Shown in pieces: positions 1-64,000 of a stretch of 64,000 nt of DNA. The notes beneath the pieces are model-generated. The model did not search any database, had not been told where the DNA came from, and saw nothing but the letters and a program-made list of their open reading frames with translations. Position 1 is the first letter of the stretch. Each line of letters starts with the position of its first letter. Source of the DNA: Klenkia marina (lineage in GTDB: Bacteria > Actinomycetota > Actinomycetes > Mycobacteriales > Geodermatophilaceae); NCBI RefSeq assembly GCF_900101025.1, contig NZ_FMUH01000005.1, positions 62,001 to 126,000 of the forward strand. Direction: 5' to 3'. The position numbers and the translations under genes are program-made.

Positions 1-482
1 TGGTGGACGACGGCCCGCCAGTCGTCGGCCTCGGCGAGCACCAGGTGGCCCACGGCCGAGGCGTGCAGGTGGGTCTCCACGAGCGAGGGGTCGGCCAGGG
101 GCAGGTCGGGGTCGACGTCCACCACCCGCGCCACCGGGCCGGCGACCAGCGCCAGGTGCACCCCGGCCCGCATCCGGCCGCGCAGGTCGGCGAGCACGCG
201 CCGCGCCGCGGTCGGCACGCGGGCGGGGGCGATGACCCCCGCGAGGCCGGCGACCTTCGCGCCCAGCGCGAACCCGTGCAGGTCGGGCAACCGCACCAGG
301 TACTCCTCGCCGACGAGGAGGTTCAGCAGGCGGTAGGTGGTGGCCGGCGGCAGGCCGAGGGCGTCGGCGACCTCCTTGGCGGTGACCCCGGCGCCGGCGC
401 GGGCGACCTCCTGGAGCACCGCCAGGGCGGAGCGCACCGCCTGCGGCTGCCGGCCGGTGACCCCCCGGTCGACCCCGGTCAC
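1..482 (-). CDS. IclR-family transcriptional regulator, 3' end beyond window
   Basis: About 160 residues are visible; the rest lies left of the window. The N-terminal part reads as a winged helix-turn-helix (AVRSALAVLQEVA, then VTAKEVADALGLPPATTYRL) followed by the start of an IclR effector domain. The GTG start at 482 overlaps the TGA of the upstream permease gene (GTGA), so the two are almost certainly co-transcribed. IclR proteins usually control transport and catabolism of small aromatic or carbon compounds, so the adjacent permease is a likely target together with the divergent amine oxidase operon. The effector is unknown. Confidence 0.85.
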   Translation of the reverse strand, partial: MTGVDRGVTGRQPQAVRSALAVLQEVARAGAGVTAKEVADALGLPPATTYRLLNLLVGEEYLVRLPDLHGFALGAKVAGLAGVIAPARVPTAARRVLADLRGRMRAGVHLALVAGPVARVVDVDPDLPLADPSLVETHLHASAVGHLVLAEADDWRAVVH

Positions 483-1924
483 CGGCGCACGCCCTGCCCG
501 GGCAGCAGCGAGCCCGCCGTCGCCTGGTCGTAGACGCCCACCCGGGCGAGGGTCTCCGGGGAGCGCCTGCGGAGGACCAGCCACAGCACCGGGCCGGGCA
601 GCCAGGCGACGACGAAGACGACGACCATCGCCCCGCTGCCCGACCAGGACGCCCCGGCGACGGCGACCACCAGCACGACCGCCGACAGGGCGGCGGCCAG
701 CGTGCCGGCGACCAGGGTGGGCCGGGTGAGCTCGCCGATGCGGTGCAGGAAGACCGGCATGGCCGCGGCGGCGAGGACGTAGGCGAGCACGTACCCGAGC
801 GCGGACACGGTCAGCGACCCGGCGAGCACGTCGCGGGCGCGGACGCCGCTGGCCAGGGCGACGGCGGGGACGACGACCAGCAGGGGCGATGCCCAGGCCA
901 GTGCCACGGCAGGGGTGGCGAACCGGGGGTGGGTGCGGCCCAGCGGCGCGGGCAGCACGCCCTCGCGGGACATCGAGAACAGCACCCGGGCCAGGGCGTT
1001 GATCGACCCCGTGACGCAGGCGAAGAAGGACAGCGCGATCCCGGCGTCCAGCAACCGGGGGAGCACCCCGAGTCCGTCTGCGTCGGCGAGCTGGGCGATC
1101 GGCACGTCCCCCGTGAGCACCTCCACCGGCGCGGCGCGCAGCAGCACCACCTGGGCGACCCCGGCGGCGACGAACAGCAACCCGGTCACCACCGGCGTCC
1201 AGAACACCGCCCGCGGCACCGCGACCAGGGGCCGCCGGGCCTCCACGCCGAGCGTGGCCGCGCTCTCGAAGCCCATGAAGGCGGCGACGGCGAGCACCAG
1301 CCCGGTGGCCACGCCGCCGGCCGAGACCGGTCCGTCGACGACGGCGGCGCCGGTGCCCGACCCGCCGTCGTGCGCGGCGAGCAGCACCAGGAGGACGGCG
1401 ACCACCACGCCGACGGAGACGACCTCGAGCGCCAGCGCCACCCGGGCCGAGAGCCGGATGCCGCGCACCGTGGTCAGCGTCGCGAGCAGGCCCACGGAGA
1501 CGGCCACCAGAGCGACCGCGGGCCCCGGCGGGTCCAGGCCGGTGAACGAGACGAGGTAGGCGACCGACCCGACCAGCGCCGAGACCGCGATCCCGGCGTA
1601 GCCGACCACCAGCGCCCACCCCGCCAGCAGGGCGGCGCCGGGTCCCAGGCCCTTGGCCGTGTAGCTGTAGACCCCGCCGACGGCGGCCATGCGGCGGGCG
1701 AAGGCCGTGAGGCACCAGCCGACGAGCACCACGAGGGCGGTGCCCCCGACCAGGACCGGCAGCGTGGCGGCCCCGGCCTGCGCCATGACGAACGGCGGGA
1801 CGGCGACCACCGCGGCCGACGGCGCGAGCGCGCTCACCGACTGGGCGAGCACCTCGACCATGCTCAGCCCGCGCCGGCGCAGCCCGGCCACCGGGGAGCG
1901 CAAGGGCAGCTGGTCGATGCGCAC
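479..1924 (-). CDS. APC superfamily amino acid/amine permease
   Basis: A polytopic membrane protein with about 12 hydrophobic segments and the APC-type opening (VEVLAQSVSALAPSAAVVAV, then a conserved GGVYSYTAKGLGPG stretch). It should be a proton- or exchange-driven importer of amino acids or amines. I chose the GTG at 1924 because a GAGGAGG ribosome site sits just before it; an in-frame ATG at 2005 would add 27 proline-rich residues with no clear site. It is about 481 residues, normal for the family. It shares an operon with an IclR regulator and diverges from a second permease and copper amine oxidase 1, so an amine substrate is plausible but inferred. Confidence 0.85.
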   Translation of the reverse strand: MRIDQLPLRSPVAGLRRRGLSMVEVLAQSVSALAPSAAVVAVPPFVMAQAGAATLPVLVGGTALVVLVGWCLTAFARRMAAVGGVYSYTAKGLGPGAALLAGWALVVGYAGIAVSALVGSVAYLVSFTGLDPPGPAVALVAVSVGLLATLTTVRGIRLSARVALALEVVSVGVVVAVLLVLLAAHDGGSGTGAAVVDGPVSAGGVATGLVLAVAAFMGFESAATLGVEARRPLVAVPRAVFWTPVVTGLLFVAAGVAQVVLLRAAPVEVLTGDVPIAQLADADGLGVLPRLLDAGIALSFFACVTGSINALARVLFSMSREGVLPAPLGRTHPRFATPAVALAWASPLLVVVPAVALASGVRARDVLAGSLTVSALGYVLAYVLAAAAMPVFLHRIGELTRPTLVAGTLAAALSAVVLVVAVAGASWSGSGAMVVVFVVAWLPGPVLWLVLRRRSPETLARVGVYDQATAGSLLPGQGVRR

Positions 1925-2049
1925 GGTCCTCCTCGACGGCACGGGTGGGTGGTCGGGCACTGTAGCCAGCGGGCCGGGTGGGCAGGTGTCCGGCAGCGTG
2001 TCCACGAATGAGAATCGCGGCCCCCGCCGTCCCGTTCGGTGTCACGGGG

Positions 2050-2064
2050 ATGTTGCGCGAACAT
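2050..2064. promoter_or_regulatory. Inverted repeat in divergent promoter region
   Basis: ATGTT-N5-AACAT (ATGTTGCGCGAACAT) lies between two divergent permease genes. Its form resembles the half-sites of IclR-type operators, and an IclR gene is in the leftward operon. Assignment to that regulator is inference only. Confidence 0.3.
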
Positions 2065-2143
2065 GACGGTTGTGTAACCGGCGTCACTCCGGGAGGGTCC
2101 ACAGTCGGCGACCACCACCCGCCGCCGACCTCCAGGAGCCCCC

Positions 2144-3604
2144 GTGGCCACCGTCTCGGAACCCGCAGCACCCGCACCCGAGGGGCACCGGCTCTCCGGC
2201 CGCCTCGGCGTCGGCGCCATCGTCTTCATGGTGGTCGCCGCCGCGGCCCCGCTCACCGTCGTCGCCGGCACCGTGCCCATCGGCATCGCGGCCGGCAACG
2301 GCCCGGGCTACCCGGCCACCTACCTGGTGTCGGCCGTGGTGCTGGCGTTCTTCGCCGTCGGCTTCACCGCGATGACCCGGCACGTGCCGAACGCCGGTGC
2401 CTTCTACTCCTACGTCGGCGTGGGCCTGGGCCGCGGCTGGGGTCTGGGCAGCGCGCTGGTCGCCCTGGTCAGCTACGTGACCGTGCAGGGTGCCGTGCTC
2501 GGGTACATCGGCTTCGCGCTCGGCGGGCTGGTCGAGGGCTACGGCGGGCCGGCGCTGCCCTGGTGGCTGTGGACCTTCGTCGTCCTGGCGATCACCGCCG
2601 TCCTCGGGTTCCGGCACATCGAGCTGTCCAGCAAGGTGCTCGGCGTCCTGCTCGTCGCCGAGGTCGGCATCGTGCTGGTCCTCGACGCCGTCGTGATCGG
2701 CAAGGGCGGCTCGGACGAGGGCCTGTCGACGGCGTTCCTCACCCCCTCCGAGGTGCTGTCGGGCGCCCCCGGCCTCGGGTTGATGTTCGCCGTCGCCGGG
2801 TTCATCGGCTTCGAGGCCACCGCGATCTTCCGTGACGAGGCCCGCGACCCCGACCGCACCATCCCGCGCGCCACCTACGCCGCGCTGGCCATCATCGGCG
2901 TCTTCTACACGTTGTCGGCCTGGGCGGTCGTCAGCGCGTGGGGCGACAGCTCGGTCGTGGCCGAGGCCGCGGCCGACCCCGGGAACATGGTGGCCACCAC
3001 CGCGCAGCGCTACCTCGGGACGGCGGCCGCCGACGTCATCCAGGTGCTGCTGGTGACCAGCCTGTTCGCCGCGGTGCTGAGCTTCCACAACGTGCTGAGC
3101 CGCTACTTCTTCTCCCTCGGCAACACCGGTGTCGTCCCGGCCGCGTGCGGCCGCAGCCACGCCCGGCACGCCTCGCCGCACGTCGCCTCCCTGGTCACCA
3201 GCGGCATCGGCGTGCTCCTCATGGCGGTCAGCGCCGTCGCCGGCCTGGACCCGGTGCTGGAGGTGTTCACCTGGCTGGCCGGCATCGCCAGCGTCGGCAT
3301 CGTCGGGTTGATGCTGCTGGCCTGCATCGCCGTCCTGGTGTTCTTCCGGCGCACCGGGGTCGACCGCCGGCCCTGGCAGACCCTCGTCGCCCCCGGCCTG
3401 GGCGTGCTCGGCCTGGCCGGGGTGCTGGTGCTGCTCGTGGAGAACCTGCCGCTGCTCATGGGTGGCTCCACCGCGCTGGGCATCGGCGCCGGCGTGCTGC
3501 TCCTGCTCGCCCTCGGCGGCGGGTTCGTGCTCGCCGCCGCCCGCCCGTCCGCCGCCCGCGACCTCGTCCGTGCCACCCGTTCCGACGCCGCCCCGCAGAT
3601 CTGA
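2144..3604 (+). CDS. APC family permease, first gene of amine oxidase operon
   Basis: A 486-residue, roughly 12-TM transporter. The N-terminus carries the APC features VVAAAAPLTVVAG and AAGNGPGYP, and a later GFIGFEATAIFRDEARDP block typical of amino acid/amine porters. GTG at 2144 has AGGAG a few bases upstream. It ends 11 bp before a copper amine oxidase gene, so it probably imports the amine which that enzyme oxidises. It is clearly paralogous to the permease at 35034-36488, which heads the operon carrying iacG/iacA homologs; both share the GNGPG and FEATAI blocks. The exact substrate (tyramine, phenylethylamine, tryptamine or other) cannot be read from sequence. Confidence 0.88.
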   Translation: MATVSEPAAPAPEGHRLSGRLGVGAIVFMVVAAAAPLTVVAGTVPIGIAAGNGPGYPATYLVSAVVLAFFAVGFTAMTRHVPNAGAFYSYVGVGLGRGWGLGSALVALVSYVTVQGAVLGYIGFALGGLVEGYGGPALPWWLWTFVVLAITAVLGFRHIELSSKVLGVLLVAEVGIVLVLDAVVIGKGGSDEGLSTAFLTPSEVLSGAPGLGLMFAVAGFIGFEATAIFRDEARDPDRTIPRATYAALAIIGVFYTLSAWAVVSAWGDSSVVAEAAADPGNMVATTAQRYLGTAAADVIQVLLVTSLFAAVLSFHNVLSRYFFSLGNTGVVPAACGRSHARHASPHVASLVTSGIGVLLMAVSAVAGLDPVLEVFTWLAGIASVGIVGLMLLACIAVLVFFRRTGVDRRPWQTLVAPGLGVLGLAGVLVLLVENLPLLMGGSTALGIGAGVLLLLALGGGFVLAAARPSAARDLVRATRSDAAPQI

Positions 3605-3615
3605 GGAGCCGACCG

Positions 3616-5520
3616 ATGACCACCACCGAGAACCGCACCGCCACCCACCCGCTGTCGCGCATGACCGCCGAGGAGATCGACTCGGCCCGCGGCCTGGTCA
3701 CCGACGCCGGGCTGGTCGGCGAGGGCACCGTGTTCGTCTACGTCGGGCTGGAGGAGCCGCACAAGCGCGACGTGCAGGAGTTCACCCCCGGCAGCGAGGT
3801 GGAGCGCCGGCTGCGGGTGCTGCTGCTGGACCGGGCCACCGGCGCCGGCCGTGACGTGCTGGTGTCGGTGACCCAGCAGAAGGTGCTGCGCGACGCCCGC
3901 ATCGACGGCGTCGCCGACGGCCAGGTGCCGATCACCGACGCCGAGTTCGAGGCCATCGAGCCGATCCTCGCCGTCGACGAGGGCTGGGTCGCCGCCATGG
4001 CCAAGCGGGGTCTGGACGTCGGCGACGTCCGGGCGGTGCCGCTGTCGGCCGGGTCGTACTTCGACGACGAGTTCGGCCACCGGGTCGTGCGGGTGCTCGG
4101 CTTCCACCAGGCCGACCCCGAGGACCTGCCCTGGGCCCACCCGGTGGACGGGGTCGTCGCCTACGTCGACATCACCCGCGGTGTCACCACCGCGGTGCAC
4201 GACCACTTCGACCTGCCCGTACCCGCCGAGCGGGTCTCGCTCGAGGGCACCCCGCGCGACCTCAAGCCCATCGAGATCACCCAGCCCGAGGGGCGCTCGT
4301 TCACGGTCGAGGACGACGTCGTCCGCTGGGCCGGCTGGGAGTTCCGCGTCGGGTTCGACGTCCGCGAGGGCCTGACCATCAACCAGCTGTCGATCGACGG
4401 CCGGTCGGTGGTGCACCGCGCCTCGATCGCCGAGATGGTCGTGCCCTACGCCGACCCCTCACCGGTGCGGTTCTGGCAGAACTACTTCGACACCGGGGAG
4501 TACCTCTTCGCCCGGTACACCAACTCCCTCGAGCTGGGCTGCGACTGCCTCGGCGACATCCAGTACTTCGACGCCACGATCGCCGACGAGACCGGCCACC
4601 CCCGGGTGATGCGCAACGCGATCTGCCTGCACGAGGAGGACTACGGGGTGGGGTGGAAGCACACCGACATGTTCACGGGCATGGCCGAGACCCGGCGCTC
4701 GCGGCGACTGGTGATCAGCTTCTTCACCACGATCGGCAACTACGACTACGGCTTCTACTGGTACCTCTACACCGACGGCACGATCCAGCTGGAGAGCAAG
4801 GCCACCGGCGTGGTGTTCACCTCGGCCTACCGCGGCGAGGAGCACCCCTACGCCACCGAGATCGCCCCGGGCCTGGGGGCACCGTTCCACCAGCACCTGT
4901 TCTCGGCGCGGCTGGACATGGCGGTCGACGCCGCGGACGGCTCGGGCAACACCGTGCACGAGGTCGACGCCGTGCGGGTGCCGATCAGCGACACCAACCC
5001 CTACGGCAACGCCTTCACCCGCTCGCTCACCCCGATCACCCGGGAGTCCGAGGGCGGCCGGCTCACCGACGCCACCAAGGGCCGCACCTGGCACGTGGTC
5101 AACCCGGGCAAGACCAACCGCCTGGGTCATCCGGTCGGGTACGCGCTGCACCCGGAGAACGCACCGGTGCTGCTCGCCGACGACGCCAGCTCGATCCACC
5201 AGCGCGCGACGTTCTCCACCAAGTCGCTGTGGGTCACCGAGTACGACCCGGCCGAGCGCTACCCGGCCGGTGACTTCGTGAACCAGCACCCCGGCGCCGG
5301 TGGGCTCCCCGCGTTCGTGCAGGGCGACGCCGAGCTGACCGACACCGACGTCGTCCTGTGGCACACCTTCGGGCTCACCCACTTCCCGCGGCCCGAGGAC
5401 TGGCCGGTCATGCCCACCGACTACGCCGGCTTCGTGCTCAAGCCGGTGGGCTTCTTCGACCAGAACCCCGCCCTCGGCGTCCCCGCGTCGACGTCGTCGC
5501 ACTGCCAGGGCAAGGGATGA
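3616..5520 (+). CDS. Copper-containing primary amine oxidase (amine oxidase 1)
   Basis: Oxidises primary amines to aldehyde, ammonia and hydrogen peroxide using copper and a self-made topaquinone. The 634-residue protein has all key residues: the topaquinone precursor Tyr376 in the consensus NYDY, catalytic base Asp292 (YFDTGEY), and copper ligands His425 and His427 (HQH) and His589 (LTHFPRPEDWP). Their spacing closely matches the Arthrobacter globiformis phenylethylamine oxidase (Asp298, Tyr382, His431, His433, His592). No signal peptide is visible, so it is probably cytoplasmic. ATG at 3616 follows a GAGGAG-like site; the reading frame is open further upstream but that part is antisense noise within the permease gene. 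It is sandwiched between a permease and a small membrane protein, overlapping the latter by ATGA. Confidence 0.95.
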   Translation: MTTTENRTATHPLSRMTAEEIDSARGLVTDAGLVGEGTVFVYVGLEEPHKRDVQEFTPGSEVERRLRVLLLDRATGAGRDVLVSVTQQKVLRDARIDGVADGQVPITDAEFEAIEPILAVDEGWVAAMAKRGLDVGDVRAVPLSAGSYFDDEFGHRVVRVLGFHQADPEDLPWAHPVDGVVAYVDITRGVTTAVHDHFDLPVPAERVSLEGTPRDLKPIEITQPEGRSFTVEDDVVRWAGWEFRVGFDVREGLTINQLSIDGRSVVHRASIAEMVVPYADPSPVRFWQNYFDTGEYLFARYTNSLELGCDCLGDIQYFDATIADETGHPRVMRNAICLHEEDYGVGWKHTDMFTGMAETRRSRRLVISFFTTIGNYDYGFYWYLYTDGTIQLESKATGVVFTSAYRGEEHPYATEIAPGLGAPFHQHLFSARLDMAVDAADGSGNTVHEVDAVRVPISDTNPYGNAFTRSLTPITRESEGGRLTDATKGRTWHVVNPGKTNRLGHPVGYALHPENAPVLLADDASSIHQRATFSTKSLWVTEYDPAERYPAGDFVNQHPGAGGLPAFVQGDAELTDTDVVLWHTFGLTHFPRPEDWPVMPTDYAGFVLKPVGFFDQNPALGVPASTSSHCQGKG

Positions 5521-5903
5521 CGACGGCGGTGCCCACCCGGTCGGGCGCTGCGGCGCTCGGCCGGGTGGCCGCCGTCCTGGCGCTGGCGTCGGCCGGGCTG
5601 CACGTGGTCCTGGCCGCCTCCGGTGGGCTGGCGGCCGTGGCGATGGCGGCGATGGCACTGGTCTGCCTGCCGTGCGCGGCGCACCTGTGGCGGGGGCCGT
5701 CGGCATCGGTGTGGGCCCTCACGGCGCTCGTCGACCTGGGGATGCTCGCCGTCCACGCCCCGATGGTCGCCGGGGACGGCATGCACCGGATGCACGACGA
5801 CCACACCGCCGGTGGGGCCGCGGTGGTCGCGCTGGTGCTGGTGGTCGGTCAGCTCGCGCTGGCCGCCTCCGTGGGGCTGGCCGCGGTGCTCGGACGCCGG
5901 TAG
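5517..5903 (+). CDS. Small His/Met-rich membrane protein paired with amine oxidase 1
   Basis: A 128-residue protein of about four transmembrane segments, translationally coupled to the amine oxidase (ATGA overlap). It carries a CxxC (Cys50-Cys53, CLPC) and a dense metal-binding-like stretch, HAPMVAGDGMHRMHDDH (residues 80-96). The protein following the second amine oxidase (43567-44082) also has a CxxC and shares the VAGDGM motif, so the two look related despite weak overall similarity. I infer a role in copper handling for the oxidase; DUF5134-like membrane proteins are the nearest family I can suggest. No function is established by the sequence alone. Confidence 0.7.
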   Translation: MTTAVPTRSGAAALGRVAAVLALASAGLHVVLAASGGLAAVAMAAMALVCLPCAAHLWRGPSASVWALTALVDLGMLAVHAPMVAGDGMHRMHDDHTAGGAAVVALVLVVGQLALAASVGLAAVLGRR

Positions 5904-6285
5904 CCGGTGGCGGGGGTGCCCGGGGCGGTCAGGTCGACAGCGCAGCCAGCGTGGTCGTGGCCCCGGTCTCCAGCTCGGCCATCCTTCTCGAGGAGCCCGC
6001 TCGCCGCGGCGAGGTGCTCGGGGTCGGCGACGGGGGCGGCGAGGAACGCGGTCGCGCAGTCGGCGATCGCCGGGACCGGACGACCCTTCGCGTCGAACCG
6101 CGCTGGACGTGCCGCTCAGGGAACGACGACGGCGTCCGACGGACCGCGCTGCACCCGCTGACCCGTGGCCCTGCAGGCCGTCGGGCTCCGTGGGGGCGGG
6201 ACCGGGCGGCGGCGACCCCGTGGCACGATCTCGGTGCGGGACCACCGGGTCCCCCCATCCGTCCGCCGGGGCGAGGAGGTCGACC
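5904..6285. other. 382-bp gap with possible decayed coding remnant
   Basis: No intact gene is seen. On the minus strand two short frames read protein-like one after the other: one with RFDAKGRPVPAIADCATAFL and continuing through AAPVADPEHLAAASGLLEK (about 6110 down to 5985), then in a shifted frame MAELETGATTTLAALST ending near 5930. Joined, they resemble the C-terminus of a protein with one frameshift, but I cannot name the family. The right end holds the GAGGAGG ribosome site for the DUF202 gene at 6286. Confidence 0.3.
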
Positions 6286-6654
6286 GTGGAGACCGAGCGC
6301 GGCCGCTTCCCGCGTCGGGTCTACGGCGCGGGGGACGAGCCCGACCCCCGCTTCAGCCTGGCCAACGAACGGACGTTCCTGGCCTGGATGCGCACGTCCC
6401 TCGCCCTGCTGGCCGCCGGGGTCGCGCTCGAGGCGCTGGACCTCCCCATCGCCGAGGGCGTCCGGCTGGCCGCCGCCCTCGTCCTCGTGGCACTGGGTCT
6501 GCTGGCCCCGGTGCAGGCATGGCTGGGCTGGGTGGCCACGGAGAGGGCGATGCGCGAGGGGCGCCCGCTGCCGGCCCCGCGGCTGGCGCTCGCCCTCGCG
6601 GTGGGCGTGGTCGTCGCCGGGGTCCTCGTGCTGGTCGGACTCCTGCTGCGGTGA
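6286..6654 (+). CDS. DUF202 (YidH-like) membrane protein, first of pair
   Basis: A 122-residue protein with the DUF202 signature FSLANERTFLAWMRTSLALL followed by three hydrophobic segments. GTG at 6286 has a strong GAGGAGG site seven bases upstream. Its stop overlaps the start of a second DUF202 gene (GTGA), the usual tandem arrangement in actinobacteria. Function of the family is not known; it may form a small membrane complex. Nothing ties it to the amine oxidase genes except proximity. Confidence 0.85.
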   Translation: METERGRFPRRVYGAGDEPDPRFSLANERTFLAWMRTSLALLAAGVALEALDLPIAEGVRLAAALVLVALGLLAPVQAWLGWVATERAMREGRPLPAPRLALALAVGVVVAGVLVLVGLLLR

Positions 6655-7007
6655 CGGCGGCCGCCGGTCAGGTGCCCGACGCCGGTCTGCAACCGGAGCG
6701 GACGGTGCTGGCCTGGCGCCGGACGGCGTTGGCGATGACCGTGGCCGCGGCCACCGCCGGGCGCCTGGCTGCTCCCGTCCTGGGAACGGCGGCGCTCGTG
6801 CTGGCCGCCGCGGGCGTGGCGCTCGCGGTGCTCGTGGCGGTGGTGGCCGGACGCCGGTACCGCGCTGTGCGCGAGTCCCTCAGGACCCGCGGGGACCTGA
6901 CCGGGGTGGCCCGGCCGGCCCTGCCGCTGGCGGCGCTGGCGGGCTCGGGGGTGGTCGTCGGCGTCCTGGCGCTCGTCGTCGTCGTGGGGCAGCACGCCGG
7001 TCGGTGA
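6651..7007 (+). CDS. DUF202 membrane protein, second of pair
   Basis: A 118-residue protein with a shorter DUF202 motif (LQPERTVLAWRRTALAM) and three hydrophobic stretches. It starts with GTG overlapping the TGA of the preceding DUF202 gene, so the two are made together and may associate. It ends 69 bp before the convergent ohrR-like gene. Role unknown. Confidence 0.82.
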   Translation: MTAAAGQVPDAGLQPERTVLAWRRTALAMTVAAATAGRLAAPVLGTAALVLAAAGVALAVLVAVVAGRRYRAVRESLRTRGDLTGVARPALPLAALAGSGVVVGVLALVVVVGQHAGR

Positions 7008-7076
7008 GTGCGAGGGGGTGCCCAGCGGGGCCGACCGGGCCTGGGCCCGCACCTGACCCGACCGCTGGTCCGGGCC

Positions 7077-7595
7077 CTACGCCGAACGGCCCGGACCGGG
7101 GTCGGCGAGGGCGCGTTGCGAGGCGGTGATGAGGTCGGTCAGCGACGCGTGCAGGGCCACCAGGGCCTCGACCGGCATGCCCAGCCGGGCGACCACCCCG
7201 CCCGGGACCTCCTCGGCGCGCTCGCGCAGGGCGCGGCCGGCGTCGGTGAGGGTGATGGCCAGGGAGCGCTGGTCGTGCGGGTCGCGGTCGCGCCGCACGA
7301 GCCCGGCCGACTCGAGCCGCTTGAGCAACGGGGTCAACGTGCCCGGGTCGAGCTGCAGCAGCCGGGCGAGGTCCTTGGCGGCGAGCTGCTGGTGCTCCCA
7401 CAGCGCCAGCATCACGAGGTACTGCGGGTGGGTGAGGCCGAGCGGCTCCAGCGCGGGGCGGTACAGGGCGACCACGTTGCGGGCGGCGACGGAGAGCGCG
7501 TAGCAGACCTGCCGGTCGAGGGCGAGCGCGTCCACGGGAGCATCCGCGGGGGCGTCCGCGACCCCGGTCGGCGGGGTCCCCTCGGGCGGCGTCAC
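7077..7595 (-). CDS. ohrR: OhrR-type MarR-family peroxide-sensing repressor
   Basis: A 172-residue MarR-fold protein. The block LDRQVCYALSVAARNVVALY is the OhrR signature, with the reactive Cys31 that senses organic hydroperoxides, followed by LTHPQYLVMLALWEHQQL and a winged helix (LDPGTLTPLLKRLESAGLVRR). The N-terminus is extended by about 20 Pro/Asp-rich residues. OhrR normally represses a neighbouring ohr peroxidase gene; none is here. The divergent gene encodes a DUF5313 membrane protein, and a palindrome lies between them. Symbol rests on the Cys and signature; other MarR members with the same Cys exist. Confidence 0.85.
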   Translation of the reverse strand: MTPPEGTPPTGVADAPADAPVDALALDRQVCYALSVAARNVVALYRPALEPLGLTHPQYLVMLALWEHQQLAAKDLARLLQLDPGTLTPLLKRLESAGLVRRDRDPHDQRSLAITLTDAGRALRERAEEVPGGVVARLGMPVEALVALHASLTDLITASQRALADPGPGRSA

Positions 7596-7629
7596 GGGTC
7601 GAGCATAGGTCTGTGCCGCAGGTCATTGG

Positions 7630-7641
7630 TTGGTGCACCAA
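7630..7641. promoter_or_regulatory. Perfect palindrome TTGGTGCACCAA, likely OhrR operator
   Basis: The 12-bp perfect palindrome is in the 94-bp space between the ohrR-like gene and the divergent DUF5313 gene. MarR/OhrR proteins bind such dyads near their own promoters, so autoregulation is likely; binding is inferred. Confidence 0.5.
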
Positions 7642-7689
7642 GCATCGGCGTAGGCTCTGCTGCAGCGACGAGCGCACAGGGGGACGGCG

Positions 7690-8151
7690 ATGACCGAGCA
7701 GCAGGGGACCCAGCCGGCGGGGGAGCGCGTCCGGCCGCCGGTCCACCGGTGGCTCTGGTACGCCCTCGGGGGATCGCTGCCCGCCCGGCACAGCACCTGG
7801 GTGCTGCACGACACCACGACCCGCACCTGGGGTCTGCGCCACGTGGCCCGCAGCCTGGTGCAGATGGCCATCCCCACGGCCGTCGTGCTGGCGGTCGTCC
7901 CGGCCGGGTGGGCCCTGCGCCTGGCCGTCGTCGCGGGCGGGGTCTTCCTCGGCCTCATCTTCTCCCTGGCCTACATGGCCGAGACCACCGAGCAACGGGT
8001 GATCAAGGCCGGCTACCGGCCCGGCACGGCCGTGCACGCCCGGGAACGGGCCAGCATCGAGGCCCAGCGCGCCGAGAGCGCCCGCAAGCGCGCGGCGGCC
8101 GCCAAGCGCGCGGCCCGCTACCGGCAGCGCACCGGGGGCCGACCGGGATGA
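7690..8151 (+). CDS. DUF5313 membrane protein
   Basis: A 153-residue actinobacterial protein matching the DUF5313 pattern: an N-terminal RPPVHRWLWYALGGSLPARH, then WVLHDTTTRTWGLRHVARSL, two adjacent hydrophobic segments (about residues 58-97) and a basic Ala/Arg/Lys-rich helix at the C-terminus. Function of the family is unknown. It faces the ohrR-like gene across a short divergent promoter, so peroxide-responsive expression is possible. The next gene starts 7 bp after its stop, suggesting an operon. Confidence 0.8.
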   Translation: MTEQQGTQPAGERVRPPVHRWLWYALGGSLPARHSTWVLHDTTTRTWGLRHVARSLVQMAIPTAVVLAVVPAGWALRLAVVAGGVFLGLIFSLAYMAETTEQRVIKAGYRPGTAVHARERASIEAQRAESARKRAAAAKRAARYRQRTGGRPG

Positions 8152-8158
8152 TGGTGGG

Positions 8159-9316
8159 GTGAGGACCCGCCCCACCCACCACCCGGCCCGTCGACTGGCG
8201 GCGGCCCTGCTGGCCGCCGGCGCCGCCGTGCCCGTCGGGTTCCTGGCCCGGGCGACCTGGGGGCTGCCCGCCGCCGTGGGAGCCGGACGCCGTCGGCCGG
8301 TGCCGGGGGTGGCCGGCTCCGGCCAGTACCGCGACGGCGCCTTCCGCAACAGGTTGCCCGGCCCGGTCATCGCCCCGGTCAGCGCGTGGGGTGGTCTGCA
8401 GCGGCAGCTGCACCGCGAGCGCGACCGGGGTCGTCCGCTGGGCCCGGTCCCGCTGGCGCGGCCGCAGCTGCCGGCCGTCGCCGCCGAGCTCGCCGTCACC
8501 TGGCTGGGCCACTCGACCGTGCTGCTGGAGGTCGAGGGACGCCGGGTGCTGGTCGACCCGGTGTGGGGTGACCGGGTGTCGCCGTCCCCGCTGTTCGGGC
8601 CCGTCCGCCTGCACGAGCCGCCGCTGCCGCTGGCCGACCTGGCGCCGGTCGACGCGGTGCTGGTGTCCCACGACCACTACGACCACCTCGACCTGCCCAC
8701 GGTGCGGGGCCTGCTGGCGAGCACGACGGCGCCGTTCGTCGTCCCGCTGGGGGTGGGGCAGCACCTGCGCGGCTGGGGGGTGCCCGAGCACCGCGTGGTG
8801 GAGCTGGACTGGGACGGCACGACCACGGTCGCCGGGCTCACGCTGGTCTGCACCGAGGCCCGGCACTTCTCCGGTCGGTGGTTCGGCCGCGACAACACGC
8901 TGTGGAGCTCGTGGGTGGTGCGCGGCCAGCGGCGGGCGGTGTTCTTCGGTGGCGACTCCGGCTACACCCCGGCCTTCGCCGACATCGGCCGCACGTGGGG
9001 GCCCTTCGACCTCACCGTGCTGCCGATCGGTGCCTACGACCCCGCCTGGCCCGCGGTGCACATGACACCGGAGGAGGCGGTGCGCGTGCACGGTGAGCTC
9101 GGCGGCGACGTCCTGCTCCCCGTGCACTGGGCGACGTTCAACCTCGCCTTCCACCCCTGGGCAGAGCCGGTGCGCCGGCTGCTGGCCGAGACCACGCGCA
9201 CCGGCACCCGCGTCGTCGTCCCCCGCCCGGGTGGGCGGGTCGACGCGCTGGACCCGCCGGGCGTCGAGGACTGGTGGACCGCGGTCGGCTCGGCCGACCA
9301 CCCCCTCGACGGGTGA
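8159..9316 (+). CDS. MBL-fold metallohydrolase (UlaG/NAPE-PLD-like)
   Basis: A 385-residue protein. After an Ala-rich hydrophobic N-terminus (about residues 12-32, membrane anchor or signal) it has the metallo-beta-lactamase metal motif SHDHYDHLD, a later GDSGY and the LPVHWATF histidine. The order TWLGHSTVLLEVEG, LVDPVWGDR, SPSPLFGPVRLHEPPLP is that of the RomA/NAPE-PLD group that cleaves phosphodiester or lactone bonds, possibly in lipids. GTG at 8159 is chosen for continuity with the preceding gene. Substrate unknown. Confidence 0.85.
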   Translation: MRTRPTHHPARRLAAALLAAGAAVPVGFLARATWGLPAAVGAGRRRPVPGVAGSGQYRDGAFRNRLPGPVIAPVSAWGGLQRQLHRERDRGRPLGPVPLARPQLPAVAAELAVTWLGHSTVLLEVEGRRVLVDPVWGDRVSPSPLFGPVRLHEPPLPLADLAPVDAVLVSHDHYDHLDLPTVRGLLASTTAPFVVPLGVGQHLRGWGVPEHRVVELDWDGTTTVAGLTLVCTEARHFSGRWFGRDNTLWSSWVVRGQRRAVFFGGDSGYTPAFADIGRTWGPFDLTVLPIGAYDPAWPAVHMTPEEAVRVHGELGGDVLLPVHWATFNLAFHPWAEPVRRLLAETTRTGTRVVVPRPGGRVDALDPPGVEDWWTAVGSADHPLDG

Positions 9317-9339
9317 CCGGCCGGGCTCCCTAGGGTGGG

Positions 9340-9530
9340 CCGCGCAGCTGGTCCGGCCGCCGCGAGGTGGCCGGGGCAAGAGGGAACCCGGTGGGAGTCC
9401 GGGACTGCCCCGCAGCGGTGAGCAGGAACGACCGCCGTCATCAGCACTGGGTGCACCAGCACCTGGGAAGCGACGGCCAGTAGGTGGGCACCCGTGCCCG
9501 CGCCCGCGAGTCCGAAGACCTGCCAGCCGT
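9340..9530 (+). promoter_or_regulatory. Cobalamin (adenosylcobalamin) riboswitch
   Basis: The leader has the class features of a B12 riboswitch: AAGAGGGAACCCGGTG, then GGGACTGCCCCGCAGCGGTG, then GAACGACCGCCGTCA, CACTGG, GGGAAGCGACGGCCAGTAGG, and the 3' GCGAGTCCGAAGACCTGCCAGC. GCTGG (9347-9351) pairs with CCAGC (9523-9527) to close P1. It lies about 125 bases ahead of the GTG of a solute-binding protein gene and has nothing else downstream, so the whole ABC operon should be shut down when cobalamin is plentiful. The sequence between the riboswitch and the start codon can form further stems, but I could not define the expression platform. Confidence 0.95.
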
Positions 9531-9655
9531 GGCCACGCGGACGCCTCCGCGTGGTCGGTCGGCGACCTCGTGGGCGGGTCCGGACGACGGCGGGCCACCG
9601 CTGCCTCCCCTCCGCCCGGTGTCGCGGACCTCCCGCCGCTCGCGAGGAGAGAGCC

Positions 9656-11131
9656 GTGAAGCACGTCCCCCGGGTGGCGCTCGGCGCCGCCGCCCTGCTG
9701 ACCCTGACCGCCTGCGCTGGTGGCTCGTCGCCGCAGGCCGACGGCGACCGCATCCGCCTGGCCTACGCCTTCGTCCCGGTCGCGGGTCTGTCGCCCTACA
9801 GCGACGACGCCGTCATCGGCTACGGCATCGGCGCCACCGAGACCCTGGTGCGGCTGGACCCCGCCGGCGCCCCCGAGCCGCTGCTGGCCACCGGGTGGAC
9901 CCAGGTGGACGACCTCACCTGGGACGTCGACCTGCGCAGCGGCGTCACCTTCCACGACGGGACGGCGATGACCGCGCAGGCCGTGGCCGAGAGCCTGCAG
10001 CACGCCGTCGATGCCGACCCCAGCCCGCGTGCGCTGTCGGGGGTCCAGCTCGGCGTCGCCGCCGTCGACGAGGACACCGTGCGGCTGACCACCGACGCGC
10101 CGGACCCGGTGCTGCCCCAGCGGCTGACCTCCCCGGAGCTGGTCGTGCTCGCCCCGGCCGCCTACGCCGACCCGACGTCCCCGAGCCTGGTGGGCACCGG
10201 CACCGGGCCCTACGAGCTCACCGCCGTCGACGGCACCACCGGGGCCACCCTGGACGCCGACCCCGACTACTGGGGCGGCACCCCGGCCGCCGAGGGCGTG
10301 GACGTCACCTTCCTGTCCGACGGCACCTCGCGCACCGCCGCCCTGGCCGCCGACGAGGTCGACGTCGCCCAGGCCGTGCCGGTCTCCCAGATCGCCACCC
10401 TCGGCGCCGGCGACGAGCTGCAGTCGGTGCCCCTGCCGCGCACGGTGTCCCTGCACCTCACCCAGACCTCGCCGGTGTTCGGCGACCCGGGGCTGCGCGA
10501 GGCGGCCCGGGAGGCGGTCGCCGGGCTGGACGTCGCCGGCACCGTCTACGAGGGGCAGGCCGACGCCCCCGAGGGCCTGTTCGGACCCACCTCGACCTGG
10601 GCGGCCGACCGGCAGGCACCCGGCTACCCGACGGCCACCCCGCCGACCGGCCAGCGGATCACGCTGGCCACGTTCTCCGACCGGGCCGAGCTGCCCGAGG
10701 TCGCCACCGCGATCGCCGACGCTCTGCGCACGATCGGGTTCGACGTCGACCTGCGGGTCGGGCTCTACCGCGACATGGAGGCCGACTACCTGGCCGGCAC
10801 GTACGACGCCGTGCTGATGAGCCGGTCCTACGGCCAGGACACCGCCGACCCGCTGTCCTACCTGTCCAGCGACTTCGGCTGCGCGGGCGGGTACGACCTG
10901 TCGCGGTACTGCGACCCCGCCGTGGACGCCGAGCTCGCCACCGGCTCCCGGCTCACCGACGTCGCCGCCCGCAACCAGGTGGCGCTGGCGGTGGAGCGCA
11001 CCGTGCTGGGGGCCGTCGCCGCCGTGCCGGTGGTCCACGACCGCACCCGCTTCGGCGTCGCCGACCGGGTCACGGGCCTCGCCGCCGACCCGTGGGAGCG
11101 CGCCATCATCACCGTCGACACCTCGGTCTGA
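9656..11131 (+). CDS. ABC transporter solute-binding lipoprotein, SBP_bac_5 family
   Basis: A 491-residue lipoprotein: signal peptide with lipobox LTAC (Cys about residue 20), then a family-5 (Opp/Dpp/Nik) binding domain with VTFHDGTAMTAQAVAESL and GTGTGPYEL signatures. GTG at 9656 follows GAGGAGAGAG. Being under a cobalamin riboswitch, its ligand is more likely cobalt (free or chelated) or a corrinoid than a peptide; Opp/Nik-type systems under B12 control have been predicted as cobalt importers. The sequence does not prove the ligand. Two Cys residues near the C-terminus (FGCAGG, SRYCDP) may form a disulfide. Confidence 0.9.
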   Translation: MKHVPRVALGAAALLTLTACAGGSSPQADGDRIRLAYAFVPVAGLSPYSDDAVIGYGIGATETLVRLDPAGAPEPLLATGWTQVDDLTWDVDLRSGVTFHDGTAMTAQAVAESLQHAVDADPSPRALSGVQLGVAAVDEDTVRLTTDAPDPVLPQRLTSPELVVLAPAAYADPTSPSLVGTGTGPYELTAVDGTTGATLDADPDYWGGTPAAEGVDVTFLSDGTSRTAALAADEVDVAQAVPVSQIATLGAGDELQSVPLPRTVSLHLTQTSPVFGDPGLREAAREAVAGLDVAGTVYEGQADAPEGLFGPTSTWAADRQAPGYPTATPPTGQRITLATFSDRAELPEVATAIADALRTIGFDVDLRVGLYRDMEADYLAGTYDAVLMSRSYGQDTADPLSYLSSDFGCAGGYDLSRYCDPAVDAELATGSRLTDVAARNQVALAVERTVLGAVAAVPVVHDRTRFGVADRVTGLAADPWERAIITVDTSV

Positions 11132-11136
11132 GGCCG

Positions 11137-11907
11137 GTGCTGGTCGAGGTCGCCGGGCTCACCGTCTCGGCGGGGCCCCGGCGGCTGGTGGGTCCGCTGG
11201 ACCTCACGATCGCCGAGGGCGAGCACGTCGGCGTCGTCGGCCCCTCCGGGTCGGGCAAGTCGCTCACCGTCGCCGCGCTGCTGGGTGAGCTGCCGCCCGG
11301 GACCACCGCCACCGGGCGGGTGCGGGTGGCCGGCACCGACCCGGCCGGCCCGCAGCGTGCGCGCCTGCGTGGCCGGGTCGTCGGCGCGCTGCTGCAGGAC
11401 AGCGCCACCGCCCTGGACCCGCTGACCCGTGTGGGGGCCCAGCTGGCCGGGCCGGTCCGGCGGCTGCACGGGGCGTCCCGGGCCGACGCCCGCGAGCAGG
11501 TGCACGCGCTGCTGCACCGCCTCGGCTTCGCCGACCCCGCGGCCACCGCGCGGGCGTGGCCGGCGACGCTGTCGGGCGGCCAGCGCCAGCGGGCGGCCCT
11601 GGCCCTGGCCCTCGCGGGGCGCCCGCGGCTGCTGGTGGCCGACGAACCGACCACCGCCCTGGACACCATCAGCCAGGCCGCGGTGCTCGAGCTGCTCGAG
11701 ACCGCCACCGCCGGCACCGCGCTGGTGCTGGTCAGCCACGACCTCGCGGTGGTCGCCCGGTGCTGCACCCGGCTCGTGGTGCTCGCCGGGGGCGACGTCG
11801 TCGAGCAGGGCCCGACCGGCGCGGTGCTGGCCGACCCGCAGCACGCCGTCACCCGGGCCCTGGTGGCGGCGGCCCGGCTCGGCGCCGACCGGGTGCCGCC
11901 GCGGTGA
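11137..11907 (+). CDS. ABC transporter ATP-binding protein (OppD/NikD-like)
   Basis: A 256-residue nucleotide-binding domain with Walker A GPSGSGKS, Q-loop LLQDSATALDP, signature LSGGQRQRAALALAL, Walker B LLVADEP and switch His in LVSHDLAV. It lacks the C-terminal oligopeptide/iron-sulfur extension of many OppD proteins. GTG at 11137 is 5 bp after the stop of the binding protein. It pairs with the next gene to power the B12-controlled importer. Confidence 0.92.
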   Translation: MLVEVAGLTVSAGPRRLVGPLDLTIAEGEHVGVVGPSGSGKSLTVAALLGELPPGTTATGRVRVAGTDPAGPQRARLRGRVVGALLQDSATALDPLTRVGAQLAGPVRRLHGASRADAREQVHALLHRLGFADPAATARAWPATLSGGQRQRAALALALAGRPRLLVADEPTTALDTISQAAVLELLETATAGTALVLVSHDLAVVARCCTRLVVLAGGDVVEQGPTGAVLADPQHAVTRALVAAARLGADRVPPR

Positions 11908-12647
11908 TCGAGCTGCGCGCGGTCACCCGCACCTACCGGTCCCGGGGCGCGACCGTGCGGGCACTGGACGGCGTCGACCTCACCGTCGAGGCGGGACGGA
12001 ACCTGGCACTGGTCGGCCGCTCGGGGGCCGGCAAGAGCACCCTGCTGCGGGTGCTGCTCGGGCTCGAGGCGCCCGACGGGGGCACCGTCCACGTGCTGGG
12101 CCGGCCGGTGGCCCCCGGCCGGGCCGACCGGTTGCGCTGGCTGCGCGCAGCTGTCGGCGTGGTGCCCCAGGACGCCGGCAGCTCCCTGGACCCGCGCTGG
12201 CCGGTCGGGCGCTCGGTCGGCGAACCGCTGCGCCTGCTCGGCGTGGCGGGGGACCACCCGGCCCGCGTCGGCGAGGTGCTCACCGCGGTGGGCGTCGACC
12301 CGTCGGCGGCCGGCCGCCGGCCCGCGGCCTTCTCCGGCGGCCAGCGGCAGCGGATCGCCCTCGCCCGAGCCCTGGTGCACCGACCCCGGCTGCTGGTCGC
12401 CGACGAACTGCTCTCCGGGGCCGACGCGGTGCTCCGCGCCCACCTCCTCGACGTGCTCACCGGGTCGGGCACCCAGCTGCTGGTGGTCACCCACGACCTG
12501 GCGGTGGCCGCGGCGCTGGGCGGGGACGCCGCGGTCATGGCGGCCGGCCGGGTGGTCGAGCACGGCCCCGTGGCCCAGGTGCTCGCCGCCCCGGCCGCCG
12601 CGGCGACCCGCCAGCTGCGCGACGCCGTCCTGCGGTTGCCCGCATGA
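11904..12647 (+). CDS. ABC transporter ATP-binding protein (OppF/NikE-like)
   Basis: A 247-residue second ATPase: Walker A GRSGAGKST, Q-loop VVPQDAGSSLDPRWP, signature FSGGQRQRIALARAL, Walker B LLVADEL and HDLAV switch. The usual Pro after the catalytic Glu is Leu here (DEL instead of DEP), a mild departure. Start GTG overlaps the previous stop (GTGA) and its own stop overlaps the next start (ATGA), so the subunits are translationally coupled. Partner of the OppD-like subunit. Confidence 0.92.
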   Translation: MIELRAVTRTYRSRGATVRALDGVDLTVEAGRNLALVGRSGAGKSTLLRVLLGLEAPDGGTVHVLGRPVAPGRADRLRWLRAAVGVVPQDAGSSLDPRWPVGRSVGEPLRLLGVAGDHPARVGEVLTAVGVDPSAAGRRPAAFSGGQRQRIALARALVHRPRLLVADELLSGADAVLRAHLLDVLTGSGTQLLVVTHDLAVAAALGGDAAVMAAGRVVEHGPVAQVLAAPAAAATRQLRDAVLRLPA

Positions 12648-14353
12648 GGAGGCTGCGCAGCGCGCTGGCGGTGGTCGGCACCGCGCTCGGCGTCGTCCTG
12701 CTGCTGGCCGCCCTGCCCTGGCTGCGCGGTGAGGACCCGGCGGTGACCGTGTTCCGCGCCCTGTACGCCGAGCGCACCCGCGACCCCGCCGTCGTCGAGG
12801 ACCTCCGCCGCCAGCTGGACCTGCCCGACGGCCCGGTCGCCGGGGCGTGGCAGTGGCTCACCCGCGCCGTCCGCGGGGACCTCGGCACGAGCTGGGTCGA
12901 CCGCACACCCGTGGCCCCCGAGGTGCTGCGCGCGGTCGGCGTCTCGGCCGGTCTCGCCGGCGCGGCCGTCGTCGTCGCACTGGCGGTGGCGGTCGTGCTG
13001 CTGGTGCCGGCCACCACCGCCGCGGTCCGCCGGGGACGGCCACCCGGCGGCTGGGCCCGGGGGGTGCCGACCGTGCTCGCCGCGGTGCCCGAGGTGGTGC
13101 TCGGCGTCGTCCTGCTCGCCGTGGTGGCGGTGCAGTGGCGCTGGACGCCGACGTCGGGGTGGGGGTCCCCGGGCCAGGTCGTGCTGCCCGCGCTGGCCCT
13201 CGGCGTGCCTAGCGGCGGGCTGCTGGCCCGGGTGCTCGGCACGACCGTCACCGGCGCGCTGGCCGAGCCCTGGGTGCGCACCGCGCGGATCAACGGCGCC
13301 GGCACGGCCGCGGTGACGCGCTCGGTGCTGCGCCGGGCCGTCGCGGTGGCCGCACCGCAGGTGGCCCTGCTCGGCGTGGGGGTGCTCGGGTCCGCCGTCG
13401 CGGTCGAGCAGCTGTTCGCCGTCCCCGGTGCCGGCCGGACCGCGCTGCGGGCGGTCCTCGCCCTGGACCTCCCCCTGCTGCAGGGGTGCGTCCTCGCCCT
13501 GGTCCTGCTCGGGCTGCTGGTCGGCCTGGCCGGCGGGCTGACCCACCGCTGGCTGCTGCGCGGCACCGCGGGTGCGGGCGAGCTCCCGATGCCGGTCCCG
13601 GTGGAGGCCCGGCGCACCGCGGTCCCGCTGCTGACCGCCGGGCTGCTGCTGGCCGTCGTGCTCGTGGGGTCGCTGCGGGGCGGGGGAGAGGTGGTGCTGG
13701 CCGACCGGCTGGCCGCACCCGGGTGGACCCACCCGCTCGGGGCCGACGCGGTGGGCCGCGACGTGCTGGCCCGGTTCGCCGCCGGTGCCCTGCTCACCGT
13801 CGGCACCGGTGCGGCCGTGACGGCCCTGGCCACGGCGCTCGCGCTCCTGGTCGCGGCCACCGCCCGGGACACCCGGCCCGGGGTCCCCGACGTGCTCAAC
13901 GCGCTGCCCGGCGTGCTGGTCGGCGTCGTGCTCGTCGCGGTCACCGGCCCCGGTCTCGTGCCCGCGGCCCTGGGGGTGCTGGCCGTGGCCTGGGTGCCGC
14001 TGGCCGTGCACGGGCGCACCCTCGTCGTCCAGGGTCTGGAGGGGGCGCCGGTGCGGGCGGCCGTGCTGGCCGGGGCGGGCCGCTGGGTGGCGTTGCGCGA
14101 CCACGTGCTGCCCGGCGTCGTGGGTCCGCTGGCCCGGCACGCGCTCGCCCGGGTGCCCTCGGTGTCCCTCGCCCTCGCTGCGCTGAGCTTCCTCGGCCTC
14201 GGCGCGGCCACCGACTCACCCGAGTGGGGCGCCATGCTCGCCGAGGGCCTGCCCTACCTCCAGCGCGCGCCGTGGGTCGCCGCCGCCCCGGTCGTCGGCC
14301 TGCTCCTGCTCGGCCTCGTCGCCGGGACGGCGACCGCACCGCGTCGACGCTGA
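12644..14353 (+). CDS. Fused ABC permease (OppB + OppC in one chain)
   Basis: A 569-residue membrane protein carrying both permease halves of an Opp/Nik-type importer. The first half (about residues 1-300) has the OppB pattern including the ARINGAG coupling region and FAVPGAGR; the second (about 320-569) has the OppC pattern with GADAVGRDVLARFAAGA and a coupling-helix region near RAAVLAGAGRWVALRDHVLP. Normally these are two genes. ATG at 12644 overlaps the upstream stop. No frameshift is seen at the joint, which is a short segment (GELPMPVPVEARR), so the fusion looks genuine. It completes the riboswitch-controlled operon and ends next to a convergent gene. Confidence 0.9.
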   Translation: MRRLRSALAVVGTALGVVLLLAALPWLRGEDPAVTVFRALYAERTRDPAVVEDLRRQLDLPDGPVAGAWQWLTRAVRGDLGTSWVDRTPVAPEVLRAVGVSAGLAGAAVVVALAVAVVLLVPATTAAVRRGRPPGGWARGVPTVLAAVPEVVLGVVLLAVVAVQWRWTPTSGWGSPGQVVLPALALGVPSGGLLARVLGTTVTGALAEPWVRTARINGAGTAAVTRSVLRRAVAVAAPQVALLGVGVLGSAVAVEQLFAVPGAGRTALRAVLALDLPLLQGCVLALVLLGLLVGLAGGLTHRWLLRGTAGAGELPMPVPVEARRTAVPLLTAGLLLAVVLVGSLRGGGEVVLADRLAAPGWTHPLGADAVGRDVLARFAAGALLTVGTGAAVTALATALALLVAATARDTRPGVPDVLNALPGVLVGVVLVAVTGPGLVPAALGVLAVAWVPLAVHGRTLVVQGLEGAPVRAAVLAGAGRWVALRDHVLPGVVGPLARHALARVPSVSLALAALSFLGLGAATDSPEWGAMLAEGLPYLQRAPWVAAAPVVGLLLLGLVAGTATAPRRR

Positions 14354-14356
14354 CCG

Positions 14357-15103
14357 TCAGCGGGCCGCGTCGCCGAGCAGCAGGTCGGCCACCGAGGCGT
14401 AGGTGCGCTCGGCGTCCTGGAGCCAGAAGTCGTGCCCGATGCCGGTCACCCGCCGGACGTCCCAGCCCAGCGACGCGAGCTGCGCGGCCGTCGCGTCCGG
14501 CAGCACGGCGGGCGAGTCGTCGGACAGCACGACCGTCGACGGGACGGCGGGCGCGGCGACCGGTGCGGGCGCGTGGGCGACGTCGCGGAAGACGCCCACG
14601 GCCATCGTGCGGTCGAACCGGGCGGCCGCGGCGTCGCGGAGCACGGCGTCGTCGGGGGACGGGGCGGGACGGCCGCGGCTGCGCCACTTCTGCACGAGCG
14701 CCGCCACGGTGAGGCCGACCGGCGCGGTGGCCCAGAACAGCCGGCCGGTGAGGCCGGTGGTCGGGAGCCCGAGCCGGAAGCCGGGGTCCAGGTAGACGGC
14801 GCACGCCGGGTCCAACCGCTGCACCGCGCGCTCGAGCACGCAGCCGCCCAGCGAGTGGCCGACGACGACGTCGAGCCCGGTGGGCAGGGTCTCGACGAGG
14901 TCGTCGGCGAAGGCGGCGACGGTGTAGGCCTCGGCCCGGTCGCTCGCCCCGTGCCCGCGCAGGTCGACCGTGGTGACCGTGACGCCGCCCGCGGCCAGCA
15001 GCCGCTCCACGAGTCCGCGCCACAGCGCGCCGTCGGCACCCAGCCCGTGGACCAGGGCCACCCGGCGCGGACCCGACCCGTGGACGTGCGTCGCCAGCTT
15101 CAC
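14357..15103 (-). CDS. Alpha/beta hydrolase
   Basis: A 248-residue alpha/beta hydrolase: oxyanion region LVHGLGADGALW, nucleophile elbow GHSLGG, and a C-terminal GIGHDFWLQD with the catalytic His. It is small and has no signal peptide, so cytosolic. GTG at 15103 is the first start after the stop of the PucR-like gene 76 bp away; the frame is open upstream but that is antisense-free noise inside the PucR gene. Likely last gene of the minus-strand PucR cluster. Substrate unknown; lactones or esters from the cluster's oxidase are possible. Confidence 0.82.
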   Translation of the reverse strand: MKLATHVHGSGPRRVALVHGLGADGALWRGLVERLLAAGGVTVTTVDLRGHGASDRAEAYTVAAFADDLVETLPTGLDVVVGHSLGGCVLERAVQRLDPACAVYLDPGFRLGLPTTGLTGRLFWATAPVGLTVAALVQKWRSRGRPAPSPDDAVLRDAAAARFDRTMAVGVFRDVAHAPAPVAAPAVPSTVVLSDDSPAVLPDATAAQLASLGWDVRRVTGIGHDFWLQDAERTYASVADLLLGDAAR

Positions 15104-15179
15104 GAGGGCGACGCTAACCGCGCCCGGGCGTGCGCGAGATGGACAGGATCTCCCTGCCCGGGCGGCCCCGGTGGAGATG

Positions 15180-16868
15180 TCAGCTGGTCCGGTCGGCCAT
15201 GAGGCGGTGCAGGCGCAGGGCCACCTGCAGCTCGAGGGCCTGCCCCGGTTCCTTCCACCGCGGCCCGAGGACCTCGGTGATGCGGTCGAGCCGCTGGTAC
15301 AGCGTGTTGGCGTGGATGTGCAGCGCCTCGCAGGTGCGCGCGTGGTGGCGGGCCTGCTCGAGGTAGGTCTCCAGCGTGGCCGCCAGGTCGCGCTGCTTCT
15401 CGCGGTCGTGGTCGAGCAGGGGACCGATCGTGGCGCGGACGAAGGCCGAGAGGTCGGCGCGGCCGGCGCGGCTGAACAACGACCGGTAGAGGCCCAGGTC
15501 GTCGGCCGCGGCGCAGGAGCCGGCGCGGTCGAGGGCGACGAGCAGGGCCGCGGTCTGCCGGGCCTCCTCGTGGGCGGCCCGCACCCCCGCGGGTCCGCCC
15601 GCGCTGGTGGCCAGGCCGACGGTCGGGGTCCCGGGGTCGCCGGTGGGCACCCGCGCCGCGGCGGCGCGGGCCAGCTCGACGGGGGCGGGCAGGAGCAGGA
15701 CGACCTGCCCGGCATGCGCGGCCGACCACCCGCGCAGCTCGGTGGCCAGCCGGGCGGCGAAGCTCCCGGCCGCGGCGGCCCCGACGGGTTCGGCGTCCAC
15801 CACGGCCACGGTGCGCACCGCGTGCAGGTCGAGGCCGGTGGCCCGCGCTCGGCGCAGCAGACTGGCCTCGTCGGCGGCGGAGGACAGCAGGGCGTGCACG
15901 AACTCGCCGCGCGTGCGCAGCTCGGCCTCGGCGACGGAGCGCTCGGAGGCCAGCAGCACCGCCACCGTGGTGGCCCCGATCCGCAGCAGCCGCACGGCCT
16001 CCTCGTCGGGCACGGTGGTCGGCGCCGCCACCAGGTCACCGCCGTGGCCCCCGGGCAGCTCGACCGGGACGACGGGCCCGCCGCCGGTGGGCTCCGTGCC
16101 TGCCAGCGTGCGACCGGCCTCGTCCCGGACCGCCACGACGAGGCCGGCCGAGGAGTGCAGCGCCGCCACGACGGCGGGGAGCCCGCCGCCGTGCAGCACC
16201 ACCTCGTGCAGCACGTCGCGCAGGTCGCCGGCGCGCTCGCGGCTGGCGTTCAGCTCCTGCAGCGCCGCGTTCGCCGTCCGGAGGTCGGCCGCCGCGGCCC
16301 GTTCGCGGTCGAAGAGGTCGGCCGTGCGCAGGGCCAGCGCCGCGTGCGCGGCGAGCCCGGCGAGCAGCTCCACGTCGTGCGCGGTGAAGGCACGGGCCCG
16401 GCGCTCGGCGGCGAGCAGGACGCCGATGGTCTCGTCCCCGACGAGGAGGGGGACCCCGAGGATGCCGCCGAGCTGCTCGCTGCCGGCCGCCGAGTCGGTG
16501 CCCTCGTCGTGCGGGAAGGCGTCGTCGTCGAGGTAGCTCCTGCTCCACAGCGGGCGGCCGGTCGCGAGCACCTGGCCCCCGAGCCCGTGCCCGCGCTCGA
16601 GCTCGATGCCGCGCATCGCCGAACCCATGGCGCCGTCGACGACCTCGATCCGCAGCAGGTCACCGCGCAGCAGCATGATGTAGGCGACGTCGACGCCGAG
16701 CAGTCGCCGGGCCTGCCGCGCCACCTCGTCGAGGACGTCGCGGGTGTCGTGCAGCGCGGCGAGGCGACGGGCGAGGTCGTTGAGGACGACCAGCTCGTCG
16801 GCCCGTCGGCGCAGCTCGGTGATCGACGGCGCGGCGTCGTGGGCGGGCACGACCTCATCCTCACCCAC
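15180..16868 (-). CDS. GAF-domain PucR/CdaR-type transcriptional regulator
   Basis: A 562-residue regulator. Residues about 30-185 form a GAF sensor domain (GVDVAYIMLLRGDLLRIEVV, LGGILGVPLLVGDETIGVLL); the middle has a GGDEF-like regulatory region common in PucR proteins; the C-terminus has the PucR helix-turn-helix (TLETYLEQARHHARTCEAL, HIHANTLYQRLDRITEVLG). Such proteins respond to small metabolites and control degradative operons. GTG at 16868 lies 30 bp after the MFS transporter stop, so the regulator is probably encoded in the operon it controls. Repeated TGGAGAT boxes near 15173, 18254, 20723 and 20755 are candidate binding sites. Confidence 0.85.
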   Translation of the reverse strand: MGEDEVVPAHDAAPSITELRRRADELVVLNDLARRLAALHDTRDVLDEVARQARRLLGVDVAYIMLLRGDLLRIEVVDGAMGSAMRGIELERGHGLGGQVLATGRPLWSRSYLDDDAFPHDEGTDSAAGSEQLGGILGVPLLVGDETIGVLLAAERRARAFTAHDVELLAGLAAHAALALRTADLFDRERAAAADLRTANAALQELNASRERAGDLRDVLHEVVLHGGGLPAVVAALHSSAGLVVAVRDEAGRTLAGTEPTGGGPVVPVELPGGHGGDLVAAPTTVPDEEAVRLLRIGATTVAVLLASERSVAEAELRTRGEFVHALLSSAADEASLLRRARATGLDLHAVRTVAVVDAEPVGAAAAGSFAARLATELRGWSAAHAGQVVLLLPAPVELARAAAARVPTGDPGTPTVGLATSAGGPAGVRAAHEEARQTAALLVALDRAGSCAAADDLGLYRSLFSRAGRADLSAFVRATIGPLLDHDREKQRDLAATLETYLEQARHHARTCEALHIHANTLYQRLDRITEVLGPRWKEPGQALELQVALRLHRLMADRTS

Positions 16869-16898
16869 GACGCCGCACCGGGTCAGCTGGTCAGCTGG

Positions 16899-18179
16899 TC
16901 AGCGCACGGCCTTGACCGGCCGGATGGCGACCGCCCCGAGCATCACGAAGACGATGCCCGAGACGAACAGCACCGGGTACCCGCCGGTGAGCGTCACCAG
17001 GCCGGCGGCGATCGAGGGGCTCAGGGCCTGCGGCAGGGTGGTGGCGAGCCCGAGGACGGCCAGGTCGCGGCCGGCGCTGCCGCCGCCGAGGCGGGCGGGC
17101 AGCACCTCGGTCATGAGGGCGAGGTCGATCGAGATGTAGGTGCCGAAGCCCAGACCCAGCAGGAAGGCGTACACCAGGATGCCGGTGGTCGTCGGCAGCA
17201 CCAGGGGGACCGCCAGGGCCAGCGACATGACGACCGAGGACCAGACGATGAAGGGCTTGCGCCGGCCGACGCGGTCGGACAGCCAGCCGCTCACCGACGC
17301 CGAGACGAGCACGCCCACGAGCAGGACCACGCCCATGGTGGCGGCGAAGGAGTTGGACTCCTCGTCGCCCAGGCCGATGTAGTCGCGCAGGATGTAGAGG
17401 CCGTAGGTCTGCGCGCCGTAGAACCCGATGACCATCAGGAAGCGGGAGCCGAAGGCCCAGGCGAAGTCCGGGTGCTGGCGGGGGCTGACCCAGAAGGCGC
17501 GCAGGAACTCGCGCACGCTGGTGCGCTCCCGCGACAGGTCGGTGCTGGGCTCGTCGCGGACCACGAGGACGAAGACGCCGACGACCACGACGACCAGGGC
17601 GGCCAGGACGACGTAGGGGAGCGACCCCTGGCCGGCGGTGCTGCCGGCGACGGCCACGCCGACCGCGTTGCCGATGGTGATGCCCACGCCGATCATCGCC
17701 GAGACGCCGCCCCGGCGGGCCGCGGGGTAGCGGTCGGGGACGATCGCGGTGGCGGCCGCCTGCAGGGCGTTGACGCCGACCTGGACGACGAGCCACACCA
17801 GCGCGACGGTGAGCACCGACTGCGCCATCGGCAGACCCAGCACGAACCCGCCGGTCAGCAGCGCGCCGCCGACCATCCACGGCGTGCGACGGCCGAAGCG
17901 CGACCGGGTGGCGTCGGACAGCGCGCCGGCGATGGGCTGGGCGAAGACGTTGGCGACGAAGGCCACCGTGGTGACGATCGCCAGGTTGCCGATCTTCCCG
18001 GCCTCGTCGATGCCGGCCACGATGTTGGGCAGCAGGATCCCGTTGCCGCCCGAGTTCACCGCCAGGATCGCGACGTAGACCATCAGCAGCCCGAAGGACA
18101 TCCGGCGCATGCGCGGGGCGGGGGCTGCCCCGGTGGGGCCGCCCGGCAGGGCGGTGGTGGGGATCTCGCTCGTGGTCAT
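16899..18179 (-). CDS. MFS transporter
   Basis: A 426-residue, 12-TM major facilitator. The loop-2 motif GALSDATRSRFGRRTPWM and the second-half equivalent GWLSDRVGRRKPFIV are both clear. The RSRFGRRTPWM form resembles the glycoside-pentoside-hexuronide/sugar-type subgroup as well as several drug exporters, so the substrate stays open. ATG at 18179 has a GGAGAG site upstream. It sits between the hydrolase/FAD-oxidase pair and the PucR regulator, consistent with import or export of the compound the cluster processes. Confidence 0.85.
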   Translation of the reverse strand: MTTSEIPTTALPGGPTGAAPAPRMRRMSFGLLMVYVAILAVNSGGNGILLPNIVAGIDEAGKIGNLAIVTTVAFVANVFAQPIAGALSDATRSRFGRRTPWMVGGALLTGGFVLGLPMAQSVLTVALVWLVVQVGVNALQAAATAIVPDRYPAARRGGVSAMIGVGITIGNAVGVAVAGSTAGQGSLPYVVLAALVVVVVGVFVLVVRDEPSTDLSRERTSVREFLRAFWVSPRQHPDFAWAFGSRFLMVIGFYGAQTYGLYILRDYIGLGDEESNSFAATMGVVLLVGVLVSASVSGWLSDRVGRRKPFIVWSSVVMSLALAVPLVLPTTTGILVYAFLLGLGFGTYISIDLALMTEVLPARLGGGSAGRDLAVLGLATTLPQALSPSIAAGLVTLTGGYPVLFVSGIVFVMLGAVAIRPVKAVR

Positions 18180-18253
18180 GGTCTCTCCTGGTCCGGGCCG
18201 GCTCGCCGCCGCCGCTGCATGTGACGCTAGGCACGTCGGGCGCCCGCCACGAC

Positions 18254-18259
18254 GGAGAT
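18254..18259. promoter_or_regulatory. GGAGAT box upstream of MFS gene
   Basis: One of four GGAGAT boxes seen in the gaps of the PucR cluster. It is followed by GGCCTCC, giving a short dyad. Role as PucR site is a guess. Confidence 0.2.
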
Positions 18260-18296
18260 GGCCTCCACGGGAGACCGCGGTGTACGGGGAGTTCCT

Positions 18297-19178
18297 CTAC
18301 CCGGTTGCGAGGTTCGCGCGGAGAGCCGCCGCGCAGGCAGCGGCGCCGTGGTCGGTCATCACGATCGCCGCGTGGTCGACGTCGTCCACCAGCTCGGCGG
18401 AGACGATCGACGGGGTCGCGCCGACCAGCTGGGCCACGTGCGCCGCCGGGTACATGGGCGGCGAGCCGGCGCCGGTGCTCCACGGCGCGTGCACCAGCCT
18501 GATCGGGGCCCGGACGGCGGCCAGCGCCTCGGCCGGGGCGGGCGAGCAGAAGACCGAGACCGCGTCCGCGACGACGGTGTCGAGGTCGCGGCGCACGGCC
18601 ACCCCGCCGTCGACGGGGACCAGGTCGTGGGCCACCAGGGTCCGCATGCGCGGGTCGTCGGCCCGGGTCAGCGACGCGACGGTCCCCCGGTAGTGCTCCA
18701 GGTAGGTGGCCGCGTCGGGCCACACCCGGTCGGTGGCGTACTGCGCACGGAGCCTCGGCGCCAGGGCTTCGGCGGACGGCGGCCCCTGCTCGCCGACCGG
18801 CAGCGGCAGGCCGCCGTCCACGAGGGTGACGGTGCGGACGCGGTCGGGGTGCCGGGCGGCGAGCTCGGTGACGACGAAGCCGCCCAGCGACATGCCCAGC
18901 AGGTGCACCCGGTCCAGACCCAGCGCGTCCAGCAGGGCCACGAGCTGCTGGGCGTGCGCGGCCACCGAGGACGAGCCGGGTCGCGCCGGCGTGCCGCCCC
19001 GGCCGGCGAGGTCGGGGGCCACCAGGTGCACCTCGGGCGCCGCGTCGAGCACCCACGACCACAGCCGGTCGTTGCTCGAGACGCCGTGCACGGCGAGCAC
19101 GGGCTCGGTGCTGCCGGGCCGGGTCAGCACCTCGAACGGCCCGACCGCGGTGTCGACGACCGCGGTGGTGGTGCTCAC
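18297..19178 (-). CDS. Alpha/beta hydrolase
   Basis: A 293-residue alpha/beta hydrolase: oxyanion AVHGVSSNDRLWSWV, APDLAGRGGTPARPG, nucleophile elbow GMSLGGF, and a probable catalytic His in DDVDHAAIVM near the C-terminus. This layout is that of haloperoxidase/3-oxoadipate enol-lactonase-like enzymes; enol-lactonase (pcaD) is needed downstream of the catABC genes in this window, but sequence alone does not support that name. The GTG start overlaps the TGA of the FAD-linked oxidase gene (GTGA), so the pair acts together, perhaps oxidase then hydrolase. Confidence 0.82.
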   Translation of the reverse strand: MSTTTAVVDTAVGPFEVLTRPGSTEPVLAVHGVSSNDRLWSWVLDAAPEVHLVAPDLAGRGGTPARPGSSSVAAHAQQLVALLDALGLDRVHLLGMSLGGFVVTELAARHPDRVRTVTLVDGGLPLPVGEQGPPSAEALAPRLRAQYATDRVWPDAATYLEHYRGTVASLTRADDPRMRTLVAHDLVPVDGGVAVRRDLDTVVADAVSVFCSPAPAEALAAVRAPIRLVHAPWSTGAGSPPMYPAAHVAQLVGATPSIVSAELVDDVDHAAIVMTDHGAAACAAALRANLATG

Positions 19179-20686
19179 TCGACGACCTTGCCGGGGTTGA
19201 GGATGTGGGCGGGGTCCAGGGCGGCCTTGACGGCGCGGTGCATCTCGAGGACCTCGGGGGAGAGCTCGGCGGCGAGGCCGCCCCGCTTCAGCAGGCCGAC
19301 GCCGTGCTCGCCGGTGACGGTGCCCCCGAGCGCCAGGGCGTCGGCGATGATGTCGTCGAACGCCGCCTCGGCCCGGGCCCGGGCGGCCTCGTCTCCCGGG
19401 GGCGTGACGAGCAGCGGGTGCAGGTTGCCGTCGCCGGCGTGGGCGATGTTGGCGATCACGACGTCCCTGCGCACCGCGGTGCGCTCGATGCGCGCGAGCA
19501 TCTCGGGCACCTGCTCCCTGGGCACGCAGACGTCCTCGGTGAGCACCGGCCCCAGGCGCTCGAGCGCGGGGTAGGCCAGGCGCCGCGCGGCGAACAGCGC
19601 CTCGGCCTCCGCCTCGTCGGTGGAGCGCTCGGCCCAGGTGGCGCCGGCGCCGCGGAAGCAGGCGACCATCTGCTCGGCCAGGCCCTCGCCCAGCGCACCA
19701 GGCTCGTCGAACCGGCCCAGCAGCACGACCTCGGCCTCGGTGGACAGGCCCATGTTCTTCCACTCGTCGACCGCCCGCAGGCAGTGCCGGTCCACCAGCT
19801 CCAGGGCCGAGGGCACCAGGCCGGCCTCGCCCACCGCCCGCACGGCCGCCCCGGCGGCCACGACGGAGGAGAAGAAACCGGCGACCGTCACGGCCGGGGC
19901 GGGCAGGGGGCGCAGCCGCACGGTGACCTCGGTGACGATGCCCAGAGTGCCCTCGGACCCCACGAGCAGGCCCACGAGGTCGTAGCCGGCCACCCCCTTG
20001 GCGGTGCGCCGCCCGAGCCGGACGACGTCCCCGCGCCCGGTGACGACCTCCAGCTGCAGGACGTAGTCGCGGGTGACGCCGTACTTGACGCAGCACAGGC
20101 CCCCGGCGTTGGTGGCGACGTTGCCGCCGATCGTCGACCAGGGCGCGCTCGCCGGGTCCGGGGGGTACCAGAGACCGCGCTCGGCCACGGCCGCGCGCAG
20201 GTGGTCGTTGACGACGCCGGGCTGGACGACGGCGAGCCGCTCGAGGGCGTTGACCTCGAGCACACGGTCCATCCGCTCGAGCGACACGACCACGCAGCCG
20301 TCGAGGGCGTTCGCCCCGCCGGACAGGCCCGTCCCGGCCCCCCGCGCGACGACGGGCACGCGGTGGCGCAGGCAGGTGCGCACCACGTGGACGACGTCCT
20401 CGGTGCAGGTAGCCCGGACCACCGCGGCCGGCCGGCCGTGCGGCGCCCAGGCCGCCTGGTCGTGGCTCAGGCCCGCGACGACGTCGGGGTCGGTGACCAC
20501 GGCCCCGGCCGGCAGCCCGGCGGCCAGTTCGGCGGCCAGCTCGACGGCCTGGTCGACGGCCATGTCGACGGCCTGGTCGACTGCCTGGTCCGCGGCATGG
20601 CCGGCGGTCTGGTCGGCTCGGGCGGGGACGTCGGTGGACGCAGGCGCGTCGGGCGCGGTCGGCGCCGACGGAGCAGTCACGGTCAT
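19175..20686 (-). CDS. FAD-linked oxidase (GlcD/D-lactate dehydrogenase type)
   Basis: A 503-residue flavoenzyme of the vanillyl-alcohol-oxidase fold. FAD-binding features are VVARGAGTGLSGGAN, PPDPASAPWSTIGGNVATNA and LVGSEGTLGIVTE; the C-terminal FAD-oxidase domain ends with the family motif IAHAGDGNLHP, then GEHGVGLLKR and LDPAHILNPGK. It should oxidise a 2-hydroxyacid such as glycolate or lactate, or a related alpha-hydroxy acid. The first 60 residues hold a repeated DQAV/DMAV helix encoded by 12-bp repeats, unusual for the family. ATG at 20686. It heads the minus-strand cluster with hydrolase, MFS and PucR genes. Confidence 0.9.
   Translation of the reverse strand: MTVTAPSAPTAPDAPASTDVPARADQTAGHAADQAVDQAVDMAVDQAVELAAELAAGLPAGAVVTDPDVVAGLSHDQAAWAPHGRPAAVVRATCTEDVVHVVRTCLRHRVPVVARGAGTGLSGGANALDGCVVVSLERMDRVLEVNALERLAVVQPGVVNDHLRAAVAERGLWYPPDPASAPWSTIGGNVATNAGGLCCVKYGVTRDYVLQLEVVTGRGDVVRLGRRTAKGVAGYDLVGLLVGSEGTLGIVTEVTVRLRPLPAPAVTVAGFFSSVVAAGAAVRAVGEAGLVPSALELVDRHCLRAVDEWKNMGLSTEAEVVLLGRFDEPGALGEGLAEQMVACFRGAGATWAERSTDEAEAEALFAARRLAYPALERLGPVLTEDVCVPREQVPEMLARIERTAVRRDVVIANIAHAGDGNLHPLLVTPPGDEAARARAEAAFDDIIADALALGGTVTGEHGVGLLKRGGLAAELSPEVLEMHRAVKAALDPAHILNPGKVVE
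20517..20612. repeat. 12-bp in-frame tandem repeat in FAD-oxidase N-terminus
   Basis: About eight degenerate 12-bp units; the clearest are at 20541-20588 (TCGACGGCCTGG and close variants, four copies). Being a multiple of three, it expands a DQAV-type tetrapeptide near residues 33-50 without breaking the frame. Copy number may vary between strains. Confidence 0.75.
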
Positions 20687-20720
20687 GTGTGCACCAGATC
20701 ACGGTCCGCGCCACGGCGAC

Positions 20721-20770
20721 GTGGAGATCGTCCCCGTCGTCGCACCGTCCCGGTGGAGATGTCGACCCGT
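20721..20770. promoter_or_regulatory. Two direct GTGGAGAT repeats in divergent promoter region
   Basis: GTGGAGATCGTCCCCGTCG (from 20721) and GTGGAGATGTCGACCCGTCG (from 20753) are direct repeats 32 bp (three helical turns) apart, between the FAD-oxidase gene and the nitrile hydratase operon. The same box occurs at 15171 before the hydrolase gene. Candidate activator sites, possibly for the PucR-type regulator. Confidence 0.35.
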
Positions 20771-20816
20771 CGGACGTCCTACCGCACGGCCCGCTCCCGG
20801 ACTAGCGTCGGAGGCC

Positions 20817-21098
20817 ATGAGCAGGATCAACGACGTGGGCGGGATGACCGGATTCCCGGCGATCGTCGAGGAGCCCGACGAGCCCCGCTTCCACGAGGAC
20901 TGGGAGGCGCACGTCTTCGCGCTGAACGGTGCGCTCATCAAGCGGGGGATCTACAACCTCGACGAGTTCCGCGACGCCCAGGAACGGCTGCCGGTCGCTG
21001 AGTTCCTCGGGTCCTCGTACTACGAACGGTGGTTCGCGGCGATCACCACCCTGCTGGCCGAGAAGGGCGTGCTGGCCCGCGAGGAGACGGCGCCGTGA
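20817..21098 (+). CDS. Nitrile hydratase beta subunit, N-terminal half (separate gene)
   Basis: A 93-residue protein beginning with the beta-subunit signature INDVGGMTGFP, then FHEDWEAHVFALNGALIKRG and YYERWFAAITTLLAEKGVL. In most nitrile hydratases this is joined to the domain encoded by the next gene; here they are separate, as in toyocamycin nitrile hydratase and thiocyanate hydrolase. The enzyme hydrates nitriles to amides. I prefer structural subunit over accessory protein because the VGGMTGF opening is that of the catalytic beta chain. ATG at 20817 follows GGAGG-like sequence; stop overlaps the next start (GTGA). Confidence 0.88.
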   Translation: MSRINDVGGMTGFPAIVEEPDEPRFHEDWEAHVFALNGALIKRGIYNLDEFRDAQERLPVAEFLGSSYYERWFAAITTLLAEKGVLAREETAP

Positions 21099-21370
21099 CG
21101 CGGGCGGCGTTCGCCCCGGGCACGCGGGTGCGCACCCGGGCCGCCGACCGCGACGGCCACAGCAGGCTGCCCCGATACGCCCGCGGGGCGACCGGCACGG
21201 TGGTCGAGGTCGCGGGGCACCACCCGCTGGCCGACGACCGGGCCCGCGGCCTGGACGTGGCACCCCAGCCCGTCTACCACGTGCGGTTCCGGGCGGCGGA
21301 CCTCTTCGGCGCGGGCGAGCACACCGTGACCGTCGAGCTGTGGCACGACCACCTGGAGGGTCCGGCATGA
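21095..21370 (+). CDS. Nitrile hydratase beta subunit, C-terminal half (separate gene)
   Basis: A 91-residue protein matching the SH3-like C-terminal domain of nitrile hydratase beta: FAPGTRVRTR, HSRLPRYARGATGTVVEV and YHVRFRAADLFG with a final VTVELWHDHLEG. This domain packs on the alpha subunit near the metal centre. Start GTG overlaps the previous stop, and its stop overlaps the alpha gene start (ATGA), so three subunits are made in step. Equivalent to the separate third subunit of three-subunit nitrile hydratases. Confidence 0.88.
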   Translation: MTRAAFAPGTRVRTRAADRDGHSRLPRYARGATGTVVEVAGHHPLADDRARGLDVAPQPVYHVRFRAADLFGAGEHTVTVELWHDHLEGPA

Positions 21371-21957
21371 GCGGCGAGCACCACAGCTCGGACATCTCGG
21401 CGCGGGTGCGCCGGGTGGAGGCCCTGCTCGAGGAGCGGGGGTTGCTGGGCCCCGGGGAGATCGACCAGCGCATCGACGAGTTCGCCGCCGGGGGCACGCC
21501 GGCGAACGGCGCGCGGGTCGTCGCCCGCGCCTGGGTCGACCCCGGCTTCCGCGCCCGCCTGCTCGACGACGCGAACGCGGTCCTGCCCGAGGTCGGGCTG
21601 TCGATGGCCGGCGGCCTGCAGGAGCAGCGGCTGAAGGTCGTGGCCAACACCGACGACGTCCACAACGTGCTGGTCTGCACGCTGTGCAGCTGCTACCCGA
21701 TCGCGCTGCTCGGGCCCTCGCCGAGCTGGTACAAGTCCGAGGCCTACCGGTCGCGGGTCGTGCGGGACCCGCGGTCGGTGCTGGCGGAGTTCGGGGTGAC
21801 CGTGCCGCCGGACACCGGCATCGCGGTCTGGGACGCCTCGGCCGAGTCCCGCTACATGGTCCTGCCGCGCCGCCCGGCCGGCACCGACGACCTCGACGAG
21901 GCGGAGCTGACCGCGCTCGTCACCCGGCGCGGCCTGATCGGCACGGCGCTGGTCTGA
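21367..21957 (+). CDS. Nitrile hydratase alpha subunit, cobalt type
   Basis: A 196-residue catalytic subunit. The metal-binding claw is VCTLCSCYP with Cys104, Cys107, Ser108 and Cys109; Thr at the second position marks the non-corrin cobalt type (iron enzymes have Ser). Two of the Cys are normally oxidised to sulfinic and sulfenic acids. Also seen: RAWVDPGFRARLL and PSWYKSEAYRSRVVRDPR, both conserved. No separate activator/cobalt chaperone gene follows; the next gene is an oxygenase. The B12-riboswitch importer 7 kb upstream could supply cobalt, which is inference. Confidence 0.95.
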   Translation: MSGEHHSSDISARVRRVEALLEERGLLGPGEIDQRIDEFAAGGTPANGARVVARAWVDPGFRARLLDDANAVLPEVGLSMAGGLQEQRLKVVANTDDVHNVLVCTLCSCYPIALLGPSPSWYKSEAYRSRVVRDPRSVLAEFGVTVPPDTGIAVWDASAESRYMVLPRRPAGTDDLDEAELTALVTRRGLIGTALV

Positions 21958-21986
21958 GGGCACCGCCCCACCCCTGGAGGACGATC

Positions 21987-23003
21987 GTGAGCACCACGAC
22001 CCTGCCCGTCCTGGACCTGTCCCTGCTCGACCAGGGGGAGGAGGCCGCCGCCGGGTTCGGCGACCAGCTCCGCGCCGCCACCCACGAGGTGGGCTTCTTC
22101 TACCTCGTGGGGCACGGGATCCCGCCGGAGGTCACCGCCCGCGCCTTCGCCGAGGCCCAGCGGTTCTTCGACCTGCCCCTGGCGGACAAGCAGGCGGTCG
22201 AGATGACCCGCAGCCCGCACTTCCGGGGGTACACCCGCACCGGCGGCGAGCTCACCCAGGGCCAGGTCGACTGGCGGGAGCAGATCGACATCGCCGCCGA
22301 GCGCGACGCCGTCGACGACCCGGGCGCGCCGGCGTACATGCGGCTGGAGGGGCCGAACCAGTGGCCCGCGGCGCTGCCGACGCTGCGCGAGGTGTTCACC
22401 GACTGGGAGGCCCGCTGCACCGCGGTCGCGCGGCGCCTGGTGCGGTCGTGGGCGGCGGCCCTGGGCAGTGCGCCCGACGTGTTCGACAGCGCCTTCGGCG
22501 ACCGGCCCTCCACGCTCGTCAAGCTGGTCCGCTACCCCGGTCGCGAGCAGCGCGGGCAGGGCGTCGGGGCGCACAAGGACCCCGGCGTCCTGACCCTGCT
22601 GATGGTCGAGCCGGGCAAGGCCGGCCTGCAGGTGCAGACCGACGACGGGTGGGTCGACGCCCCGGCGGTGGACGACGCGTTCGTGGTGAACATCGGCGAG
22701 CTGCTCGAGCACGCCACCGACGGCTACCTGCGGGCCACCGTGCACCGCGTCGTGTCCCCGGCCCCCGGGGACACCCGGCTGTCGATCCCGTTCTTCTTCA
22801 ACCCTGCGCTGGACTCGACGATGCCGACGATCGACCTGCCGGCCGAGCTCCGGCGCCAGGCCACCGGCGTCAGCCAGGACCCGGCCAACGTCATCTCCGG
22901 CACGTTCGGGGACAACCTGCTCAAGGCCCGGCTGCGCGCCCACCCCGACGTCGCGGCCGTCCACCACGCCGACCTGCTGGCCGGGCACCGCACGCATGAC
23001 TGA
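21987..23003 (+). CDS. 2-oxoglutarate/Fe(II)-dependent dioxygenase (IPNS family)
   Basis: A 338-residue oxygenase with the isopenicillin-N-synthase-like fold: N-terminal domain opening LPVLDLSLLD and GFFYLVGHGIP, iron ligands His196-x-Asp198 (GAHKDPG) and His253 (TVHRVVSP), and 2-oxoglutarate-binding Arg264-x-Ser266 (RLSIPFFF). GTG at 21987 has GGAGG upstream, 29 bp after the nitrile hydratase alpha stop, so it is in the same operon. Members hydroxylate or desaturate small molecules; beside a nitrile hydratase it may act on the nitrile or the amide product. Substrate unknown. Confidence 0.88.
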   Translation: MSTTTLPVLDLSLLDQGEEAAAGFGDQLRAATHEVGFFYLVGHGIPPEVTARAFAEAQRFFDLPLADKQAVEMTRSPHFRGYTRTGGELTQGQVDWREQIDIAAERDAVDDPGAPAYMRLEGPNQWPAALPTLREVFTDWEARCTAVARRLVRSWAAALGSAPDVFDSAFGDRPSTLVKLVRYPGREQRGQGVGAHKDPGVLTLLMVEPGKAGLQVQTDDGWVDAPAVDDAFVVNIGELLEHATDGYLRATVHRVVSPAPGDTRLSIPFFFNPALDSTMPTIDLPAELRRQATGVSQDPANVISGTFGDNLLKARLRAHPDVAAVHHADLLAGHRTHD

Positions 23004-23050
23004 CCCCGAGCCCCGACTGACCCCCGGCCCCGGCTGACCCCCAGCCCCGA
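23000..23050. repeat. Three 17-bp tandem repeats spanning the oxygenase stop
   Basis: Copies at 23000-23016, 23017-23033 and 23034-23050 of CTGACCCCSRGCCCCGR type. The TGA stop of the oxygenase lies in the first copy, and each further copy also carries a TGA. Probably slippage; no hairpin is formed. Confidence 0.8.
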
Positions 23051-23214
23051 TGGTCACCCTCGGTTCCGGGCTGCCGCCAGGTCGCCCGTGCCTGCGACGC
23101 CGACAGCACCCCACGACCCGGTCACCGACCCACCGCCCTTCTGACCCGACCTCGCACCGCCCGACCACGTCACCGGCTCGTGTCCGGTGCGCCGACCCGG
23201 GCTACGGTCGCTCC

Positions 23215-23679
23215 GTGGCGCACTCCGTGGACGGGACCCCACCGCTGGTCGTGCGGGTCGGCGAGGGCGAGGTCATCGACGCCGGGGGGATCCAGCACCT
23301 GTTCGCGCTGACCGCCGCGCAGACCGGCGGCCGGCTGGGCCTCGAGGAGTTCACCCTGCCGCCGCGCACGGTCGGCGCCCGCCCGCACGTGCACCACTCC
23401 CACGACGAGTACTTCGTCGTCCTCCAGGGCGAGCTCACGCTGAGCACCGCCGCCGACGACGTCGTGCTGCGACCGGGCGACGTCGCCGCCGCGCTCCGGG
23501 GCACCGTCCACGGCTACCGCAACGACACCGGGGAGCCGGCCCGCGCGCTGTGCATGTACACGCCGGCCGGGTACGAGCAGTACTTCCGCGACGTCCACGA
23601 CGCCGTGGCCGCCGGGCGGTCAGCGACGCCGGAACTGCTCGCCCATCTGCGCTCCCGGTACGACACGACGTCCAGCTGA
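23215..23679 (+). CDS. Cupin-domain protein
   Basis: A 154-residue single-domain cupin. Motif 1 reads ARPHVHHSHDEYFVVLQGEL with the metal-binding His/His/Glu set, motif 2 is RPGDVAAALRGTVHGYRNDT with a further His. Could be a small metal-dependent dioxygenase, isomerase or sensor. GTG at 23215 has a -10-like GCTACGGT just upstream and may be leaderless. It lies 211 bp after the oxygenase, so co-regulation with the nitrile hydratase operon is uncertain. Confidence 0.82.
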   Translation: MAHSVDGTPPLVVRVGEGEVIDAGGIQHLFALTAAQTGGRLGLEEFTLPPRTVGARPHVHHSHDEYFVVLQGELTLSTAADDVVLRPGDVAAALRGTVHGYRNDTGEPARALCMYTPAGYEQYFRDVHDAVAAGRSATPELLAHLRSRYDTTSS

Positions 23680-23754
23680 CCTGGCGCCGACCCGTCCCGG
23701 CCCGCGTGGCGCGCGCTCGGCCGGGTCACACCCTCTGGTTCGATGCGGGGTCGC

Positions 23755-24117
23755 TCACGACTCGTGGTTCCCGATGACGACCTCGGCGATGCGGTCACCG
23801 CGGAGGGTGAAGCGGTAGTCGAGGTCGGCGGTGCCGCCGGGGAAAGAGCCCTCGAGCCGCACGGTCAGGACGCAGTGGGTGTCGTCGACGCGGTGGGCGG
23901 CCAACTGCTCGGTCGTGTACTCGAACTCGGCGCCAGCGTCGCGCACGAACGCGTGCACCGCCTCGCGACCGCGGAAGGTCTCGTCCTGGTCGACGACGAC
24001 GACGTCGTCGGTCAGGTAGCGGTCGGCGGCGTCTGCGTCGTGGACGACGTGCGCGGCGAAGAAGTCGCGGACGACGGTCGGGAGCTGCAGGGACGGGGTG
24101 TCGGTGGTGTCGGTCAT
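23755..24117 (-). CDS. SnoaL-like/NTF2-fold protein
   Basis: A 120-residue protein with the NTF2/SnoaL pattern: VVRDFFAAHVVHDADAADRYLTDD, then ETFRGREAVHAFVRDAG and a C-terminal beta sheet. Some members are isomerases or hydrolases, others only bind small ligands. It diverges from a MerR regulator with a long palindrome between them, the usual picture of a regulator controlling its neighbour. Confidence 0.8.
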   Translation of the reverse strand: MTDTTDTPSLQLPTVVRDFFAAHVVHDADAADRYLTDDVVVVDQDETFRGREAVHAFVRDAGAEFEYTTEQLAAHRVDDTHCVLTVRLEGSFPGGTADLDYRFTLRGDRIAEVVIGNHES

Positions 24118-24159
24118 GGCAGCACCCTCCGGCGTACCCCCGCGGGAGGGTCAAGCGTT

Positions 24160-24184
24160 GGACCCTCCCCCTGGGGGAGGGTCC
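24160..24184. promoter_or_regulatory. 25-bp perfect palindrome, MerR operator
   Basis: GGACCCTCCCCC-T-GGGGGAGGGTCC, with 12-bp arms and a 1-base centre, 11 bp before the MerR start. MerR regulators bind such dyads between over-spaced -35 and -10 boxes. A partial second dyad (ACCCTCC ... GGGAGGGT, about 24123-24152) faces the SnoaL gene, so both directions may be controlled. Confidence 0.65.
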
Positions 24185-24195
24185 AGGCTGGAGGG

Positions 24196-24990
24196 GTGCT
24201 GACCATCGGCGAGCTCTCCCGGCTGACCCACCTGAGCGTGCGGAGCCTGCGCCGCTACCACGAGGCATCCCTGCTCGAACCCGCCGTGGTCGACCAGGTC
24301 ACCGGCTACCGGTACTACCGCGTCGACCAGATCCCGACGGCGCAGGTGATCCACCGGCTGCGCGAGCTCGACGTCCCGCTCGACGACGTCCGGCGGATCC
24401 TGCGCACCGCCGACCCCCGGGTGCGGGCCGGCCTGGTCGGCGAGCACCTGCGCCGGCTGGAGGACCAGCTCGAGCGCACCCGGACGGCGGTCGTGTCGCT
24501 GCAGCGGTTGCTCGAACCCGACCCGGCCCCGATCGAGGTCCAGCTGCGGGCCGAGCCCGCCCGGACGGTCGCGGCCATCCAGGCCGACGTCGAGGCCCGG
24601 GACGTCGGGTCGTGGTTCGCCGGTGCGCTGGCCGAGCTGGAGGCGGCCGTCGGCGACGCCGTCACCGGGCCCGCGGGTGGCACCTACGACGACGCCCTGT
24701 TCGAGGAGGAACGCGGGCACGCGGTGCTGTACCTGCCCACGCTCGAGCCACCGCGCACCGGCCGGGTCCACCCGGTGACGCTGCCGGCCGCCGAGCTCGC
24801 CGTCGCCACCCACCACGGCGAGCACGACGGCGTCGAGGTCACATACGGGGAGCTCGGCACCTGGGTGCTGCAGAACGCGATGGCGGTGTCCGGCCCGGTG
24901 CGGGAGGTCTACCGCGTGGGACCGCGGGACACCCCCGACCCCGCCGCCTGGCGCACCGAGATCGGCTGGCCCGTCTTCCGGGTGGGCTGA
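24196..24990 (+). CDS. MerR-family regulator with GyrI-like effector domain
   Basis: A 264-residue regulator: MerR DNA-binding domain at residues 1-70 (LTIGELSRLTHLSVRSLRRY, YRYYRVDQIPTAQVIHRLRE), a coiled coil (about 75-115, HLRRLEDQLERTRTAVVSL), and a GyrI-like ligand domain (about 120-264). This is the BltR/TipA-like design that senses amphipathic compounds. GTG at 24196 lies immediately after a 25-bp palindrome, so it is probably autoregulated together with the divergent SnoaL-like gene. Confidence 0.87.
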   Translation: MLTIGELSRLTHLSVRSLRRYHEASLLEPAVVDQVTGYRYYRVDQIPTAQVIHRLRELDVPLDDVRRILRTADPRVRAGLVGEHLRRLEDQLERTRTAVVSLQRLLEPDPAPIEVQLRAEPARTVAAIQADVEARDVGSWFAGALAELEAAVGDAVTGPAGGTYDDALFEEERGHAVLYLPTLEPPRTGRVHPVTLPAAELAVATHHGEHDGVEVTYGELGTWVLQNAMAVSGPVREVYRVGPRDTPDPAAWRTEIGWPVFRVG

Positions 24991-25012
24991 CCGCCCGGAT
25001 CGGTACCCGGGT

Positions 25013-26338
25013 CTAGAGGTGGGCGCCGCAGCGGCGGGCGGCGAGGACGGCGAGGGTGCGGGTGGTGCGCAGCAGCTCCTCGATGCCCACCTGCTCCCGC
25101 GGCGCGTGCGCGAACCGGACGTCGCCGGGCCCGTACTGCAGCGTCGGGATGCCGCCGAGCCCGGTGTACAGCCGCAGGTCGCTGCCGTAGGGCGCGGCCG
25201 CCGTCGTCGCCTCGCGGCCCTCGACGTCCTGGACGGCGCGGCCGACCTCACCGATGAGCGGGTGCCCCGCGACGAGCTGGCCGCTGGCGAACTGGCCACC
25301 GGTCCACGCCAGCCGCACCGGGTGGTCGCGCAGCCACGGGTCGGCCACGGCGGCCTCGTCGAGCGCGCGGCGCAGTGCGTCCCGGGCGTCCTCCGGCGCC
25401 TCGCCGAGCTGCACCCCCATGCGGCCCTCGGCGACGAGCACGTCGGGCACGCTGCTGGCCCAGTCGCCGGCCCGCAGCGTGCCCACCGAGATCGGGTACG
25501 GCAGCTCGTGGTCGACGAACAGCGCGTGCGGGTCGGCGTTGCGCTCGCGCTCCAGCTCGGTGAGCGCGGCGAGGACGGGCAGGAACGCCTCGATCGCGCT
25601 GTGGCCGGCCATCCGGGTGCTGCCGTGCGCGGCCCGGCCGTCGACGGTGAGCTGGAAGGTCAGCGCGCCGGCGTTGGCCACCAGCACCCGGCCGCTCGTG
25701 GGCTCGGTGATGACCGCGGCGTCGCCCCGGTGCCCGCGCAGCATCGTCGCGAACGCCCCCAGGCCGCCGTCCTCCTCGCCGACGACGGAGTGCACCGCGA
25801 ACGGCCGTTCCAGCCGGACCCCGGAGGCGGCCAGCGCCCGGGCCACCCCCAGGTTGGCCGCGCAGCCGGCCTTCATGTCGCAGGCGCCGCGGCCGTGCAC
25901 CGCCCCGCCGCGCACCGCGCCGCTGAAGGGGGCGCGGTCCACCCACTTGTCCAGGTCGCCGGTGGGGACGACGTCGACGTGCCCCTGCAGCACCAGCGCC
26001 GGCACCCCGGCCGGGCCGAGCACACCCACGACGCCCCAGCCCTCGGTGCGAGGAGCCTCGGTGCCGGGGAACGCCGGGTGGGCGGCCAGGGCGGGCAGGT
26101 CCAGCGACCAGGTGTCGACGTCGAACCCGAGCTGGGCGAGCTGCGCGGCCTGCTGGTGCTGGGCCTCGGACTCGGCGTCCGAGCCGGTGGTGCTCGGCAC
26201 CCGGATCGAGCGCACGAGCTCGTCGACGACGCCCTGCTCGTCGATCGCGTCCAGCACGGCCAGCTCGGCCCGCGACAGCTGCGCCCGGGACGGCCCCGCC
26301 TGCCCGTCGACGCCGGCCAGCTCGGTCACTGCGGTCAT
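25013..26338 (-). CDS. M20-family peptidase/deacylase (ArgE/DapE type)
   Basis: A 441-residue zinc hydrolase. Metal and catalytic motifs are LQGHVDVVPTG, GRGACDMKAG, VVGEEDGGLGAF and a C-terminal FAHAPREQVG; a dimerisation domain sits between. The family cleaves N-acyl amino acids or peptides, for example acetylornithine, succinyl-diaminopimelate or acyl-amino-acid conjugates. ATG at 26338 follows GGAGAGGGCG. It diverges from a LysR gene, its likely regulator. In this setting it could hydrolyse amino-acid conjugates of indole-3-acetate, but that is speculation. Confidence 0.85.
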   Translation of the reverse strand: MTAVTELAGVDGQAGPSRAQLSRAELAVLDAIDEQGVVDELVRSIRVPSTTGSDAESEAQHQQAAQLAQLGFDVDTWSLDLPALAAHPAFPGTEAPRTEGWGVVGVLGPAGVPALVLQGHVDVVPTGDLDKWVDRAPFSGAVRGGAVHGRGACDMKAGCAANLGVARALAASGVRLERPFAVHSVVGEEDGGLGAFATMLRGHRGDAAVITEPTSGRVLVANAGALTFQLTVDGRAAHGSTRMAGHSAIEAFLPVLAALTELERERNADPHALFVDHELPYPISVGTLRAGDWASSVPDVLVAEGRMGVQLGEAPEDARDALRRALDEAAVADPWLRDHPVRLAWTGGQFASGQLVAGHPLIGEVGRAVQDVEGREATTAAAPYGSDLRLYTGLGGIPTLQYGPGDVRFAHAPREQVGIEELLRTTRTLAVLAARRCGAHL

Positions 26339-26439
26339 GTCGCCCTCTCCTCGAGCCCTGCGCCGGGGTCTGCCGCCCGGCCGCGACATCGTCACCAACC
26401 CGGGTCCCCAGGCACCAGAGCGTCTTCCGTGCATCGCTC

Positions 26440-26452
26440 CATACCTGGTATG
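26440..26452. promoter_or_regulatory. Palindrome CATACCTGGTATG, likely LysR site
   Basis: A perfect 13-bp dyad inside a wider TGCAT-N15-ATGCA arrangement (26430-26454), 8 bp ahead of the LysR start and between two divergent genes. Matches the usual position of a LysR autoregulatory site. Confidence 0.5.
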
Positions 26453-26460
26453 CATCCCGG

Positions 26461-27357
26461 GTGCTCGACCTCCGCCAGCTGGCCGCCCTGCGGGCGGTGG
26501 CCGACACCGGCTCGGTCTCCCGGGCCGCCGTCGGGCTCGGGTGGAGCCAGCCGACCGTCACCCACCACCTGCGGGGACTCGCCCGCGAGCTGGGCGCACC
26601 GGCGGTCGCCGCCACGCCGACCGGCACCCGGCTGACCCCGGCGGGGGAGCAGTTGCTGCCGCACGCCCGGTCGGTCCTGGGGCGCAGCGAGCGGGCCCTG
26701 GAGGAGGTGCGGGCGTTCGTGCGCGACCGGCGCCGCCGGGTGGTGCTGGGCATCTACCCGTCGGCCGGCCTGCTCCTGCTCCCGCACCTGCTGGCGTGGT
26801 CCCGCGAGCAGGGGGTGCGCATCACCGTGCGCGAGGCCGAGGTCGCGGTGCTGCGCCGGGACCTCGCCGAGCTGCGGGTGGACGCCGCGGTGGTCTACAC
26901 CTCCGAGGCCGACCGCCGCCCGCTCCCGCCCGGGTGCGAGCGCAGCCTGCTGGTCGAGGAGCCGCTGAGCCTGCTGGTCCCGGCCGGGCACCGGCTGGCC
27001 GGGACGCTGGCCGGGGTGGAGCTGGAGGACCTGGCCGACGAGGACTGGATCCTGTCCGCCCAGCCCGACGAGCCGATCGAGCTGCTGCTGCGCGCGGCGG
27101 CCGCCGCCTGCGGGTTCCGCCCCCGCGCCCGGGCCCGCAGCGACGACTACCTGCTGGTCGCCGCCTACGTCGGGGCCGGGCTCGGCATCTCCCTGGTCCC
27201 GACCTCGATCGCCGACCGCACGGCCGAGGGCGTGGTCGGCGTCCCCGTCGCCGACGACGCCCTGCACCGCAGCGTCGAGCTCATCGCGCACGCCGGCGTG
27301 GACCAGGAGCTGGTCGCCGAGCTGACCGCCGCTGCCCGGCGGATCCTCCGCCGCTGA
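26461..27357 (+). CDS. LysR-family regulator
   Basis: A 298-residue LysR protein: N-terminal helix-turn-helix (LRQLAALRAVADTGSVSRAA, WSQPTVTHHLRGL) and a periplasmic-binding-like effector domain (RVVLGIYPSAGLLLLPHLLA, GLGISLVPTSI). GTG at 26461, so close to the operator palindrome that the message may be leaderless. Divergent from the M20 peptidase gene, which it probably controls. Not closely similar to the second LysR protein at 36616-37542. Confidence 0.87.
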   Translation: MLDLRQLAALRAVADTGSVSRAAVGLGWSQPTVTHHLRGLARELGAPAVAATPTGTRLTPAGEQLLPHARSVLGRSERALEEVRAFVRDRRRRVVLGIYPSAGLLLLPHLLAWSREQGVRITVREAEVAVLRRDLAELRVDAAVVYTSEADRRPLPPGCERSLLVEEPLSLLVPAGHRLAGTLAGVELEDLADEDWILSAQPDEPIELLLRAAAAACGFRPRARARSDDYLLVAAYVGAGLGISLVPTSIADRTAEGVVGVPVADDALHRSVELIAHAGVDQELVAELTAAARRILRR

Positions 27358-27373
27358 TCGACGACCGGGTCGT

Positions 27374-27873
27374 CAGCGGCCGGTGGTCAGTTCGAAGGTG
27401 CGCGTCGCCGTCGTGCGAGCGGGCACCTCGGTCATGCCGACCGCCCGCAGCACCGCCTGCGAGCCCCGGTTCGCGTCGTCGCAGCTGGCCGTCAGGCAGG
27501 CGAGGCCGGCCCGACCCAGCAGGTGGCGGCACAGCGCGCCGACGGCCTCGGTGGCGTAGCCCGGCGGTGGTGGGTCGGGGCGAACTGGAAGCCGACGTCG
27601 CCGCGGGGCGGGTCGTCGGCGGGCAGGTGCACACCGACGTCACCGATCACCCGTCGCTCCGCCCCGGTGCTCGACCGCCCACCCGTGCCAGGCGTCCCGC
27701 TCGGTCCCGGTCATCGCGGCCCGGGCGGCGACGTACCGCTCGGCGGCCTCGTCGTCCATCGCCGGGCCGGGCAGGTGGCGACGGACGTCGGGGTGGCCCC
27801 GGTAGGCGAGGAAGTCGGCCAGGTCGGTCATGCGGAACGGGCGCACGAGCAACCGCTCGGTGCTGAGCGGCAT
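27374..27873 (-). pseudogene. GNAT acetyltransferase, broken by two frameshifts
   Basis: Three frames in succession spell a RimJ/RimL-type N-acetyltransferase. Frame one, from ATG at 27873, gives MPLSTERLLVRPFRMTDLAD through WHGWAVEHRG; a shift near 27660 leads to ERRVIGDVGVHLP through GDVGFQFAPTHH; a second shift near 27570 leads to GYATEAVGALCRHLLGRAGL through RTTATRTFELTTGR and a stop at 27374. Each piece matches the family, so the gene is recently decayed, or the assembly carries two indels. It separates the LysR gene from the end of the catBCA operon and has no evident link to either. Confidence 0.75.
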
Positions 27874-27920
27874 CCCTGCCCCGACGTCGACCACGGGCCC
27901 GACGCCACCCACGCCTCCGG

Positions 27921-29024
27921 TCAGCCGTCGGTGCGGAAGCGGGCCAGCTTCTCCTCGTCGACCTCGATGCCGGTACCGGGCCCACCGCGCACGGCCATGC
28001 GACCCTCGGCGATGGTCAGCGGCTCGGTGAGCAGGTCGTCGGCGAGGTCCAGCCAGTTCGACAGCTCCGCCGGCAGGAGCGAGGTGCTGCGCCGTGACGC
28101 CCCGAACGCCAGGGCGCACGCCGAGCCGATCGAGCCGTCGACCTGGTTGCCCAGGGCGACCGGCACGCCCAGGCCCTCGCACAGCCCGGCCACCTGCGTC
28201 GAGTCGGTGAACCCGGTGCGGGCGGTCTTGATGCTCACCATCGTCGCCGAGCCGCCGAGCACCTCGCGGGTCACGTCGGCGGCGGTCGGTGCGCTCTCGT
28301 CGGCGACGTAGGGCACCGGGCAGCGCTGCACCAGCCACCGTCGGGCCAGTACGTCGTCGGCGGGGTCCAGCTCCTCGACCCGCGAGAGGCCGACGTCGTC
28401 GAGCATGCGCAGCGCCTGCGCCGCCTCGGCCGCCGTCCAGCCGCGGTTGCCGTCGAGGTAGAGCTCGACGTCCTCGCCGAGCCCGGCCCGCAGGGCCCGG
28501 ACGACGGCGACGTCGGCGTGCACCGGACGCCGGCCGACCTTCACCTTGAACGAGGTGATGCCGTAGGTGTCCCGCACCCGCTCGGCCTCGGCGACCATCG
28601 CGGCGGGCTCGTCGAACCCGACCATGTGGCTGACGGCGAGGGAGTCGGTGAACCCGCCGAGCAGCTCGTGCACCGGCCGGCCGCAGGTCTTCCCCCAGGC
28701 GTCCCACAGCGCCATGTCCAGGGCGGCCTTCGCGGTGGGGTTGCCGACGGTGCGCCCGACCCGGGCACGCACCTGCTCCCGGGCCAGCAGCGGCAGCCCG
28801 ACCACGGCCGGGGCGAACAGCTGCTCGACCACCGCCACGATCGAGGTCTGCGTCTCGCCGTAGGTGTAGGGCCGGGGCGGCGCCTCGGCCACCCCGGTCA
28901 CCCCGTCACTGGTGCGCACCCGCACCAGCACGTGGTCGGCCACCTCCACCTGCCCGCTGGCGAACCGCACGGGCTTGGTGAACGGGATCGAGAACGGGAT
29001 CGCCTCGACCGACTCGACCTTCAC
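27921..29024 (-). CDS. catB: Muconate cycloisomerase
   Basis: A 367-residue enolase-superfamily enzyme that turns cis,cis-muconate into muconolactone. The capping domain opens the chain; the barrel has the Lys160-x-Lys162 pair (FKVKVG), metal ligands Asp191 (YLDGN), Glu217 region (RVEELDP) and Asp242 (ADES), and Lys266 (SIKTARTG), the arrangement of muconate-lactonising enzymes. GTG at 29024 overlaps the stop of catC. Gene order catA-catC-catB supports the assignment over a generic mandelate-racemase relative. It is the last gene of the long leftward operon. Confidence 0.9.
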   Translation of the reverse strand: MKVESVEAIPFSIPFTKPVRFASGQVEVADHVLVRVRTSDGVTGVAEAPPRPYTYGETQTSIVAVVEQLFAPAVVGLPLLAREQVRARVGRTVGNPTAKAALDMALWDAWGKTCGRPVHELLGGFTDSLAVSHMVGFDEPAAMVAEAERVRDTYGITSFKVKVGRRPVHADVAVVRALRAGLGEDVELYLDGNRGWTAAEAAQALRMLDDVGLSRVEELDPADDVLARRWLVQRCPVPYVADESAPTAADVTREVLGGSATMVSIKTARTGFTDSTQVAGLCEGLGVPVALGNQVDGSIGSACALAFGASRRSTSLLPAELSNWLDLADDLLTEPLTIAEGRMAVRGGPGTGIEVDEEKLARFRTDG

Positions 29025-29308
29025 CGCTGCGCCGACAGGGCGGAGGGGTGCTCGGTCAGGGCCGTCACCTGCACCTGCATGTAGGGGAACAACGGCAGCG
29101 ACCACAGCAGGTCGTGCATCTCGGTCGCGTCGGCGACGTCGAAGACCGAGATGTTCGAGTACTGGCCGACGACGCGCCACAGGTGCACCCAGGTGCCCGC
29201 GCGCTGGAGCTCCAGCGCGCGGGCCTTCTCGGTGGCCACCAGCTCGGCCCGGACGTCGGCGTCCAGGTCGTGCGGGACGGCGACGTCCATGCGGACGTGG
29301 AACAGCAT
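29021..29308 (-). CDS. catC: Muconolactone delta-isomerase
   Basis: A 95-residue protein of typical length and sequence: MLFHVRMDVAVPHDLDADVR, WRVVGQYSNISVFDV and LPLFPYMQVQV. Converts muconolactone to 3-oxoadipate enol-lactone. Starts 3 bp after the catA stop and its stop overlaps the catB start. The following enzyme, enol-lactonase (pcaD), is not identified in the window. Confidence 0.93.
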   Translation of the reverse strand: MLFHVRMDVAVPHDLDADVRAELVATEKARALELQRAGTWVHLWRVVGQYSNISVFDVADATEMHDLLWSLPLFPYMQVQVTALTEHPSALSAQR

Positions 29309-29310
29309 CG

Positions 29311-30225
29311 TCAGGCGTTCTCGAGCACGAAGTCGTAGGTGACCTCGCGGGTGCCGTCGCCGACGTCCGTGGGGTCGAGGACCAGCTCGGGCTTGACCGC
29401 CTCGGCGACGTCGGAGTCCAGGTACTCGCCGCCGGCGAAGTAGAGCTGGGTGGTGACGGTGCGCCGACCCGGGGCGCTGACCAGCAGGTGCAGGTGGGCC
29501 GGGCGCCACGGGTGCCAGCCGGCGGCCGAGATCAGCGCGCCGGTGGGGCCGTCGGTGGGCACCTGGTAGGGCGCGGGCTGGATGGTGCGGATCTCGAAGC
29601 AGCCCTGCTCGTCGGCGGTGACCACGCCGCGCAGGTTCCCGGCCGGGATGTCGGGGGCGAAACCGGAGTAGTAGCCCTGCTCGTCGGCCTGCCAGATGTC
29701 GAGCACGGCACCGGGCACGGGAGCGCCGGTGGTGTCGGTGACCTGGCCGCGGAAGGCCAGCGGCGTGCCGGCCTCGTCGGGACGGGCGGGCAGGGTGGCG
29801 GGGGAGGAGAGCTGCACCTGGTCGGGCAGGTAGTAGGGGCCGAGGATGGTGCCGACGGTGCCCTCCTGGTGCTTCGCGGCGACGGCCTCGACGGCGTGCT
29901 CGACGAAGACGTCGAGGAACAGCGGCCACTCGCCGCCCTCACCGACGTCCATCAGCCACTTCTTGGCGGCCTGGAACTCGGGGTAGGTGACCTCGTGCTC
30001 GGTGATCACCGAGTGCACGGCGCCCAGCAGCGCGCGGGCAAGGGTGTCGACCCGGGCGGCGTCGGCGGTGAGGCCGGCGCTGGAGTACTGGTCGGTCGAG
30101 CGGAAGGACGCGCTGGCCGAGGCTCCGGAGTCCACTGCGGTGGGGCTGGCGGGGGAGTCGGGCGCGGTGGGGCCGGTCAGGGTGTCGACGGCGGCCTGGG
30201 CGACTGCCTCGTCGGCGGTGGGCAT
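29311..30225 (-). CDS. catA: Catechol 1,2-dioxygenase
   Basis: A 304-residue intradiol dioxygenase opening catechol to cis,cis-muconate. The iron ligands are visible: Tyr186 (GYYSGF), Tyr220 (PAPYQVP), His244 and His246 (RPAHLHL). The N-terminal linker domain is present, preceded by about 40 extra residues rich in Ser, Ala, Pro and Thr. ATG at 30225 with AGGAG upstream. It sits in the same operon as the iacA/iacG/iacI homologs, matching the fact that the iac pathway ends at catechol. Confidence 0.95.
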   Translation of the reverse strand: MPTADEAVAQAAVDTLTGPTAPDSPASPTAVDSGASASASFRSTDQYSSAGLTADAARVDTLARALLGAVHSVITEHEVTYPEFQAAKKWLMDVGEGGEWPLFLDVFVEHAVEAVAAKHQEGTVGTILGPYYLPDQVQLSSPATLPARPDEAGTPLAFRGQVTDTTGAPVPGAVLDIWQADEQGYYSGFAPDIPAGNLRGVVTADEQGCFEIRTIQPAPYQVPTDGPTGALISAAGWHPWRPAHLHLLVSAPGRRTVTTQLYFAGGEYLDSDVAEAVKPELVLDPTDVGDGTREVTYDFVLENA

Positions 30226-30277
30226 GGGGTCTCCTCTGGGTGGGTGGTGGACGTACGGGTTCGGGTGGCGGTGGTGC

Positions 30278-31402
30278 TCAGACCGTCGGAGCGGCCGCGC
30301 GGAGGTCGGCCACGAGCGCGGCCGCCGCGTCGACGGCCTCCCGCTGGTGCGGGAGCAGGTCGGCGCCGCCCTGGGCGGCCACGATCGGCAGCACCGGGTC
30401 GTCGAGCACGTGCACGCCCGCCAGCGCCGAGATCGTGGCCAGCCCGCAGAAGGGCACGTAGAGGGGGCTGTAGCCGCCCTCCTGCACCATGACCAGCCGG
30501 CCCTGCGGGCTGCTGGCTGCGGCGTCGCGGACGGTGTCGACGAGGTGGGCGAAACCGGTGCTGGTCACCATCTGCCGGGCCAGCGGGTCCATGGCCCCGG
30601 CGTCGAACCCGCTGGCCACGATGACCAGGTCGGGCTCGAACGCCGCCAGTGCCGGGGCGAGGACGGTCTCGGCCAGGTAGCCGTACGCGCCGTCGCCGCA
30701 CCCCGGTGGCAGCGGGACGTTCAGGTTGTAGCCGTGCCCGGCGCCCTCGCCGCGCTGGTGCAGGTGCCCGGAGTCCGGCGGGAAGCAGTTGGCCTGGTGC
30801 ACCGACAGGGTGAGCACCGACGGGTCCGCGGCGAAGATCGCCTGCGCGCCGTTGCCGTGGTGGACGTCCCAGTCCACGATCGCGACCCGCTCCACGCCGA
30901 GCTCGGCCTGGGCGTGCCGGGCGGCCACCGCCACGTTGTTGAAGATGCAGAAGCCCATGCCGGTCCCGGCGACGGCGTGGTGCCCGGCCGGGTTCACCAG
31001 CGCGTACCCGTCGTCGACCCGCCCGGAGACCACCGCCTCGGTCATCGCGATCGCCGATCCGGCCCCCAGGGCGGCCACCTCGTAGGCGCCGCGGCCGAAG
31101 GCGGAGAACCCGTCGCCGGCGTCCCCGCCCCGCGCGGACGCGCTCTCCGCCACGATCCGGTCGACGTGCTCGGGCGTGTGCACCCGCAGCAGCTCCTCGC
31201 GGGTCGCGGGGCGCCCCTCGATGCGGGTCAGGTGGTCGAGCAGCCCGGACACCGCCACCAGCTCGTGCATCCGGCGCTTGGTGTCGCTGTTGGCCAGGTG
31301 CGGCATCGGCGCGATGCCGATGGCGGGGTCGGCCGGGAACAGCGGCCCGCTGCCCGTGTCGTGCCAACCGAAGACCTCGTGCCACAGGTAGCCGGTGCTC
31401 AT
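30278..31402 (-). CDS. HDAC-like amidohydrolase (acetylpolyamine/class II type)
   Basis: A 374-residue zinc deacetylase of the arginase/deacetylase fold: PAGHHA, VDWDVHHGNG, ASGFDAGAMDPLA and EGGYSP hold the catalytic His pair, zinc ligands and active-site loop. Bacterial relatives remove acetyl or acyl groups from polyamines and other amides. Between an MFS transporter (ATGA overlap) and catA, it may deacylate an N-acyl aromatic or amine before catabolism, for instance N-acetylated amines; this is inferred from position. Such a gene is not part of the known iac set. Confidence 0.87.
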   Translation of the reverse strand: MSTGYLWHEVFGWHDTGSGPLFPADPAIGIAPMPHLANSDTKRRMHELVAVSGLLDHLTRIEGRPATREELLRVHTPEHVDRIVAESASARGGDAGDGFSAFGRGAYEVAALGAGSAIAMTEAVVSGRVDDGYALVNPAGHHAVAGTGMGFCIFNNVAVAARHAQAELGVERVAIVDWDVHHGNGAQAIFAADPSVLTLSVHQANCFPPDSGHLHQRGEGAGHGYNLNVPLPPGCGDGAYGYLAETVLAPALAAFEPDLVIVASGFDAGAMDPLARQMVTSTGFAHLVDTVRDAAASSPQGRLVMVQEGGYSPLYVPFCGLATISALAGVHVLDDPVLPIVAAQGGADLLPHQREAVDAAAALVADLRAAAPTV

Positions 31403-32754
31403 ACCGGTGCTCCGTCCTTCGAGGGGACCGTCGGCCGGGTCCGGCGGACGGGAGCGGTCTCCGGCAGCGCGAGCAGGCACAGCAGGGAGACCACGAGCAG
31501 GCCGGCCAGGTAGTAGCCGACGTTCCAGGCGTCGCCCGTGCCGCTGATGATGCGGTTGGCGACGAGGGGGGAGATGCCGCCACCGAGCACGCCGCCGAGG
31601 TGGTAGGCCAGACCCGCCCCGGACTGGCGCTGCTCGCGGGGGAACAGCTCGGCGAAGAAGCAGTAGAGCGGTCCGAACAGCACGCCGGTGGCGCTGAAGC
31701 CCAGCACCACGGCCAGAGCGACCGAACCCACGGTGCCCTGCCCGCTGAGCGGGAAGACGGCCAGGGCGGCCGGCACCGACAGCGCGGCGCCGAACATCAT
31801 CACCGGGCGTCGTCCCAGCCGGTCCGACAGGGCGGCCGACGCCACGTTCATCAGGGCGTGGCAGGCCAGCCCCAGCAGGGAGACGAGCACGACCGGACCG
31901 CGGGGGAGCCCGAGCCCCTCGGGGGCCGCGGCCGTCGCGTAGGACAGCATGAACGTGGTCAACGCGAAGGTGCTCGCGGTGAGGCCGATGTTGACCCCGG
32001 CGGCCAGCAGCACCGTGCGGCCGTTCGTGCGCAGCACCTGCGCCAGCGGCAGGGGCGCCGGTGCCCGGTCGGCGACGGCGGCGGCCTGGGCGGCCATCTC
32101 CTGGAACTCCGGGGTCTCGGCCACGTTGCGCCGCACCCAGAGCCCGACCACCAGCACGACCCCGCCGACCAGGAACGGCAACCGCCAGCCCCAGGTCACG
32201 ACGGTGTCCTCGGGCATCAGGAGCACCAGGGCGAACGCCCCGTTCGCCATCATGGCGCCGATCGGTGAGCCCATCGCGACGAAGGATCCGTAGAGGCCGC
32301 GCCGGTGCTCGGGTGCGTGCTCGGTGGCGAACACCGCGGCACCGACGTTCTCCCCGCCGCGGGCCAGGCCGTGCACCATGCGCAGGGCGATCAGCGTGAT
32401 CGGTGCCAGCGCGCCGACCACGGCGTAGGAGGGCAGCAACCCCATGGCGACGGTGGACAGCCCCATCGCGGAGAAGGACAGGACGAGGGAGTAGCGGCGC
32501 CCTCTGCGGTCGCCGAGCCAGCCGAAGAGCACGGCGCCCAGCGGGGCCATGAGGAAACCGATGGCGAAGGTGGCCAGGCTGATGAAGGTGCCGAACCAGG
32601 CGTCCCCGGTGACGAAGAAGACCTGGTTGAAGACCAGCGCAGCCGCGGTGCCGTAGATGGCGAAGTCGTAGAACTCCAACGCCGTGCCGAACCCGGCGGC
32701 GAAGGCGATCCGGGCCATGCCCGGCGGGCGTTCGTCGGCCCGTGCGGCCCTCAC
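31399..32754 (-). CDS. MFS transporter, metabolite:H+ symporter (MHS) type
   Basis: A 451-residue, 12-TM transporter with MHS hallmarks: AAGFGTALEFYDFAIYGTAA at the first TM, GWLGDRRGRRYSL after TM2, and ALRMVHGLARGGENVGAAV in TM4. MHS members take up organic acids such as shikimate, citrate, proline or aromatic acids. GTG at 32754 overlaps the stop of the SnoaL-like gene and its own stop overlaps the deacetylase start. Best candidate importer for indole-3-acetate or another acid in the pathway. Confidence 0.87.
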   Translation of the reverse strand: MRAARADERPPGMARIAFAAGFGTALEFYDFAIYGTAAALVFNQVFFVTGDAWFGTFISLATFAIGFLMAPLGAVLFGWLGDRRGRRYSLVLSFSAMGLSTVAMGLLPSYAVVGALAPITLIALRMVHGLARGGENVGAAVFATEHAPEHRRGLYGSFVAMGSPIGAMMANGAFALVLLMPEDTVVTWGWRLPFLVGGVVLVVGLWVRRNVAETPEFQEMAAQAAAVADRAPAPLPLAQVLRTNGRTVLLAAGVNIGLTASTFALTTFMLSYATAAAPEGLGLPRGPVVLVSLLGLACHALMNVASAALSDRLGRRPVMMFGAALSVPAALAVFPLSGQGTVGSVALAVVLGFSATGVLFGPLYCFFAELFPREQRQSGAGLAYHLGGVLGGGISPLVANRIISGTGDAWNVGYYLAGLLVVSLLCLLALPETAPVRRTRPTVPSKDGAPV

Positions 32755-33329
32755 GCCGGCCCCATGAGGACCGACTCCTGGATCGCCGAGCTCCACCACC
32801 GGTCGGGGAGCGCGGCGACGAAGAGGTTCTCGGTGCGGTAGCCGCAGATCCGCCAGCCCGCGTCGGTGGGCCGGAAGCGGACGTGCAACCGGCTGGAGCG
32901 CAGCTGGGCGGTGCCGTCGTCGTACATCCACGGCTGGAACTGCACCCAGTTGCCCTCGGCCCCCTCGGGTGTGGCGCGCAGCTGCTCGGCGGTCAGGTAG
33001 TGGGTGTTGAACACCTGCTCGGGGTTCGCCGCCGTGTAGAAGCGCAGCATGTGCGCGGCGACGGCGTCCCCACCGACGTGCCGGCCGAAGGCCTGGTTCT
33101 GGGTGGCACCCACGCCCTCCCACACGGCGTCGTCGGTGAACAGTTCGCCGATCGCGCGGGCGCGCTGGTGGTCGTCCATGCCCGGCTCGGGCAGCGGGCT
33201 GTCGCACAGGAACATGTAGCGGGCGAGCAGCCGGCGGGCCTCGGCCTCCGCGCGCAGGGCCTCGGTCGCCGCCCGCAGGGACGCCACCTCGCGGACGAGC
33301 TCGGCGACGACGGGGTCGGCGTGGCTCAC
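32751..33329 (-). CDS. iacI: SnoaL-like protein, IacI homolog candidate
   Basis: A 192-residue NTF2/SnoaL-fold protein with an N-terminal helix (VVAELVREVASLRAATEALR), LARYMFLCDS and a C-terminal beta sheet ending WRICGYRTENLFVA. The iac cluster of Pseudomonas putida includes IacI, a small protein of unclear enzymatic role; the fold and its coupling to iacA (GTGA overlap) support that name, but direct alignment is needed. It could otherwise be an orphan dioxygenase small-subunit-like protein. Confidence 0.65.
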   Translation of the reverse strand: MSHADPVVAELVREVASLRAATEALRAEAEARRLLARYMFLCDSPLPEPGMDDHQRARAIGELFTDDAVWEGVGATQNQAFGRHVGGDAVAAHMLRFYTAANPEQVFNTHYLTAEQLRATPEGAEGNWVQFQPWMYDDGTAQLRSSRLHVRFRPTDAGWRICGYRTENLFVAALPDRWWSSAIQESVLMGPA

Positions 33330-34486
33330 CGGAAGGCCGGCACGGTCGCAGGGAGGCCCATGAGCACGGCGCCCGCGGCGTCGTACATGGCCGGGCCGAG
33401 GAACGCGTGCTGGGTCGGCACCATCGAGTCGCGCACCAGCGGCTGCAACGGGTGGTCGCTGTAGATGGCGTTGGTGCCCGAGATGTCGAAGACCGCCCGC
33501 ACCGCCTCCGACCCGGCCCGTGCAGCGTGCGTGGCCGACAGCCGCAGCAGCGCGTTCTGCTCGTCGGTCACCGGGTCGCCGTCCAGCACGGTGGCGTAGG
33601 CCTCCTCGGCGGCCTCGTAGAAGAAGGCGCGGGCGCCGCGCAGCCGGGCCTCGGCCTCGGCGACGGCGGTGCGGAAGTACGCCCGGTCGGCGAGCTTGGG
33701 GGCACCGGTGGCGCCGGTGCCGCCGCCGCCGACCTCGCGCGCCCAGTCCAGTGCGGCCCGCCCGATGCCCAGGCCGACGACGGCCAGCACCTGCGCGGCG
33801 TAGGCCAGCGCCGGGTAGCGGTAGAGCGGCTCGTCGACGGTGGGCTGCCCGCCGCGGATGAAGGTGCGCTCCCGGGGCACCTCGACCCCGCGCACGACGA
33901 CGTCGTAGCTCCCGGTGCCGGCCATCCCGACGACGTCCCAGTCCTGGACGATCTCCACCTGGTCCGGTCGCAGCAGCGCGGTGCGCGGCTTGCCCTCGGT
34001 GGAGGGGTCACCGGGGATGCCGACCCCGAGCACGTCGGCGCCCATGCAGCCGCTGGCCCACTTCCACCGGCCCTCGACCAGGAAGCCGCGCTCAGTCGGC
34101 GTGGCCGGCTGGATCGGGAACAGCCCGCCGGCGAAGCAGAGGTCGGGGCCGTCGGCGAACAGCTCGGCCTGGGTCTCCAGCGGCAGCGCGGCCAGGTAGA
34201 CCTGGGCCGACCCGAAGCTGGCCACCCAGCCGGCAGAACCGTCGGCGGTGGCGATGCGCTCGACGACGCCCAGGAACTCCGCCGGCGGCAGCGCGTCGCC
34301 GCCGAACCGGCGGGGGGTGGCGGCGCGGTAGACCCCGGCGGCCTTGAACAGGTCGACGACGTCGCGCGGCACGTGGCCCAGGGCGCGGAACTCCTCGCGC
34401 CGCTCGACGACGGCGGCCAGGGCCACCTCGAGCGGGGTGGGCGGGAGGGTCAGGTCCGGCGAACCGGCGGACAGGGTGGCGGTCAT
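33326..34486 (-). CDS. iacA: Flavin-dependent monooxygenase of acyl-CoA dehydrogenase fold, IacA homolog
   Basis: A 386-residue protein with acyl-CoA-dehydrogenase architecture but the sequence style of two-component flavin monooxygenases (HpaB/DszC/IacA group): RAATPRRFGGDALPPAEFL, ATADGSAGWVASFG, GRWKWASGC, DWDVVGMAGTGSYDVVV. IacA carries out the first oxidation of indole-3-acetate, giving the 2-hydroxy product. It needs reduced flavin, and the flavin reductase gene is directly upstream (29 bp). ATG at 34486. With the rest of the iac homologs in the window the assignment is strong, though single-gene homology would also fit other indole or naphthoate monooxygenases. Confidence 0.82.
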   Translation of the reverse strand: MTATLSAGSPDLTLPPTPLEVALAAVVERREEFRALGHVPRDVVDLFKAAGVYRAATPRRFGGDALPPAEFLGVVERIATADGSAGWVASFGSAQVYLAALPLETQAELFADGPDLCFAGGLFPIQPATPTERGFLVEGRWKWASGCMGADVLGVGIPGDPSTEGKPRTALLRPDQVEIVQDWDVVGMAGTGSYDVVVRGVEVPRERTFIRGGQPTVDEPLYRYPALAYAAQVLAVVGLGIGRAALDWAREVGGGGTGATGAPKLADRAYFRTAVAEAEARLRGARAFFYEAAEEAYATVLDGDPVTDEQNALLRLSATHAARAGSEAVRAVFDISGTNAIYSDHPLQPLVRDSMVPTQHAFLGPAMYDAAGAVLMGLPATVPAFR

Positions 34487-34515
34487 GGCGGTGCCTCGTT
34501 CCTTCTCTGCAGGGA

Positions 34516-35037
34516 TCAGGCGGTGGTGGCGGTGGGGCCGCCGAGCCGGTGGAACTGGCGCTGGAAGTAGACGAGCCCGGCCGTGTCGTCGCGGACGACC
34601 GTTCGCTCGACGGCGACGAAGAGCACCGAGTGCGAGCCGCGGACGGTGTGCCCGGTGATCCGGCCGACCAGGGCCACCAGGGCGTCGCGCAGGATCGGGA
34701 CCTCGGCGGTGTCGTGGTCCCAGATCTGCCAGCCGAAGCGCTCCTCCATCGGGATCTTCGTGGCGCCCGCGAAGTGCATCGCCAGCTCCTCGTGCTCGGC
34801 GCCGAGCACGTTCACGCAGATGCGCCCGTTGCGCCGGAAGATGTCGTGCGTGTAGCTGGACTGGTTGACGCAGACCAGCACGGTGGGCGGGCTGTCGGTC
34901 ACCGAGCAGACCGCGCTGACGGTGATCCCGGCGCGGCCTCCCGGCCCGTCGGTGGTGACCACGTTGACCGCGGCGGACAGGTGGGCCATCGCACCGCGGA
35001 ACGCCTGCTGCTCGGGGGTCACGGTCGCGGTGCTCAT
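34516..35037 (-). CDS. iacG: Flavin reductase, IacG homolog
   Basis: A 173-residue flavin-reductase-like (HpaC) protein: VNVVTTDGPGGRAGITVSAV, SVTDSPPTVLVCVN and FGWQIWDHDTAEVP. It uses NAD(P)H to reduce FMN or FAD for the monooxygenase encoded next. ATG at 35037 overlaps the permease stop (ATGA). Adjacent to iacA, consistent with a two-component system. Confidence 0.85.
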   Translation of the reverse strand: MSTATVTPEQQAFRGAMAHLSAAVNVVTTDGPGGRAGITVSAVCSVTDSPPTVLVCVNQSSYTHDIFRRNGRICVNVLGAEHEELAMHFAGATKIPMEERFGWQIWDHDTAEVPILRDALVALVGRITGHTVRGSHSVLFVAVERTVVRDDTAGLVYFQRQFHRLGGPTATTA

Positions 35038-36488
35038 CGCCGGTGCCCCCCCGCGATCGGGGTGCGGCCCTGCACACCGGCCACCACGACCCCGCCGACG
35101 AACACCGCCGCCACCAGCGCCAGCAGCACGGTGGCCAGGCCGGCCGACCCGCTGATCAGCGTCGTGAAGTTGGTGAGCACGAGCGCGAGGACGGCGACCA
35201 GGGCGACGGTGCCCAGCGCCGGGGCCACCCGGGTGTGCCAGGTGCGGGTGTCCAGCCGCTCGCGGTGGAAGAAGGCCAGGACGGCGACGCTGGTGAGCAC
35301 GAGCAGCACCAGCACGCTGACGGTCGCCACGCCCGAGGCCCAGGTGAACACCTGCAGGATCGGGTCGGCTCCGGCAGCCACGAACAGGGACATCAGCACC
35401 AGCGCGCAGACCGTCTGCACCAGCGAGCCGCGGGCGGGGGAGCCGTGCCGGGGGTGCGAGGTGGCCAGCGAGGCGGGCACCCGGCCCTGGCGGCCGAGGG
35501 AGAACAGGTAGCGGGCGATGGCGTTGTGGAAGGCCAGCAGCGCGGCGAACAGGCTGGTGAGCAGCAGCGCGCCCATCGCGTCGGTCAGCGGGGTGCCCAC
35601 GTACTGGGTCGCGATCCCGAAGATCAGCCCGGCCGAGGGGTCGGCCTGCGCGGCCGCGGCGGCCTGGTCGGTGCCCAGGGCCATGACGACCGCCCAGCTG
35701 GCGAAGGCGTAGAAGGCCCCGATGAGCACGACGGCGGCGTAGGTGGCCCTGGGCACCGTGCGCTGCGGGTCGCGGGCCTCCTCGCCGTAGATGGCCGTGG
35801 CCTCGAAGCCGACGAACGATGCGATCGCGAACATGATGCTGATGCCGGGGGCGCCGTCGAAGAACGCGCCGAGGGTGAAGGGCTGCAGGTCCAGCCCGTC
35901 GGCCCCGCCCTGCACGAGCACCGCCACGGCCATCACGGTCACGACGGCGACCTCGAGGGTGAGCACGACCCCGAGCACCTTGGTGCCGACGTCGATGTTG
36001 CGGTACCCGAGCAGTCCGACCAGGACCAGCAGCAGCAGCGACCACACCCACCAGGGCAGGTCCAGGCCGAGGTGCTGCACGGCGAGGCCCTGCGCGGTGG
36101 CGCCGGCCAACCCGTAGACGGCGGCCTGGATGGCGGTGTAGCCCAGCAGGGCCAGCCCGGCGGCGCCGGTGCCCAGGCGGTCACCGAGCCCCCGGGTGAT
36201 GTAGGCGTAGAAGGCGCCGGCGTCGACCACGTGTCGGCTCATCGCGGCGTAGCCGACGCTGAACAGCAGCAGCACGACGGTGGCCACGACGAAGGACATC
36301 GGGTTCCCGGGGCCGTTGCCGGCGGCCAGCATGACCGGCAGGGCGCCGCCGATGGCGGTGAGCGGGGCGGCCGCGGCCACCACGAGGAACACGATGCCGA
36401 CCACGCCGATCGAGCCGCGCAGACCGTGTCCGGTCTGCGTGCCGTCGGTGGTGGTGGAGGCAGCTGGGGGGACCGCGACGTCGTCCAT
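35034..36488 (-). CDS. APC family permease heading the leftward iac operon
   Basis: A 484-residue, 12-TM transporter, paralog of the permease at 2144-3604 (shared VVAAAAPLT, AAGNGPGNP, FVGFEATAIYGEEARDP). ATG at 36488 has a GAGAGGTC site; upstream lies a TGCATCG-N7-CGATGCA palindrome at 36589-36609. As both paralogs travel with amine oxidases or indole catabolism genes, I infer import of aromatic amines or amino acids such as tryptamine. An in-frame ATG further upstream (36593) would extend across the operator and is unlikely. Confidence 0.87.
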   Translation of the reverse strand: MDDVAVPPAASTTTDGTQTGHGLRGSIGVVGIVFLVVAAAAPLTAIGGALPVMLAAGNGPGNPMSFVVATVVLLLFSVGYAAMSRHVVDAGAFYAYITRGLGDRLGTGAAGLALLGYTAIQAAVYGLAGATAQGLAVQHLGLDLPWWVWSLLLLVLVGLLGYRNIDVGTKVLGVVLTLEVAVVTVMAVAVLVQGGADGLDLQPFTLGAFFDGAPGISIMFAIASFVGFEATAIYGEEARDPQRTVPRATYAAVVLIGAFYAFASWAVVMALGTDQAAAAAQADPSAGLIFGIATQYVGTPLTDAMGALLLTSLFAALLAFHNAIARYLFSLGRQGRVPASLATSHPRHGSPARGSLVQTVCALVLMSLFVAAGADPILQVFTWASGVATVSVLVLLVLTSVAVLAFFHRERLDTRTWHTRVAPALGTVALVAVLALVLTNFTTLISGSAGLATVLLALVAAVFVGGVVVAGVQGRTPIAGGHRR

Positions 36489-36588
36489 GCGGGACCTCTC
36501 CGGGGCAGGAGGGACGCGGGTGCGTCCGGGATGCCGAGGAGTGTTGGACGTCACGGCCCCGGTGCGACAACGGCTTGTGCCGATGCCC

Positions 36589-36609
36589 TGCATCGCGGAG
36601 CACGATGCA
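36589..36609. promoter_or_regulatory. Operator TGCATCG-N7-CGATGCA before leftward operon
   Basis: Perfect 7-bp arms, 7-bp spacer, between the LysR stop and the permease start. Near-identical copies with the same spacing occur at 37554-37574 and 47232-47252. Probable binding site of the LysR protein encoded between the first two. Confidence 0.7.
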
Positions 36610-36615
36610 ACCGGT

Positions 36616-37542
36616 TCAGCTGCGGCTCGGGTCCGAGACCTGGACGGCGACCGCGGCGCACGCGTCGGCGAAGACCTGCATGCGGTGGTTGCGGCGCACC
36701 GAGGCGGCCTGCAGCAGACCGACGGGGACGGCCGGGGCGTCCGCGACCTCCACGGTGCGCAGGCCGGTGCCGTCGGCGGCGTCGGCCGGGCGCGGGCGGC
36801 GGTTGACGATGGCGAAGCCGTCCCCGGCCGCCACCAGCGCCCGCAGCGTCTCGAACGAGGTGGTGCGCGAGGTCTCGGGCAGCGGCACCCCGGCCGCGGC
36901 GAACATGCCGAGCATCAGGTGGCTGAGCTCGGGCAGGTCGAGCAGCGCCATGGGGCGCTGCGCCAGCTCGGCCAGGCCGGCCTGCGCCTGCCCGGCCACC
37001 GGATGCCGCGGCGAGACCAGCGCGTAGGGCCGGGACCGGGCGACCTCGGTGAACTGCATGTCCTCGGCGACGTCGAGGCCGTAGGTCAGGGCGATGTCGC
37101 AGGTGCCCGCCCGCAGCGCCGCCTGCAGCGCCGTCTGGTCGGCCTCGAGCACCGCCACGGTGAGCCCGGGGTGCCGGGTGCGCAGGGTGGGCAGCACCCG
37201 CGGGACGAAGAACGGGGCGAGCGTGGCGAACACCCCGGCGCTCAGCGCCCCGTCGGCCGAGGCGTGCAGCTGGCGGCCGAGGTCCTGCAGCTCGCCGGCG
37301 TCGCGCAGCAGCGCGCGGGCCCGGTCCAGCAGCAGCCGGCCGTCGGCGGTCAGCGAGATGCCGCGGGCGTGGTGGCGCACGAACAGCGCGCAGCCCAGGT
37401 CGCGCTCCAGCCGCTGGATCGCCGTCGACATCCCCGACTGCGAGGTGTGCAGACCGGCCGCGGCCAGCGAGATGTTGCCGGTCTCGGCGGCAGCAACGAA
37501 GTACTGCAGCTGGGCCAGCGTGAACCGCGGACGGGTGCTCAC
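36616..37542 (-). CDS. LysR-family regulator of the indole/catechol operons
   Basis: A 308-residue LysR protein: helix-turn-helix FTLAQLQYFVAAAETGNISL, HTSQSGMSTAIQRLERDLGC, then an effector domain (LSAGVFATLAPFFVPRVLP, FAIVNRRPRP). GTG at 37542 follows GAGGAGG. The known Pseudomonas iac regulator is MarR-type (IacR); none is present here, so this LysR protein is the natural candidate. Operator palindromes flank the gene on both sides, pointing to control of the leftward and rightward operons and itself. The inducer could be indole-3-acetate, or muconate as for CatM/BenM. Confidence 0.87.
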   Translation of the reverse strand: MSTRPRFTLAQLQYFVAAAETGNISLAAAGLHTSQSGMSTAIQRLERDLGCALFVRHHARGISLTADGRLLLDRARALLRDAGELQDLGRQLHASADGALSAGVFATLAPFFVPRVLPTLRTRHPGLTVAVLEADQTALQAALRAGTCDIALTYGLDVAEDMQFTEVARSRPYALVSPRHPVAGQAQAGLAELAQRPMALLDLPELSHLMLGMFAAAGVPLPETSRTTSFETLRALVAAGDGFAIVNRRPRPADAADGTGLRTVEVADAPAVPVGLLQAASVRRNHRMQVFADACAAVAVQVSDPSRS

Positions 37543-37553
37543 GGCGCCTCCTC

Positions 37554-37574
37554 TGCATCGCACGATGCGATGCG
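37554..37574. promoter_or_regulatory. Operator TGCATCG-N7-CGATGCG between LysR and iacB
   Basis: Same arms and spacing as the site at 36589-36609, with one mismatch. It lies 12 bp before the LysR start and about 97 bp before iacB, so it can serve both directions. AT-rich AGATTATTGATG just right of it is a likely rightward promoter element. Confidence 0.7.
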
Positions 37575-37621
37575 GCCGACAGATTATTGATGTTCGACGC
37601 GGACGGGTGTGGCTCCCGACA

Positions 37622-37661
37622 CTCCTCGCACCGCCGGCGACGACGCCGGCGGTGCGAGGAG
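37622..37661 (+). promoter_or_regulatory. Strong leader hairpin overlapping iacB ribosome site
   Basis: Two perfect 18-bp arms (37622-37639 and 37644-37661) around an ACGA tetraloop. The right arm ends in GAGGAG, part of the ribosome site of iacB (GTG at 37671), and there is no T-run, so it is not a classical terminator. It may limit translation or act as an attenuator or RNA-stability element for the rightward operon. Confidence 0.7.
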
Positions 37662-37670
37662 AGGACCCCC

Positions 37671-38042
37671 GTGAGCGACTACCGCGACAGCGACCGGAGC
37701 AGCATCCGGGTGCTGTTCTGCATCGGCGTGCGTGACGCCTTCTTCGACGCCGCCGCCCCCGAGCGCGCCGCGCTGGTGACCGCCACCCGCGAGGCCTTCG
37801 CCGACCTGACCGGCCGGTTCGGCCTGCGGGTGCTGGGCACCATGGACGACGACGAGGTGATGGTCGGCCCGTCCACCGGCTTCCCGTGGACGGCCTACAT
37901 CCTGGCCGACGTCCCCGACTACGCCACGGTCGCGGCGGTCTGCTCGATCATCCGCGACCAGGGCGTCGGCGACGTCCAGCTGTGGAAGTACTACACCATC
38001 GAGGCCCGCCTGGGCCGTGGCCTGTTCTTCGGCAATGAGTGA
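37671..38042 (+). CDS. iacB: IacB homolog, small protein of indole-acetate operon
   Basis: A 123-residue soluble protein with no clear enzymatic motif; features are IRVLFCIGVRDAFFDAAAPE, GRFGLRVLGTMDDDEVMVG and VQLWKYYTIEARLGRGLFFG. In iac clusters iacB is a small gene of unsettled function that accompanies the monooxygenase and dioxygenase genes. GTG at 37671 has AGGAGAGGA upstream, partly locked in a hairpin. Its stop overlaps the start of the dehydrogenase gene by 8 bases. Assignment rests on size and context. Confidence 0.65.
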   Translation: MSDYRDSDRSSIRVLFCIGVRDAFFDAAAPERAALVTATREAFADLTGRFGLRVLGTMDDDEVMVGPSTGFPWTAYILADVPDYATVAAVCSIIRDQGVGDVQLWKYYTIEARLGRGLFFGNE

Positions 38043-38775
38043 CCGCGTCGCGGTCGTGACCGGCGCCGGCCGCGGGCTGGGTGCGGCCATCGCGACCACG
38101 CTGCACACGGCCGGCCACCGGGTCGCGCTGCTGGACCTGGACGGCGACTCGGCCTCCGCCGCGGCCGCCGCGCTGGACCCCACCGGGGCCACCGCGGTCG
38201 GCGTGCGCGCCGACGTCGCCGACCCGGTCGAGCTGCGCACGGCGCTGCGCGACGCGGCCGACCAGCTCGGCAGCCCCGACGTGCTGGTCAACAACGCCGG
38301 GCGCACCGTGCCCCGCTCGGTGTGGGACATCGAGCTCGACGAGTGGGACGACGTCCTGGCCACCAACCTGCGCAGCGTCCTGGTGGCCACCCGCGAGCTG
38401 GCCCCGGCGATGCGCGAGCGCGGCTTCGGCCGGGTGGTCAACATGGCCTCCCTCGCCGGGCAGCAGGGCGGGCTGATCGCCGGGGCGCACTACGCCGCCT
38501 CGAAGGCCGGCATCATCGTGCTCACCAAGGTCTTCGCCAAGGACCTCGCCGCCTCCGGCGTCACCGTGAACGCCGTCGCGCCGGCCGCCGTCCGCACGCC
38601 GGTCATGGACGACATGGACCCCGCCGAGCTCGCCCGGTCCACCGCCGGCATCCCGGTCGGCCGACTCGGCCGGCCCGAGGAGGTCGCCGAGCTCGTCGGC
38701 TTCCTGTGCCGCGAGGACGCCGGCTACATCACCGGCGCGACCGTCGACATCAACGGCGGCATCTCGATGCGCTGA
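38035..38775 (+). CDS. iacE: Short-chain dehydrogenase/reductase, IacE homolog
   Basis: A 246-residue classical SDR: cofactor motif TGAGRGLG, NNAGRTVP, catalytic Ser and YxxxK (HYAASKAG) and a C-terminal YITGATVDINGGISM. Asp in the second strand (LLDLDG) suggests NAD preference. IacE acts after IacA on the oxidised indole-acetate. ATG at 38035 lies inside the end of iacB. The 40-bp gap after it leads to the dioxygenase alpha gene. Confidence 0.82.
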   Translation: MSDRVAVVTGAGRGLGAAIATTLHTAGHRVALLDLDGDSASAAAAALDPTGATAVGVRADVADPVELRTALRDAADQLGSPDVLVNNAGRTVPRSVWDIELDEWDDVLATNLRSVLVATRELAPAMRERGFGRVVNMASLAGQQGGLIAGAHYAASKAGIIVLTKVFAKDLAASGVTVNAVAPAAVRTPVMDDMDPAELARSTAGIPVGRLGRPEEVAELVGFLCREDAGYITGATVDINGGISMR

Positions 38776-38815
38776 GACGCGCACCCCCGACCACCCACCA
38801 CCTCCAGGAGTGCCG

Positions 38816-40120
38816 ATGACCATCGAGCTGACCCCGGACGCCCTCGACGTCCACGGCGAGACGCCCGCCGACCTGGTGCTGCCCGACCGGGTCGCCGGCC
38901 GGCTGTACACCGACCCCGACCTGTTCGAGCTGGAGATGACCCGCATCTTCGAGCGCTCGTGGGTGTGGGTGGCGCACGAGAGCGAGGTGCCGAAGCCCGG
39001 GTCGTTCAAGACCACGCACGTGGGCCGGCAGCCGGTGATCGTGGCGCGCAACCGCAAGGGCGAGATCAACACGCTGCTCAACCGGTGCCGGCACCGCGGC
39101 GCCAGCGTCTGCGAGCAGCCCAGCGGTCAGGCCAACGGGTTCACCTGCCCGTACCACGCGTGGTCCTACAGCCTGGACGGTCAGCTGCGCGGCATCCCGT
39201 ACCCCGAGGGCTACGAGGGCGTGCTGGCCAAGGGCGACATCACCCTGGGCAAGCTGCGCACCGAGAGCTACGGCGCCATGGTCTTCGCCACCGCCGACCC
39301 CGACGCCGAGCCGCTCACCGACTTCCTCGGCGACGTCAAGCTCTGGATCGACCGCTTCTTCGGCCTCGGTGGCGGCTACCCGGTGAAGGTGCTCGGCCGG
39401 CACCGGTTCCGCTTCCGCGGCAACTGGAAGATCCAGCTGGAGAACACCACCGACGGCTACCACTTCCCGATCGTGCACCGGTCGTGGATGGCCTCGGTCG
39501 ACGCCGAGACCGCCGAAATGATGTCGTTCATGACCGACCCGACGTGCACCACGCACGACCTGGGCCACGGCCACAGCGTCATGCAGATGGTGCCCACCCA
39601 CTCCGACCTCTCGGCCGACGACGGCACCGAGCCGCTGCAGGCCCGCTTCGACGACCTGGTCGCCGAGCTCAAGGGCACCGGTCTGGACGACGCCGCGGTG
39701 CGCAAGCTCGTGCACGCCATGCACGGCACCGGCTTCAACCTCAACCTGTTCCCGAACGTGTCGATGTCGGCGGCGTTCCTGCGGGTGCTGCGGCCGATCT
39801 CGGTCGACGAGACCGAGATCGAGCACATCGCGCTGGGCCCCGACGGCCCGCCCGAGGTGGTCGACCCGGTGAACCGGGCCAAGCTGCGCATCCACGAGCA
39901 CTTCCAGGGCCCGTTCGGGTTCGGCACCCCCGACGACGCCGAGGGCTGGGACCGGGTGCAGCGCGGGGCCCAGGCCGCCCCGACGATGCCGATCCTGGTC
40001 AACCGCGGCCTGGCCCGCGAGACCCCGAGCCCCGAGGGCTGGCCCACCTCGCACGTGACCGACGAGACCGGCATGCGCACGGCGTACGCGCAGTGGAAGG
40101 CGATGATGGGCGATGACTGA
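38816..40120 (+). CDS. iacC: Rieske dioxygenase large subunit, IacC homolog
   Basis: A 434-residue ring-hydroxylating oxygenase alpha subunit. The Rieske cluster ligands are Cys91, His93, Cys111 and His114 (CRHRG...CPYHAW). The mononuclear iron site shows Asp213, His216 and His221 (DGYHFPIVH), the same spacing as in naphthalene dioxygenase. In iac systems the IacCD enzyme acts late and leads to catechol. ATG at 38816 has CAGGAG six bases before it. Stop overlaps the small-subunit start. Confidence 0.88.
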   Translation: MTIELTPDALDVHGETPADLVLPDRVAGRLYTDPDLFELEMTRIFERSWVWVAHESEVPKPGSFKTTHVGRQPVIVARNRKGEINTLLNRCRHRGASVCEQPSGQANGFTCPYHAWSYSLDGQLRGIPYPEGYEGVLAKGDITLGKLRTESYGAMVFATADPDAEPLTDFLGDVKLWIDRFFGLGGGYPVKVLGRHRFRFRGNWKIQLENTTDGYHFPIVHRSWMASVDAETAEMMSFMTDPTCTTHDLGHGHSVMQMVPTHSDLSADDGTEPLQARFDDLVAELKGTGLDDAAVRKLVHAMHGTGFNLNLFPNVSMSAAFLRVLRPISVDETEIEHIALGPDGPPEVVDPVNRAKLRIHEHFQGPFGFGTPDDAEGWDRVQRGAQAAPTMPILVNRGLARETPSPEGWPTSHVTDETGMRTAYAQWKAMMGDD

Positions 40121-40634
40121 GACCACCTCGCTGCGCACGGCGGTCGCCGGCGTGCCGCTCACCGACCCCCGGGTCGTGCGGGCGATCGAGCTGGTGTGGC
40201 GCGAGGCCGAGCTGCTCGACCGGGCCGACTACACCGCCTGGGACGCCCTGTACGCCGAGGACGGCACGTACGTCGTCCCGATCGACGGCAGCGTCGAGGA
40301 GTTCGACGACGTCCTCAACATGGTCTACGACGACACGCGCATGCGGCGGATGCGCATCGTGCGGATGACCGAGGGCCACGCGCTGGCCGCCGTCGACGCC
40401 GCCCGCACCGTGCGCACCGTCTCGCGCTTCGTCCCCGCGGTCGTCTCCGACGACGAGGTCGTGCTGCGCTCGGCGCAGGTGCTGGTCGCCTACAAGCGCG
40501 GCCGGCACGACCTGTGGGTGGGCGACGTCGAGCACCGCATCCGGTTGTCCGAGACCGGCGACCGGATCGTGCGCAAGGTGGTGCGGCTGGTGGACAGCGA
40601 GGGCGCCCCGCCCGCCGCGGGGTTCCTGCTGTGA
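40113..40634 (+). CDS. iacD: Rieske dioxygenase small subunit, IacD homolog
   Basis: A 173-residue beta subunit (NTF2 fold): VVRAIELVWREAELLDRADY, WDALYAEDGTYVVPI, VYDDTRMRRMRIVRM and FVPAVVSDDEVVLRSAQVL. Structural partner of IacC in an alpha/beta oligomer. ATG overlaps the alpha gene by 8 bases; its own stop overlaps the reductase start. Confidence 0.88.
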   Translation: MTETTSLRTAVAGVPLTDPRVVRAIELVWREAELLDRADYTAWDALYAEDGTYVVPIDGSVEEFDDVLNMVYDDTRMRRMRIVRMTEGHALAAVDAARTVRTVSRFVPAVVSDDEVVLRSAQVLVAYKRGRHDLWVGDVEHRIRLSETGDRIVRKVVRLVDSEGAPPAAGFLL

Positions 40635-41605
40635 GCGCGGCTGCGGGTGCGACGGAGGGCGTCACGGTGCGGGTGGCCGAGGTGGTCGAGGAGACCCCTG
40701 ACATCCGCACCCTGCGGCTGGTCCGCGCCGACGACCGGCCCTTCACCATCAACTACCCGGCCGGGGCGCACGTCGACGTCACCGGGCCCACCGGCGTGCT
40801 GCGCCAGTACTCGCTGTGCAGCCCGCCCGAGGACCCGTCCTCGGTGCTCATCGCGGTCAAGCGGGAGCCGGGCTCCCGCGGCGGTTCCTCGGCGCTGCAC
40901 GAGGTGCAGGCCGGCGACCGCTTGCACATCGGCAAGCCGCGCAACCTGCTCGGCGTCGCCGAGGACGCCGACCGGCACCTGCTGGTCGCCGGCGGCATCG
41001 GCATCACGCCGCTGCTCTCGCTGGCCTACGAGCTGCACAGCCGTGACGAGGAGTTCGTGCTCCTGTACTTCGCCCGCTCCGAGGCCGAGGCCGCGTTCGT
41101 CGACCTGCTGCGCCACCGCGCCGAGTTCCGCCACCGCGTCGGGCTGCACCTGGGTGTCCACCGCGGCGACCAGCCCGCCGTCCTGGCCGCCGCGGCCGTG
41201 GGCCTGACCGCCCGCAGCCACGTCTACACCTGCGGCCCGACCGGGTTCATGGACCAGGTCACCGCCGCCCTGGCCCCCGTCGTCGGGGCAGCGCACGTGC
41301 ACACCGAGAACTTCGTCGCCGCCGAGGTGGACACCAGCGCGGACACCGCCTTCACCGTCGAGCTCGACACCGGCGAGGTCTTCGAGGTGCCCGCCGACCG
41401 CAGCATCCTCTCGGTGCTGGAGGAGGGCGGCGTCGACGTCTTCAAGTCCTGCGAGGAGGGCGTCTGCGGCTCGTGCGTGTCCGCCGTCCTCGAGGGCGTG
41501 CCCGACCACCGCGACAACTGCCTCACCGAGGCCGACCGAGCGGGCGAGATGGCCCTGTGCGTGTCGCGCGCCAAGACCGACCGCCTGGTCATCGAGCTCT
41601 CCTGA
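40631..41605 (+). CDS. iacF: Dioxygenase reductase with C-terminal 2Fe-2S domain, IacF homolog
   Basis: A 324-residue phthalate-dioxygenase-reductase-like protein: flavin domain RQYSLCSPPED, NAD-binding GGIGITPLLSLA and YTCGPTGFM, then a plant-type ferredoxin at the C-terminus with CEEGVCGSC and a last Cys in MALCVS. It passes electrons from NADH to the Rieske oxygenase. GTG at 40631 overlaps the preceding stop. In Pseudomonas, IacF is annotated as ferredoxin-type reductase, in agreement. Confidence 0.88.
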   Translation: MSAAAGATEGVTVRVAEVVEETPDIRTLRLVRADDRPFTINYPAGAHVDVTGPTGVLRQYSLCSPPEDPSSVLIAVKREPGSRGGSSALHEVQAGDRLHIGKPRNLLGVAEDADRHLLVAGGIGITPLLSLAYELHSRDEEFVLLYFARSEAEAAFVDLLRHRAEFRHRVGLHLGVHRGDQPAVLAAAAVGLTARSHVYTCGPTGFMDQVTAALAPVVGAAHVHTENFVAAEVDTSADTAFTVELDTGEVFEVPADRSILSVLEEGGVDVFKSCEEGVCGSCVSAVLEGVPDHRDNCLTEADRAGEMALCVSRAKTDRLVIELS

Positions 41606-41645
41606 CCCCGTTCCCGGGCCCGCCCCCGGTGAGAAGAGGACCGCC

Positions 41646-43565
41646 GTGCACCACCCCCTGTTCGACGCCCTGACCGCCGACGAGATCGCCCGCACCACCA
41701 AGGCCGTGCGGGACGACGGCGCCGTCGGCGTCCGGCCCGCGTTCGCCGCCGTCTTCACCGAGGAGCCGGACAAGGCGCTGCTGCGCGCCGGCGAGGACGT
41801 CCCCCGCCGCGCCCGCGCGATGGTGCTGGACAAGGACACCGGCGCCTCGTGGGACGTCGTGGTCGACCTGACCACCGACGCCGTGGTCGAGACCCACCTG
41901 CGCACGGCGGGCACCGTGGCCATGCTCGGTTCGGAGGTCGAGCTGATGACCGAGCTGGTCAAGGCCGACGCCCGCTACGTCGCCGCCCTGGCCGAGCGCG
42001 GCATCACCGACCTGTCCACGGTGCAGATCGACCCGTGGGGGCTGGGCAACCGCGAGGAGTACGGCGTCGAGGGACGACGGCTGATCGGCGGCACCTCGTT
42101 CCTGCGGCACTTCCCCGAGGACAACGGCTACGCGCACCCGATCGAGGGCGTCGTGGCGATCGTCGACGTGACCCAGGGCGAGGTGCTCGACGTCCTCGAC
42201 CACGGTGTGCGGCCGCTCAACGAGCAGGACATGCTCTGGACCGCCGAGGCCAACGGGCCCATGCGCACCGACGTCGCCCCGCTGGAGATCCACCAGCCCC
42301 AGGGCGTCGGGTTCACCGTCGACGGCACGGTGCTGCACTGGCAGAAGTGGCGGTTCCGCATCGGCATGCACCCGCTCGAGGGGCTCGTGCTGCACGGCGT
42401 CGAGTACCGCGACGGCGACCGGTGGCGCTCGGTCGCCCACCGGCTCTCGCTGTCGGAGATGGTCGTGCCCTACGGCGACCCCAGCCCCGAGCACTGGTGG
42501 CGCAGCGCTTTCGACGCCGGCGAGTACGGCATGGGGAACATGGCCAACTCGCTGCGGCTGGGCTGCGACTGCAAGGGCGAGATCGTCTACCTCGACGCCG
42601 TGCTGAGCGACGAGGACGGCGAGCCGCGCACCATCGACCAGGCGATCTGCATCCACGAGGAGGACGCCGGGATCCTCTGGAAGCACACCGACTGGGTGAC
42701 CGGTGCGGTCGACGTCCGCCGATCTCGGCGCCTGGTGGTCAGCGCGATCTCCACGGTCGGCAACTACCACTACGGCTTCTACTGGAACTTCTACCAGGAC
42801 GCCTCGATCGAGGTGGAGATCAAGCTGCTGGGCATCGTGCAGCCCCGCGCGGTCGCCGACGGCGAGGTCACCCCGCACGCCAGCCCGGTGGGGCCCAACC
42901 TCGTCGCTACCTACCACCAGCACCTGTTCGGCTTCCGGCTGGACATGGAGGTCGACGGCTGGCAGAACACCGTGGTGCAGAACGACGCGCACCCGGTGCC
43001 GGTGGGCGAGGCCAACCCGCACGGCAACGCCATCGGCGTCACCCGCACCGTCATCGAGCGCGAGCACGACGGGGACGGGCTGACCGACCCGCACCGCAGC
43101 CGCAGCTGGACGGTCACCAACCAGCACGTGCGCAACGCCTGGGGCTCGGCGGTGGGCTACAAGCTGCTGCCCGGCTGGGCGTCGGCGACGATCCTGGCCG
43201 ACCCGTCGGCGACCGTCGCCCGGCGGGCCGGGTTCGCCGCCAAGAACATCTGGGTCACCCCCTACCGGCCCGACGAGCTGCGCGCCGCCGGCGAGGCCCC
43301 GCACCAGGACCGCGCCGGCTCCGGCCTCCCGGCCTGGACGGCGGGCAACCGCGCCGTCGCCGACACCGACGTCGTCCTCTGGCACACCGTCGGCGTCACC
43401 CACGTGCCGCGCGCCGAGGACTGGCCGGTCATGCCGATGGAGAAGGCCGGTTTCCACCTGCTGCCGGTGAACTTCTTCGACCGCAACCCGGCGATGGACG
43501 TCCCGGCCGACCCGGTCCGCGGGCACGGCACGCCCGGCACCGACGGCTGCTGCTCGGGGCACTGA
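41646..43565 (+). CDS. Copper-containing primary amine oxidase (amine oxidase 2)
   Basis: A 639-residue paralog of amine oxidase 1. Catalytic Asp290 (FDAGEYG), topaquinone precursor Tyr374, and copper ligands His424, His426 and His586 (THVPRAEDWP) are all present. The residue after Tyr374 is His (NYHY) where the family consensus N-Y-D/E has an acid and where paralog 1 has Asp. It ends with a Cys-Cys pair (DGCCSGH). GTG at 41646 has GAGAAGAGGA upstream. Inside the rightward iac operon, it probably converts an aromatic amine such as tryptamine to indole-acetaldehyde, feeding indole-3-acetate; inferred from context. Confidence 0.93.
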   Translation: MHHPLFDALTADEIARTTKAVRDDGAVGVRPAFAAVFTEEPDKALLRAGEDVPRRARAMVLDKDTGASWDVVVDLTTDAVVETHLRTAGTVAMLGSEVELMTELVKADARYVAALAERGITDLSTVQIDPWGLGNREEYGVEGRRLIGGTSFLRHFPEDNGYAHPIEGVVAIVDVTQGEVLDVLDHGVRPLNEQDMLWTAEANGPMRTDVAPLEIHQPQGVGFTVDGTVLHWQKWRFRIGMHPLEGLVLHGVEYRDGDRWRSVAHRLSLSEMVVPYGDPSPEHWWRSAFDAGEYGMGNMANSLRLGCDCKGEIVYLDAVLSDEDGEPRTIDQAICIHEEDAGILWKHTDWVTGAVDVRRSRRLVVSAISTVGNYHYGFYWNFYQDASIEVEIKLLGIVQPRAVADGEVTPHASPVGPNLVATYHQHLFGFRLDMEVDGWQNTVVQNDAHPVPVGEANPHGNAIGVTRTVIEREHDGDGLTDPHRSRSWTVTNQHVRNAWGSAVGYKLLPGWASATILADPSATVARRAGFAAKNIWVTPYRPDELRAAGEAPHQDRAGSGLPAWTAGNRAVADTDVVLWHTVGVTHVPRAEDWPVMPMEKAGFHLLPVNFFDRNPAMDVPADPVRGHGTPGTDGCCSGH

Positions 43566-43566
43566 C

Positions 43567-44082
43567 GTGGCGACGGCCATGGCGGTGGCGTCGCTGACGC
43601 CGGCCGCGGTCTGCACCGGCTGCTACCTCACCCACCGCCGGCGCACCGAGGCCCTGACCGGGGCGGCGATGGCGTTGATGCTGCTGGCCATGGTCGACAC
43701 CATGCTGCTGGGCGGTCGACTGCTCGCGCCGCCGGCCTGGGGCGCCCTGCTGGTCGCCGGCGCCGTCGTGGTCCAGGTCGACCGGTGGCGGCGGGGGAGC
43801 GGCGCCGACCCGGTGCTCCACCTGGCCGCGATGGGAGCGCTGCTGCTGCTGCCCGCTCTGGGCGGATCGGCAGGGCACCACCACGTGGCCGGCGACGGCA
43901 TGACCGGTGCGATGGCTTCCGGCCCGGCCGGGTGGGTGCTCCTCGCCGTCCTGGCCGTCGTCGTCGCGCACACCGGGCATGCCTGGTTGCGGGTGCTGCG
44001 CACCCGGGACACCACGACCCGCGTGGAGGTCGGCACCGCCGCCGCCTCCGTGGTCGCCATGGCCGCGATGGCCCTGGCGTGA
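43567..44082 (+). CDS. Small His/Met-rich membrane protein paired with amine oxidase 2
   Basis: A 171-residue protein with about five hydrophobic segments. It starts one base after the oxidase stop. Features: CxxC at Cys16-Cys19 (CTGC), Met-rich ALTGAAMALMLLAMVDTM, and GHHHVAGDGMTGAM (residues 103-116). It shares VAGDGM and the CxxC with the small membrane protein after amine oxidase 1. Overall pattern resembles DUF5134 proteins. A copper-supply or membrane-anchoring role for the oxidase is my inference. Confidence 0.72.
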   Translation: MATAMAVASLTPAAVCTGCYLTHRRRTEALTGAAMALMLLAMVDTMLLGGRLLAPPAWGALLVAGAVVVQVDRWRRGSGADPVLHLAAMGALLLLPALGGSAGHHHVAGDGMTGAMASGPAGWVLLAVLAVVVAHTGHAWLRVLRTRDTTTRVEVGTAAASVVAMAAMALA

Positions 44083-44102
44083 GCGACAGCCGGGAGGACC
44101 CG

Positions 44103-44366
44103 ATGACCGACACCCGCATGACGCTGACCTGCTACACCGACACCCACGGCTGGGGCTGGAAGCACGTCGACCTCTTCACCCACGACGCCGAGGGCAACGA
44201 GCTCAACTGGGTGCATTGGCTGGTGCCGCGCGACGGCCCGGACGCCGCCGACGAGGTGACCGCCCGGGTCGAGCCGCTGCTGCGCCGCACCTCGGGATGG
44301 CGGCACTCGGTGGGGGCCAGCGGCATCGAGTTCTGGGAGGCCGACGTGGTCTGGGACGCCCCGTGA
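44103..44366 (+). CDS. 87-residue protein of unknown function in iac operon
   Basis: A short soluble protein: MTLTCYTDTHGWGWKHVDLF, ELNWVHWLVPRDGP and GIEFWEADVVWDAP, rich in Trp (8 of 87). No family recognised. ATG at 44103 has GGGAGGACC upstream; the stop overlaps the amidase start (GTGA), so it is translated with the amidase. Trp richness and position hint at a partner or binding protein for an indole compound, unproven. Confidence 0.7.
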   Translation: MTDTRMTLTCYTDTHGWGWKHVDLFTHDAEGNELNWVHWLVPRDGPDAADEVTARVEPLLRRTSGWRHSVGASGIEFWEADVVWDAP

Positions 44367-45601
44367 GCCGGTACGCGCCGTGGTCGCTGGTCGACCTCGT
44401 GGCCGACCTGCGGACCGGCCGCACCACCCCCGCCGACGCCGTCGCCCGGTCGGTGGACCGCATCGCCGCCACCGAGGCGCAGGTGCGGGCGTGGGTGGGG
44501 GAGGTGCGCGCGCCCGACCCGGTGGCCACCGGTCCGCTCGGCGGCGTGCCGATGGGGATCAAGGACATCGTCGACCTGGCCGGGTGGCCCACCCGGTGCG
44601 GCTCGGTGCTGCGCGCCGACGACGGCCCGGTGGACGTCGACGCCGAGGTCGTCACCGCCTGGCGCGCGGCCGGCGGGCTGCCGCTGGGCAAGACGGTCAC
44701 CACCGAGTTCGCCTACTTCGCCCCCGGTCCGACCGACAACCCCGCCGCGCCCGGCCACACGCCCGGTGGGTCCTCCAGCGGCTCGGCCGCAGCCGTCGCC
44801 GCCGGGCAGGTCCCGCTCGCGACCGGCTCGCAGACCGCCGGGTCGGTGACCCGCCCGGCCGCCTACTGCGGCGTCGCCTCGCTGGTGCTCTCCCGCGGCG
44901 GGATCGGCGACGGCGGCGTGGTCGGGCTGGCCCCCAGCCTGGACAGCCACGGGATCCTCGCCGCCGGCGTCGCCGACGTCGCGCTGGCCTGGGCGGCGCT
45001 GCTCGGGGTCGCGGTCCCGGCGCCCGTGCGGCCCCGGGTGCTGGTGTGGGGCGGGCAGTCCCTCGGCCCGGTCGACCCGGCCATGGCCGCGGCGCTCGAC
45101 CGGGCCGAGGCTGCGCTGCGCGGTGCCGGGGCCACGACGACCCGGCTGACCGACGACCGCTGGGTGCTCGACGCCGCGGCGGCTCACCCGGTGGTCATGG
45201 CCTACGAGGCCGCCGGCACCCGCGCCGCCGAGCTGGCCCGCGCCGACCGCCTCAGCGAGCCCCTGGCCGCCCTGCTCCGCATCGGCGCCGCCACCACCGG
45301 GGACGCCTACGCGGCGGCCCGAGCCGCCGTCGCCGCGTCCGCCGACCGCCTCGGTGAGCTGCTGGCCGGCCACGACGTCCTGCTGTGCCCGGCGGCCCCG
45401 GGTCCGGCGCCCGCCGGCCACGCCGCGACGGGGGACCCGCTGCACAGCCGGCCGTGGCAGGCGATCGGCGCCCCGCAGGTCGGGGTGCCGGCGCTGCGGG
45501 CACCCGACGGGAGGCCGCTCGGCCTGCAGGTCGTGGGCCGTCCGGGTGCCGACGACGCCGCGCTGGCCGCCGCGGCCTGGGTCGGGCGCCACCTGTCCTG
45601 A
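44363..45601 (+). CDS. iacH: Amidase-signature hydrolase, IacH homolog
   Basis: A 412-residue amidase with the Ser-cisSer-Lys triad: Lys67 (GIKDIVD), cis-Ser137 (PGGSSSGSAAAV) and nucleophile Ser161 (GSQTAGSVTRPA). IacH is the amidase-type enzyme of iac clusters, proposed to open an oxidised indole lactam intermediate; indole-3-acetamide is another reasonable substrate. GTG at 44363 overlaps the previous stop. Last gene of the rightward operon, followed by a perfect 16-bp hairpin. Confidence 0.83.
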   Translation: MSRYAPWSLVDLVADLRTGRTTPADAVARSVDRIAATEAQVRAWVGEVRAPDPVATGPLGGVPMGIKDIVDLAGWPTRCGSVLRADDGPVDVDAEVVTAWRAAGGLPLGKTVTTEFAYFAPGPTDNPAAPGHTPGGSSSGSAAAVAAGQVPLATGSQTAGSVTRPAAYCGVASLVLSRGGIGDGGVVGLAPSLDSHGILAAGVADVALAWAALLGVAVPAPVRPRVLVWGGQSLGPVDPAMAAALDRAEAALRGAGATTTRLTDDRWVLDAAAAHPVVMAYEAAGTRAAELARADRLSEPLAALLRIGAATTGDAYAAARAAVAASADRLGELLAGHDVLLCPAAPGPAPAGHAATGDPLHSRPWQAIGAPQVGVPALRAPDGRPLGLQVVGRPGADDAALAAAAWVGRHLS

Positions 45602-45607
45602 ACGCGC

Positions 45608-45643
45608 GTGCCCCCGGCCCACCTCGCGGTGGGCCGGGGGCAC
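45608..45643. terminator. Bidirectional hairpin terminator between amidase and aldehyde dehydrogenase
   Basis: GTGCCCCCGGCCCACC and its exact complement around a TCGC loop, placed between two convergent genes. No T-run, as usual in high-GC actinobacteria. Confidence 0.8.
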
Positions 45644-45658
45644 GTCGGCGTGGTGGGG

Positions 45659-47107
45659 TCAGCCGTTGATGATCTGCGGCACGGCGACGGCCTTCAGGCC
45701 CTCGACGCCGAACTCCAGCCCGTAGCCCGACCGCTTGTGGCCGCCGAACGGGATGAACGGGTGCACCATGCCGTGCGAGTTGATCCACACGGTGCCCGCC
45801 TCGAGCCGGCCGGCGACCTCGCGGGCGGCGTCCCTGTCGCTGCTCCACACCGAGGCACCCAGGCCCACGTCGAGCCGGTTGGCCGCCGCGATGGCCTCCT
45901 CGACGTCGGTGTACCGGATGATCGGCAGCGCCGGACCGAACTGCTCCTGCGCGACCAGCGGGTTGGCGTCGTCGACGTCGGCGACCAGCGTGGTCGGGTA
46001 GAAGTTGCCCGGCGCCTGGGGGTCGGGGTCCCCGCCGAGCAGGATCCGCGCGCCGGACTCCCGGGCCGACTCGACCAGGCCGGCGACGATCTCGTACTGC
46101 GCCCGGTTCTGCAGCGGACCCAGCACGTTCTCCTCGTCGAGCCCGCGGCCCATCGGCATGGCCCTGGCCACCTCGGTGAGGGCGGAGCAGACGGCGTCGT
46201 AGACGTCGGTGTGCACGTACAGGCGCTTGAGCGCCGCGCACGTCTGGCCGGTGTTGATGAAGGCGCCCCAGAACAGGCCCTCGGCGATCGCCTGCGGGTC
46301 GACGTCGGGCAGCACGATGCCGGCGTCGTTGCCGCCCAGCTCGAGGGTCAGCCGCTTCACGGTGTCCGCGGAGCTGCGGATGATGGCCTGCCCGGTGGCC
46401 GTCGAGCCGGTGAACATCACCTTGTCGACGTCGGGGTGCCCGGCCATGCCGGCGCCGACCTCGCGGCCCCCGGCGACCGCCCGCACGACGTCGGCGGGCA
46501 GCACGCCGTCGAGCACGTGCAGCAGGGCCAGCACGCTGAGCGGCGTGTGCTCGGAGGGCTTGACCACCACGGTGTTGCCCATGCGCAGCGCCGGGGCGAT
46601 CTGCCAGATCGTGATCATCATCGGCCAGTTCCACGGACCGATCGCGCCGACGACGCCGACCGGGCGGTAGTTCAGCACGGCCGGGGTGTCCGGGTCGCCC
46701 ACGGTCTCGCCCCCGGGCAGCGGCGTGGCCGCGGTGGCCCGCAGCCACGCCGCGCAGCCGCCGACCTCGAACCGGGCGCCCGTGCCGTTGAGCGGCTTGC
46801 CCTGCTCGCGGGAGAGCAGCTCGGCCAGCGGCTCCGCCGCGGCCTCGATCGCGTCGGCCGCGACGTGCAGCAGTGCGACCCGGTCGGCGTCGGACCGGGC
46901 GGCCCAGGCCGGCTGCGCCGCGCGGACGGCGGCCACGGCGTCGTCGAGGTCGGCAGCGGTGCGCTCGCGCACCCGGCCGACCAGCTCACCGGTCGCGGGG
47001 TCGAGCACCTCGCGGCCCGACGGGTCGGTGACCGCGGCGAGCAGGTCGTCGTAGGTCAGGGCGGTGTCCTCGGGGGACACGGGTGCGGACACGGCAGGAG
47101 CGGTCAT
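45659..47107 (-). CDS. NAD(P)+-dependent aldehyde dehydrogenase
   Basis: A 482-residue ALDH: catalytic Cys290 (NTGQTCAALKRL), general base Glu256 (LTLELGGNDAG), cofactor motif FTGSTATG and C-terminal FGGHKRSGYGLEFG. ATG at 47107. The sequence is of the class often called aldehyde dehydrogenase family protein active on aromatic or aliphatic aldehydes. Its promoter region has the CGCATCG-N7-CGATGCA palindrome shared with the iac operons, so it is probably the enzyme that oxidises aldehyde made by the amine oxidases (for example indole-acetaldehyde to indole-3-acetate). Confidence 0.9.
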   Translation of the reverse strand: MTAPAVSAPVSPEDTALTYDDLLAAVTDPSGREVLDPATGELVGRVRERTAADLDDAVAAVRAAQPAWAARSDADRVALLHVAADAIEAAAEPLAELLSREQGKPLNGTGARFEVGGCAAWLRATAATPLPGGETVGDPDTPAVLNYRPVGVVGAIGPWNWPMMITIWQIAPALRMGNTVVVKPSEHTPLSVLALLHVLDGVLPADVVRAVAGGREVGAGMAGHPDVDKVMFTGSTATGQAIIRSSADTVKRLTLELGGNDAGIVLPDVDPQAIAEGLFWGAFINTGQTCAALKRLYVHTDVYDAVCSALTEVARAMPMGRGLDEENVLGPLQNRAQYEIVAGLVESARESGARILLGGDPDPQAPGNFYPTTLVADVDDANPLVAQEQFGPALPIIRYTDVEEAIAAANRLDVGLGASVWSSDRDAAREVAGRLEAGTVWINSHGMVHPFIPFGGHKRSGYGLEFGVEGLKAVAVPQIING

Positions 47108-47231
47108 CGTCGGCCTCTCGGGTGCGGGGCTCCGGGCAGCCGGGACAGGGGGTCCCGGCACCGGCCCGGATGGGGTCCGGGCCAGTGTCGAGCGCCACCG
47201 GCACCTGGTCGAACGACGGAATTGGATGCTG

Positions 47232-47252
47232 CGCATCGCCTGGAGCGATGCA
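47232..47252. promoter_or_regulatory. Operator CGCATCG-N7-CGATGCA before aldehyde dehydrogenase
   Basis: Third copy of the palindrome found around the LysR gene, 125 bp ahead of the aldehyde dehydrogenase start, same 7-bp spacer, one mismatch. Links this gene to the iac regulon. Confidence 0.65.
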
Positions 47253-47268
47253 GCCGACCAGCGTGGGG

Positions 47269-48333
47269 TCAGGCGGTCGGCGGCCGGCCCTCCCGGGCCC
47301 GCCGCAGCAGCGTCACGAGCCCCTCGCGGGTGACCTCGCGGGGGTTCCCGTACGGGGCGGCGAGCACCTGGTCGGCGATCCGGCCGACGTCGTCGGCGGC
47401 CATGCCGAGCTCGGCCAGGGATCGGGGGCCGCCGAGCTCGCCCACGAGGTCCCACAGCGCCCGCGCCGGGTCCTCGGCGCCGCCCAGCGCCGCCGACACC
47501 GCCGCGGCGGCCTCGGGTGCGGCCGGCGCGTTGAACGCCAGCACGTGGGGGAGGACGACGGTGTGGGTGGGGGCGTGGGGGAGGTCGAGCGTGCCGCCCA
47601 GGGCGTGGCAGAGCTTGTGGTGCAGCGACATGGTCGTGGCCCCCAGCACGGCACCGCACAGCCAGGCGCCGTACTGCGCGTCGCCGCGGGCGGCGAGGTC
47701 GGTCGGGTCGGCGACCAGCCGGGGCAGGGCACCGACCAGTGCACGCGCGCCGTCGGCGGCCATCAGGGACACGACGGGGGTGGCGTCGGGGGCGTAGAGC
47801 CCCTCGACCGCGTGGGCCAGGGCGTTGATCCCGCTGGTCACCGACATGGCCACCGGCAGCGTGGTGGTGAGCTCGGGGTCGTAGACCACCGACACCGGCA
47901 GCACCCGCCGGTCGCGACCGGTCCGCTTCGTCCCGCCCTCGGTCAGGCCCCACACCGGGGTCATCTCGGACCCGGCGTACGTGGTCGGCACGGCGATGAC
48001 GGGCAGCCCGTGCTCGAGGGCGACGGCCTTGCCCAGGCCCACCGCCGAGCCGCCGCCGACCGCCACGCAGCCGTCGGCGCCCAGCTGCGCGGCGCGGTCG
48101 CGGGCGGCATGGGCCACCTCCACCGGCACGTGCATCCGGGCCTCGGCCAGCACGCCGGCGGCGCGGTCACCCAGGGCCGCCGCGACCTGCTGCCCGGTGG
48201 CCTCCTGCTCCGGGGAGCACAGCACGAGGACCCGGGTCAGGCCGAGCGCGGCGACCTCCTCGGGCAGCCGGGCGAGCGACCCCGGACCGAAGACGACGCG
48301 CATCGGCAGCGCGTCGTAGGTGAAGGCCCTCAC
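47269..48333 (-). CDS. Maleylacetate reductase (iron-containing alcohol dehydrogenase fold)
   Basis: A 354-residue enzyme beginning FTYDALPMRVVFGPG, a maleylacetate-reductase opening, with PTTYAGSEMTPVWG for cofactor binding and GINALAHAVEGLY and LHHKLCHALGG for the metal histidines. Reduces maleylacetate to 3-oxoadipate. GTG at 48333 overlaps the stop of the hydroxyquinol dioxygenase gene, which makes maleylacetate, so the pair forms a pathway unit. Confidence 0.92.
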   Translation of the reverse strand: MRAFTYDALPMRVVFGPGSLARLPEEVAALGLTRVLVLCSPEQEATGQQVAAALGDRAAGVLAEARMHVPVEVAHAARDRAAQLGADGCVAVGGGSAVGLGKAVALEHGLPVIAVPTTYAGSEMTPVWGLTEGGTKRTGRDRRVLPVSVVYDPELTTTLPVAMSVTSGINALAHAVEGLYAPDATPVVSLMAADGARALVGALPRLVADPTDLAARGDAQYGAWLCGAVLGATTMSLHHKLCHALGGTLDLPHAPTHTVVLPHVLAFNAPAAPEAAAAVSAALGGAEDPARALWDLVGELGGPRSLAELGMAADDVGRIADQVLAAPYGNPREVTREGLVTLLRRAREGRPPTA

Positions 48334-49232
48334 CGGTCCGACGCAGACGGCAGCAGGGACAGGTCGAAGGTCAGGGTGCGGAAGGGGTTGGGCAGCCCGA
48401 GCTCGGCGGCCCGGGCCGGGTCGTCGACCTCGGGGGTCTCGCGCACGAGGGAGTCCTTGACGCCGAAGACGGCGTCGGAGTCCAGGTAGGGGGAGTCGGC
48501 GACGAACACGTGCGTGGTCACCGACCGGTGGCCGGCGGCCTCGGCGATGAAGTGCAGGTGCGCGGGGCGGTTGGGGTGCCGGCCGGTGGCGGCCAGCAGT
48601 CGACCGACCGGGCCGTCGTCGGGGATGGGGTAGAAGCGGGGGACGACCGAGCGGAACCAGAACCGGCCGTCCTCGTCGGTGGTGAAGATGCCCCGCAGGT
48701 TGCCCTCGGGCTGGATCCCGGGCTGCTGGACGTCGTAGAAGCCGTCCTCGTTGGTCTGCCACACGTCCACGGTGGCGCCGGCCAGCGGTTCGCCGTCGGG
48801 GCCGGCGACCCGCCCGGACACCAGGCAGGGCGTGCCCTTGCCGTCCAGGGCGATGTCGTCACCGAGATGCCGGGCCGGGGAGGCCACCATGTGGAAGGGG
48901 CCCAGCACGGTCGACTCGGTCGCCGTCCCGCCGGTGCGGTGGTTGATCGTCTCCACCAGCATCGACACCCCGAGCACGTCGGAGAGCAGGATGAACTCCT
49001 GGCGGGTCGGGGTGCAGGTCTGGCCGGTGCGCGTGAGGAAGTCGACGGCGGCCTCCCACTCCGCCTCCGTGAGCTCGACGTCCTTGACGAAGTCGTGCAG
49101 GTGGCGCACCAGCGAGGTCATCACCTGCCGCAGCCGGGGGTCCGGGGTGCCGGCGAAGCTCTCGGCCACCACCTCGGCCGAGCGTTCCTCGCTGAACAGC
49201 TCGTCGGCGGGTGCGGCGGGTTCGGGGGTCAT
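48330..49232 (-). CDS. Hydroxyquinol 1,2-dioxygenase
   Basis: A 300-residue intradiol dioxygenase for hydroxyquinol (1,2,4-trihydroxybenzene). The N-terminal QTCTPTRQEFILLSDVLGVS is characteristic of hydroxyquinol rather than catechol enzymes. Iron ligands: Tyr166 (GFYDVQQ), Tyr201 (FYPIPDDGP), His225 and His227 (RPAHLHF). I chose ATG at 49232, six bases after GGAGGAG, rather than the ATG touching that site. Upstream is an IclR-type dyad. Product maleylacetate goes to the next enzyme. Confidence 0.92.
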   Translation of the reverse strand: MTPEPAAPADELFSEERSAEVVAESFAGTPDPRLRQVMTSLVRHLHDFVKDVELTEAEWEAAVDFLTRTGQTCTPTRQEFILLSDVLGVSMLVETINHRTGGTATESTVLGPFHMVASPARHLGDDIALDGKGTPCLVSGRVAGPDGEPLAGATVDVWQTNEDGFYDVQQPGIQPEGNLRGIFTTDEDGRFWFRSVVPRFYPIPDDGPVGRLLAATGRHPNRPAHLHFIAEAAGHRSVTTHVFVADSPYLDSDAVFGVKDSLVRETPEVDDPARAAELGLPNPFRTLTFDLSLLPSASDR

Positions 49233-49255
49233 GGGCATCTCCTCCACGGCGGTTC

Positions 49256-49272
49256 TGTTCGCTAGACGAACA
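49256..49272. promoter_or_regulatory. IclR-type operator TGTTCG-CTAGA-CGAACA
   Basis: Perfect 6-bp arms, 5-bp centre, 24 bp before the hydroxyquinol dioxygenase start and just downstream of the IclR regulator gene. Fits the GTTCG-type half-sites of PcaR/PobR-like regulators. Confidence 0.65.
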
Positions 49273-49355
49273 CCACTTCACACAGCGGAGGCGGCCGGGG
49301 CAGTCAAGCCCCGCACCCCACGACGCGTCAATGCCGTGCGGTCGGTGGCGGGCCC

Positions 49356-50183
49356 TCAGCGCCGGGCGAGGTCCCGGTCGATGTCGGCCGCGGCGCGCAG
49401 CAGGGCCGGCAGCAGGTGCCCGGTCAGCTGCCCGGCGTCGGTCCGGGAGGTGTGCGAGGAGAGGGTGACCGCGGCGAGCACCCGGCCGTCGGCGCCGTGC
49501 ACCGGGGCGGCCACGCACTGCACCCCGGCCTCGAGCTCCTGGTCCACCGACGCCCAGCCCTGCTCGCGCACCTGGACGACCAGGTCGCGCAGCTCGTCCC
49601 GGGAGCGCACCGTGCCGGTGGTCACCGGGTCGAGCGGGGTGCGGTCGAGCCAGGCCTCGAGCTCGGCGTCGTCGAGGTCGGCCAGCAGCACGCGCCCCAT
49701 CGAGCTGGCGTGCGCCGGGATCCGGCTGCCCACCTCGACGTTCATCGTCATGATCCGCCGGTAGGGCACCCGCACGGTGTAGAGCACGTGGGACCCCTCG
49801 AGCACCCCGGCCGACGCGGTCTCGGCGACCTCGGCGGCCAGGTGCCCGAGTCGCTCACGGACGACGTCCCAGACCGTGGTGGTCGACAGGTAGGCCGCGC
49901 CGAGCTCCAGCAGCCGGGGCCGCAGCGACCAGGTGTGGCCGTCGGTGCCGACGTAGTCCAGCGACTGCAGGGTGTGCAGCAGCCTGCGGGCCGTGGCCGG
50001 GGCCAGTCCGACCGCGCGGGCCACCTCGGCCAGCGTGCGGCGGGGGTGTGCCTCGTCGAAGGCCCGGATGACCGCCAGCCCCCGGTCGAGTGCACGCACG
50101 TACTCCTGGCCGGGGTCGCCCGGGCCGGCGCCGGGCAGCTGCACCGCGGGGTCCGTGGAGGCCGCGGTCTGCGTGCTGACCAT
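49356..50183 (-). CDS. IclR-family regulator (PcaR/PobR-like)
   Basis: A 275-residue IclR protein: helix-turn-helix (YVRALDRGLAVIRAFDEAH, LAEVARAVGLAPATARRLL) and an effector domain (TASAGVLEGSHVLYTVRVPY, GRVLLADLDD). The form matches regulators of aromatic catabolism. ATG at 50183 follows GGAAGGACG. It lies just upstream of the hydroxyquinol/maleylacetate genes on the same strand, with an IclR dyad between. Confidence 0.88.
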   Translation of the reverse strand: MVSTQTAASTDPAVQLPGAGPGDPGQEYVRALDRGLAVIRAFDEAHPRRTLAEVARAVGLAPATARRLLHTLQSLDYVGTDGHTWSLRPRLLELGAAYLSTTTVWDVVRERLGHLAAEVAETASAGVLEGSHVLYTVRVPYRRIMTMNVEVGSRIPAHASSMGRVLLADLDDAELEAWLDRTPLDPVTTGTVRSRDELRDLVVQVREQGWASVDQELEAGVQCVAAPVHGADGRVLAAVTLSSHTSRTDAGQLTGHLLPALLRAAADIDRDLARR

Positions 50184-50224
50184 GAGACGTCCTTCCCGGC
50201 GACCGTGGGGCACTGGCCGGCAGT

Positions 50225-51190
50225 CTAGGGGGCCGGCTCGTCGGCGAGGGCGTCGTCGAAGGGGCTGAGCACAGGCGGGGTCGGGTGCAGGTCGACGTCG
50301 TCGTCGCGGACGGCGTCGCGGAAGCCGTCGACGTCGGGGAACAGGACGGCGCGCTGCCGGCCGACCGCGGTGAGGTGGGTGCGGATCGTGCGCTTGAGGT
50401 CCGCCGGCACCACCAGGGCGCAGAACGGCAACCGGCCCGGGCGCCCCGCCCGGCGGCGGCCCTCGGCGAACAGGTCGGCCAGCTTCTGCTTCCCCGGCGG
50501 GGTGCCGGGCCGGAGCGGGAGCCCGTCGAGGCCGCGCACCGGTTCGGTGCGCGGCACGACCCCGGTCAGGTACAGCCCCTCCTGGGCGGCGGTGCGCCGG
50601 TCAGGATCGGTGGGCTGCACCAGGAACGGCTGCCCCAGCACCGCCGACCGGCGCAGCGCCCGGCGGAGCGCCCAGCCGCGGCCCTCGTGGCCCGCGTGCG
50701 GCTGCGGGTCGACGGTGGGGTGCACCGGCAGGTCGGTGACGTCGAGCGCGACGAGGACGCCGGACTCGTCGTCGCCGCGGGCGCAGGCGAACCACAGCGC
50801 GGTCAGCGGGTTGCGGGTGACCTCCACCAACCGGGTGGGCACCCCGTGGCGCTGCAGGTGGGCCAGCAGTTCGAGGTCGGAGGCCTGGGGGTGCGGCCCG
50901 GCGCCGGGCCCCCACGCCCGGGCGGACCGCAGCAGTGCGAGCTCCTGCCCGCGCACCAGCGTCTCGTCGGGCAGCGGTTCGGACTCCTCGACCACCAGCG
51001 ACTGCAGGAGCGAGGACCGGACGGGCCGCCTGCTGCTGACGCACCCGCGCCAGACGTACTGCCGGCCCGGGGCGACCCCGACGATGCGCATGACGGCCCG
51101 GAGGGCTTCGTCCTGCGACCGGACGGTGTGCCCCCACCCGCCGCGCACCCATTGCGGGTCGGCCTGGCCGGTCGGGACCGCACTGCTCAT
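50225..51190 (-). CDS. FRG-domain protein
   Basis: A 321-residue protein with an FRG domain: YVWRGCVSSRRPVRSSLLQ near residues 45-64 and the core HLQRHGVPTRLVEVTRNPL with LTALWFACARG (about 110-140). FRG proteins occur in various bacteria and are sometimes associated with defence or toxin systems; biochemistry is not defined. No toxin, nuclease or transmembrane partner is adjacent. ATG at 51190. Confidence 0.8.
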   Translation of the reverse strand: MSSAVPTGQADPQWVRGGWGHTVRSQDEALRAVMRIVGVAPGRQYVWRGCVSSRRPVRSSLLQSLVVEESEPLPDETLVRGQELALLRSARAWGPGAGPHPQASDLELLAHLQRHGVPTRLVEVTRNPLTALWFACARGDDESGVLVALDVTDLPVHPTVDPQPHAGHEGRGWALRRALRRSAVLGQPFLVQPTDPDRRTAAQEGLYLTGVVPRTEPVRGLDGLPLRPGTPPGKQKLADLFAEGRRRAGRPGRLPFCALVVPADLKRTIRTHLTAVGRQRAVLFPDVDGFRDAVRDDDVDLHPTPPVLSPFDDALADEPAP

Positions 51191-51252
51191 GCCGCCATGG
51201 TCGCACAGGTGTTCGAACGCGAGCACGGCGTCGACCCCGGCCGCACTGCTGC

Positions 51253-51284
51253 GGGCCCCCCACGGGCCCCCCACGGCCCCCCAC
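51253..51284. repeat. Three 11-bp GGGCCCCCCAC tandem repeats
   Basis: Copies at 51253-51263, 51264-51274 and 51275-51284 (last one base short) in the gap between divergent genes. Likely slippage; no function seen. Confidence 0.7.
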
Positions 51285-51361
51285 GGGCGCCGATCGCGAC
51301 CCGCGGGCGGTCGTGGGGGTCGACCGGCCGGCGGACCGGCAGTGGCCACTAGCCTGGACCG

Positions 51362-52024
51362 GTGACCGAGGGGGAGCAGGGCGACGCCGACCGAGCCGGT
51401 TCCACGCCGGCGGCGACGACGGCGACGGCAGCGGCGCCGACCTCGCGCGACGAGCTGGGCGACGCGGTCTGGACCATCCCCAACGCCCTGTCGGCGCTGC
51501 GGCTGCTCGGCGTCCCCCTCTTCCTGTGGTTGCTGCTGGGGCCGCAGGCCGACGGGTGGGCGGTCGTCGTCCTCATGGTCTCGGGGGTGACCGACTGGGC
51601 CGACGGCAAGATCGCCCGTGCGCTGGGGCAGTCGAGCAAGCTCGGCGCCCTGCTCGACCCGGCCGCCGACCGCCTCTACATCGTGGCCACGCTCGTGGCG
51701 TTCGTGCTGCGCGACGTCGTCCCGCTCTGGTTCGTGGCAGCCATCGTGGGCCGCGAACTGGTGTTGCTGCTGGTGCTCCTCGTGCTGCGGGCGCACGGCT
51801 GGCCCCCGCTGCAGGTCAACTACCCGGGCAAGGCCGCCACGTTCATCCTGCTGTACGCCTTTCCCGGTCTGCTCATGGCCGACGGCGCCGGCTGGCTGGC
51901 CACCGTCATCGCCCCGCCCGCCTACGCCCTGGCCATCTGGGGCGGTGCGCTGTACCTGCTGTCGGGCGTGCTCTACGTCGTCCAGGCGGCCGGTCTGGTC
52001 CGGCAGAGCCGGGCCGAGCGGTGA
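51362..52024 (+). CDS. CDP-alcohol phosphatidyltransferase (PgsA-like)
   Basis: A 220-residue membrane enzyme with the family motif DG-x2-AR-x8-G-x3-D-x3-D (DWADGKIARALGQSSK then LGALLDPAADR) and six hydrophobic segments. Transfers an alcohol, usually glycerol-3-phosphate, onto CDP-diacylglycerol. At the position of mycobacterial Rv1822 (annotated pgsA2). GTG at 51362; the first 35 residues are a low-complexity Ala/Thr tail. Stop overlaps the next start. Confidence 0.88.
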   Translation: MTEGEQGDADRAGSTPAATTATAAAPTSRDELGDAVWTIPNALSALRLLGVPLFLWLLLGPQADGWAVVVLMVSGVTDWADGKIARALGQSSKLGALLDPAADRLYIVATLVAFVLRDVVPLWFVAAIVGRELVLLLVLLVLRAHGWPPLQVNYPGKAATFILLYAFPGLLMADGAGWLATVIAPPAYALAIWGGALYLLSGVLYVVQAAGLVRQSRAER

Positions 52025-52962
52025 CCGGGACCCAGCAGGCCTCGCGCACCCGCTCGCTGGGTGCCTCGCTGCTGGACCAGGTGCTCGCCGAGACCCTCGA
52101 CCCCGCCTACGCGCAGGCCGCGCAGGCCCGTGCCGCGCGCCCGGCCCCGAGCCGCGGCGCCCGCGCCCGCGGCCAGGCGCTGGTGGCCGCCACCATGGTG
52201 CTGGCCGGCCTGCTCGCCGCGCTCACCTACGACCAGGCCTCGGCCGGCTCTGCGGGGCGCGAGCAGATCCGCGAAGCCCTCATCGCCGACATCGACCGCG
52301 AGTCCGGGGTGACCGACGACCTCGTGGCCACCCTGTCGCAGCTGCAGACCGACGTCGGCGCGGCGCGCGACCAGGCCCTGTCGTCCTCGCTCGGGGGGCA
52401 GCGGGCGCTGGCCGAGCTCGCCCGCCAGGAGGCCGGCGCGGCCACCGAGCCGGTCAGTGGGCCCGGCCTGCGGGTCACCCTGGGCAACACCCTGCCCTCG
52501 GCCGACGACGACCCGGTGGCCGGCGGTGCCGAGACCGACCAGGTCGCGCAGGTGCTCGACCGCGACCTGCAGCTGCTGGTCAACTCGTTGTGGGCGGCCG
52601 GCGCCGAGGCGATCAGCGTCGACGGCCAGCGGCTGGGCCCCACGACGACCATCCGCCAGGCCGGCGGCGCGATCCTGGTCGACCTGCGGCCGGTCACGAG
52701 CCCCTACGAGGTGCTGGCGATCGGTGACCGCGACGCGCTCTACGACGGGTTCATCACCTCGCCCGAGGCCCGGTACCTGGGCAACCTGCAGATCACCTAC
52801 GACTGGGTGTTCACCTTCGGGCGGGCCGACGACCTGCAGATGGACGGGGCCGGCAGCGCCGAGCTGCGGGCCGCCCGACCGGTCGAGCCCGCCGACGCGT
52901 CCGCCACCCCGCCCGGGGGCGCCACCCCCACGACGGCCGCCGGCGCGGACGACGGAGACTGA
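52021..52962 (+). CDS. DUF881 protein
   Basis: A 313-residue protein with one transmembrane helix (about residues 52-68), a coiled-coil stretch and the DUF881 domain (LNSLWAAGAEAISVDGQRL in form, TTIRQAGGAILVDLRPV, SPYEVLAIGD). Matches Rv1823 by position. Likely cell-envelope protein with extracellular domain; function unknown. The last 25 residues are Pro/Ala/Thr-rich. Confidence 0.87.
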   Translation: MTGTQQASRTRSLGASLLDQVLAETLDPAYAQAAQARAARPAPSRGARARGQALVAATMVLAGLLAALTYDQASAGSAGREQIREALIADIDRESGVTDDLVATLSQLQTDVGAARDQALSSSLGGQRALAELARQEAGAATEPVSGPGLRVTLGNTLPSADDDPVAGGAETDQVAQVLDRDLQLLVNSLWAAGAEAISVDGQRLGPTTTIRQAGGAILVDLRPVTSPYEVLAIGDRDALYDGFITSPEARYLGNLQITYDWVFTFGRADDLQMDGAGSAELRAARPVEPADASATPPGGATPTTAAGADDGD

Positions 52963-52966
52963 CACC

Positions 52967-53299
52967 GTGATCCCCATCCTCGGCCTCGCGGTGGGCGTGG
53001 TGCTCGGCCTGCTCCTGGACCCCAGCGTCCCGGTCTGGTTGCAGCCCTACCTGCCGATCGCGGTCGTCGCCGCCCTCGACGCCGTCTTCGGCGGCATCCG
53101 GGCGCGCTTCGACGGCATCTTCGACGCCAAGGTGTTCGTCGTGTCCTTCGTGTCCAACGTCGTGGTGGCCGCGCTCATCGTGTTCCTGGGCGACCAGCTC
53201 GGGGTCGGCGCGCAGCTGTCGACCGCGGTCGTGGTCGTGCTGGGCATCCGCATCTTCGGCAACGCCGCCGCCATCCGCCGACACCTCTTCCGGGCCTGA
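52967..53299 (+). CDS. Small basic protein (DUF1290)
   Basis: A 110-residue, three-TM protein: VIPILGLAVGVVLGLLLDPS, AALDAVFGGIRARFDG and VLGIRIFGNAAAIRRHLF. Conserved between two DUF881 genes in actinobacteria (Rv1824) and Firmicutes. Role unknown. GTG at 52967, 5 bp after the previous stop. Confidence 0.9.
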   Translation: MIPILGLAVGVVLGLLLDPSVPVWLQPYLPIAVVAALDAVFGGIRARFDGIFDAKVFVVSFVSNVVVAALIVFLGDQLGVGAQLSTAVVVVLGIRIFGNAAAIRRHLFRA

Positions 53300-53310
53300 G
53301 GGGAGCAGCC

Positions 53311-54117
53311 GTGGCCGACGAGAAGCCTGCCGACGAGCAGCCTGCCGACGAGGAGCCCGCCGACGCGCAGCCCGCCGCGGAGGAGACCGCCGCGGAGGAG
53401 CCCCGGCCCTCGCTGTGGCACCGCGTCCGCCACCACCGGCGCGACCGGTTGGCCGCCGCCCTCATCGGGGTCCTGACCCTGCTGCTGGGCTTCGCCTTCG
53501 CCGTCCAGGTGCGCAGCAACGACACCGACGTCACCTACTCCGGTGCCCGCGAGGAGGACCTCGTGCGCATCCTCGACGACGTCAACGCCCGGGAGGACCG
53601 CCTGCGCGCGCAGATCCAGGAGCAGCGCACCGCCCTGGAGCAGCTCACCGACACCGACAGCCAGTCCTCGGCCGCTCTCGCCGAGGCCCAGCAGCGGGCC
53701 ACCGAGCTGGGCATCCTCAACGGCAGCATCGCCGCGCAGGGCGAGGGCCTGACCATGACGATCACCGACCCCGACGGCCGGATCAGCCCGGCGATCATGC
53801 TCAACACCATCCAGGAGCTGCGCGGCGCCGGCGCCGAGACCATGCAGGTCGACGACGTGCGCATCGGGGTCAGCAGCGCCGTCACCGGCACCGACGGCTC
53901 GCTCAGCATCGACGGCACGGCGCTCACCGCGCCCTACGTCGTGGTCGTCATCGGCGACCCGCAGGTGCTGGCCACGGCCATGGACATCCCCGGCGGGGTG
54001 AGCGCCACCGTGCGCGGCAAGGGCGGCGACGTCCGCATCGAGCAGTCCGAGCTGGTCGTGGTCGACGCGCTGCGCCCCCTCGACCAAGCCCAGTACGCAG
54101 AGCCCGACGACAACTGA
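53311..54117 (+). CDS. DUF881 protein, second copy
   Basis: A 268-residue protein: acidic low-complexity N-terminus (PADE repeats), one transmembrane helix (about residues 50-70), coiled coil, and the DUF881 domain (NTIQELRGAGAETMQVDDVR, SIDGTALTAPYVVVVIG). Equivalent of Rv1825. GTG at 53311, with AGGGGAGCAG upstream. Probably in one complex with the preceding DUF881 and small basic proteins. Confidence 0.87.
   Translation: MADEKPADEQPADEEPADAQPAAEETAAEEPRPSLWHRVRHHRRDRLAAALIGVLTLLLGFAFAVQVRSNDTDVTYSGAREEDLVRILDDVNAREDRLRAQIQEQRTALEQLTDTDSQSSAALAEAQQRATELGILNGSIAAQGEGLTMTITDPDGRISPAIMLNTIQELRGAGAETMQVDDVRIGVSSAVTGTDGSLSIDGTALTAPYVVVVIGDPQVLATAMDIPGGVSATVRGKGGDVRIEQSELVVVDALRPLDQAQYAEPDDN
53314..53403. 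repeat. Six 15-bp in-frame repeats in DUF881 N-terminus
   Basis: Six consecutive 15-bp units (first three GCCGACGAGNAGCCY, then diverging) encode PADEX pentapeptides at the cytoplasmic end of the protein. Confidence 0.8.
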
Positions 54118-54130
54118 GGAGACCTTCACG

Positions 54131-54535
54131 ATGAGCACCCCCGACGACCGTCGCTACACCGACCAGCACGAGTGGGCCCAGGTCCAGGGCACCTCGGGTG
54201 CGGCCACCGTGGTGCGCATCGGCATCACCGACCACGCCCAGGACGCCCTCGGCGACATCGTGTTCGTCCAGCTGCCCGAGGTGGGCGAGGAGCTGACCGT
54301 GGGCAACCCGGTCGGCGAGGTCGAGTCCACCAAGAGCGTGTCCGACGTCTACGCCCCCCTGGCCGGCACCGTGTCCGCGGTCAACGCGGCGCTGACCGAC
54401 GCCCCCGAGACGGTCAACTCCGACCCGTACGGCGAGGGCTGGCTCATCGAGATCGAGGTCACCGGGGACACCGACGACCCCACCGCCGAGCTGCTCGACG
54501 CCGCCGCCTACCAGGCCCTGGTCGAGCAGGGCTGA
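54131..54535 (+). CDS. gcvH: Glycine cleavage system H protein
   Basis: A 134-residue lipoyl carrier; lipoylated Lys68 in the canonical VESTKSVSDVYAP. It shuttles the aminomethyl group among GcvP, GcvT and Lpd. ATG at 54131 follows GAGGAGACC. Gene order with the FHA protein and gcvP further on matches mycobacteria; gcvT and lpd are not in the window. Confidence 0.95.
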   Translation: MSTPDDRRYTDQHEWAQVQGTSGAATVVRIGITDHAQDALGDIVFVQLPEVGEELTVGNPVGEVESTKSVSDVYAPLAGTVSAVNAALTDAPETVNSDPYGEGWLIEIEVTGDTDDPTAELLDAAAYQALVEQG

Positions 54536-54546
54536 CCACCGGGAGC

Positions 54547-54574
54547 GGTGGCCCGCGACCGCACGCGGGCCACC
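54547..54574 (+). terminator. Hairpin downstream of gcvH
   Basis: GGTGGCCCGCG-ACCGCA-CGCGGGCCACC, perfect 11-bp arms, 11 bp after the stop. No T-run. Confidence 0.65.
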
Positions 54575-54601
54575 CCCGGGCGCCCCGCGTGCGGCGCTCA
54601 C

Positions 54602-54830
54602 TATGCTCGCCGGGACAGGTCCGGCGCGGGGCGAGAGAGCCCCGCGGCGGCCCGGCAGCACAAGCCTCGACGTCCGGTTGACCCTCGGGTCGGCCGACTG
54701 GTTCCATGATCCCGGCCCGTCCGCACACGCGGCGGCCGACCCACCCGGCCGGCCGCGGCCCGACCACCTGATCGACAGGGGGTCGACAGAAGGTCCGCGG
54801 CGGTGCCGCCTGCACACCGGAGGAGACCCC
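54602..54830 (+). other. Possible long leader of the FHA gene
   Basis: TATGCT at 54602 could be a -10 box, giving a leader of about 217 bases. It contains GCGGGGC-GAGAGA-GCCCCGC (54626-54645), a tight hairpin. I do not recognise it as a known riboswitch; a glycine riboswitch was considered and not supported. Confidence 0.3.
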
Positions 54831-55349
54831 GTGCACTGCACTCGATGTGGACACCAGAACCCCGAGGGCAGTCGCTTCTGCGCGCAGTGCGGCTCTGCCC
54901 TCTCCCCGGAGCGCGCCGGCGAGTCGACCAGCGTCATCCCCAAGGTCGGCGGCGAGGACTCCGGCGAGGCCCCCGCCACCGGTGAGACCCCGCTCGACGC
55001 CCACGCCGGCGCCGTGGAGTCCCTGCCGGCCGGTTCGGCGCTGCTGGTCGTCAAGCGCGGCCCCAACGCCGGCAGCCGCTTCCTGCTCGACCAGGAGGTC
55101 ACCACGGCCGGCCGGCACCCCGACAGCGACATCTTCCTCGACGACGTGACGGTCAGCCGCCGGCACGTGGAGTTCCACCGCGAGGGCGGCGGCTTCACGG
55201 TGCACGACGTCGGCAGCCTGAACGGCACCTACGTCAACCGCGAGCCGGTCGACGTCGCCTCGCTGGCCGGGGGCGACGAGGTGCAGATCGGCAAGTTCCG
55301 ACTGGTCTACCTGACCGGGCCGCGCACCGGCGAGCCCGTCTCGTCGTGA
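54831..55349 (+). CDS. garA: FHA-domain protein, GarA/OdhI homolog with zinc ribbon
   Basis: A 172-residue protein. Cys3/Cys6/Cys17/Cys20 form a zinc ribbon (CTRCG, FCAQCG), then ESTSVIPK with Thr33 where GarA/OdhI have their phospho-threonine switch (TTSV), and an FHA domain (AGRHPDSDIFLDD, VSRRHVEF, SLNGTYVN). GarA controls 2-oxoglutarate dehydrogenase and glutamate metabolism according to phosphorylation by PknG/PknB-type kinases. The zinc ribbon is not in mycobacterial GarA. GTG at 54831 after GGAGGAGACC. Stop overlaps next start. Confidence 0.85.
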   Translation: MHCTRCGHQNPEGSRFCAQCGSALSPERAGESTSVIPKVGGEDSGEAPATGETPLDAHAGAVESLPAGSALLVVKRGPNAGSRFLLDQEVTTAGRHPDSDIFLDDVTVSRRHVEFHREGGGFTVHDVGSLNGTYVNREPVDVASLAGGDEVQIGKFRLVYLTGPRTGEPVSS

Positions 55350-56140
55350 CCGCCGCGGCCCGGCCCGAGGGGCACCTCCCCGACGCAGGCAGGGCCGCGG
55401 CCGACGGCCGGCCCCGGTTCACCATCGGCGAGGTGCTCGCCGGCCTGCGGGACGAGTTCCCCGACGTCACGATCTCCAAGATCCGCTACCTGGAGGGCGA
55501 GGACCTCGTCCACCCGCAGCGGACGCCGTCGGGGTACCGCAAGTTCTCCACGGCCGACATCGACCGTCTCCGGTTCGTGCTCACCGCCCAGCGGGACCAG
55601 TACCTGCCGCTGCGGGTGATCAAGGAGCAGCTCGACGCCCTCGACCGCGGCGAGGCCCTGCTCGGGGCGTCGGCTCCGGCGGCAACGTCGGCACCGGCGG
55701 CACCTCCCGTGCCCGCGGCGGTCGAACCGACCGCTCCCGCGGAGTCGGCCGGGCCGGCCGAGCCGATGTCGGAGGCGGCCTTCGCCGCGGCCGCCGGGCT
55801 CGAGCCGGGTCAGCTGGCCGACTGCGTGCAGTACGGCCTGATCACCCCCGGGGCGGACGGCCGGTACCCGGCGTCGGCACTCCCGGTGGCCCAGGCCGCC
55901 GGTGGGCTGGCGCGGCACGGCATCGAGCCCCGCCACCTGCGCGTCCACCGCACCAGCGCCGAGCGCGAGGCGGCGCTCGTCGAGCAGGTCGTGGCACCGG
56001 TGCTGCTGGCCCGCTCGGAGGATGCCCGCGCACGGGCCGCCGAGCAGCTGCAGGAGCTGGGTGCGCTGTCGACGCAGCTGCACACGGCCCTGCTGGAGGC
56101 CCGGCTGCGCGAGGTGCTGGGCCCCGACGCCGACGCCTGA
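55346..56140 (+). CDS. ftsR: MerR-family regulator, FtsR/Rv1828-like
   Basis: A 264-residue protein with an N-terminal MerR winged helix (FTIGEVLAGLRDEFPDVTIS, KIRYLEGEDLVHPQRTPSGY) followed by an Ala/Pro linker and an alpha-helical C-terminal domain. Same place and style as Rv1828 and the FtsR regulator of corynebacteria that activates ftsZ. GTG at 55346 overlaps the FHA gene stop. Confidence 0.82.
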   Translation: MTAAARPEGHLPDAGRAAADGRPRFTIGEVLAGLRDEFPDVTISKIRYLEGEDLVHPQRTPSGYRKFSTADIDRLRFVLTAQRDQYLPLRVIKEQLDALDRGEALLGASAPAATSAPAAPPVPAAVEPTAPAESAGPAEPMSEAAFAAAAGLEPGQLADCVQYGLITPGADGRYPASALPVAQAAGGLARHGIEPRHLRVHRTSAEREAALVEQVVAPVLLARSEDARARAAEQLQELGALSTQLHTALLEARLREVLGPDADA

Positions 56141-56209
56141 TCCCGCGTAGGTTCATCCACGACGGTCCCGCTGCCCGCGCGACCGACACACCGACCGGGG
56201 AGGCCCGAC

Positions 56210-56698
56210 GTGCAGGAGCTCAGAGTGGTCGGCGTCCGGGTGGAGCTGCCCGGCAACCAGCCGATCCTGCTGCTCAAGGAGACCCAGGGCGAGCGCTACC
56301 TGCCCATCTGGATCGGCGCGGTCGAGGCCGCCGCCATCGCGTTCGAGCAGCAGGGCGTCCGGCCGGCCCGGCCGATGACCCACGACCTCCTCCGCGAGGT
56401 CGTCACCACGTTGGGGGCCAGCCTCGAGGCCGTGCACATCACCGAGATGAAGGACGGCATCTACCTGGCCGAGCTGGTGTTCGGCGAGCAGCGCACCGTC
56501 AGCGCCCGGCCCTCGGACGCCGTCGCGTTGGCCGTCCGCACGGGGGCGCCGATCTACGGGGCCGAGGCCCTGCTCGACGAGGTGGGCATCGAGATCCCCG
56601 ACGAGCAGGAGGACGAGGTCGAGAAGTTCCGCGAGTTCCTCGACCAGGTCACGCCGGACGACTTCTTCGGGCCCGGCCAGCAGGAGCCCGGTAGCTGA
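56210..56698 (+). CDS. Bifunctional nuclease family protein (DUF151)
   Basis: A 162-residue protein: RVELPGNQPILLLKETQGER, LPIWIGAVEAAAIAFEQQG, RPMTHDLLREVV and SARPSDAVALAVRTGAPIY. Matches the BFN domain; family members show nuclease activity in plants, bacterial role unclear. Equivalent of Rv1829. GTG at 56210 has GGGGAGG upstream. Confidence 0.88.
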   Translation: MQELRVVGVRVELPGNQPILLLKETQGERYLPIWIGAVEAAAIAFEQQGVRPARPMTHDLLREVVTTLGASLEAVHITEMKDGIYLAELVFGEQRTVSARPSDAVALAVRTGAPIYGAEALLDEVGIEIPDEQEDEVEKFREFLDQVTPDDFFGPGQQEPGS

Positions 56699-56790
56699 CG
56701 GTGGGTGAGCGGGCGGTGACACCGAGCCCATCGCAGGTCACGGTCAGGTCACCCCTGCGGGTGAGCTGGTCGACACGCCGCCGCCCTCGG

Positions 56791-56819
56791 TTGACCGGCC
56801 CGGCGGCCCCGCCTACCTT
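56791..56819 (+). promoter_or_regulatory. Housekeeping-type promoter upstream of second MerR gene
   Basis: TTGACC (56791-56796), 17-bp spacer, TACCTT (56814-56819), about 100 bases before the MerR start. Good match to the actinobacterial primary sigma consensus. Confidence 0.5.
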
Positions 56820-56920
56820 CGGTGAATCACCCCGGTGCAACTCGAGCCCACGGCTCGGGCGTCGCGCGGGGCCCCCGACCCGGACGTCCGGGTGGGCCGC
56901 TCGACGAGGAGGACGCTGAC

Positions 56921-57481
56921 GTGGGCGACGGCAACCAGGGTCAGCTGTTCACCGATGCAGCAGTGGGTGCTCCCTCCTACGACGAGGCCGACAGCGACGC
57001 CTTCGGCTACCGCGGCCCGACGGCCTGCGCCGCCGCTGGTATCACCTATCGGCAGTTGGACTACTGGGCGAGAACAGGTCTGGTCGCCCCCTCGGTGCGC
57101 ACCGCCACCGGCTCGGGCACCCAGCGCCTCTACAGCTTCCGCGACATCCTGGTGCTCAAGGTCGTCAAGCGGCTGCTGGACACCGGCGTCTCGCTGCAGA
57201 ACATCCGCAAGGCCGTCGACCACCTGCGCACCCGCGGGGTGAAGGAGCTGTCGAACATCACGCTCCTGTCCGACGGCGCCACGGTGTACGAGTGCACCTC
57301 CGCCGAGGAGGTCGTCGACCTGCTCGCCGGTGGCCAGGGCGTGTTCGGCATCGCCGTCTCCGGGGCGCTGCGCGAGCTGTCCGGCGAGCTCGCCGAGCTC
57401 CCGGCCGAGCGGCTGGACGGCGGTCCGGTCCAGGCCGACGACGAGCTGTCCGCCCGCCGCCGGCGCCGCGCCACCGCCTGA
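56921..57481 (+). CDS. MerR-family regulator (Rv1830-like)
   Basis: A 186-residue protein: MerR DNA-binding domain ([40 protein letters not shown]) then a short dimerisation region and a C-terminal tail with RRRRR. Equivalent of Rv1830, which is linked to cell division in mycobacteria. GTG at 56921 follows GAGGAGGACGC. The frame is open upstream to an ATG at 56822 but no ribosome site supports it. Confidence 0.83.
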
Positions 57482-57504
57482 GCGCACCCGGGTACTTTCG
57501 GGGA

Positions 57505-60465
<2,961 letters not shown>

Positions 60466-60490
60466 CGGGGGTCCACCCGAGCACCGAACG

Positions 60491-60527
60491 CCGGTGGCCC
60501 AGGACCGTCGAGGTCCTGGGCCACCGG
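60491..60527. terminator. Perfect hairpin between gcvP and convergent gene
   Basis: CCGGTGGCCCAGGACC and its complement around GTCGA, 16-bp arms. Placed between convergent genes, so it can stop both transcripts. Confidence 0.8.
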
Positions 60528-60530
60528 TGT

Positions 60531-60875
60531 TCAGCGCTCGTGCCCCGGGGGCCCGGGTGCCGCGGGCCAGGGGCGAGCGGCAGGCGGCACGGGGGCGGTG
60601 GACCGCCCGGTCACCGCCGAGGCGACCGCCAGGAGTCCGCCGGTGATGAGGACCGAGCCGGCGAGGACGGCGACCACGATGTTCCCGCTGCCCTCCTCGC
60701 CGCCCAGGCACTCCTCGTAGTTCACGTCGCCCGCGGGCGGGCCGATCGTGCACCGGCGGGAGGTGGAGGAGTCCGAGCCGACGTCGAAACCGACCACCAT
60801 CGCCAGGGCGACGCCCCCGCCGACCAGGAGGGCCAACGCGCACAGCAGACCGAAGAGGATCTTCACACCGCTCAT
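60531..60875 (-). CDS. Small two-TM membrane protein
   Basis: A 114-residue protein: TM helix at about residues 5-30, a loop of about 35 residues with Cys42 and Cys56 (RRCTIG, YEECLGG) that may form a disulfide outside the cell, second TM at about 66-88, and a Pro/Ala-rich tail. No family recognised. ATG at 60875. Confidence 0.65.
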   Translation of the reverse strand: MSGVKILFGLLCALALLVGGGVALAMVVGFDVGSDSSTSRRCTIGPPAGDVNYEECLGGEEGSGNIVVAVLAGSVLITGGLLAVASAVTGRSTAPVPPAARPWPAAPGPPGHER

Positions 60876-60957
60876 CGTGCCGTCCCCGGGCCGGCCGCCG
60901 CGCCGGGGAGCCCCGGGCGCGGCGGACGGGCGAGCAGCGTGGTGCGGATCCGTGCGG

Positions 60958-61353
60958 TCAGGCGGGGGACTTGACCGTCACGACGGGGCAGTGCGCCTCG
61001 GCGATGACCCGCATCGCGTTGCTGCCGAGCAGGAACTTCATCGTCACCGACCGGCGGCGCACCGGCAGCACGACCATGTCGGCGCCGTCGGAGAGGTTGA
61101 TCAGCGCCTGGGCGACGTCCTCGGGCTGCTCGTGCAGCACGTGGTCGACGCCGTCGGCCGTGCTGGCGATGAGCTCGCGGGTGGCCACCGACAGGTGCAC
61201 CGGCGCGCTGGGGGTGTCCCCGGCCGACGGCACGATCACGGCGGTGGTCTGCAGGCGCTTGGCCCGCTTGAGCCCCCACTGCAGGGCGGCGACGCCCTCG
61301 GGGCGGTCGTTGACGGCGATGACGACGGGCGGGGTCACGAGGGGTGCGGTCAT
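60958..61353 (-). CDS. Universal stress protein (UspA family)
   Basis: A 131-residue single Usp domain: VVIAVNDRPEGVAALQWGLK, then DMVVLPVRRRSVTMKFLLGS and HCPVVTV. The ATP-binding pattern G-x2-G-x9-G[S/T] is only partly kept. It starts 12 bp after the CitMHS transporter stop on the same strand, so the two form an operon; this pairing is seen with several transporters. Confidence 0.85.
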   Translation of the reverse strand: MTAPLVTPPVVIAVNDRPEGVAALQWGLKRAKRLQTTAVIVPSAGDTPSAPVHLSVATRELIASTADGVDHVLHEQPEDVAQALINLSDGADMVVLPVRRRSVTMKFLLGSNAMRVIAEAHCPVVTVKSPA

Positions 61354-61364
61354 GGCGGGGTTCC

Positions 61365-62819
61365 TCACGCGTGGAAGGGGACGACGCCGAGCAGCAGCGC
61401 GGCGGCGAGCATGGCCATCGAGCACAGGGCGGCCCGCCAGATGACCTTCTTGTGGTGGTCGGCCAGGTCGACCTTGGCCAGCGAGATCAGCAGCAGCATG
61501 GCCGGTACCAGGGGGCTGGTCATGTGCACCGGCTGGCCGATGATCGAGGCGCGGGCCATCTCCACCGGGGTGATGCCGTAGTTGGACGCGGCCTCGGACA
61601 GGATCGGCAGCACGCCGAAGTAGAAGGCGTCGTTGGTCAGGAAGAAGGTCAGAGGCATCGACAGCACCGCGGTGATGGTCGCGAAGTACGGGCCCCAGCT
61701 GGTCGGCACGACGTCGACGATCCAGCTGGCCATCGCGGTGTCCATGCCGGTCGCCGAGAGCACCGCCACGAGCACGGCCGCGGCGAAGACCATCGAGACG
61801 ACGGCCACGATGCTCGACGAGTGCTCCTTGATGCGCTCGCTCTGCTCGGCCGGGCTCGGGAAGTTGACCAGCAGCGCGACGGCGGCGAACACCATGAACA
61901 CGAAGAACAGCGGCACCAGGTCCAGGCCCAGCAGCACCAGCAGCGCCACGGTGAGCGCGGCGTTGAACCACAGCAGCTTCGGGCGCAGGGTGGGCCGGCT
62001 CGGGTCCAGGCCGGCGATGACGGGCTCGGCGTCGCGGCCGCCGGCGTCGCGAGCGCCGGCGTCGGGGGCCTCGGCGTCCGTGCCGTCACCGGCACCGCCG
62101 GTGGGCCGGGCGACCGGCCGACGGCCGCCGCCGGGGCCCCCGGTGACGAACGCGCCGACGCCGGCCAGCTCCTGCTCGCGCACCTCGGTCAGCGAGATGC
62201 CCTTCTTGGCCAGGCGGCGCCGCTCGGCCAGGCCCATGAACACCGAGAGCACGAGCACCATGGCGAACCCGGCGACCATGCTGGGCACCATCGGGTTGAA
62301 CAGCTCGGTGGGCGAGACGTCCAGCGCCGTCGCCGCACGGATGGTGGGACCGCCCCAGGGCAGGATGTTGAACACGCCGTTGGCCAGGTTCGCCGCGACG
62401 GTCAGCGTCACCGGGGACATGCCCAGGCGCAGGTAGATGGGGAGCATCGCCGAGACGGTGATGATGAAGGTCGTCGAGCCGTCGCCGTCGAGGGACACGA
62501 CGCCGGCCAGCAGCGCCGTGCCGATGACCACGCGCACGGGGTCGTCGCCGCAGATCTTCAGGATCCCGCGGATCAGCGGGTCGAAGAGGCCGACGTCGAT
62601 CATCAGGCCGAAGAAGATGATCGCGAAGAACAGCAGCGCGGCCGTGGTGGCGAACCCGCTGACCTGCTCCTTCACGGCGTCGCCGAGGTCCATCCCGGCG
62701 CCGGCGACCACCGCGAAGGTGACCGGCACCAGCACCAGCGCCACGACGGGCGACATGCGCTTGGTCAGGATCAGCGCCATGAAGACGGCGACCATGCCGA
62801 ATCCGAGCAGTACGAGCAT
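61365..62819 (-). CDS. CitMHS-family citrate/metal-citrate transporter
   Basis: A 484-residue, 12-TM transporter: LGFGMVAVFMALILTKRMSP at the start, SLDGDGSTTFIITVSAMLP and GVFNILPWGGPTIRAATAL in the first half, TNDAFYFGVLPILSEAASNY in the second. CitMHS carriers import citrate with Mg or Ca. A hydrophilic loop of about 60 residues (around 215-275, Gly/Ala/Asp-rich) joins the halves. Divergent from a CitA/DcuS-like kinase, its likely regulator. Confidence 0.9.
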   Translation of the reverse strand: MLVLLGFGMVAVFMALILTKRMSPVVALVLVPVTFAVVAGAGMDLGDAVKEQVSGFATTAALLFFAIIFFGLMIDVGLFDPLIRGILKICGDDPVRVVIGTALLAGVVSLDGDGSTTFIITVSAMLPIYLRLGMSPVTLTVAANLANGVFNILPWGGPTIRAATALDVSPTELFNPMVPSMVAGFAMVLVLSVFMGLAERRRLAKKGISLTEVREQELAGVGAFVTGGPGGGRRPVARPTGGAGDGTDAEAPDAGARDAGGRDAEPVIAGLDPSRPTLRPKLLWFNAALTVALLVLLGLDLVPLFFVFMVFAAVALLVNFPSPAEQSERIKEHSSSIVAVVSMVFAAAVLVAVLSATGMDTAMASWIVDVVPTSWGPYFATITAVLSMPLTFFLTNDAFYFGVLPILSEAASNYGITPVEMARASIIGQPVHMTSPLVPAMLLLISLAKVDLADHHKKVIWRAALCSMAMLAAALLLGVVPFHA

Positions 62820-62974
62820 CGGTGCTCCCCTTCGATGTGATCGGCCCCACGGGCCGCGGTGGCGCCGACGCTAGGAGCGGTGGCGTGCACCACACCGCTT
62901 GTGCGCGGACTGATCCCTTCTCCGCGTTGAACTGGTTCTGCGCGTTCTGCTCACCACCGGCGTAGGCTGCCTGC

Positions 62975-64000
62975 GTGCACCCCCGGCGGTGGTCGTTCAC
63001 GACCCAGACGCTCGCCGTGCTCGTGCTGCTGGTGACCGCTGTCCTGGTGGTCGCCTTCGGCGGCTCGGCCTGGGTGCTGCAGCGCCAGGTGGAGGACGAC
63101 GCCGGCCGCCTCGCCCTGGCCATCGCCCGCAGCGTCGCCGAGGACGACGTCGTCCGGGCCGGCGCGCTGGCCGCCAGCGACGCCGCCGCACCGGACACCG
63201 ACGCCGAGCGGGCCGCGCTGGCCGGTGCCGCCGTGCAGGTCGCCGCCGAGGACGCCCGGGAGCGCACCGGGGCCCTCTTCGTGGTGGTCACCGACGACCG
63301 GGGGCTGCGCATCGCCCACCCCGAGCCCGACCGGCTGGGCTTCCTGGTCAGCAGCGACCCCTCGGTGCCGTTGGCCGGCGGCGAGGTCGTGGAGGAGGAC
63401 ACCGGGACCCTCGGGCCGGCGGCGCGGGCCAAGGTGCCGGTGCGGGCCCCGGGCTCGGACCGGGTGGTCGGCGAGGTCAGCGTCGGGGTGTCGGTGACCG
63501 AGGTCGACCGGCTGGCCCGCAACGCCACCCTGCTGGCCGCGGGCACCGCCGTGCTGGCGCTGCTGGGCGGGGTGGCCGGCGCGGTGCTGCTGACCCGGCG
63601 GCTGCGGCGGCTCACCCACGGCGTCCAGCCCGAGGAGATCGGCGTCCTGCTGCAGGGCCACGAGGCCGTGCTGCGCGGGATCGGCGACGGCGTGGTGGCC
63701 GTCGGCCCGGACGGTCGGGTCGTGCTGGCCAACGACGAGGCCGCCCGCCTGCTCGGGCGCCCGGTGCGCCCGGGTGACCCGATCGCCGACTGGCCGGCAG
63801 GTCTGCGGGCGCTGGTCGCCGAGCCCGACCCGCTCCCCTCGACCACCGTGCTGGGCGACCGGGCCCTGCTGTGCGCCTCGCGTCGGGTGGACCGCGACGG
63901 CCGGGCGCTGGGCGTGGTGCTCACCCTGCGCGACCGCACCGACGTCGAGCTGCTGACCCGCCAGCTCGACGCCGTCGCCGAGGCCGGCACCGTGCTGCGG
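62975..64000 (+). CDS. CitA/DcuS-type sensor histidine kinase, 3' end beyond window
   Basis: The first 342 residues are visible: TM1 (about 11-34), an extracellular Cache/PASp domain (about 37-175, with the VVTDDRGLRIAHPEPDRLG hallmark), TM2 (about 180-200), and a cytoplasmic PAS domain (GDGVVAVGPDGRVVLANDEA). The kinase core lies beyond the window. CitA/DcuS kinases sense citrate or C4-dicarboxylates outside the cell. GTG at 62975. Divergent with the CitMHS transporter over a 155-bp promoter region. Confidence 0.9.
   Translation, partial: MHPRRWSFTTQTLAVLVLLVTAVLVVAFGGSAWVLQRQVEDDAGRLALAIARSVAEDDVVRAGALAASDAAAPDTDAERAALAGAAVQVAAEDARERTGALFVVVTDDRGLRIAHPEPDRLGFLVSSDPSVPLAGGEVVEEDTGTLGPAARAKVPVRAPGSDRVVGEVSVGVSVTEVDRLARNATLLAAGTAVLALLGGVAGAVLLTRRLRRLTHGVQPEEIGVLLQGHEAVLRGIGDGVVAVGPDGRVVLANDEAARLLGRPVRPGDPIADWPAGLRALVAEPDPLPSTTVLGDRALLCASRRVDRDGRALGVVLTLRDRTDVELLTRQLDAVAEAGTVLR

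What the first reader, a model, noticed from the sequence alone, without database searches (positions are those of the whole stretch)
27921..45601. Complete, re-ordered indole-3-acetate (auxin) degradation set fused to catABC in an actinobacterium
Seen: two divergent operons hold an acyl-CoA-dehydrogenase-fold monooxygenase plus flavin reductase, SnoaL protein, small IacB-like protein, SDR, Rieske alpha and beta, reductase and amidase. Known: these are the nine classes iacA-I of Pseudomonas putida 1290 and relatives, which convert indole-3-acetate to catechol. Here the genes are split A/G/I leftward and B/E/C/D/F/H rightward, and catA, catC and catB are in the leftward operon, so the whole route to 3-oxoadipate enol-lactone is under one control. 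Inference: the organism degrades auxin.
Basis: partly seen in the sequence, partly recalled or inferred. Interest (0 to 1): 0.9.

Follow-up and report, generated by a model that had tools for sequence, protein, structure and literature searches.

The report
Auxin breakdown island with amine feed-in
A bacterium carries a gene island predicted to break down the plant hormone auxin to ordinary cell fuel, a known kind of pathway, but here joined to extra enzymes that look able to feed in related indole amines such as tryptamine and perhaps serotonin.

Summary
Confirmed: 27921-45601 holds homologs of all nine iac classes in two divergent operons, with catABC in the leftward one. The window's IacA lies inside the iac IacA clade. 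The headline novelty falls away: auxin-degradation loci in Actinobacteria and predicted iac clusters in Nocardiaceae are in print (PMC9613470, PMC12462448), and catABC lies beside iac in 20 of 80 related loci.

I read a funnel: N-acyl indole-ethylamine -> amine -> aldehyde -> indole-acetate -> Iac -> catechol -> 3-oxoadipate. A copper amine oxidase recurs in 14 of 80 loci; the hydroxyquinol dioxygenase in 9 of 80 (about 0.4 expected) and in 6 of 13 proteobacterial loci.

Boldest reading (0.3): 5-oxyindoles (serotonin, melatonin) also enter, since 5-hydroxyindole-acetate treated like IAA would give hydroxyquinol; genome checks were mixed. All functions are inferred from sequence. New variant of a known kind.

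The parts
27921..29024 (-). catB, muconate cycloisomerase
   Evidence: MR_MLE domains; 54-67% to CatB in 13 of 22 related loci with a CatB match
29021..29308 (-). catC, muconolactone delta-isomerase
   Evidence: TIGR03221 137.8 bits, over cut-off 130.6
29311..30225 (-). catA, catechol 1,2-dioxygenase (actinobacterial type)
   Evidence: TIGR02438 400.4 bits, cut-off 404.4
30278..31402 (-). class II HDAC-type amidohydrolase; candidate N-acyl-amine deacylase
   Evidence: PF00850 278.8 bits; PDB best 8szt 1e-124, HDAC-like amidohydrolase 1zz0 8e-123, dimethoate and propanil hydrolases about 1e-93; metal-site motifs kept; overlaps the MFS gene by 4 nt
31399..32718 (-). MFS metabolite:H+ symporter, candidate importer
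   Evidence: TIGR00883; homologs in 21 of 80 iac loci
32751..33329 (-). iacI, SnoaL/NTF2-like
   Evidence: PF13577; 72 of 80 loci
33326..34486 (-). iacA, acyl-CoA-dehydrogenase-fold monooxygenase
   Evidence: inside the iac IacA clade
34516..35037 (-). iacG, flavin reductase
   Evidence: PF01613; HpaC 204.3 bits, cut-off 205.95
35034..36488 (-). amino-acid/amine (APC) permease
   Evidence: PF00324; homologs in 20 of 80 iac loci, 13 of them with a copper amine oxidase
36616..37542 (-). LysR regulator, divergent; no MarR seen in the locus
   Evidence: PF00126/PF03466; nearest 38% in Leucobacter and Cryobacterium iac loci
37555..37661 (.). divergent control region: 8-bp palindrome 37555-37573 and perfect 18-bp hairpin 37622-37661 just before iacB
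   Evidence: fold z-score -5.7
37671..38042 (+). iacB
   Evidence: 51% to an annotated IacB
38035..38775 (+). iacE, SDR dehydrogenase
   Evidence: PF13561; NNAG and YxxxK motifs
38816..40120 (+). iacC, Rieske oxygenase alpha subunit
   Evidence: PF00355/PF00848; Rieske and iron motifs; up to 84% in Nocardia
40113..40634 (+). iacD, Rieske oxygenase beta subunit
   Evidence: PF00866
40667..41605 (+). iacF, PDR/VanB-type reductase
   Evidence: Fer2 and reductase matches; 75 of 80 loci
41646..43565 (+). copper amine oxidase (AGAO-like), NYHY cofactor motif
   Evidence: NF008559 808 bits, cut-off 651; aligned to phenylethylamine oxidase; homologs in 14 of 80 iac loci
43579..44082 (+). small hydrophobic, probably membrane protein, unknown
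   Evidence: gene call; no Pfam hit
44103..44366 (+). orf87, conserved iac-linked protein of unknown function
   Evidence: 76 of 80 loci; 28 invariant columns in 44 sequences; confident model, no PDB fold match at E 0.001
44363..45601 (+). iacH, amidase
   Evidence: PF01425; GGSSSG motif
45659..47107 (-). aldehyde dehydrogenase, candidate indole-acetaldehyde dehydrogenase
   Evidence: PF00171; 73-75% to ALDHs in two Arthrobacter iac loci that also hold a copper amine oxidase
47269..48333 (-). maleylacetate reductase
   Evidence: PDB maleylacetate reductase 3hl0 4e-103
48330..49232 (-). hydroxyquinol-type 1,2-dioxygenase
   Evidence: PDB 8r2x 8e-99 and 1tmx 1.5e-76, against catechol dioxygenases 9e-40; overlaps maleylacetate reductase by 4 nt
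49356..50183 (-). IclR/PcaR-type regulator
   Evidence: TIGR02431 282.5 bits, cut-off 284.75

Best explanation
A horizontally acquired catabolic island that destroys auxin and its amine precursors. Core (well supported by homology): IacA with IacG oxidises indole-3-acetate to 2-oxindole-acetate, IacE (perhaps with IacB) gives 3-hydroxy-2-oxindole-acetate, and IacC/D/F with H and I lead to catechol; CatA, CatB and CatC carry catechol to 3-oxoadipate enol-lactone, and PcaD, PcaI and a thiolase encoded elsewhere finish it. Feed-in (inferred): the HDAC-type amidohydrolase removes an acyl group from N-acyl indole-ethylamines, the copper amine oxidase turns the amine into indole-acetaldehyde, and the ALDH makes the acid that Iac needs; the APC and MFS permeases import substrates. 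The LysR protein probably controls both divergent operons. The adjoining hydroxyquinol dioxygenase and maleylacetate reductase probably serve ring-hydroxylated relatives.
For: All nine Iac classes and CatABC are present in tight operons. IacA sits in the iac clade; 55 of 80 related loci hold all nine classes. Tryptamine was not oxidised by Caballeronia IacA (PMC7225977 section 3.3, read), so an amine oxidase would be needed to use it. The copper amine oxidase lies inside the iac operon here and recurs in 14 of 80 loci, 13 with an APC permease; two Arthrobacter loci add an ALDH 73-75% identical to the window's. An unrelated amine enzyme (tyramine oxidase subunit B or class III aminotransferase) lies near iac in Martelella, Gemmobacter, Shinella and Sagittula. 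An HDAC-type protein also lies next to iac in Martelella AD-3. Lower pathway: PcaD two copies over cut-off, PcaI one. No IacA ortholog in 8 other genomes of the genus.
Against: No activity is shown for any protein. The HDAC-type gene is in 0 of 80 actinobacterial iac loci, so its link to indoles rests on this operon and one plasmid. Its relatives also lie near histidine decarboxylase, glutamine synthetase or oxidoreductase/ALDH genes, so another amide is possible. The amine oxidase has an unusual NYHY motif, and its best characterised relatives are phenylethylamine oxidases. The ALDH is on the other strand from the amine oxidase operon. PcaF matches are below the curated cut-off (515 of 597 bits).
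Confidence: 0.6

Rival explanations
1. A plain iac plus catABC auxin pathway; the HDAC-type enzyme, amine oxidase, ALDH and hydroxyquinol genes are unrelated aromatic or amine genes that happen to share the island.
For: iac with catABC and without the extras is common (20 of 80 loci have catABC). The window's left part carries other catabolic genes, and a second copper amine oxidase lies at 3616-5520. HDAC is absent from all 80 related loci.
Against: The extras sit tightly inside the operons (4-nt overlaps HDAC-MFS and IacG-APC; IacF-CuAO gap 40 nt), and amine oxidase, permease and ALDH recur with iac in other genera and, through non-homologous enzymes, in another phylum.
Confidence: 0.25
2. 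The locus is a 5-oxyindole (serotonin / N-acetylserotonin / melatonin-type) pathway as much as an auxin pathway: 5-hydroxyindole-acetate passes through Iac to hydroxyquinol, which the adjacent dioxygenase and maleylacetate reductase convert to 3-oxoadipate.
For: Chemistry: if IAA to catechol keeps C7a and C3a as the diol carbons, a 5-hydroxyl ends as 1,2,4-trihydroxybenzene (own deduction). The dioxygenase is hydroxyquinol-type. It lies within 10 kb of iacC in 9 of 80 loci against about 0.38 expected, and in 6 of 13 proteobacterial iac loci at 59-63% identity to the window's. In Sagittula an aminotransferase, maleylacetate reductase and the dioxygenase are adjacent genes about 5 kb from the iac genes, with no cat genes in the 28 kb seen. 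Ten flanking ORFs from seven of the nine linked actinobacterial loci showed no phenol- or resorcinol-hydroxylase domain (not every ORF was scanned).
Against: Not one experiment; 5-hydroxyindoles were not among the compounds tested with IacA in PMC7225977. Catabolic genes cluster anyway. A CatA-type enzyme is present in 6 of 9 linked and 9 of 11 unlinked genomes checked. Of the three linked genomes without one, two (Leucobacter) have near-cut-off catechol 2,3-dioxygenases (313 and 307 of 320 bits) and lack a close IacA; the two unlinked ones without CatA have catechol 2,3-dioxygenase over the cut-off. The six ORFs scanned in the two Azospirillum loci include no amine enzyme. The window's dioxygenase is closest (up to 72%) to copies that lie outside the iac loci fetched from their genomes.
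Confidence: 0.3
3. The Iac-like set has drifted to a different indole (indole-3-propionate, indole-acetonitrile, skatole or indole) rather than IAA.
For: Caballeronia IacA/IacE accept many indoles (PMC7225977); a nitrile hydratase gene set lies 6 kb left of catB (20817-21957); some relatives lack A, B or E.
Against: Window IacA is sister to 42 actinobacterial rows, 38 of them beside IacB; the full A-I set is kept.
Confidence: 0.1

Closest known systems
iac locus of Pseudomonas putida 1290 type (here compared with annotated copies in Acinetobacter NCu2D-2 and Klebsiella variicola plasmids)
   Same: All nine classes iacA-I; catechol pathway genes beside it in Acinetobacter
   Different: Split into divergent operons A/G/I and B/E/C/D/F/H, LysR instead of MarR, plus HDAC-type, copper amine oxidase, orf87; the P. 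putida 1290 proteins themselves were not compared
Actinobacterial iac loci (Nocardia, Amycolatopsis, Pseudonocardia, Streptomyces, Rhodococcus, Arthrobacter and others; 80 loci)
   Same: Same nine classes in 55 of 80, orf87 in 76, catABC in 20, copper amine oxidase in 14
   Different: The window's gene order is not among the printed orders; HDAC in none
Martelella sp. AD-3 plasmid iac locus
   Same: HDAC-type amidohydrolase next to iac, with ALDH, hydroxyquinol-type dioxygenase and an amine oxidase subunit
   Different: Alphaproteobacterium; tyramine oxidase B instead of copper amine oxidase; MarR regulator; ABC and TRAP transporters
Phenylethylamine oxidase (AGAO, copper amine oxidase)
   Same: Full-length alignment, HQH histidines kept
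   Different: Cofactor motif NYHY instead of NYDY; among the copies compared shared only with one amine oxidase in the Nocardia alni iac locus
HDAC-like amidohydrolases (HDAH; dimethoate and propanil hydrolases)
   Same: Full-length match and metal-site motifs
   Different: Substrate unknown; lies in an iac operon
iad-like loci (Variovorax)
   Same: Share homologs of iacC-F (PMC9613470)
   Different: No iad marker found among the scanned genes; iac markers A, B, I present

Membership tests
iac-like IAA degradation locus (markers as in PMC9613470) | iacA, iacB and iacI present | tested here: met
iac-like IAA degradation locus | adjacent iacC and iacD homologs | tested here: met
   38816-40120 and 40113-40634, overlapping
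iac-like IAA degradation locus | remaining classes E, F, G, H present | tested here: met
iac-like IAA degradation locus | MarR-type IacR regulator (usual, not universal; LysR in P. phytofirmans PsJN) | tested here: not met
   LysR at 36616-37542; no MarR among the proteins scanned from 25.0 to 51.2 kb
iac-like IAA degradation locus | conversion of IAA to catechol | not testable with these tools
   needs enzyme or growth assays
iad-like locus | iorB/iotA (indolepyruvate ferredoxin oxidoreductase) genes | tested here: not met
   none among the proteins scanned from 25.0 to 51.2 kb (the 90-aa call at 27640-27912 was not scanned)
copper amine oxidase (primary-amine oxidase) | family match over curated cut-off | tested here: met
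   NF008559 808 bits, cut-off 651
copper amine oxidase (primary-amine oxidase) | topaquinone motif NY[DE]Y (motif recalled) | tested here: not met
   NYHY at 373-376; NYDY in the other amine oxidases compared except one Nocardia copy
HDAC-like amidohydrolase | domain match and zinc-site residues (residues recalled) | tested here: met
   PF00850 278.8 bits, cut-off 27.9; GHHA, DWDVHHG, GFD, GGY
hydroxyquinol 1,2-dioxygenase | closer to solved hydroxyquinol than catechol dioxygenases | tested here: met
   8e-99 and 1.5e-76 against 9e-40
hydroxyquinol 1,2-dioxygenase | activity on 1,2,4-trihydroxybenzene | not testable with these tools
   needs an enzyme assay

The most novel reading that the evidence does not exclude
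A cross-phylum class of iac islands is not an auxin pathway only but a general indole-ethylamine pathway: deacylase, amine oxidase (or transaminase) and ALDH make indole-acetates from tryptamine, serotonin, N-acetylserotonin or melatonin, and the Iac enzymes send plain indoles to catechol and 5-oxyindoles to hydroxyquinol, each with its own ring-cleavage branch in the same island. In the window both branches are present and meet at 3-oxoadipate. It would be a genetic route for bacterial mineralisation of serotonin-type molecules.
Probability: 0.3. Interest if true: 0.75.

Novelty: new variant of a known kind. Interest (0 to 1): 0.5.

Why it matters
Iac loci are studied as auxin sinks that change root growth. 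If many of them also take in tryptamine, serotonin or melatonin-type amines, their substrates and their effect on plant (and animal) hosts are wider than thought, and the unresolved step from 3-hydroxy-2-oxindole-acetate to a diphenol gets a built-in test: a 5-hydroxyl should mark the product as hydroxyquinol. The conserved orf87 protein, in 76 of 80 actinobacterial loci examined and in no named family found here, is a candidate missing component of that poorly understood part of the pathway.

Tried and rejected
The M20 deacylase plus LysR pair left of catB (25013-27357) was considered as an auxin-conjugate hydrolase belonging to the island. Rejected: it is 87-90% identical to a gene pair on other contigs than the 51362 block in two genomes of the genus in which no IacA ortholog was found, so it is taken as native to the genus.

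The nitrile hydratase genes at 20817-21957 were considered as a source of indole-acetamide for IacH. Left open: they are 6 kb outside the island and no co-occurrence was tested.

Anthranilate or benzoate as substrate was rejected: the Rieske alpha scores 203 of 672 bits on the anthranilate model and 201 of 781 on the benzoate model.

Catechol as substrate of 48330-49232 was rejected on PDB scores. The idea that a flanking hydroxylase supplies hydroxyquinol was checked: Pfam of ten flanking ORFs from seven of the nine linked loci (L059, L064, L067, L072, L092, L102, L103) gave two PAS kinases, a LuxR-type and an HxlR-type regulator, an MFS and a DctP transport protein, an alpha/beta hydrolase, an FAD_binding_4 protein, an aminotransferase and, in L064, an acyl-CoA-dehydrogenase-fold protein; none is a typical phenol or resorcinol hydroxylase. 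L070 and L098, and many ORFs of the seven, were not scanned.

CatA absence as a test of the hydroxyquinol reading gave mixed results, told under the rivals. The fold of orf87 matched nothing in the PDB at E 0.001 or better. Sigma-70-type promoter and terminator scans of the control region found nothing.

Literature: ten searches. No listed title or abstract start joins iac with tryptamine or an amine oxidase, or iac with serotonin or hydroxyquinol; one search was badly posed (a truncated word under whole-word matching), and the listings were capped. Only open-licence PMC papers are covered. The nearest is PMC7764795 (passages): in C. [quoted passage not shown] the passages do not speak of iac. 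PMC11434297 (passages) gave nothing of use.


Full report
What is there. The window is part of a 4.22-Mb, 14-contig genome (G000:C12:62001-126000) with 73-79% G+C in 4-kb steps. Gene calling with a codon model trained on the window, plus Pfam and NCBIfam scans, gives two divergent gene runs around a 128-nt gap. Leftward: LysR, APC permease, IacG, IacA, IacI, MFS symporter, HDAC-type amidohydrolase, CatA, CatC, CatB. Rightward: IacB, IacE, IacC, IacD, IacF, copper amine oxidase, small membrane-like protein, orf87, IacH. Within the runs the spacing is -8 to +52 nt, with a 127-nt gap only between APC and LysR; HDAC-MFS, IacI-IacA, IacG-APC, CatB-CatC and orf87-IacH overlap by 4 nt. To the right, leftward again, lie an aldehyde dehydrogenase, a maleylacetate reductase, a hydroxyquinol-type dioxygenase (the last two overlapping by 4 nt) and an IclR-type regulator.

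Is it iac? tblastn of the window proteins against an annotated iac cluster of Acinetobacter sp. NCu2D-2 (L022, where IacB is annotated by name) matches all nine classes: A 45%, B 51%, C 54%, D 35%, E 37%, F 37%, G 25% (99 of 173 residues), H 30%, I 27%. A maximum-likelihood tree of 105 IacA homologs plus the window places the window in a 92-row group (98/99) that holds all 82 rows lying next to IacB, apart from 14 non-iac homologs; five rows of that group have no iac neighbours and four have IacC only. The window is sister to 42 actinobacterial rows (99/96) (the tree warns of long branches, mostly among the outgroup rows). Motifs for the Rieske centre, mononuclear iron, SDR and amidase active sites are kept. 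The marker genes that Conway et al. 2022 (PMC9613470; section 8 read, passages) use for iac-like loci, iacA, iacB and iacI, are all present.

Is that new? No. [quoted passage not shown] rhizoSMASH (PMC12462448, passages) predicts iac clusters in Nocardiaceae. By tblastn with fixed score limits, 55 of 80 hold all nine classes, 20 hold catA, catB and catC, and 18 hold all twelve. Loci reach at most 10 kb to each side and several are cut by contig ends, so these are lower bounds. Gene order varies between loci.

What is unusual. (1) A copper amine oxidase inside the rightward operon. Homologs lie in 14 of the 80 loci, 13 of these with an APC permease. The window protein and one of two amine oxidases in the Nocardia alni locus (65% identical) share a deviant cofactor motif, NYHY; the other copies compared, including the second copy in the window at 3616-5520, have NYDY. 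(2) An ALDH 73-75% identical to ALDHs in two Arthrobacter iac loci that also hold a copper amine oxidase. (3) A class II HDAC-type amidohydrolase, in none of the 80 loci at E 0.001 and in none of 8 other genomes of the genus at E 1e-40, yet next to a complete iac cluster on a Martelella plasmid (44%). Its solved relatives include general HDAC-like amidohydrolases and amide-pesticide hydrolases; other relatives lie near histidine decarboxylase, glutamine synthetase or oxidoreductase/ALDH genes. (4) A LysR regulator in place of the usual MarR; P. phytofirmans PsJN is a published exception of the same sort.

Reading of the amine genes. Caballeronia IacA did not oxidise tryptamine (PMC7225977 section 3.3), so a strain that uses tryptamine through Iac needs to deaminate it first. 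Copper amine oxidase plus ALDH does that on paper; the HDAC-type enzyme would open N-acylated amines. That an amine enzyme is a functional partner of iac is supported by replacement: on alphaproteobacterial plasmids the neighbour is instead tyramine oxidase subunit B (Martelella, Gemmobacter, Shinella) or a class III aminotransferase (Sagittula). In the five annotated proteobacterial iac loci without the hydroxyquinol genes (L022, L023, L150, L154, L156; L154 is cut by the record end) I saw no gene annotated as amine oxidase or class III aminotransferase; two unannotated ones (L019, L151) were not checked for this.

Hydroxyquinol. The dioxygenase at 48330-49232 matches hydroxyquinol dioxygenases far better than catechol dioxygenases, and 47269-48333 is a maleylacetate reductase by its PDB matches. 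Copies of the dioxygenase lie near iacC in 9 of 80 loci (8 with the reductase). From 65 copies in 48 of the 80 genomes (my choice of 48 included all nine positives) about 0.38 would be expected in 80 loci by chance; clustering of catabolic genes in general is not corrected for. Among 13 proteobacterial iac loci read (of 28 plasmid records of any phylum with an IacB match; Martelella was picked because of its HDAC), six carry a copy 59-63% identical to the window's and five of them the reductase, each with an ALDH. Of the six, four have an amine-deaminating enzyme; in the two Azospirillum loci the six ORFs scanned were chemoreceptors, regulators and transport or outer-membrane-type proteins. 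The chemical link is my own deduction: if Iac turns IAA to catechol through C7a and C3a, 5-hydroxyindole-acetate should give hydroxyquinol. This would explain why hydroxyquinol genes keep company with amine enzymes and iac.

Checks on that idea gave mixed results. A CatA-type match (50% identity or more) is present in 6 of 9 linked and 9 of 11 unlinked actinobacterial iac genomes looked at (20 genomes of my choice). Of the three linked genomes without one, Corynebacterium lemuris, which has iacA-F, also has no catechol 2,3-dioxygenase near the cut-off (198 of 320 bits); the two Leucobacter genomes have copies just under it (313, 307) and show no IacA match in the locus, L064 having a different acyl-CoA-dehydrogenase-fold protein in its place. 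The two unlinked genomes without CatA have a catechol 2,3-dioxygenase over the cut-off. The window's own dioxygenase is closest to copies that lie outside the fetched iac loci (up to 72%), so it was probably recruited separately. I put the 5-oxyindole reading at 0.3.

Origin. No IacA ortholog was found in 8 other genomes of the genus (best E 2e-23, 31% identity), and the genome has one PF00848 match. In two relatives (G001, G002) the block from 51362 rightward is conserved (72-100% per protein), but no island gene was matched in the stretch fetched on its other side; in G002 homologs of 23755-24990 and of 27640-27912 follow about 4.4 and 8.8 kb beyond it. The island thus occupies roughly 27.9-51.2 kb. 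Best relatives differ by gene: IacC in Nocardia, IacB and IacE in Leucobacter/Cryobacterium, IacG and ALDH in Arthrobacter, amine oxidase in Nocardia alni, which suggests a mosaic. The lower pathway is elsewhere in the genome: PcaD twice and PcaI once over cut-off, PcaF-like thiolases below it.

Shown and inferred. Shown by computation: gene content, operon spacing, homology, clade membership, co-occurrence counts. Inferred: every catalytic step in this organism, the funnel, regulation by LysR, and the 5-oxyindole extension.

Noticed in passing
44103-44366 (orf87): An 87-aa protein with no Pfam match at E 0.001 and no NCBIfam match is found in 76 of 80 actinobacterial iac loci, usually near iacH (same strand in 64 of 71 loci with both), and in none of 13 proteobacterial iac loci compared. 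28 invariant columns in 44 sequences; confident model (pLDDT 93.7); no PDB fold match at E 0.001.
   Followed up: yes
37555-37661: Between the divergent operons: a perfect 8-bp palindrome (3-nt spacer) and a perfect 18-bp hairpin (4-nt loop) that ends 10 nt before the iacB start and covers a purine-rich stretch that may be its ribosome-binding site; RNA fold z-score -5.7. Possible operator and translational or attenuation control.
   Followed up: partly
41646-43565 and L047:18978-20879: Copper amine oxidases with NYHY instead of the usual NY[DE]Y cofactor motif (usual motif recalled), both inside iac loci.
   Followed up: partly
L064, L065, L070: Leucobacter and Cryobacterium loci keep IacB/E/C/D/F but show no IacA match; L064 has a different acyl-CoA-dehydrogenase-fold protein (16003-17211) and a class III aminotransferase (12895-14358).
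   Followed up: partly
L035, L038, L041, L043, L069, L104: Loci with iacC/D/F and orf87 but no match to iacA, iacB or iacE, three of them (L038, L041, L043) with a copper amine oxidase: the Rieske module may serve another pathway.
   Followed up: no
20817-21957: Nitrile hydratase genes with the beta subunit split into two ORFs, followed by a 2OG-Fe(II) oxygenase gene.
   Followed up: no
2144-5520: A second copper amine oxidase (3616-5520, NYDY motif) behind a gene whose start resembles the window's APC permease by eye (not scanned), at the left end of the window.
   Followed up: no
L140, L141, L020: IacA-IacG homolog pairs (IacA 54-55% to the window) on Paraburkholderia and Caballeronia plasmids without IacB within 3 kb, suggesting an IacA-like oxygenase used outside iac; the plasmid of L020 also carries iac genes farther off.
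   Followed up: no
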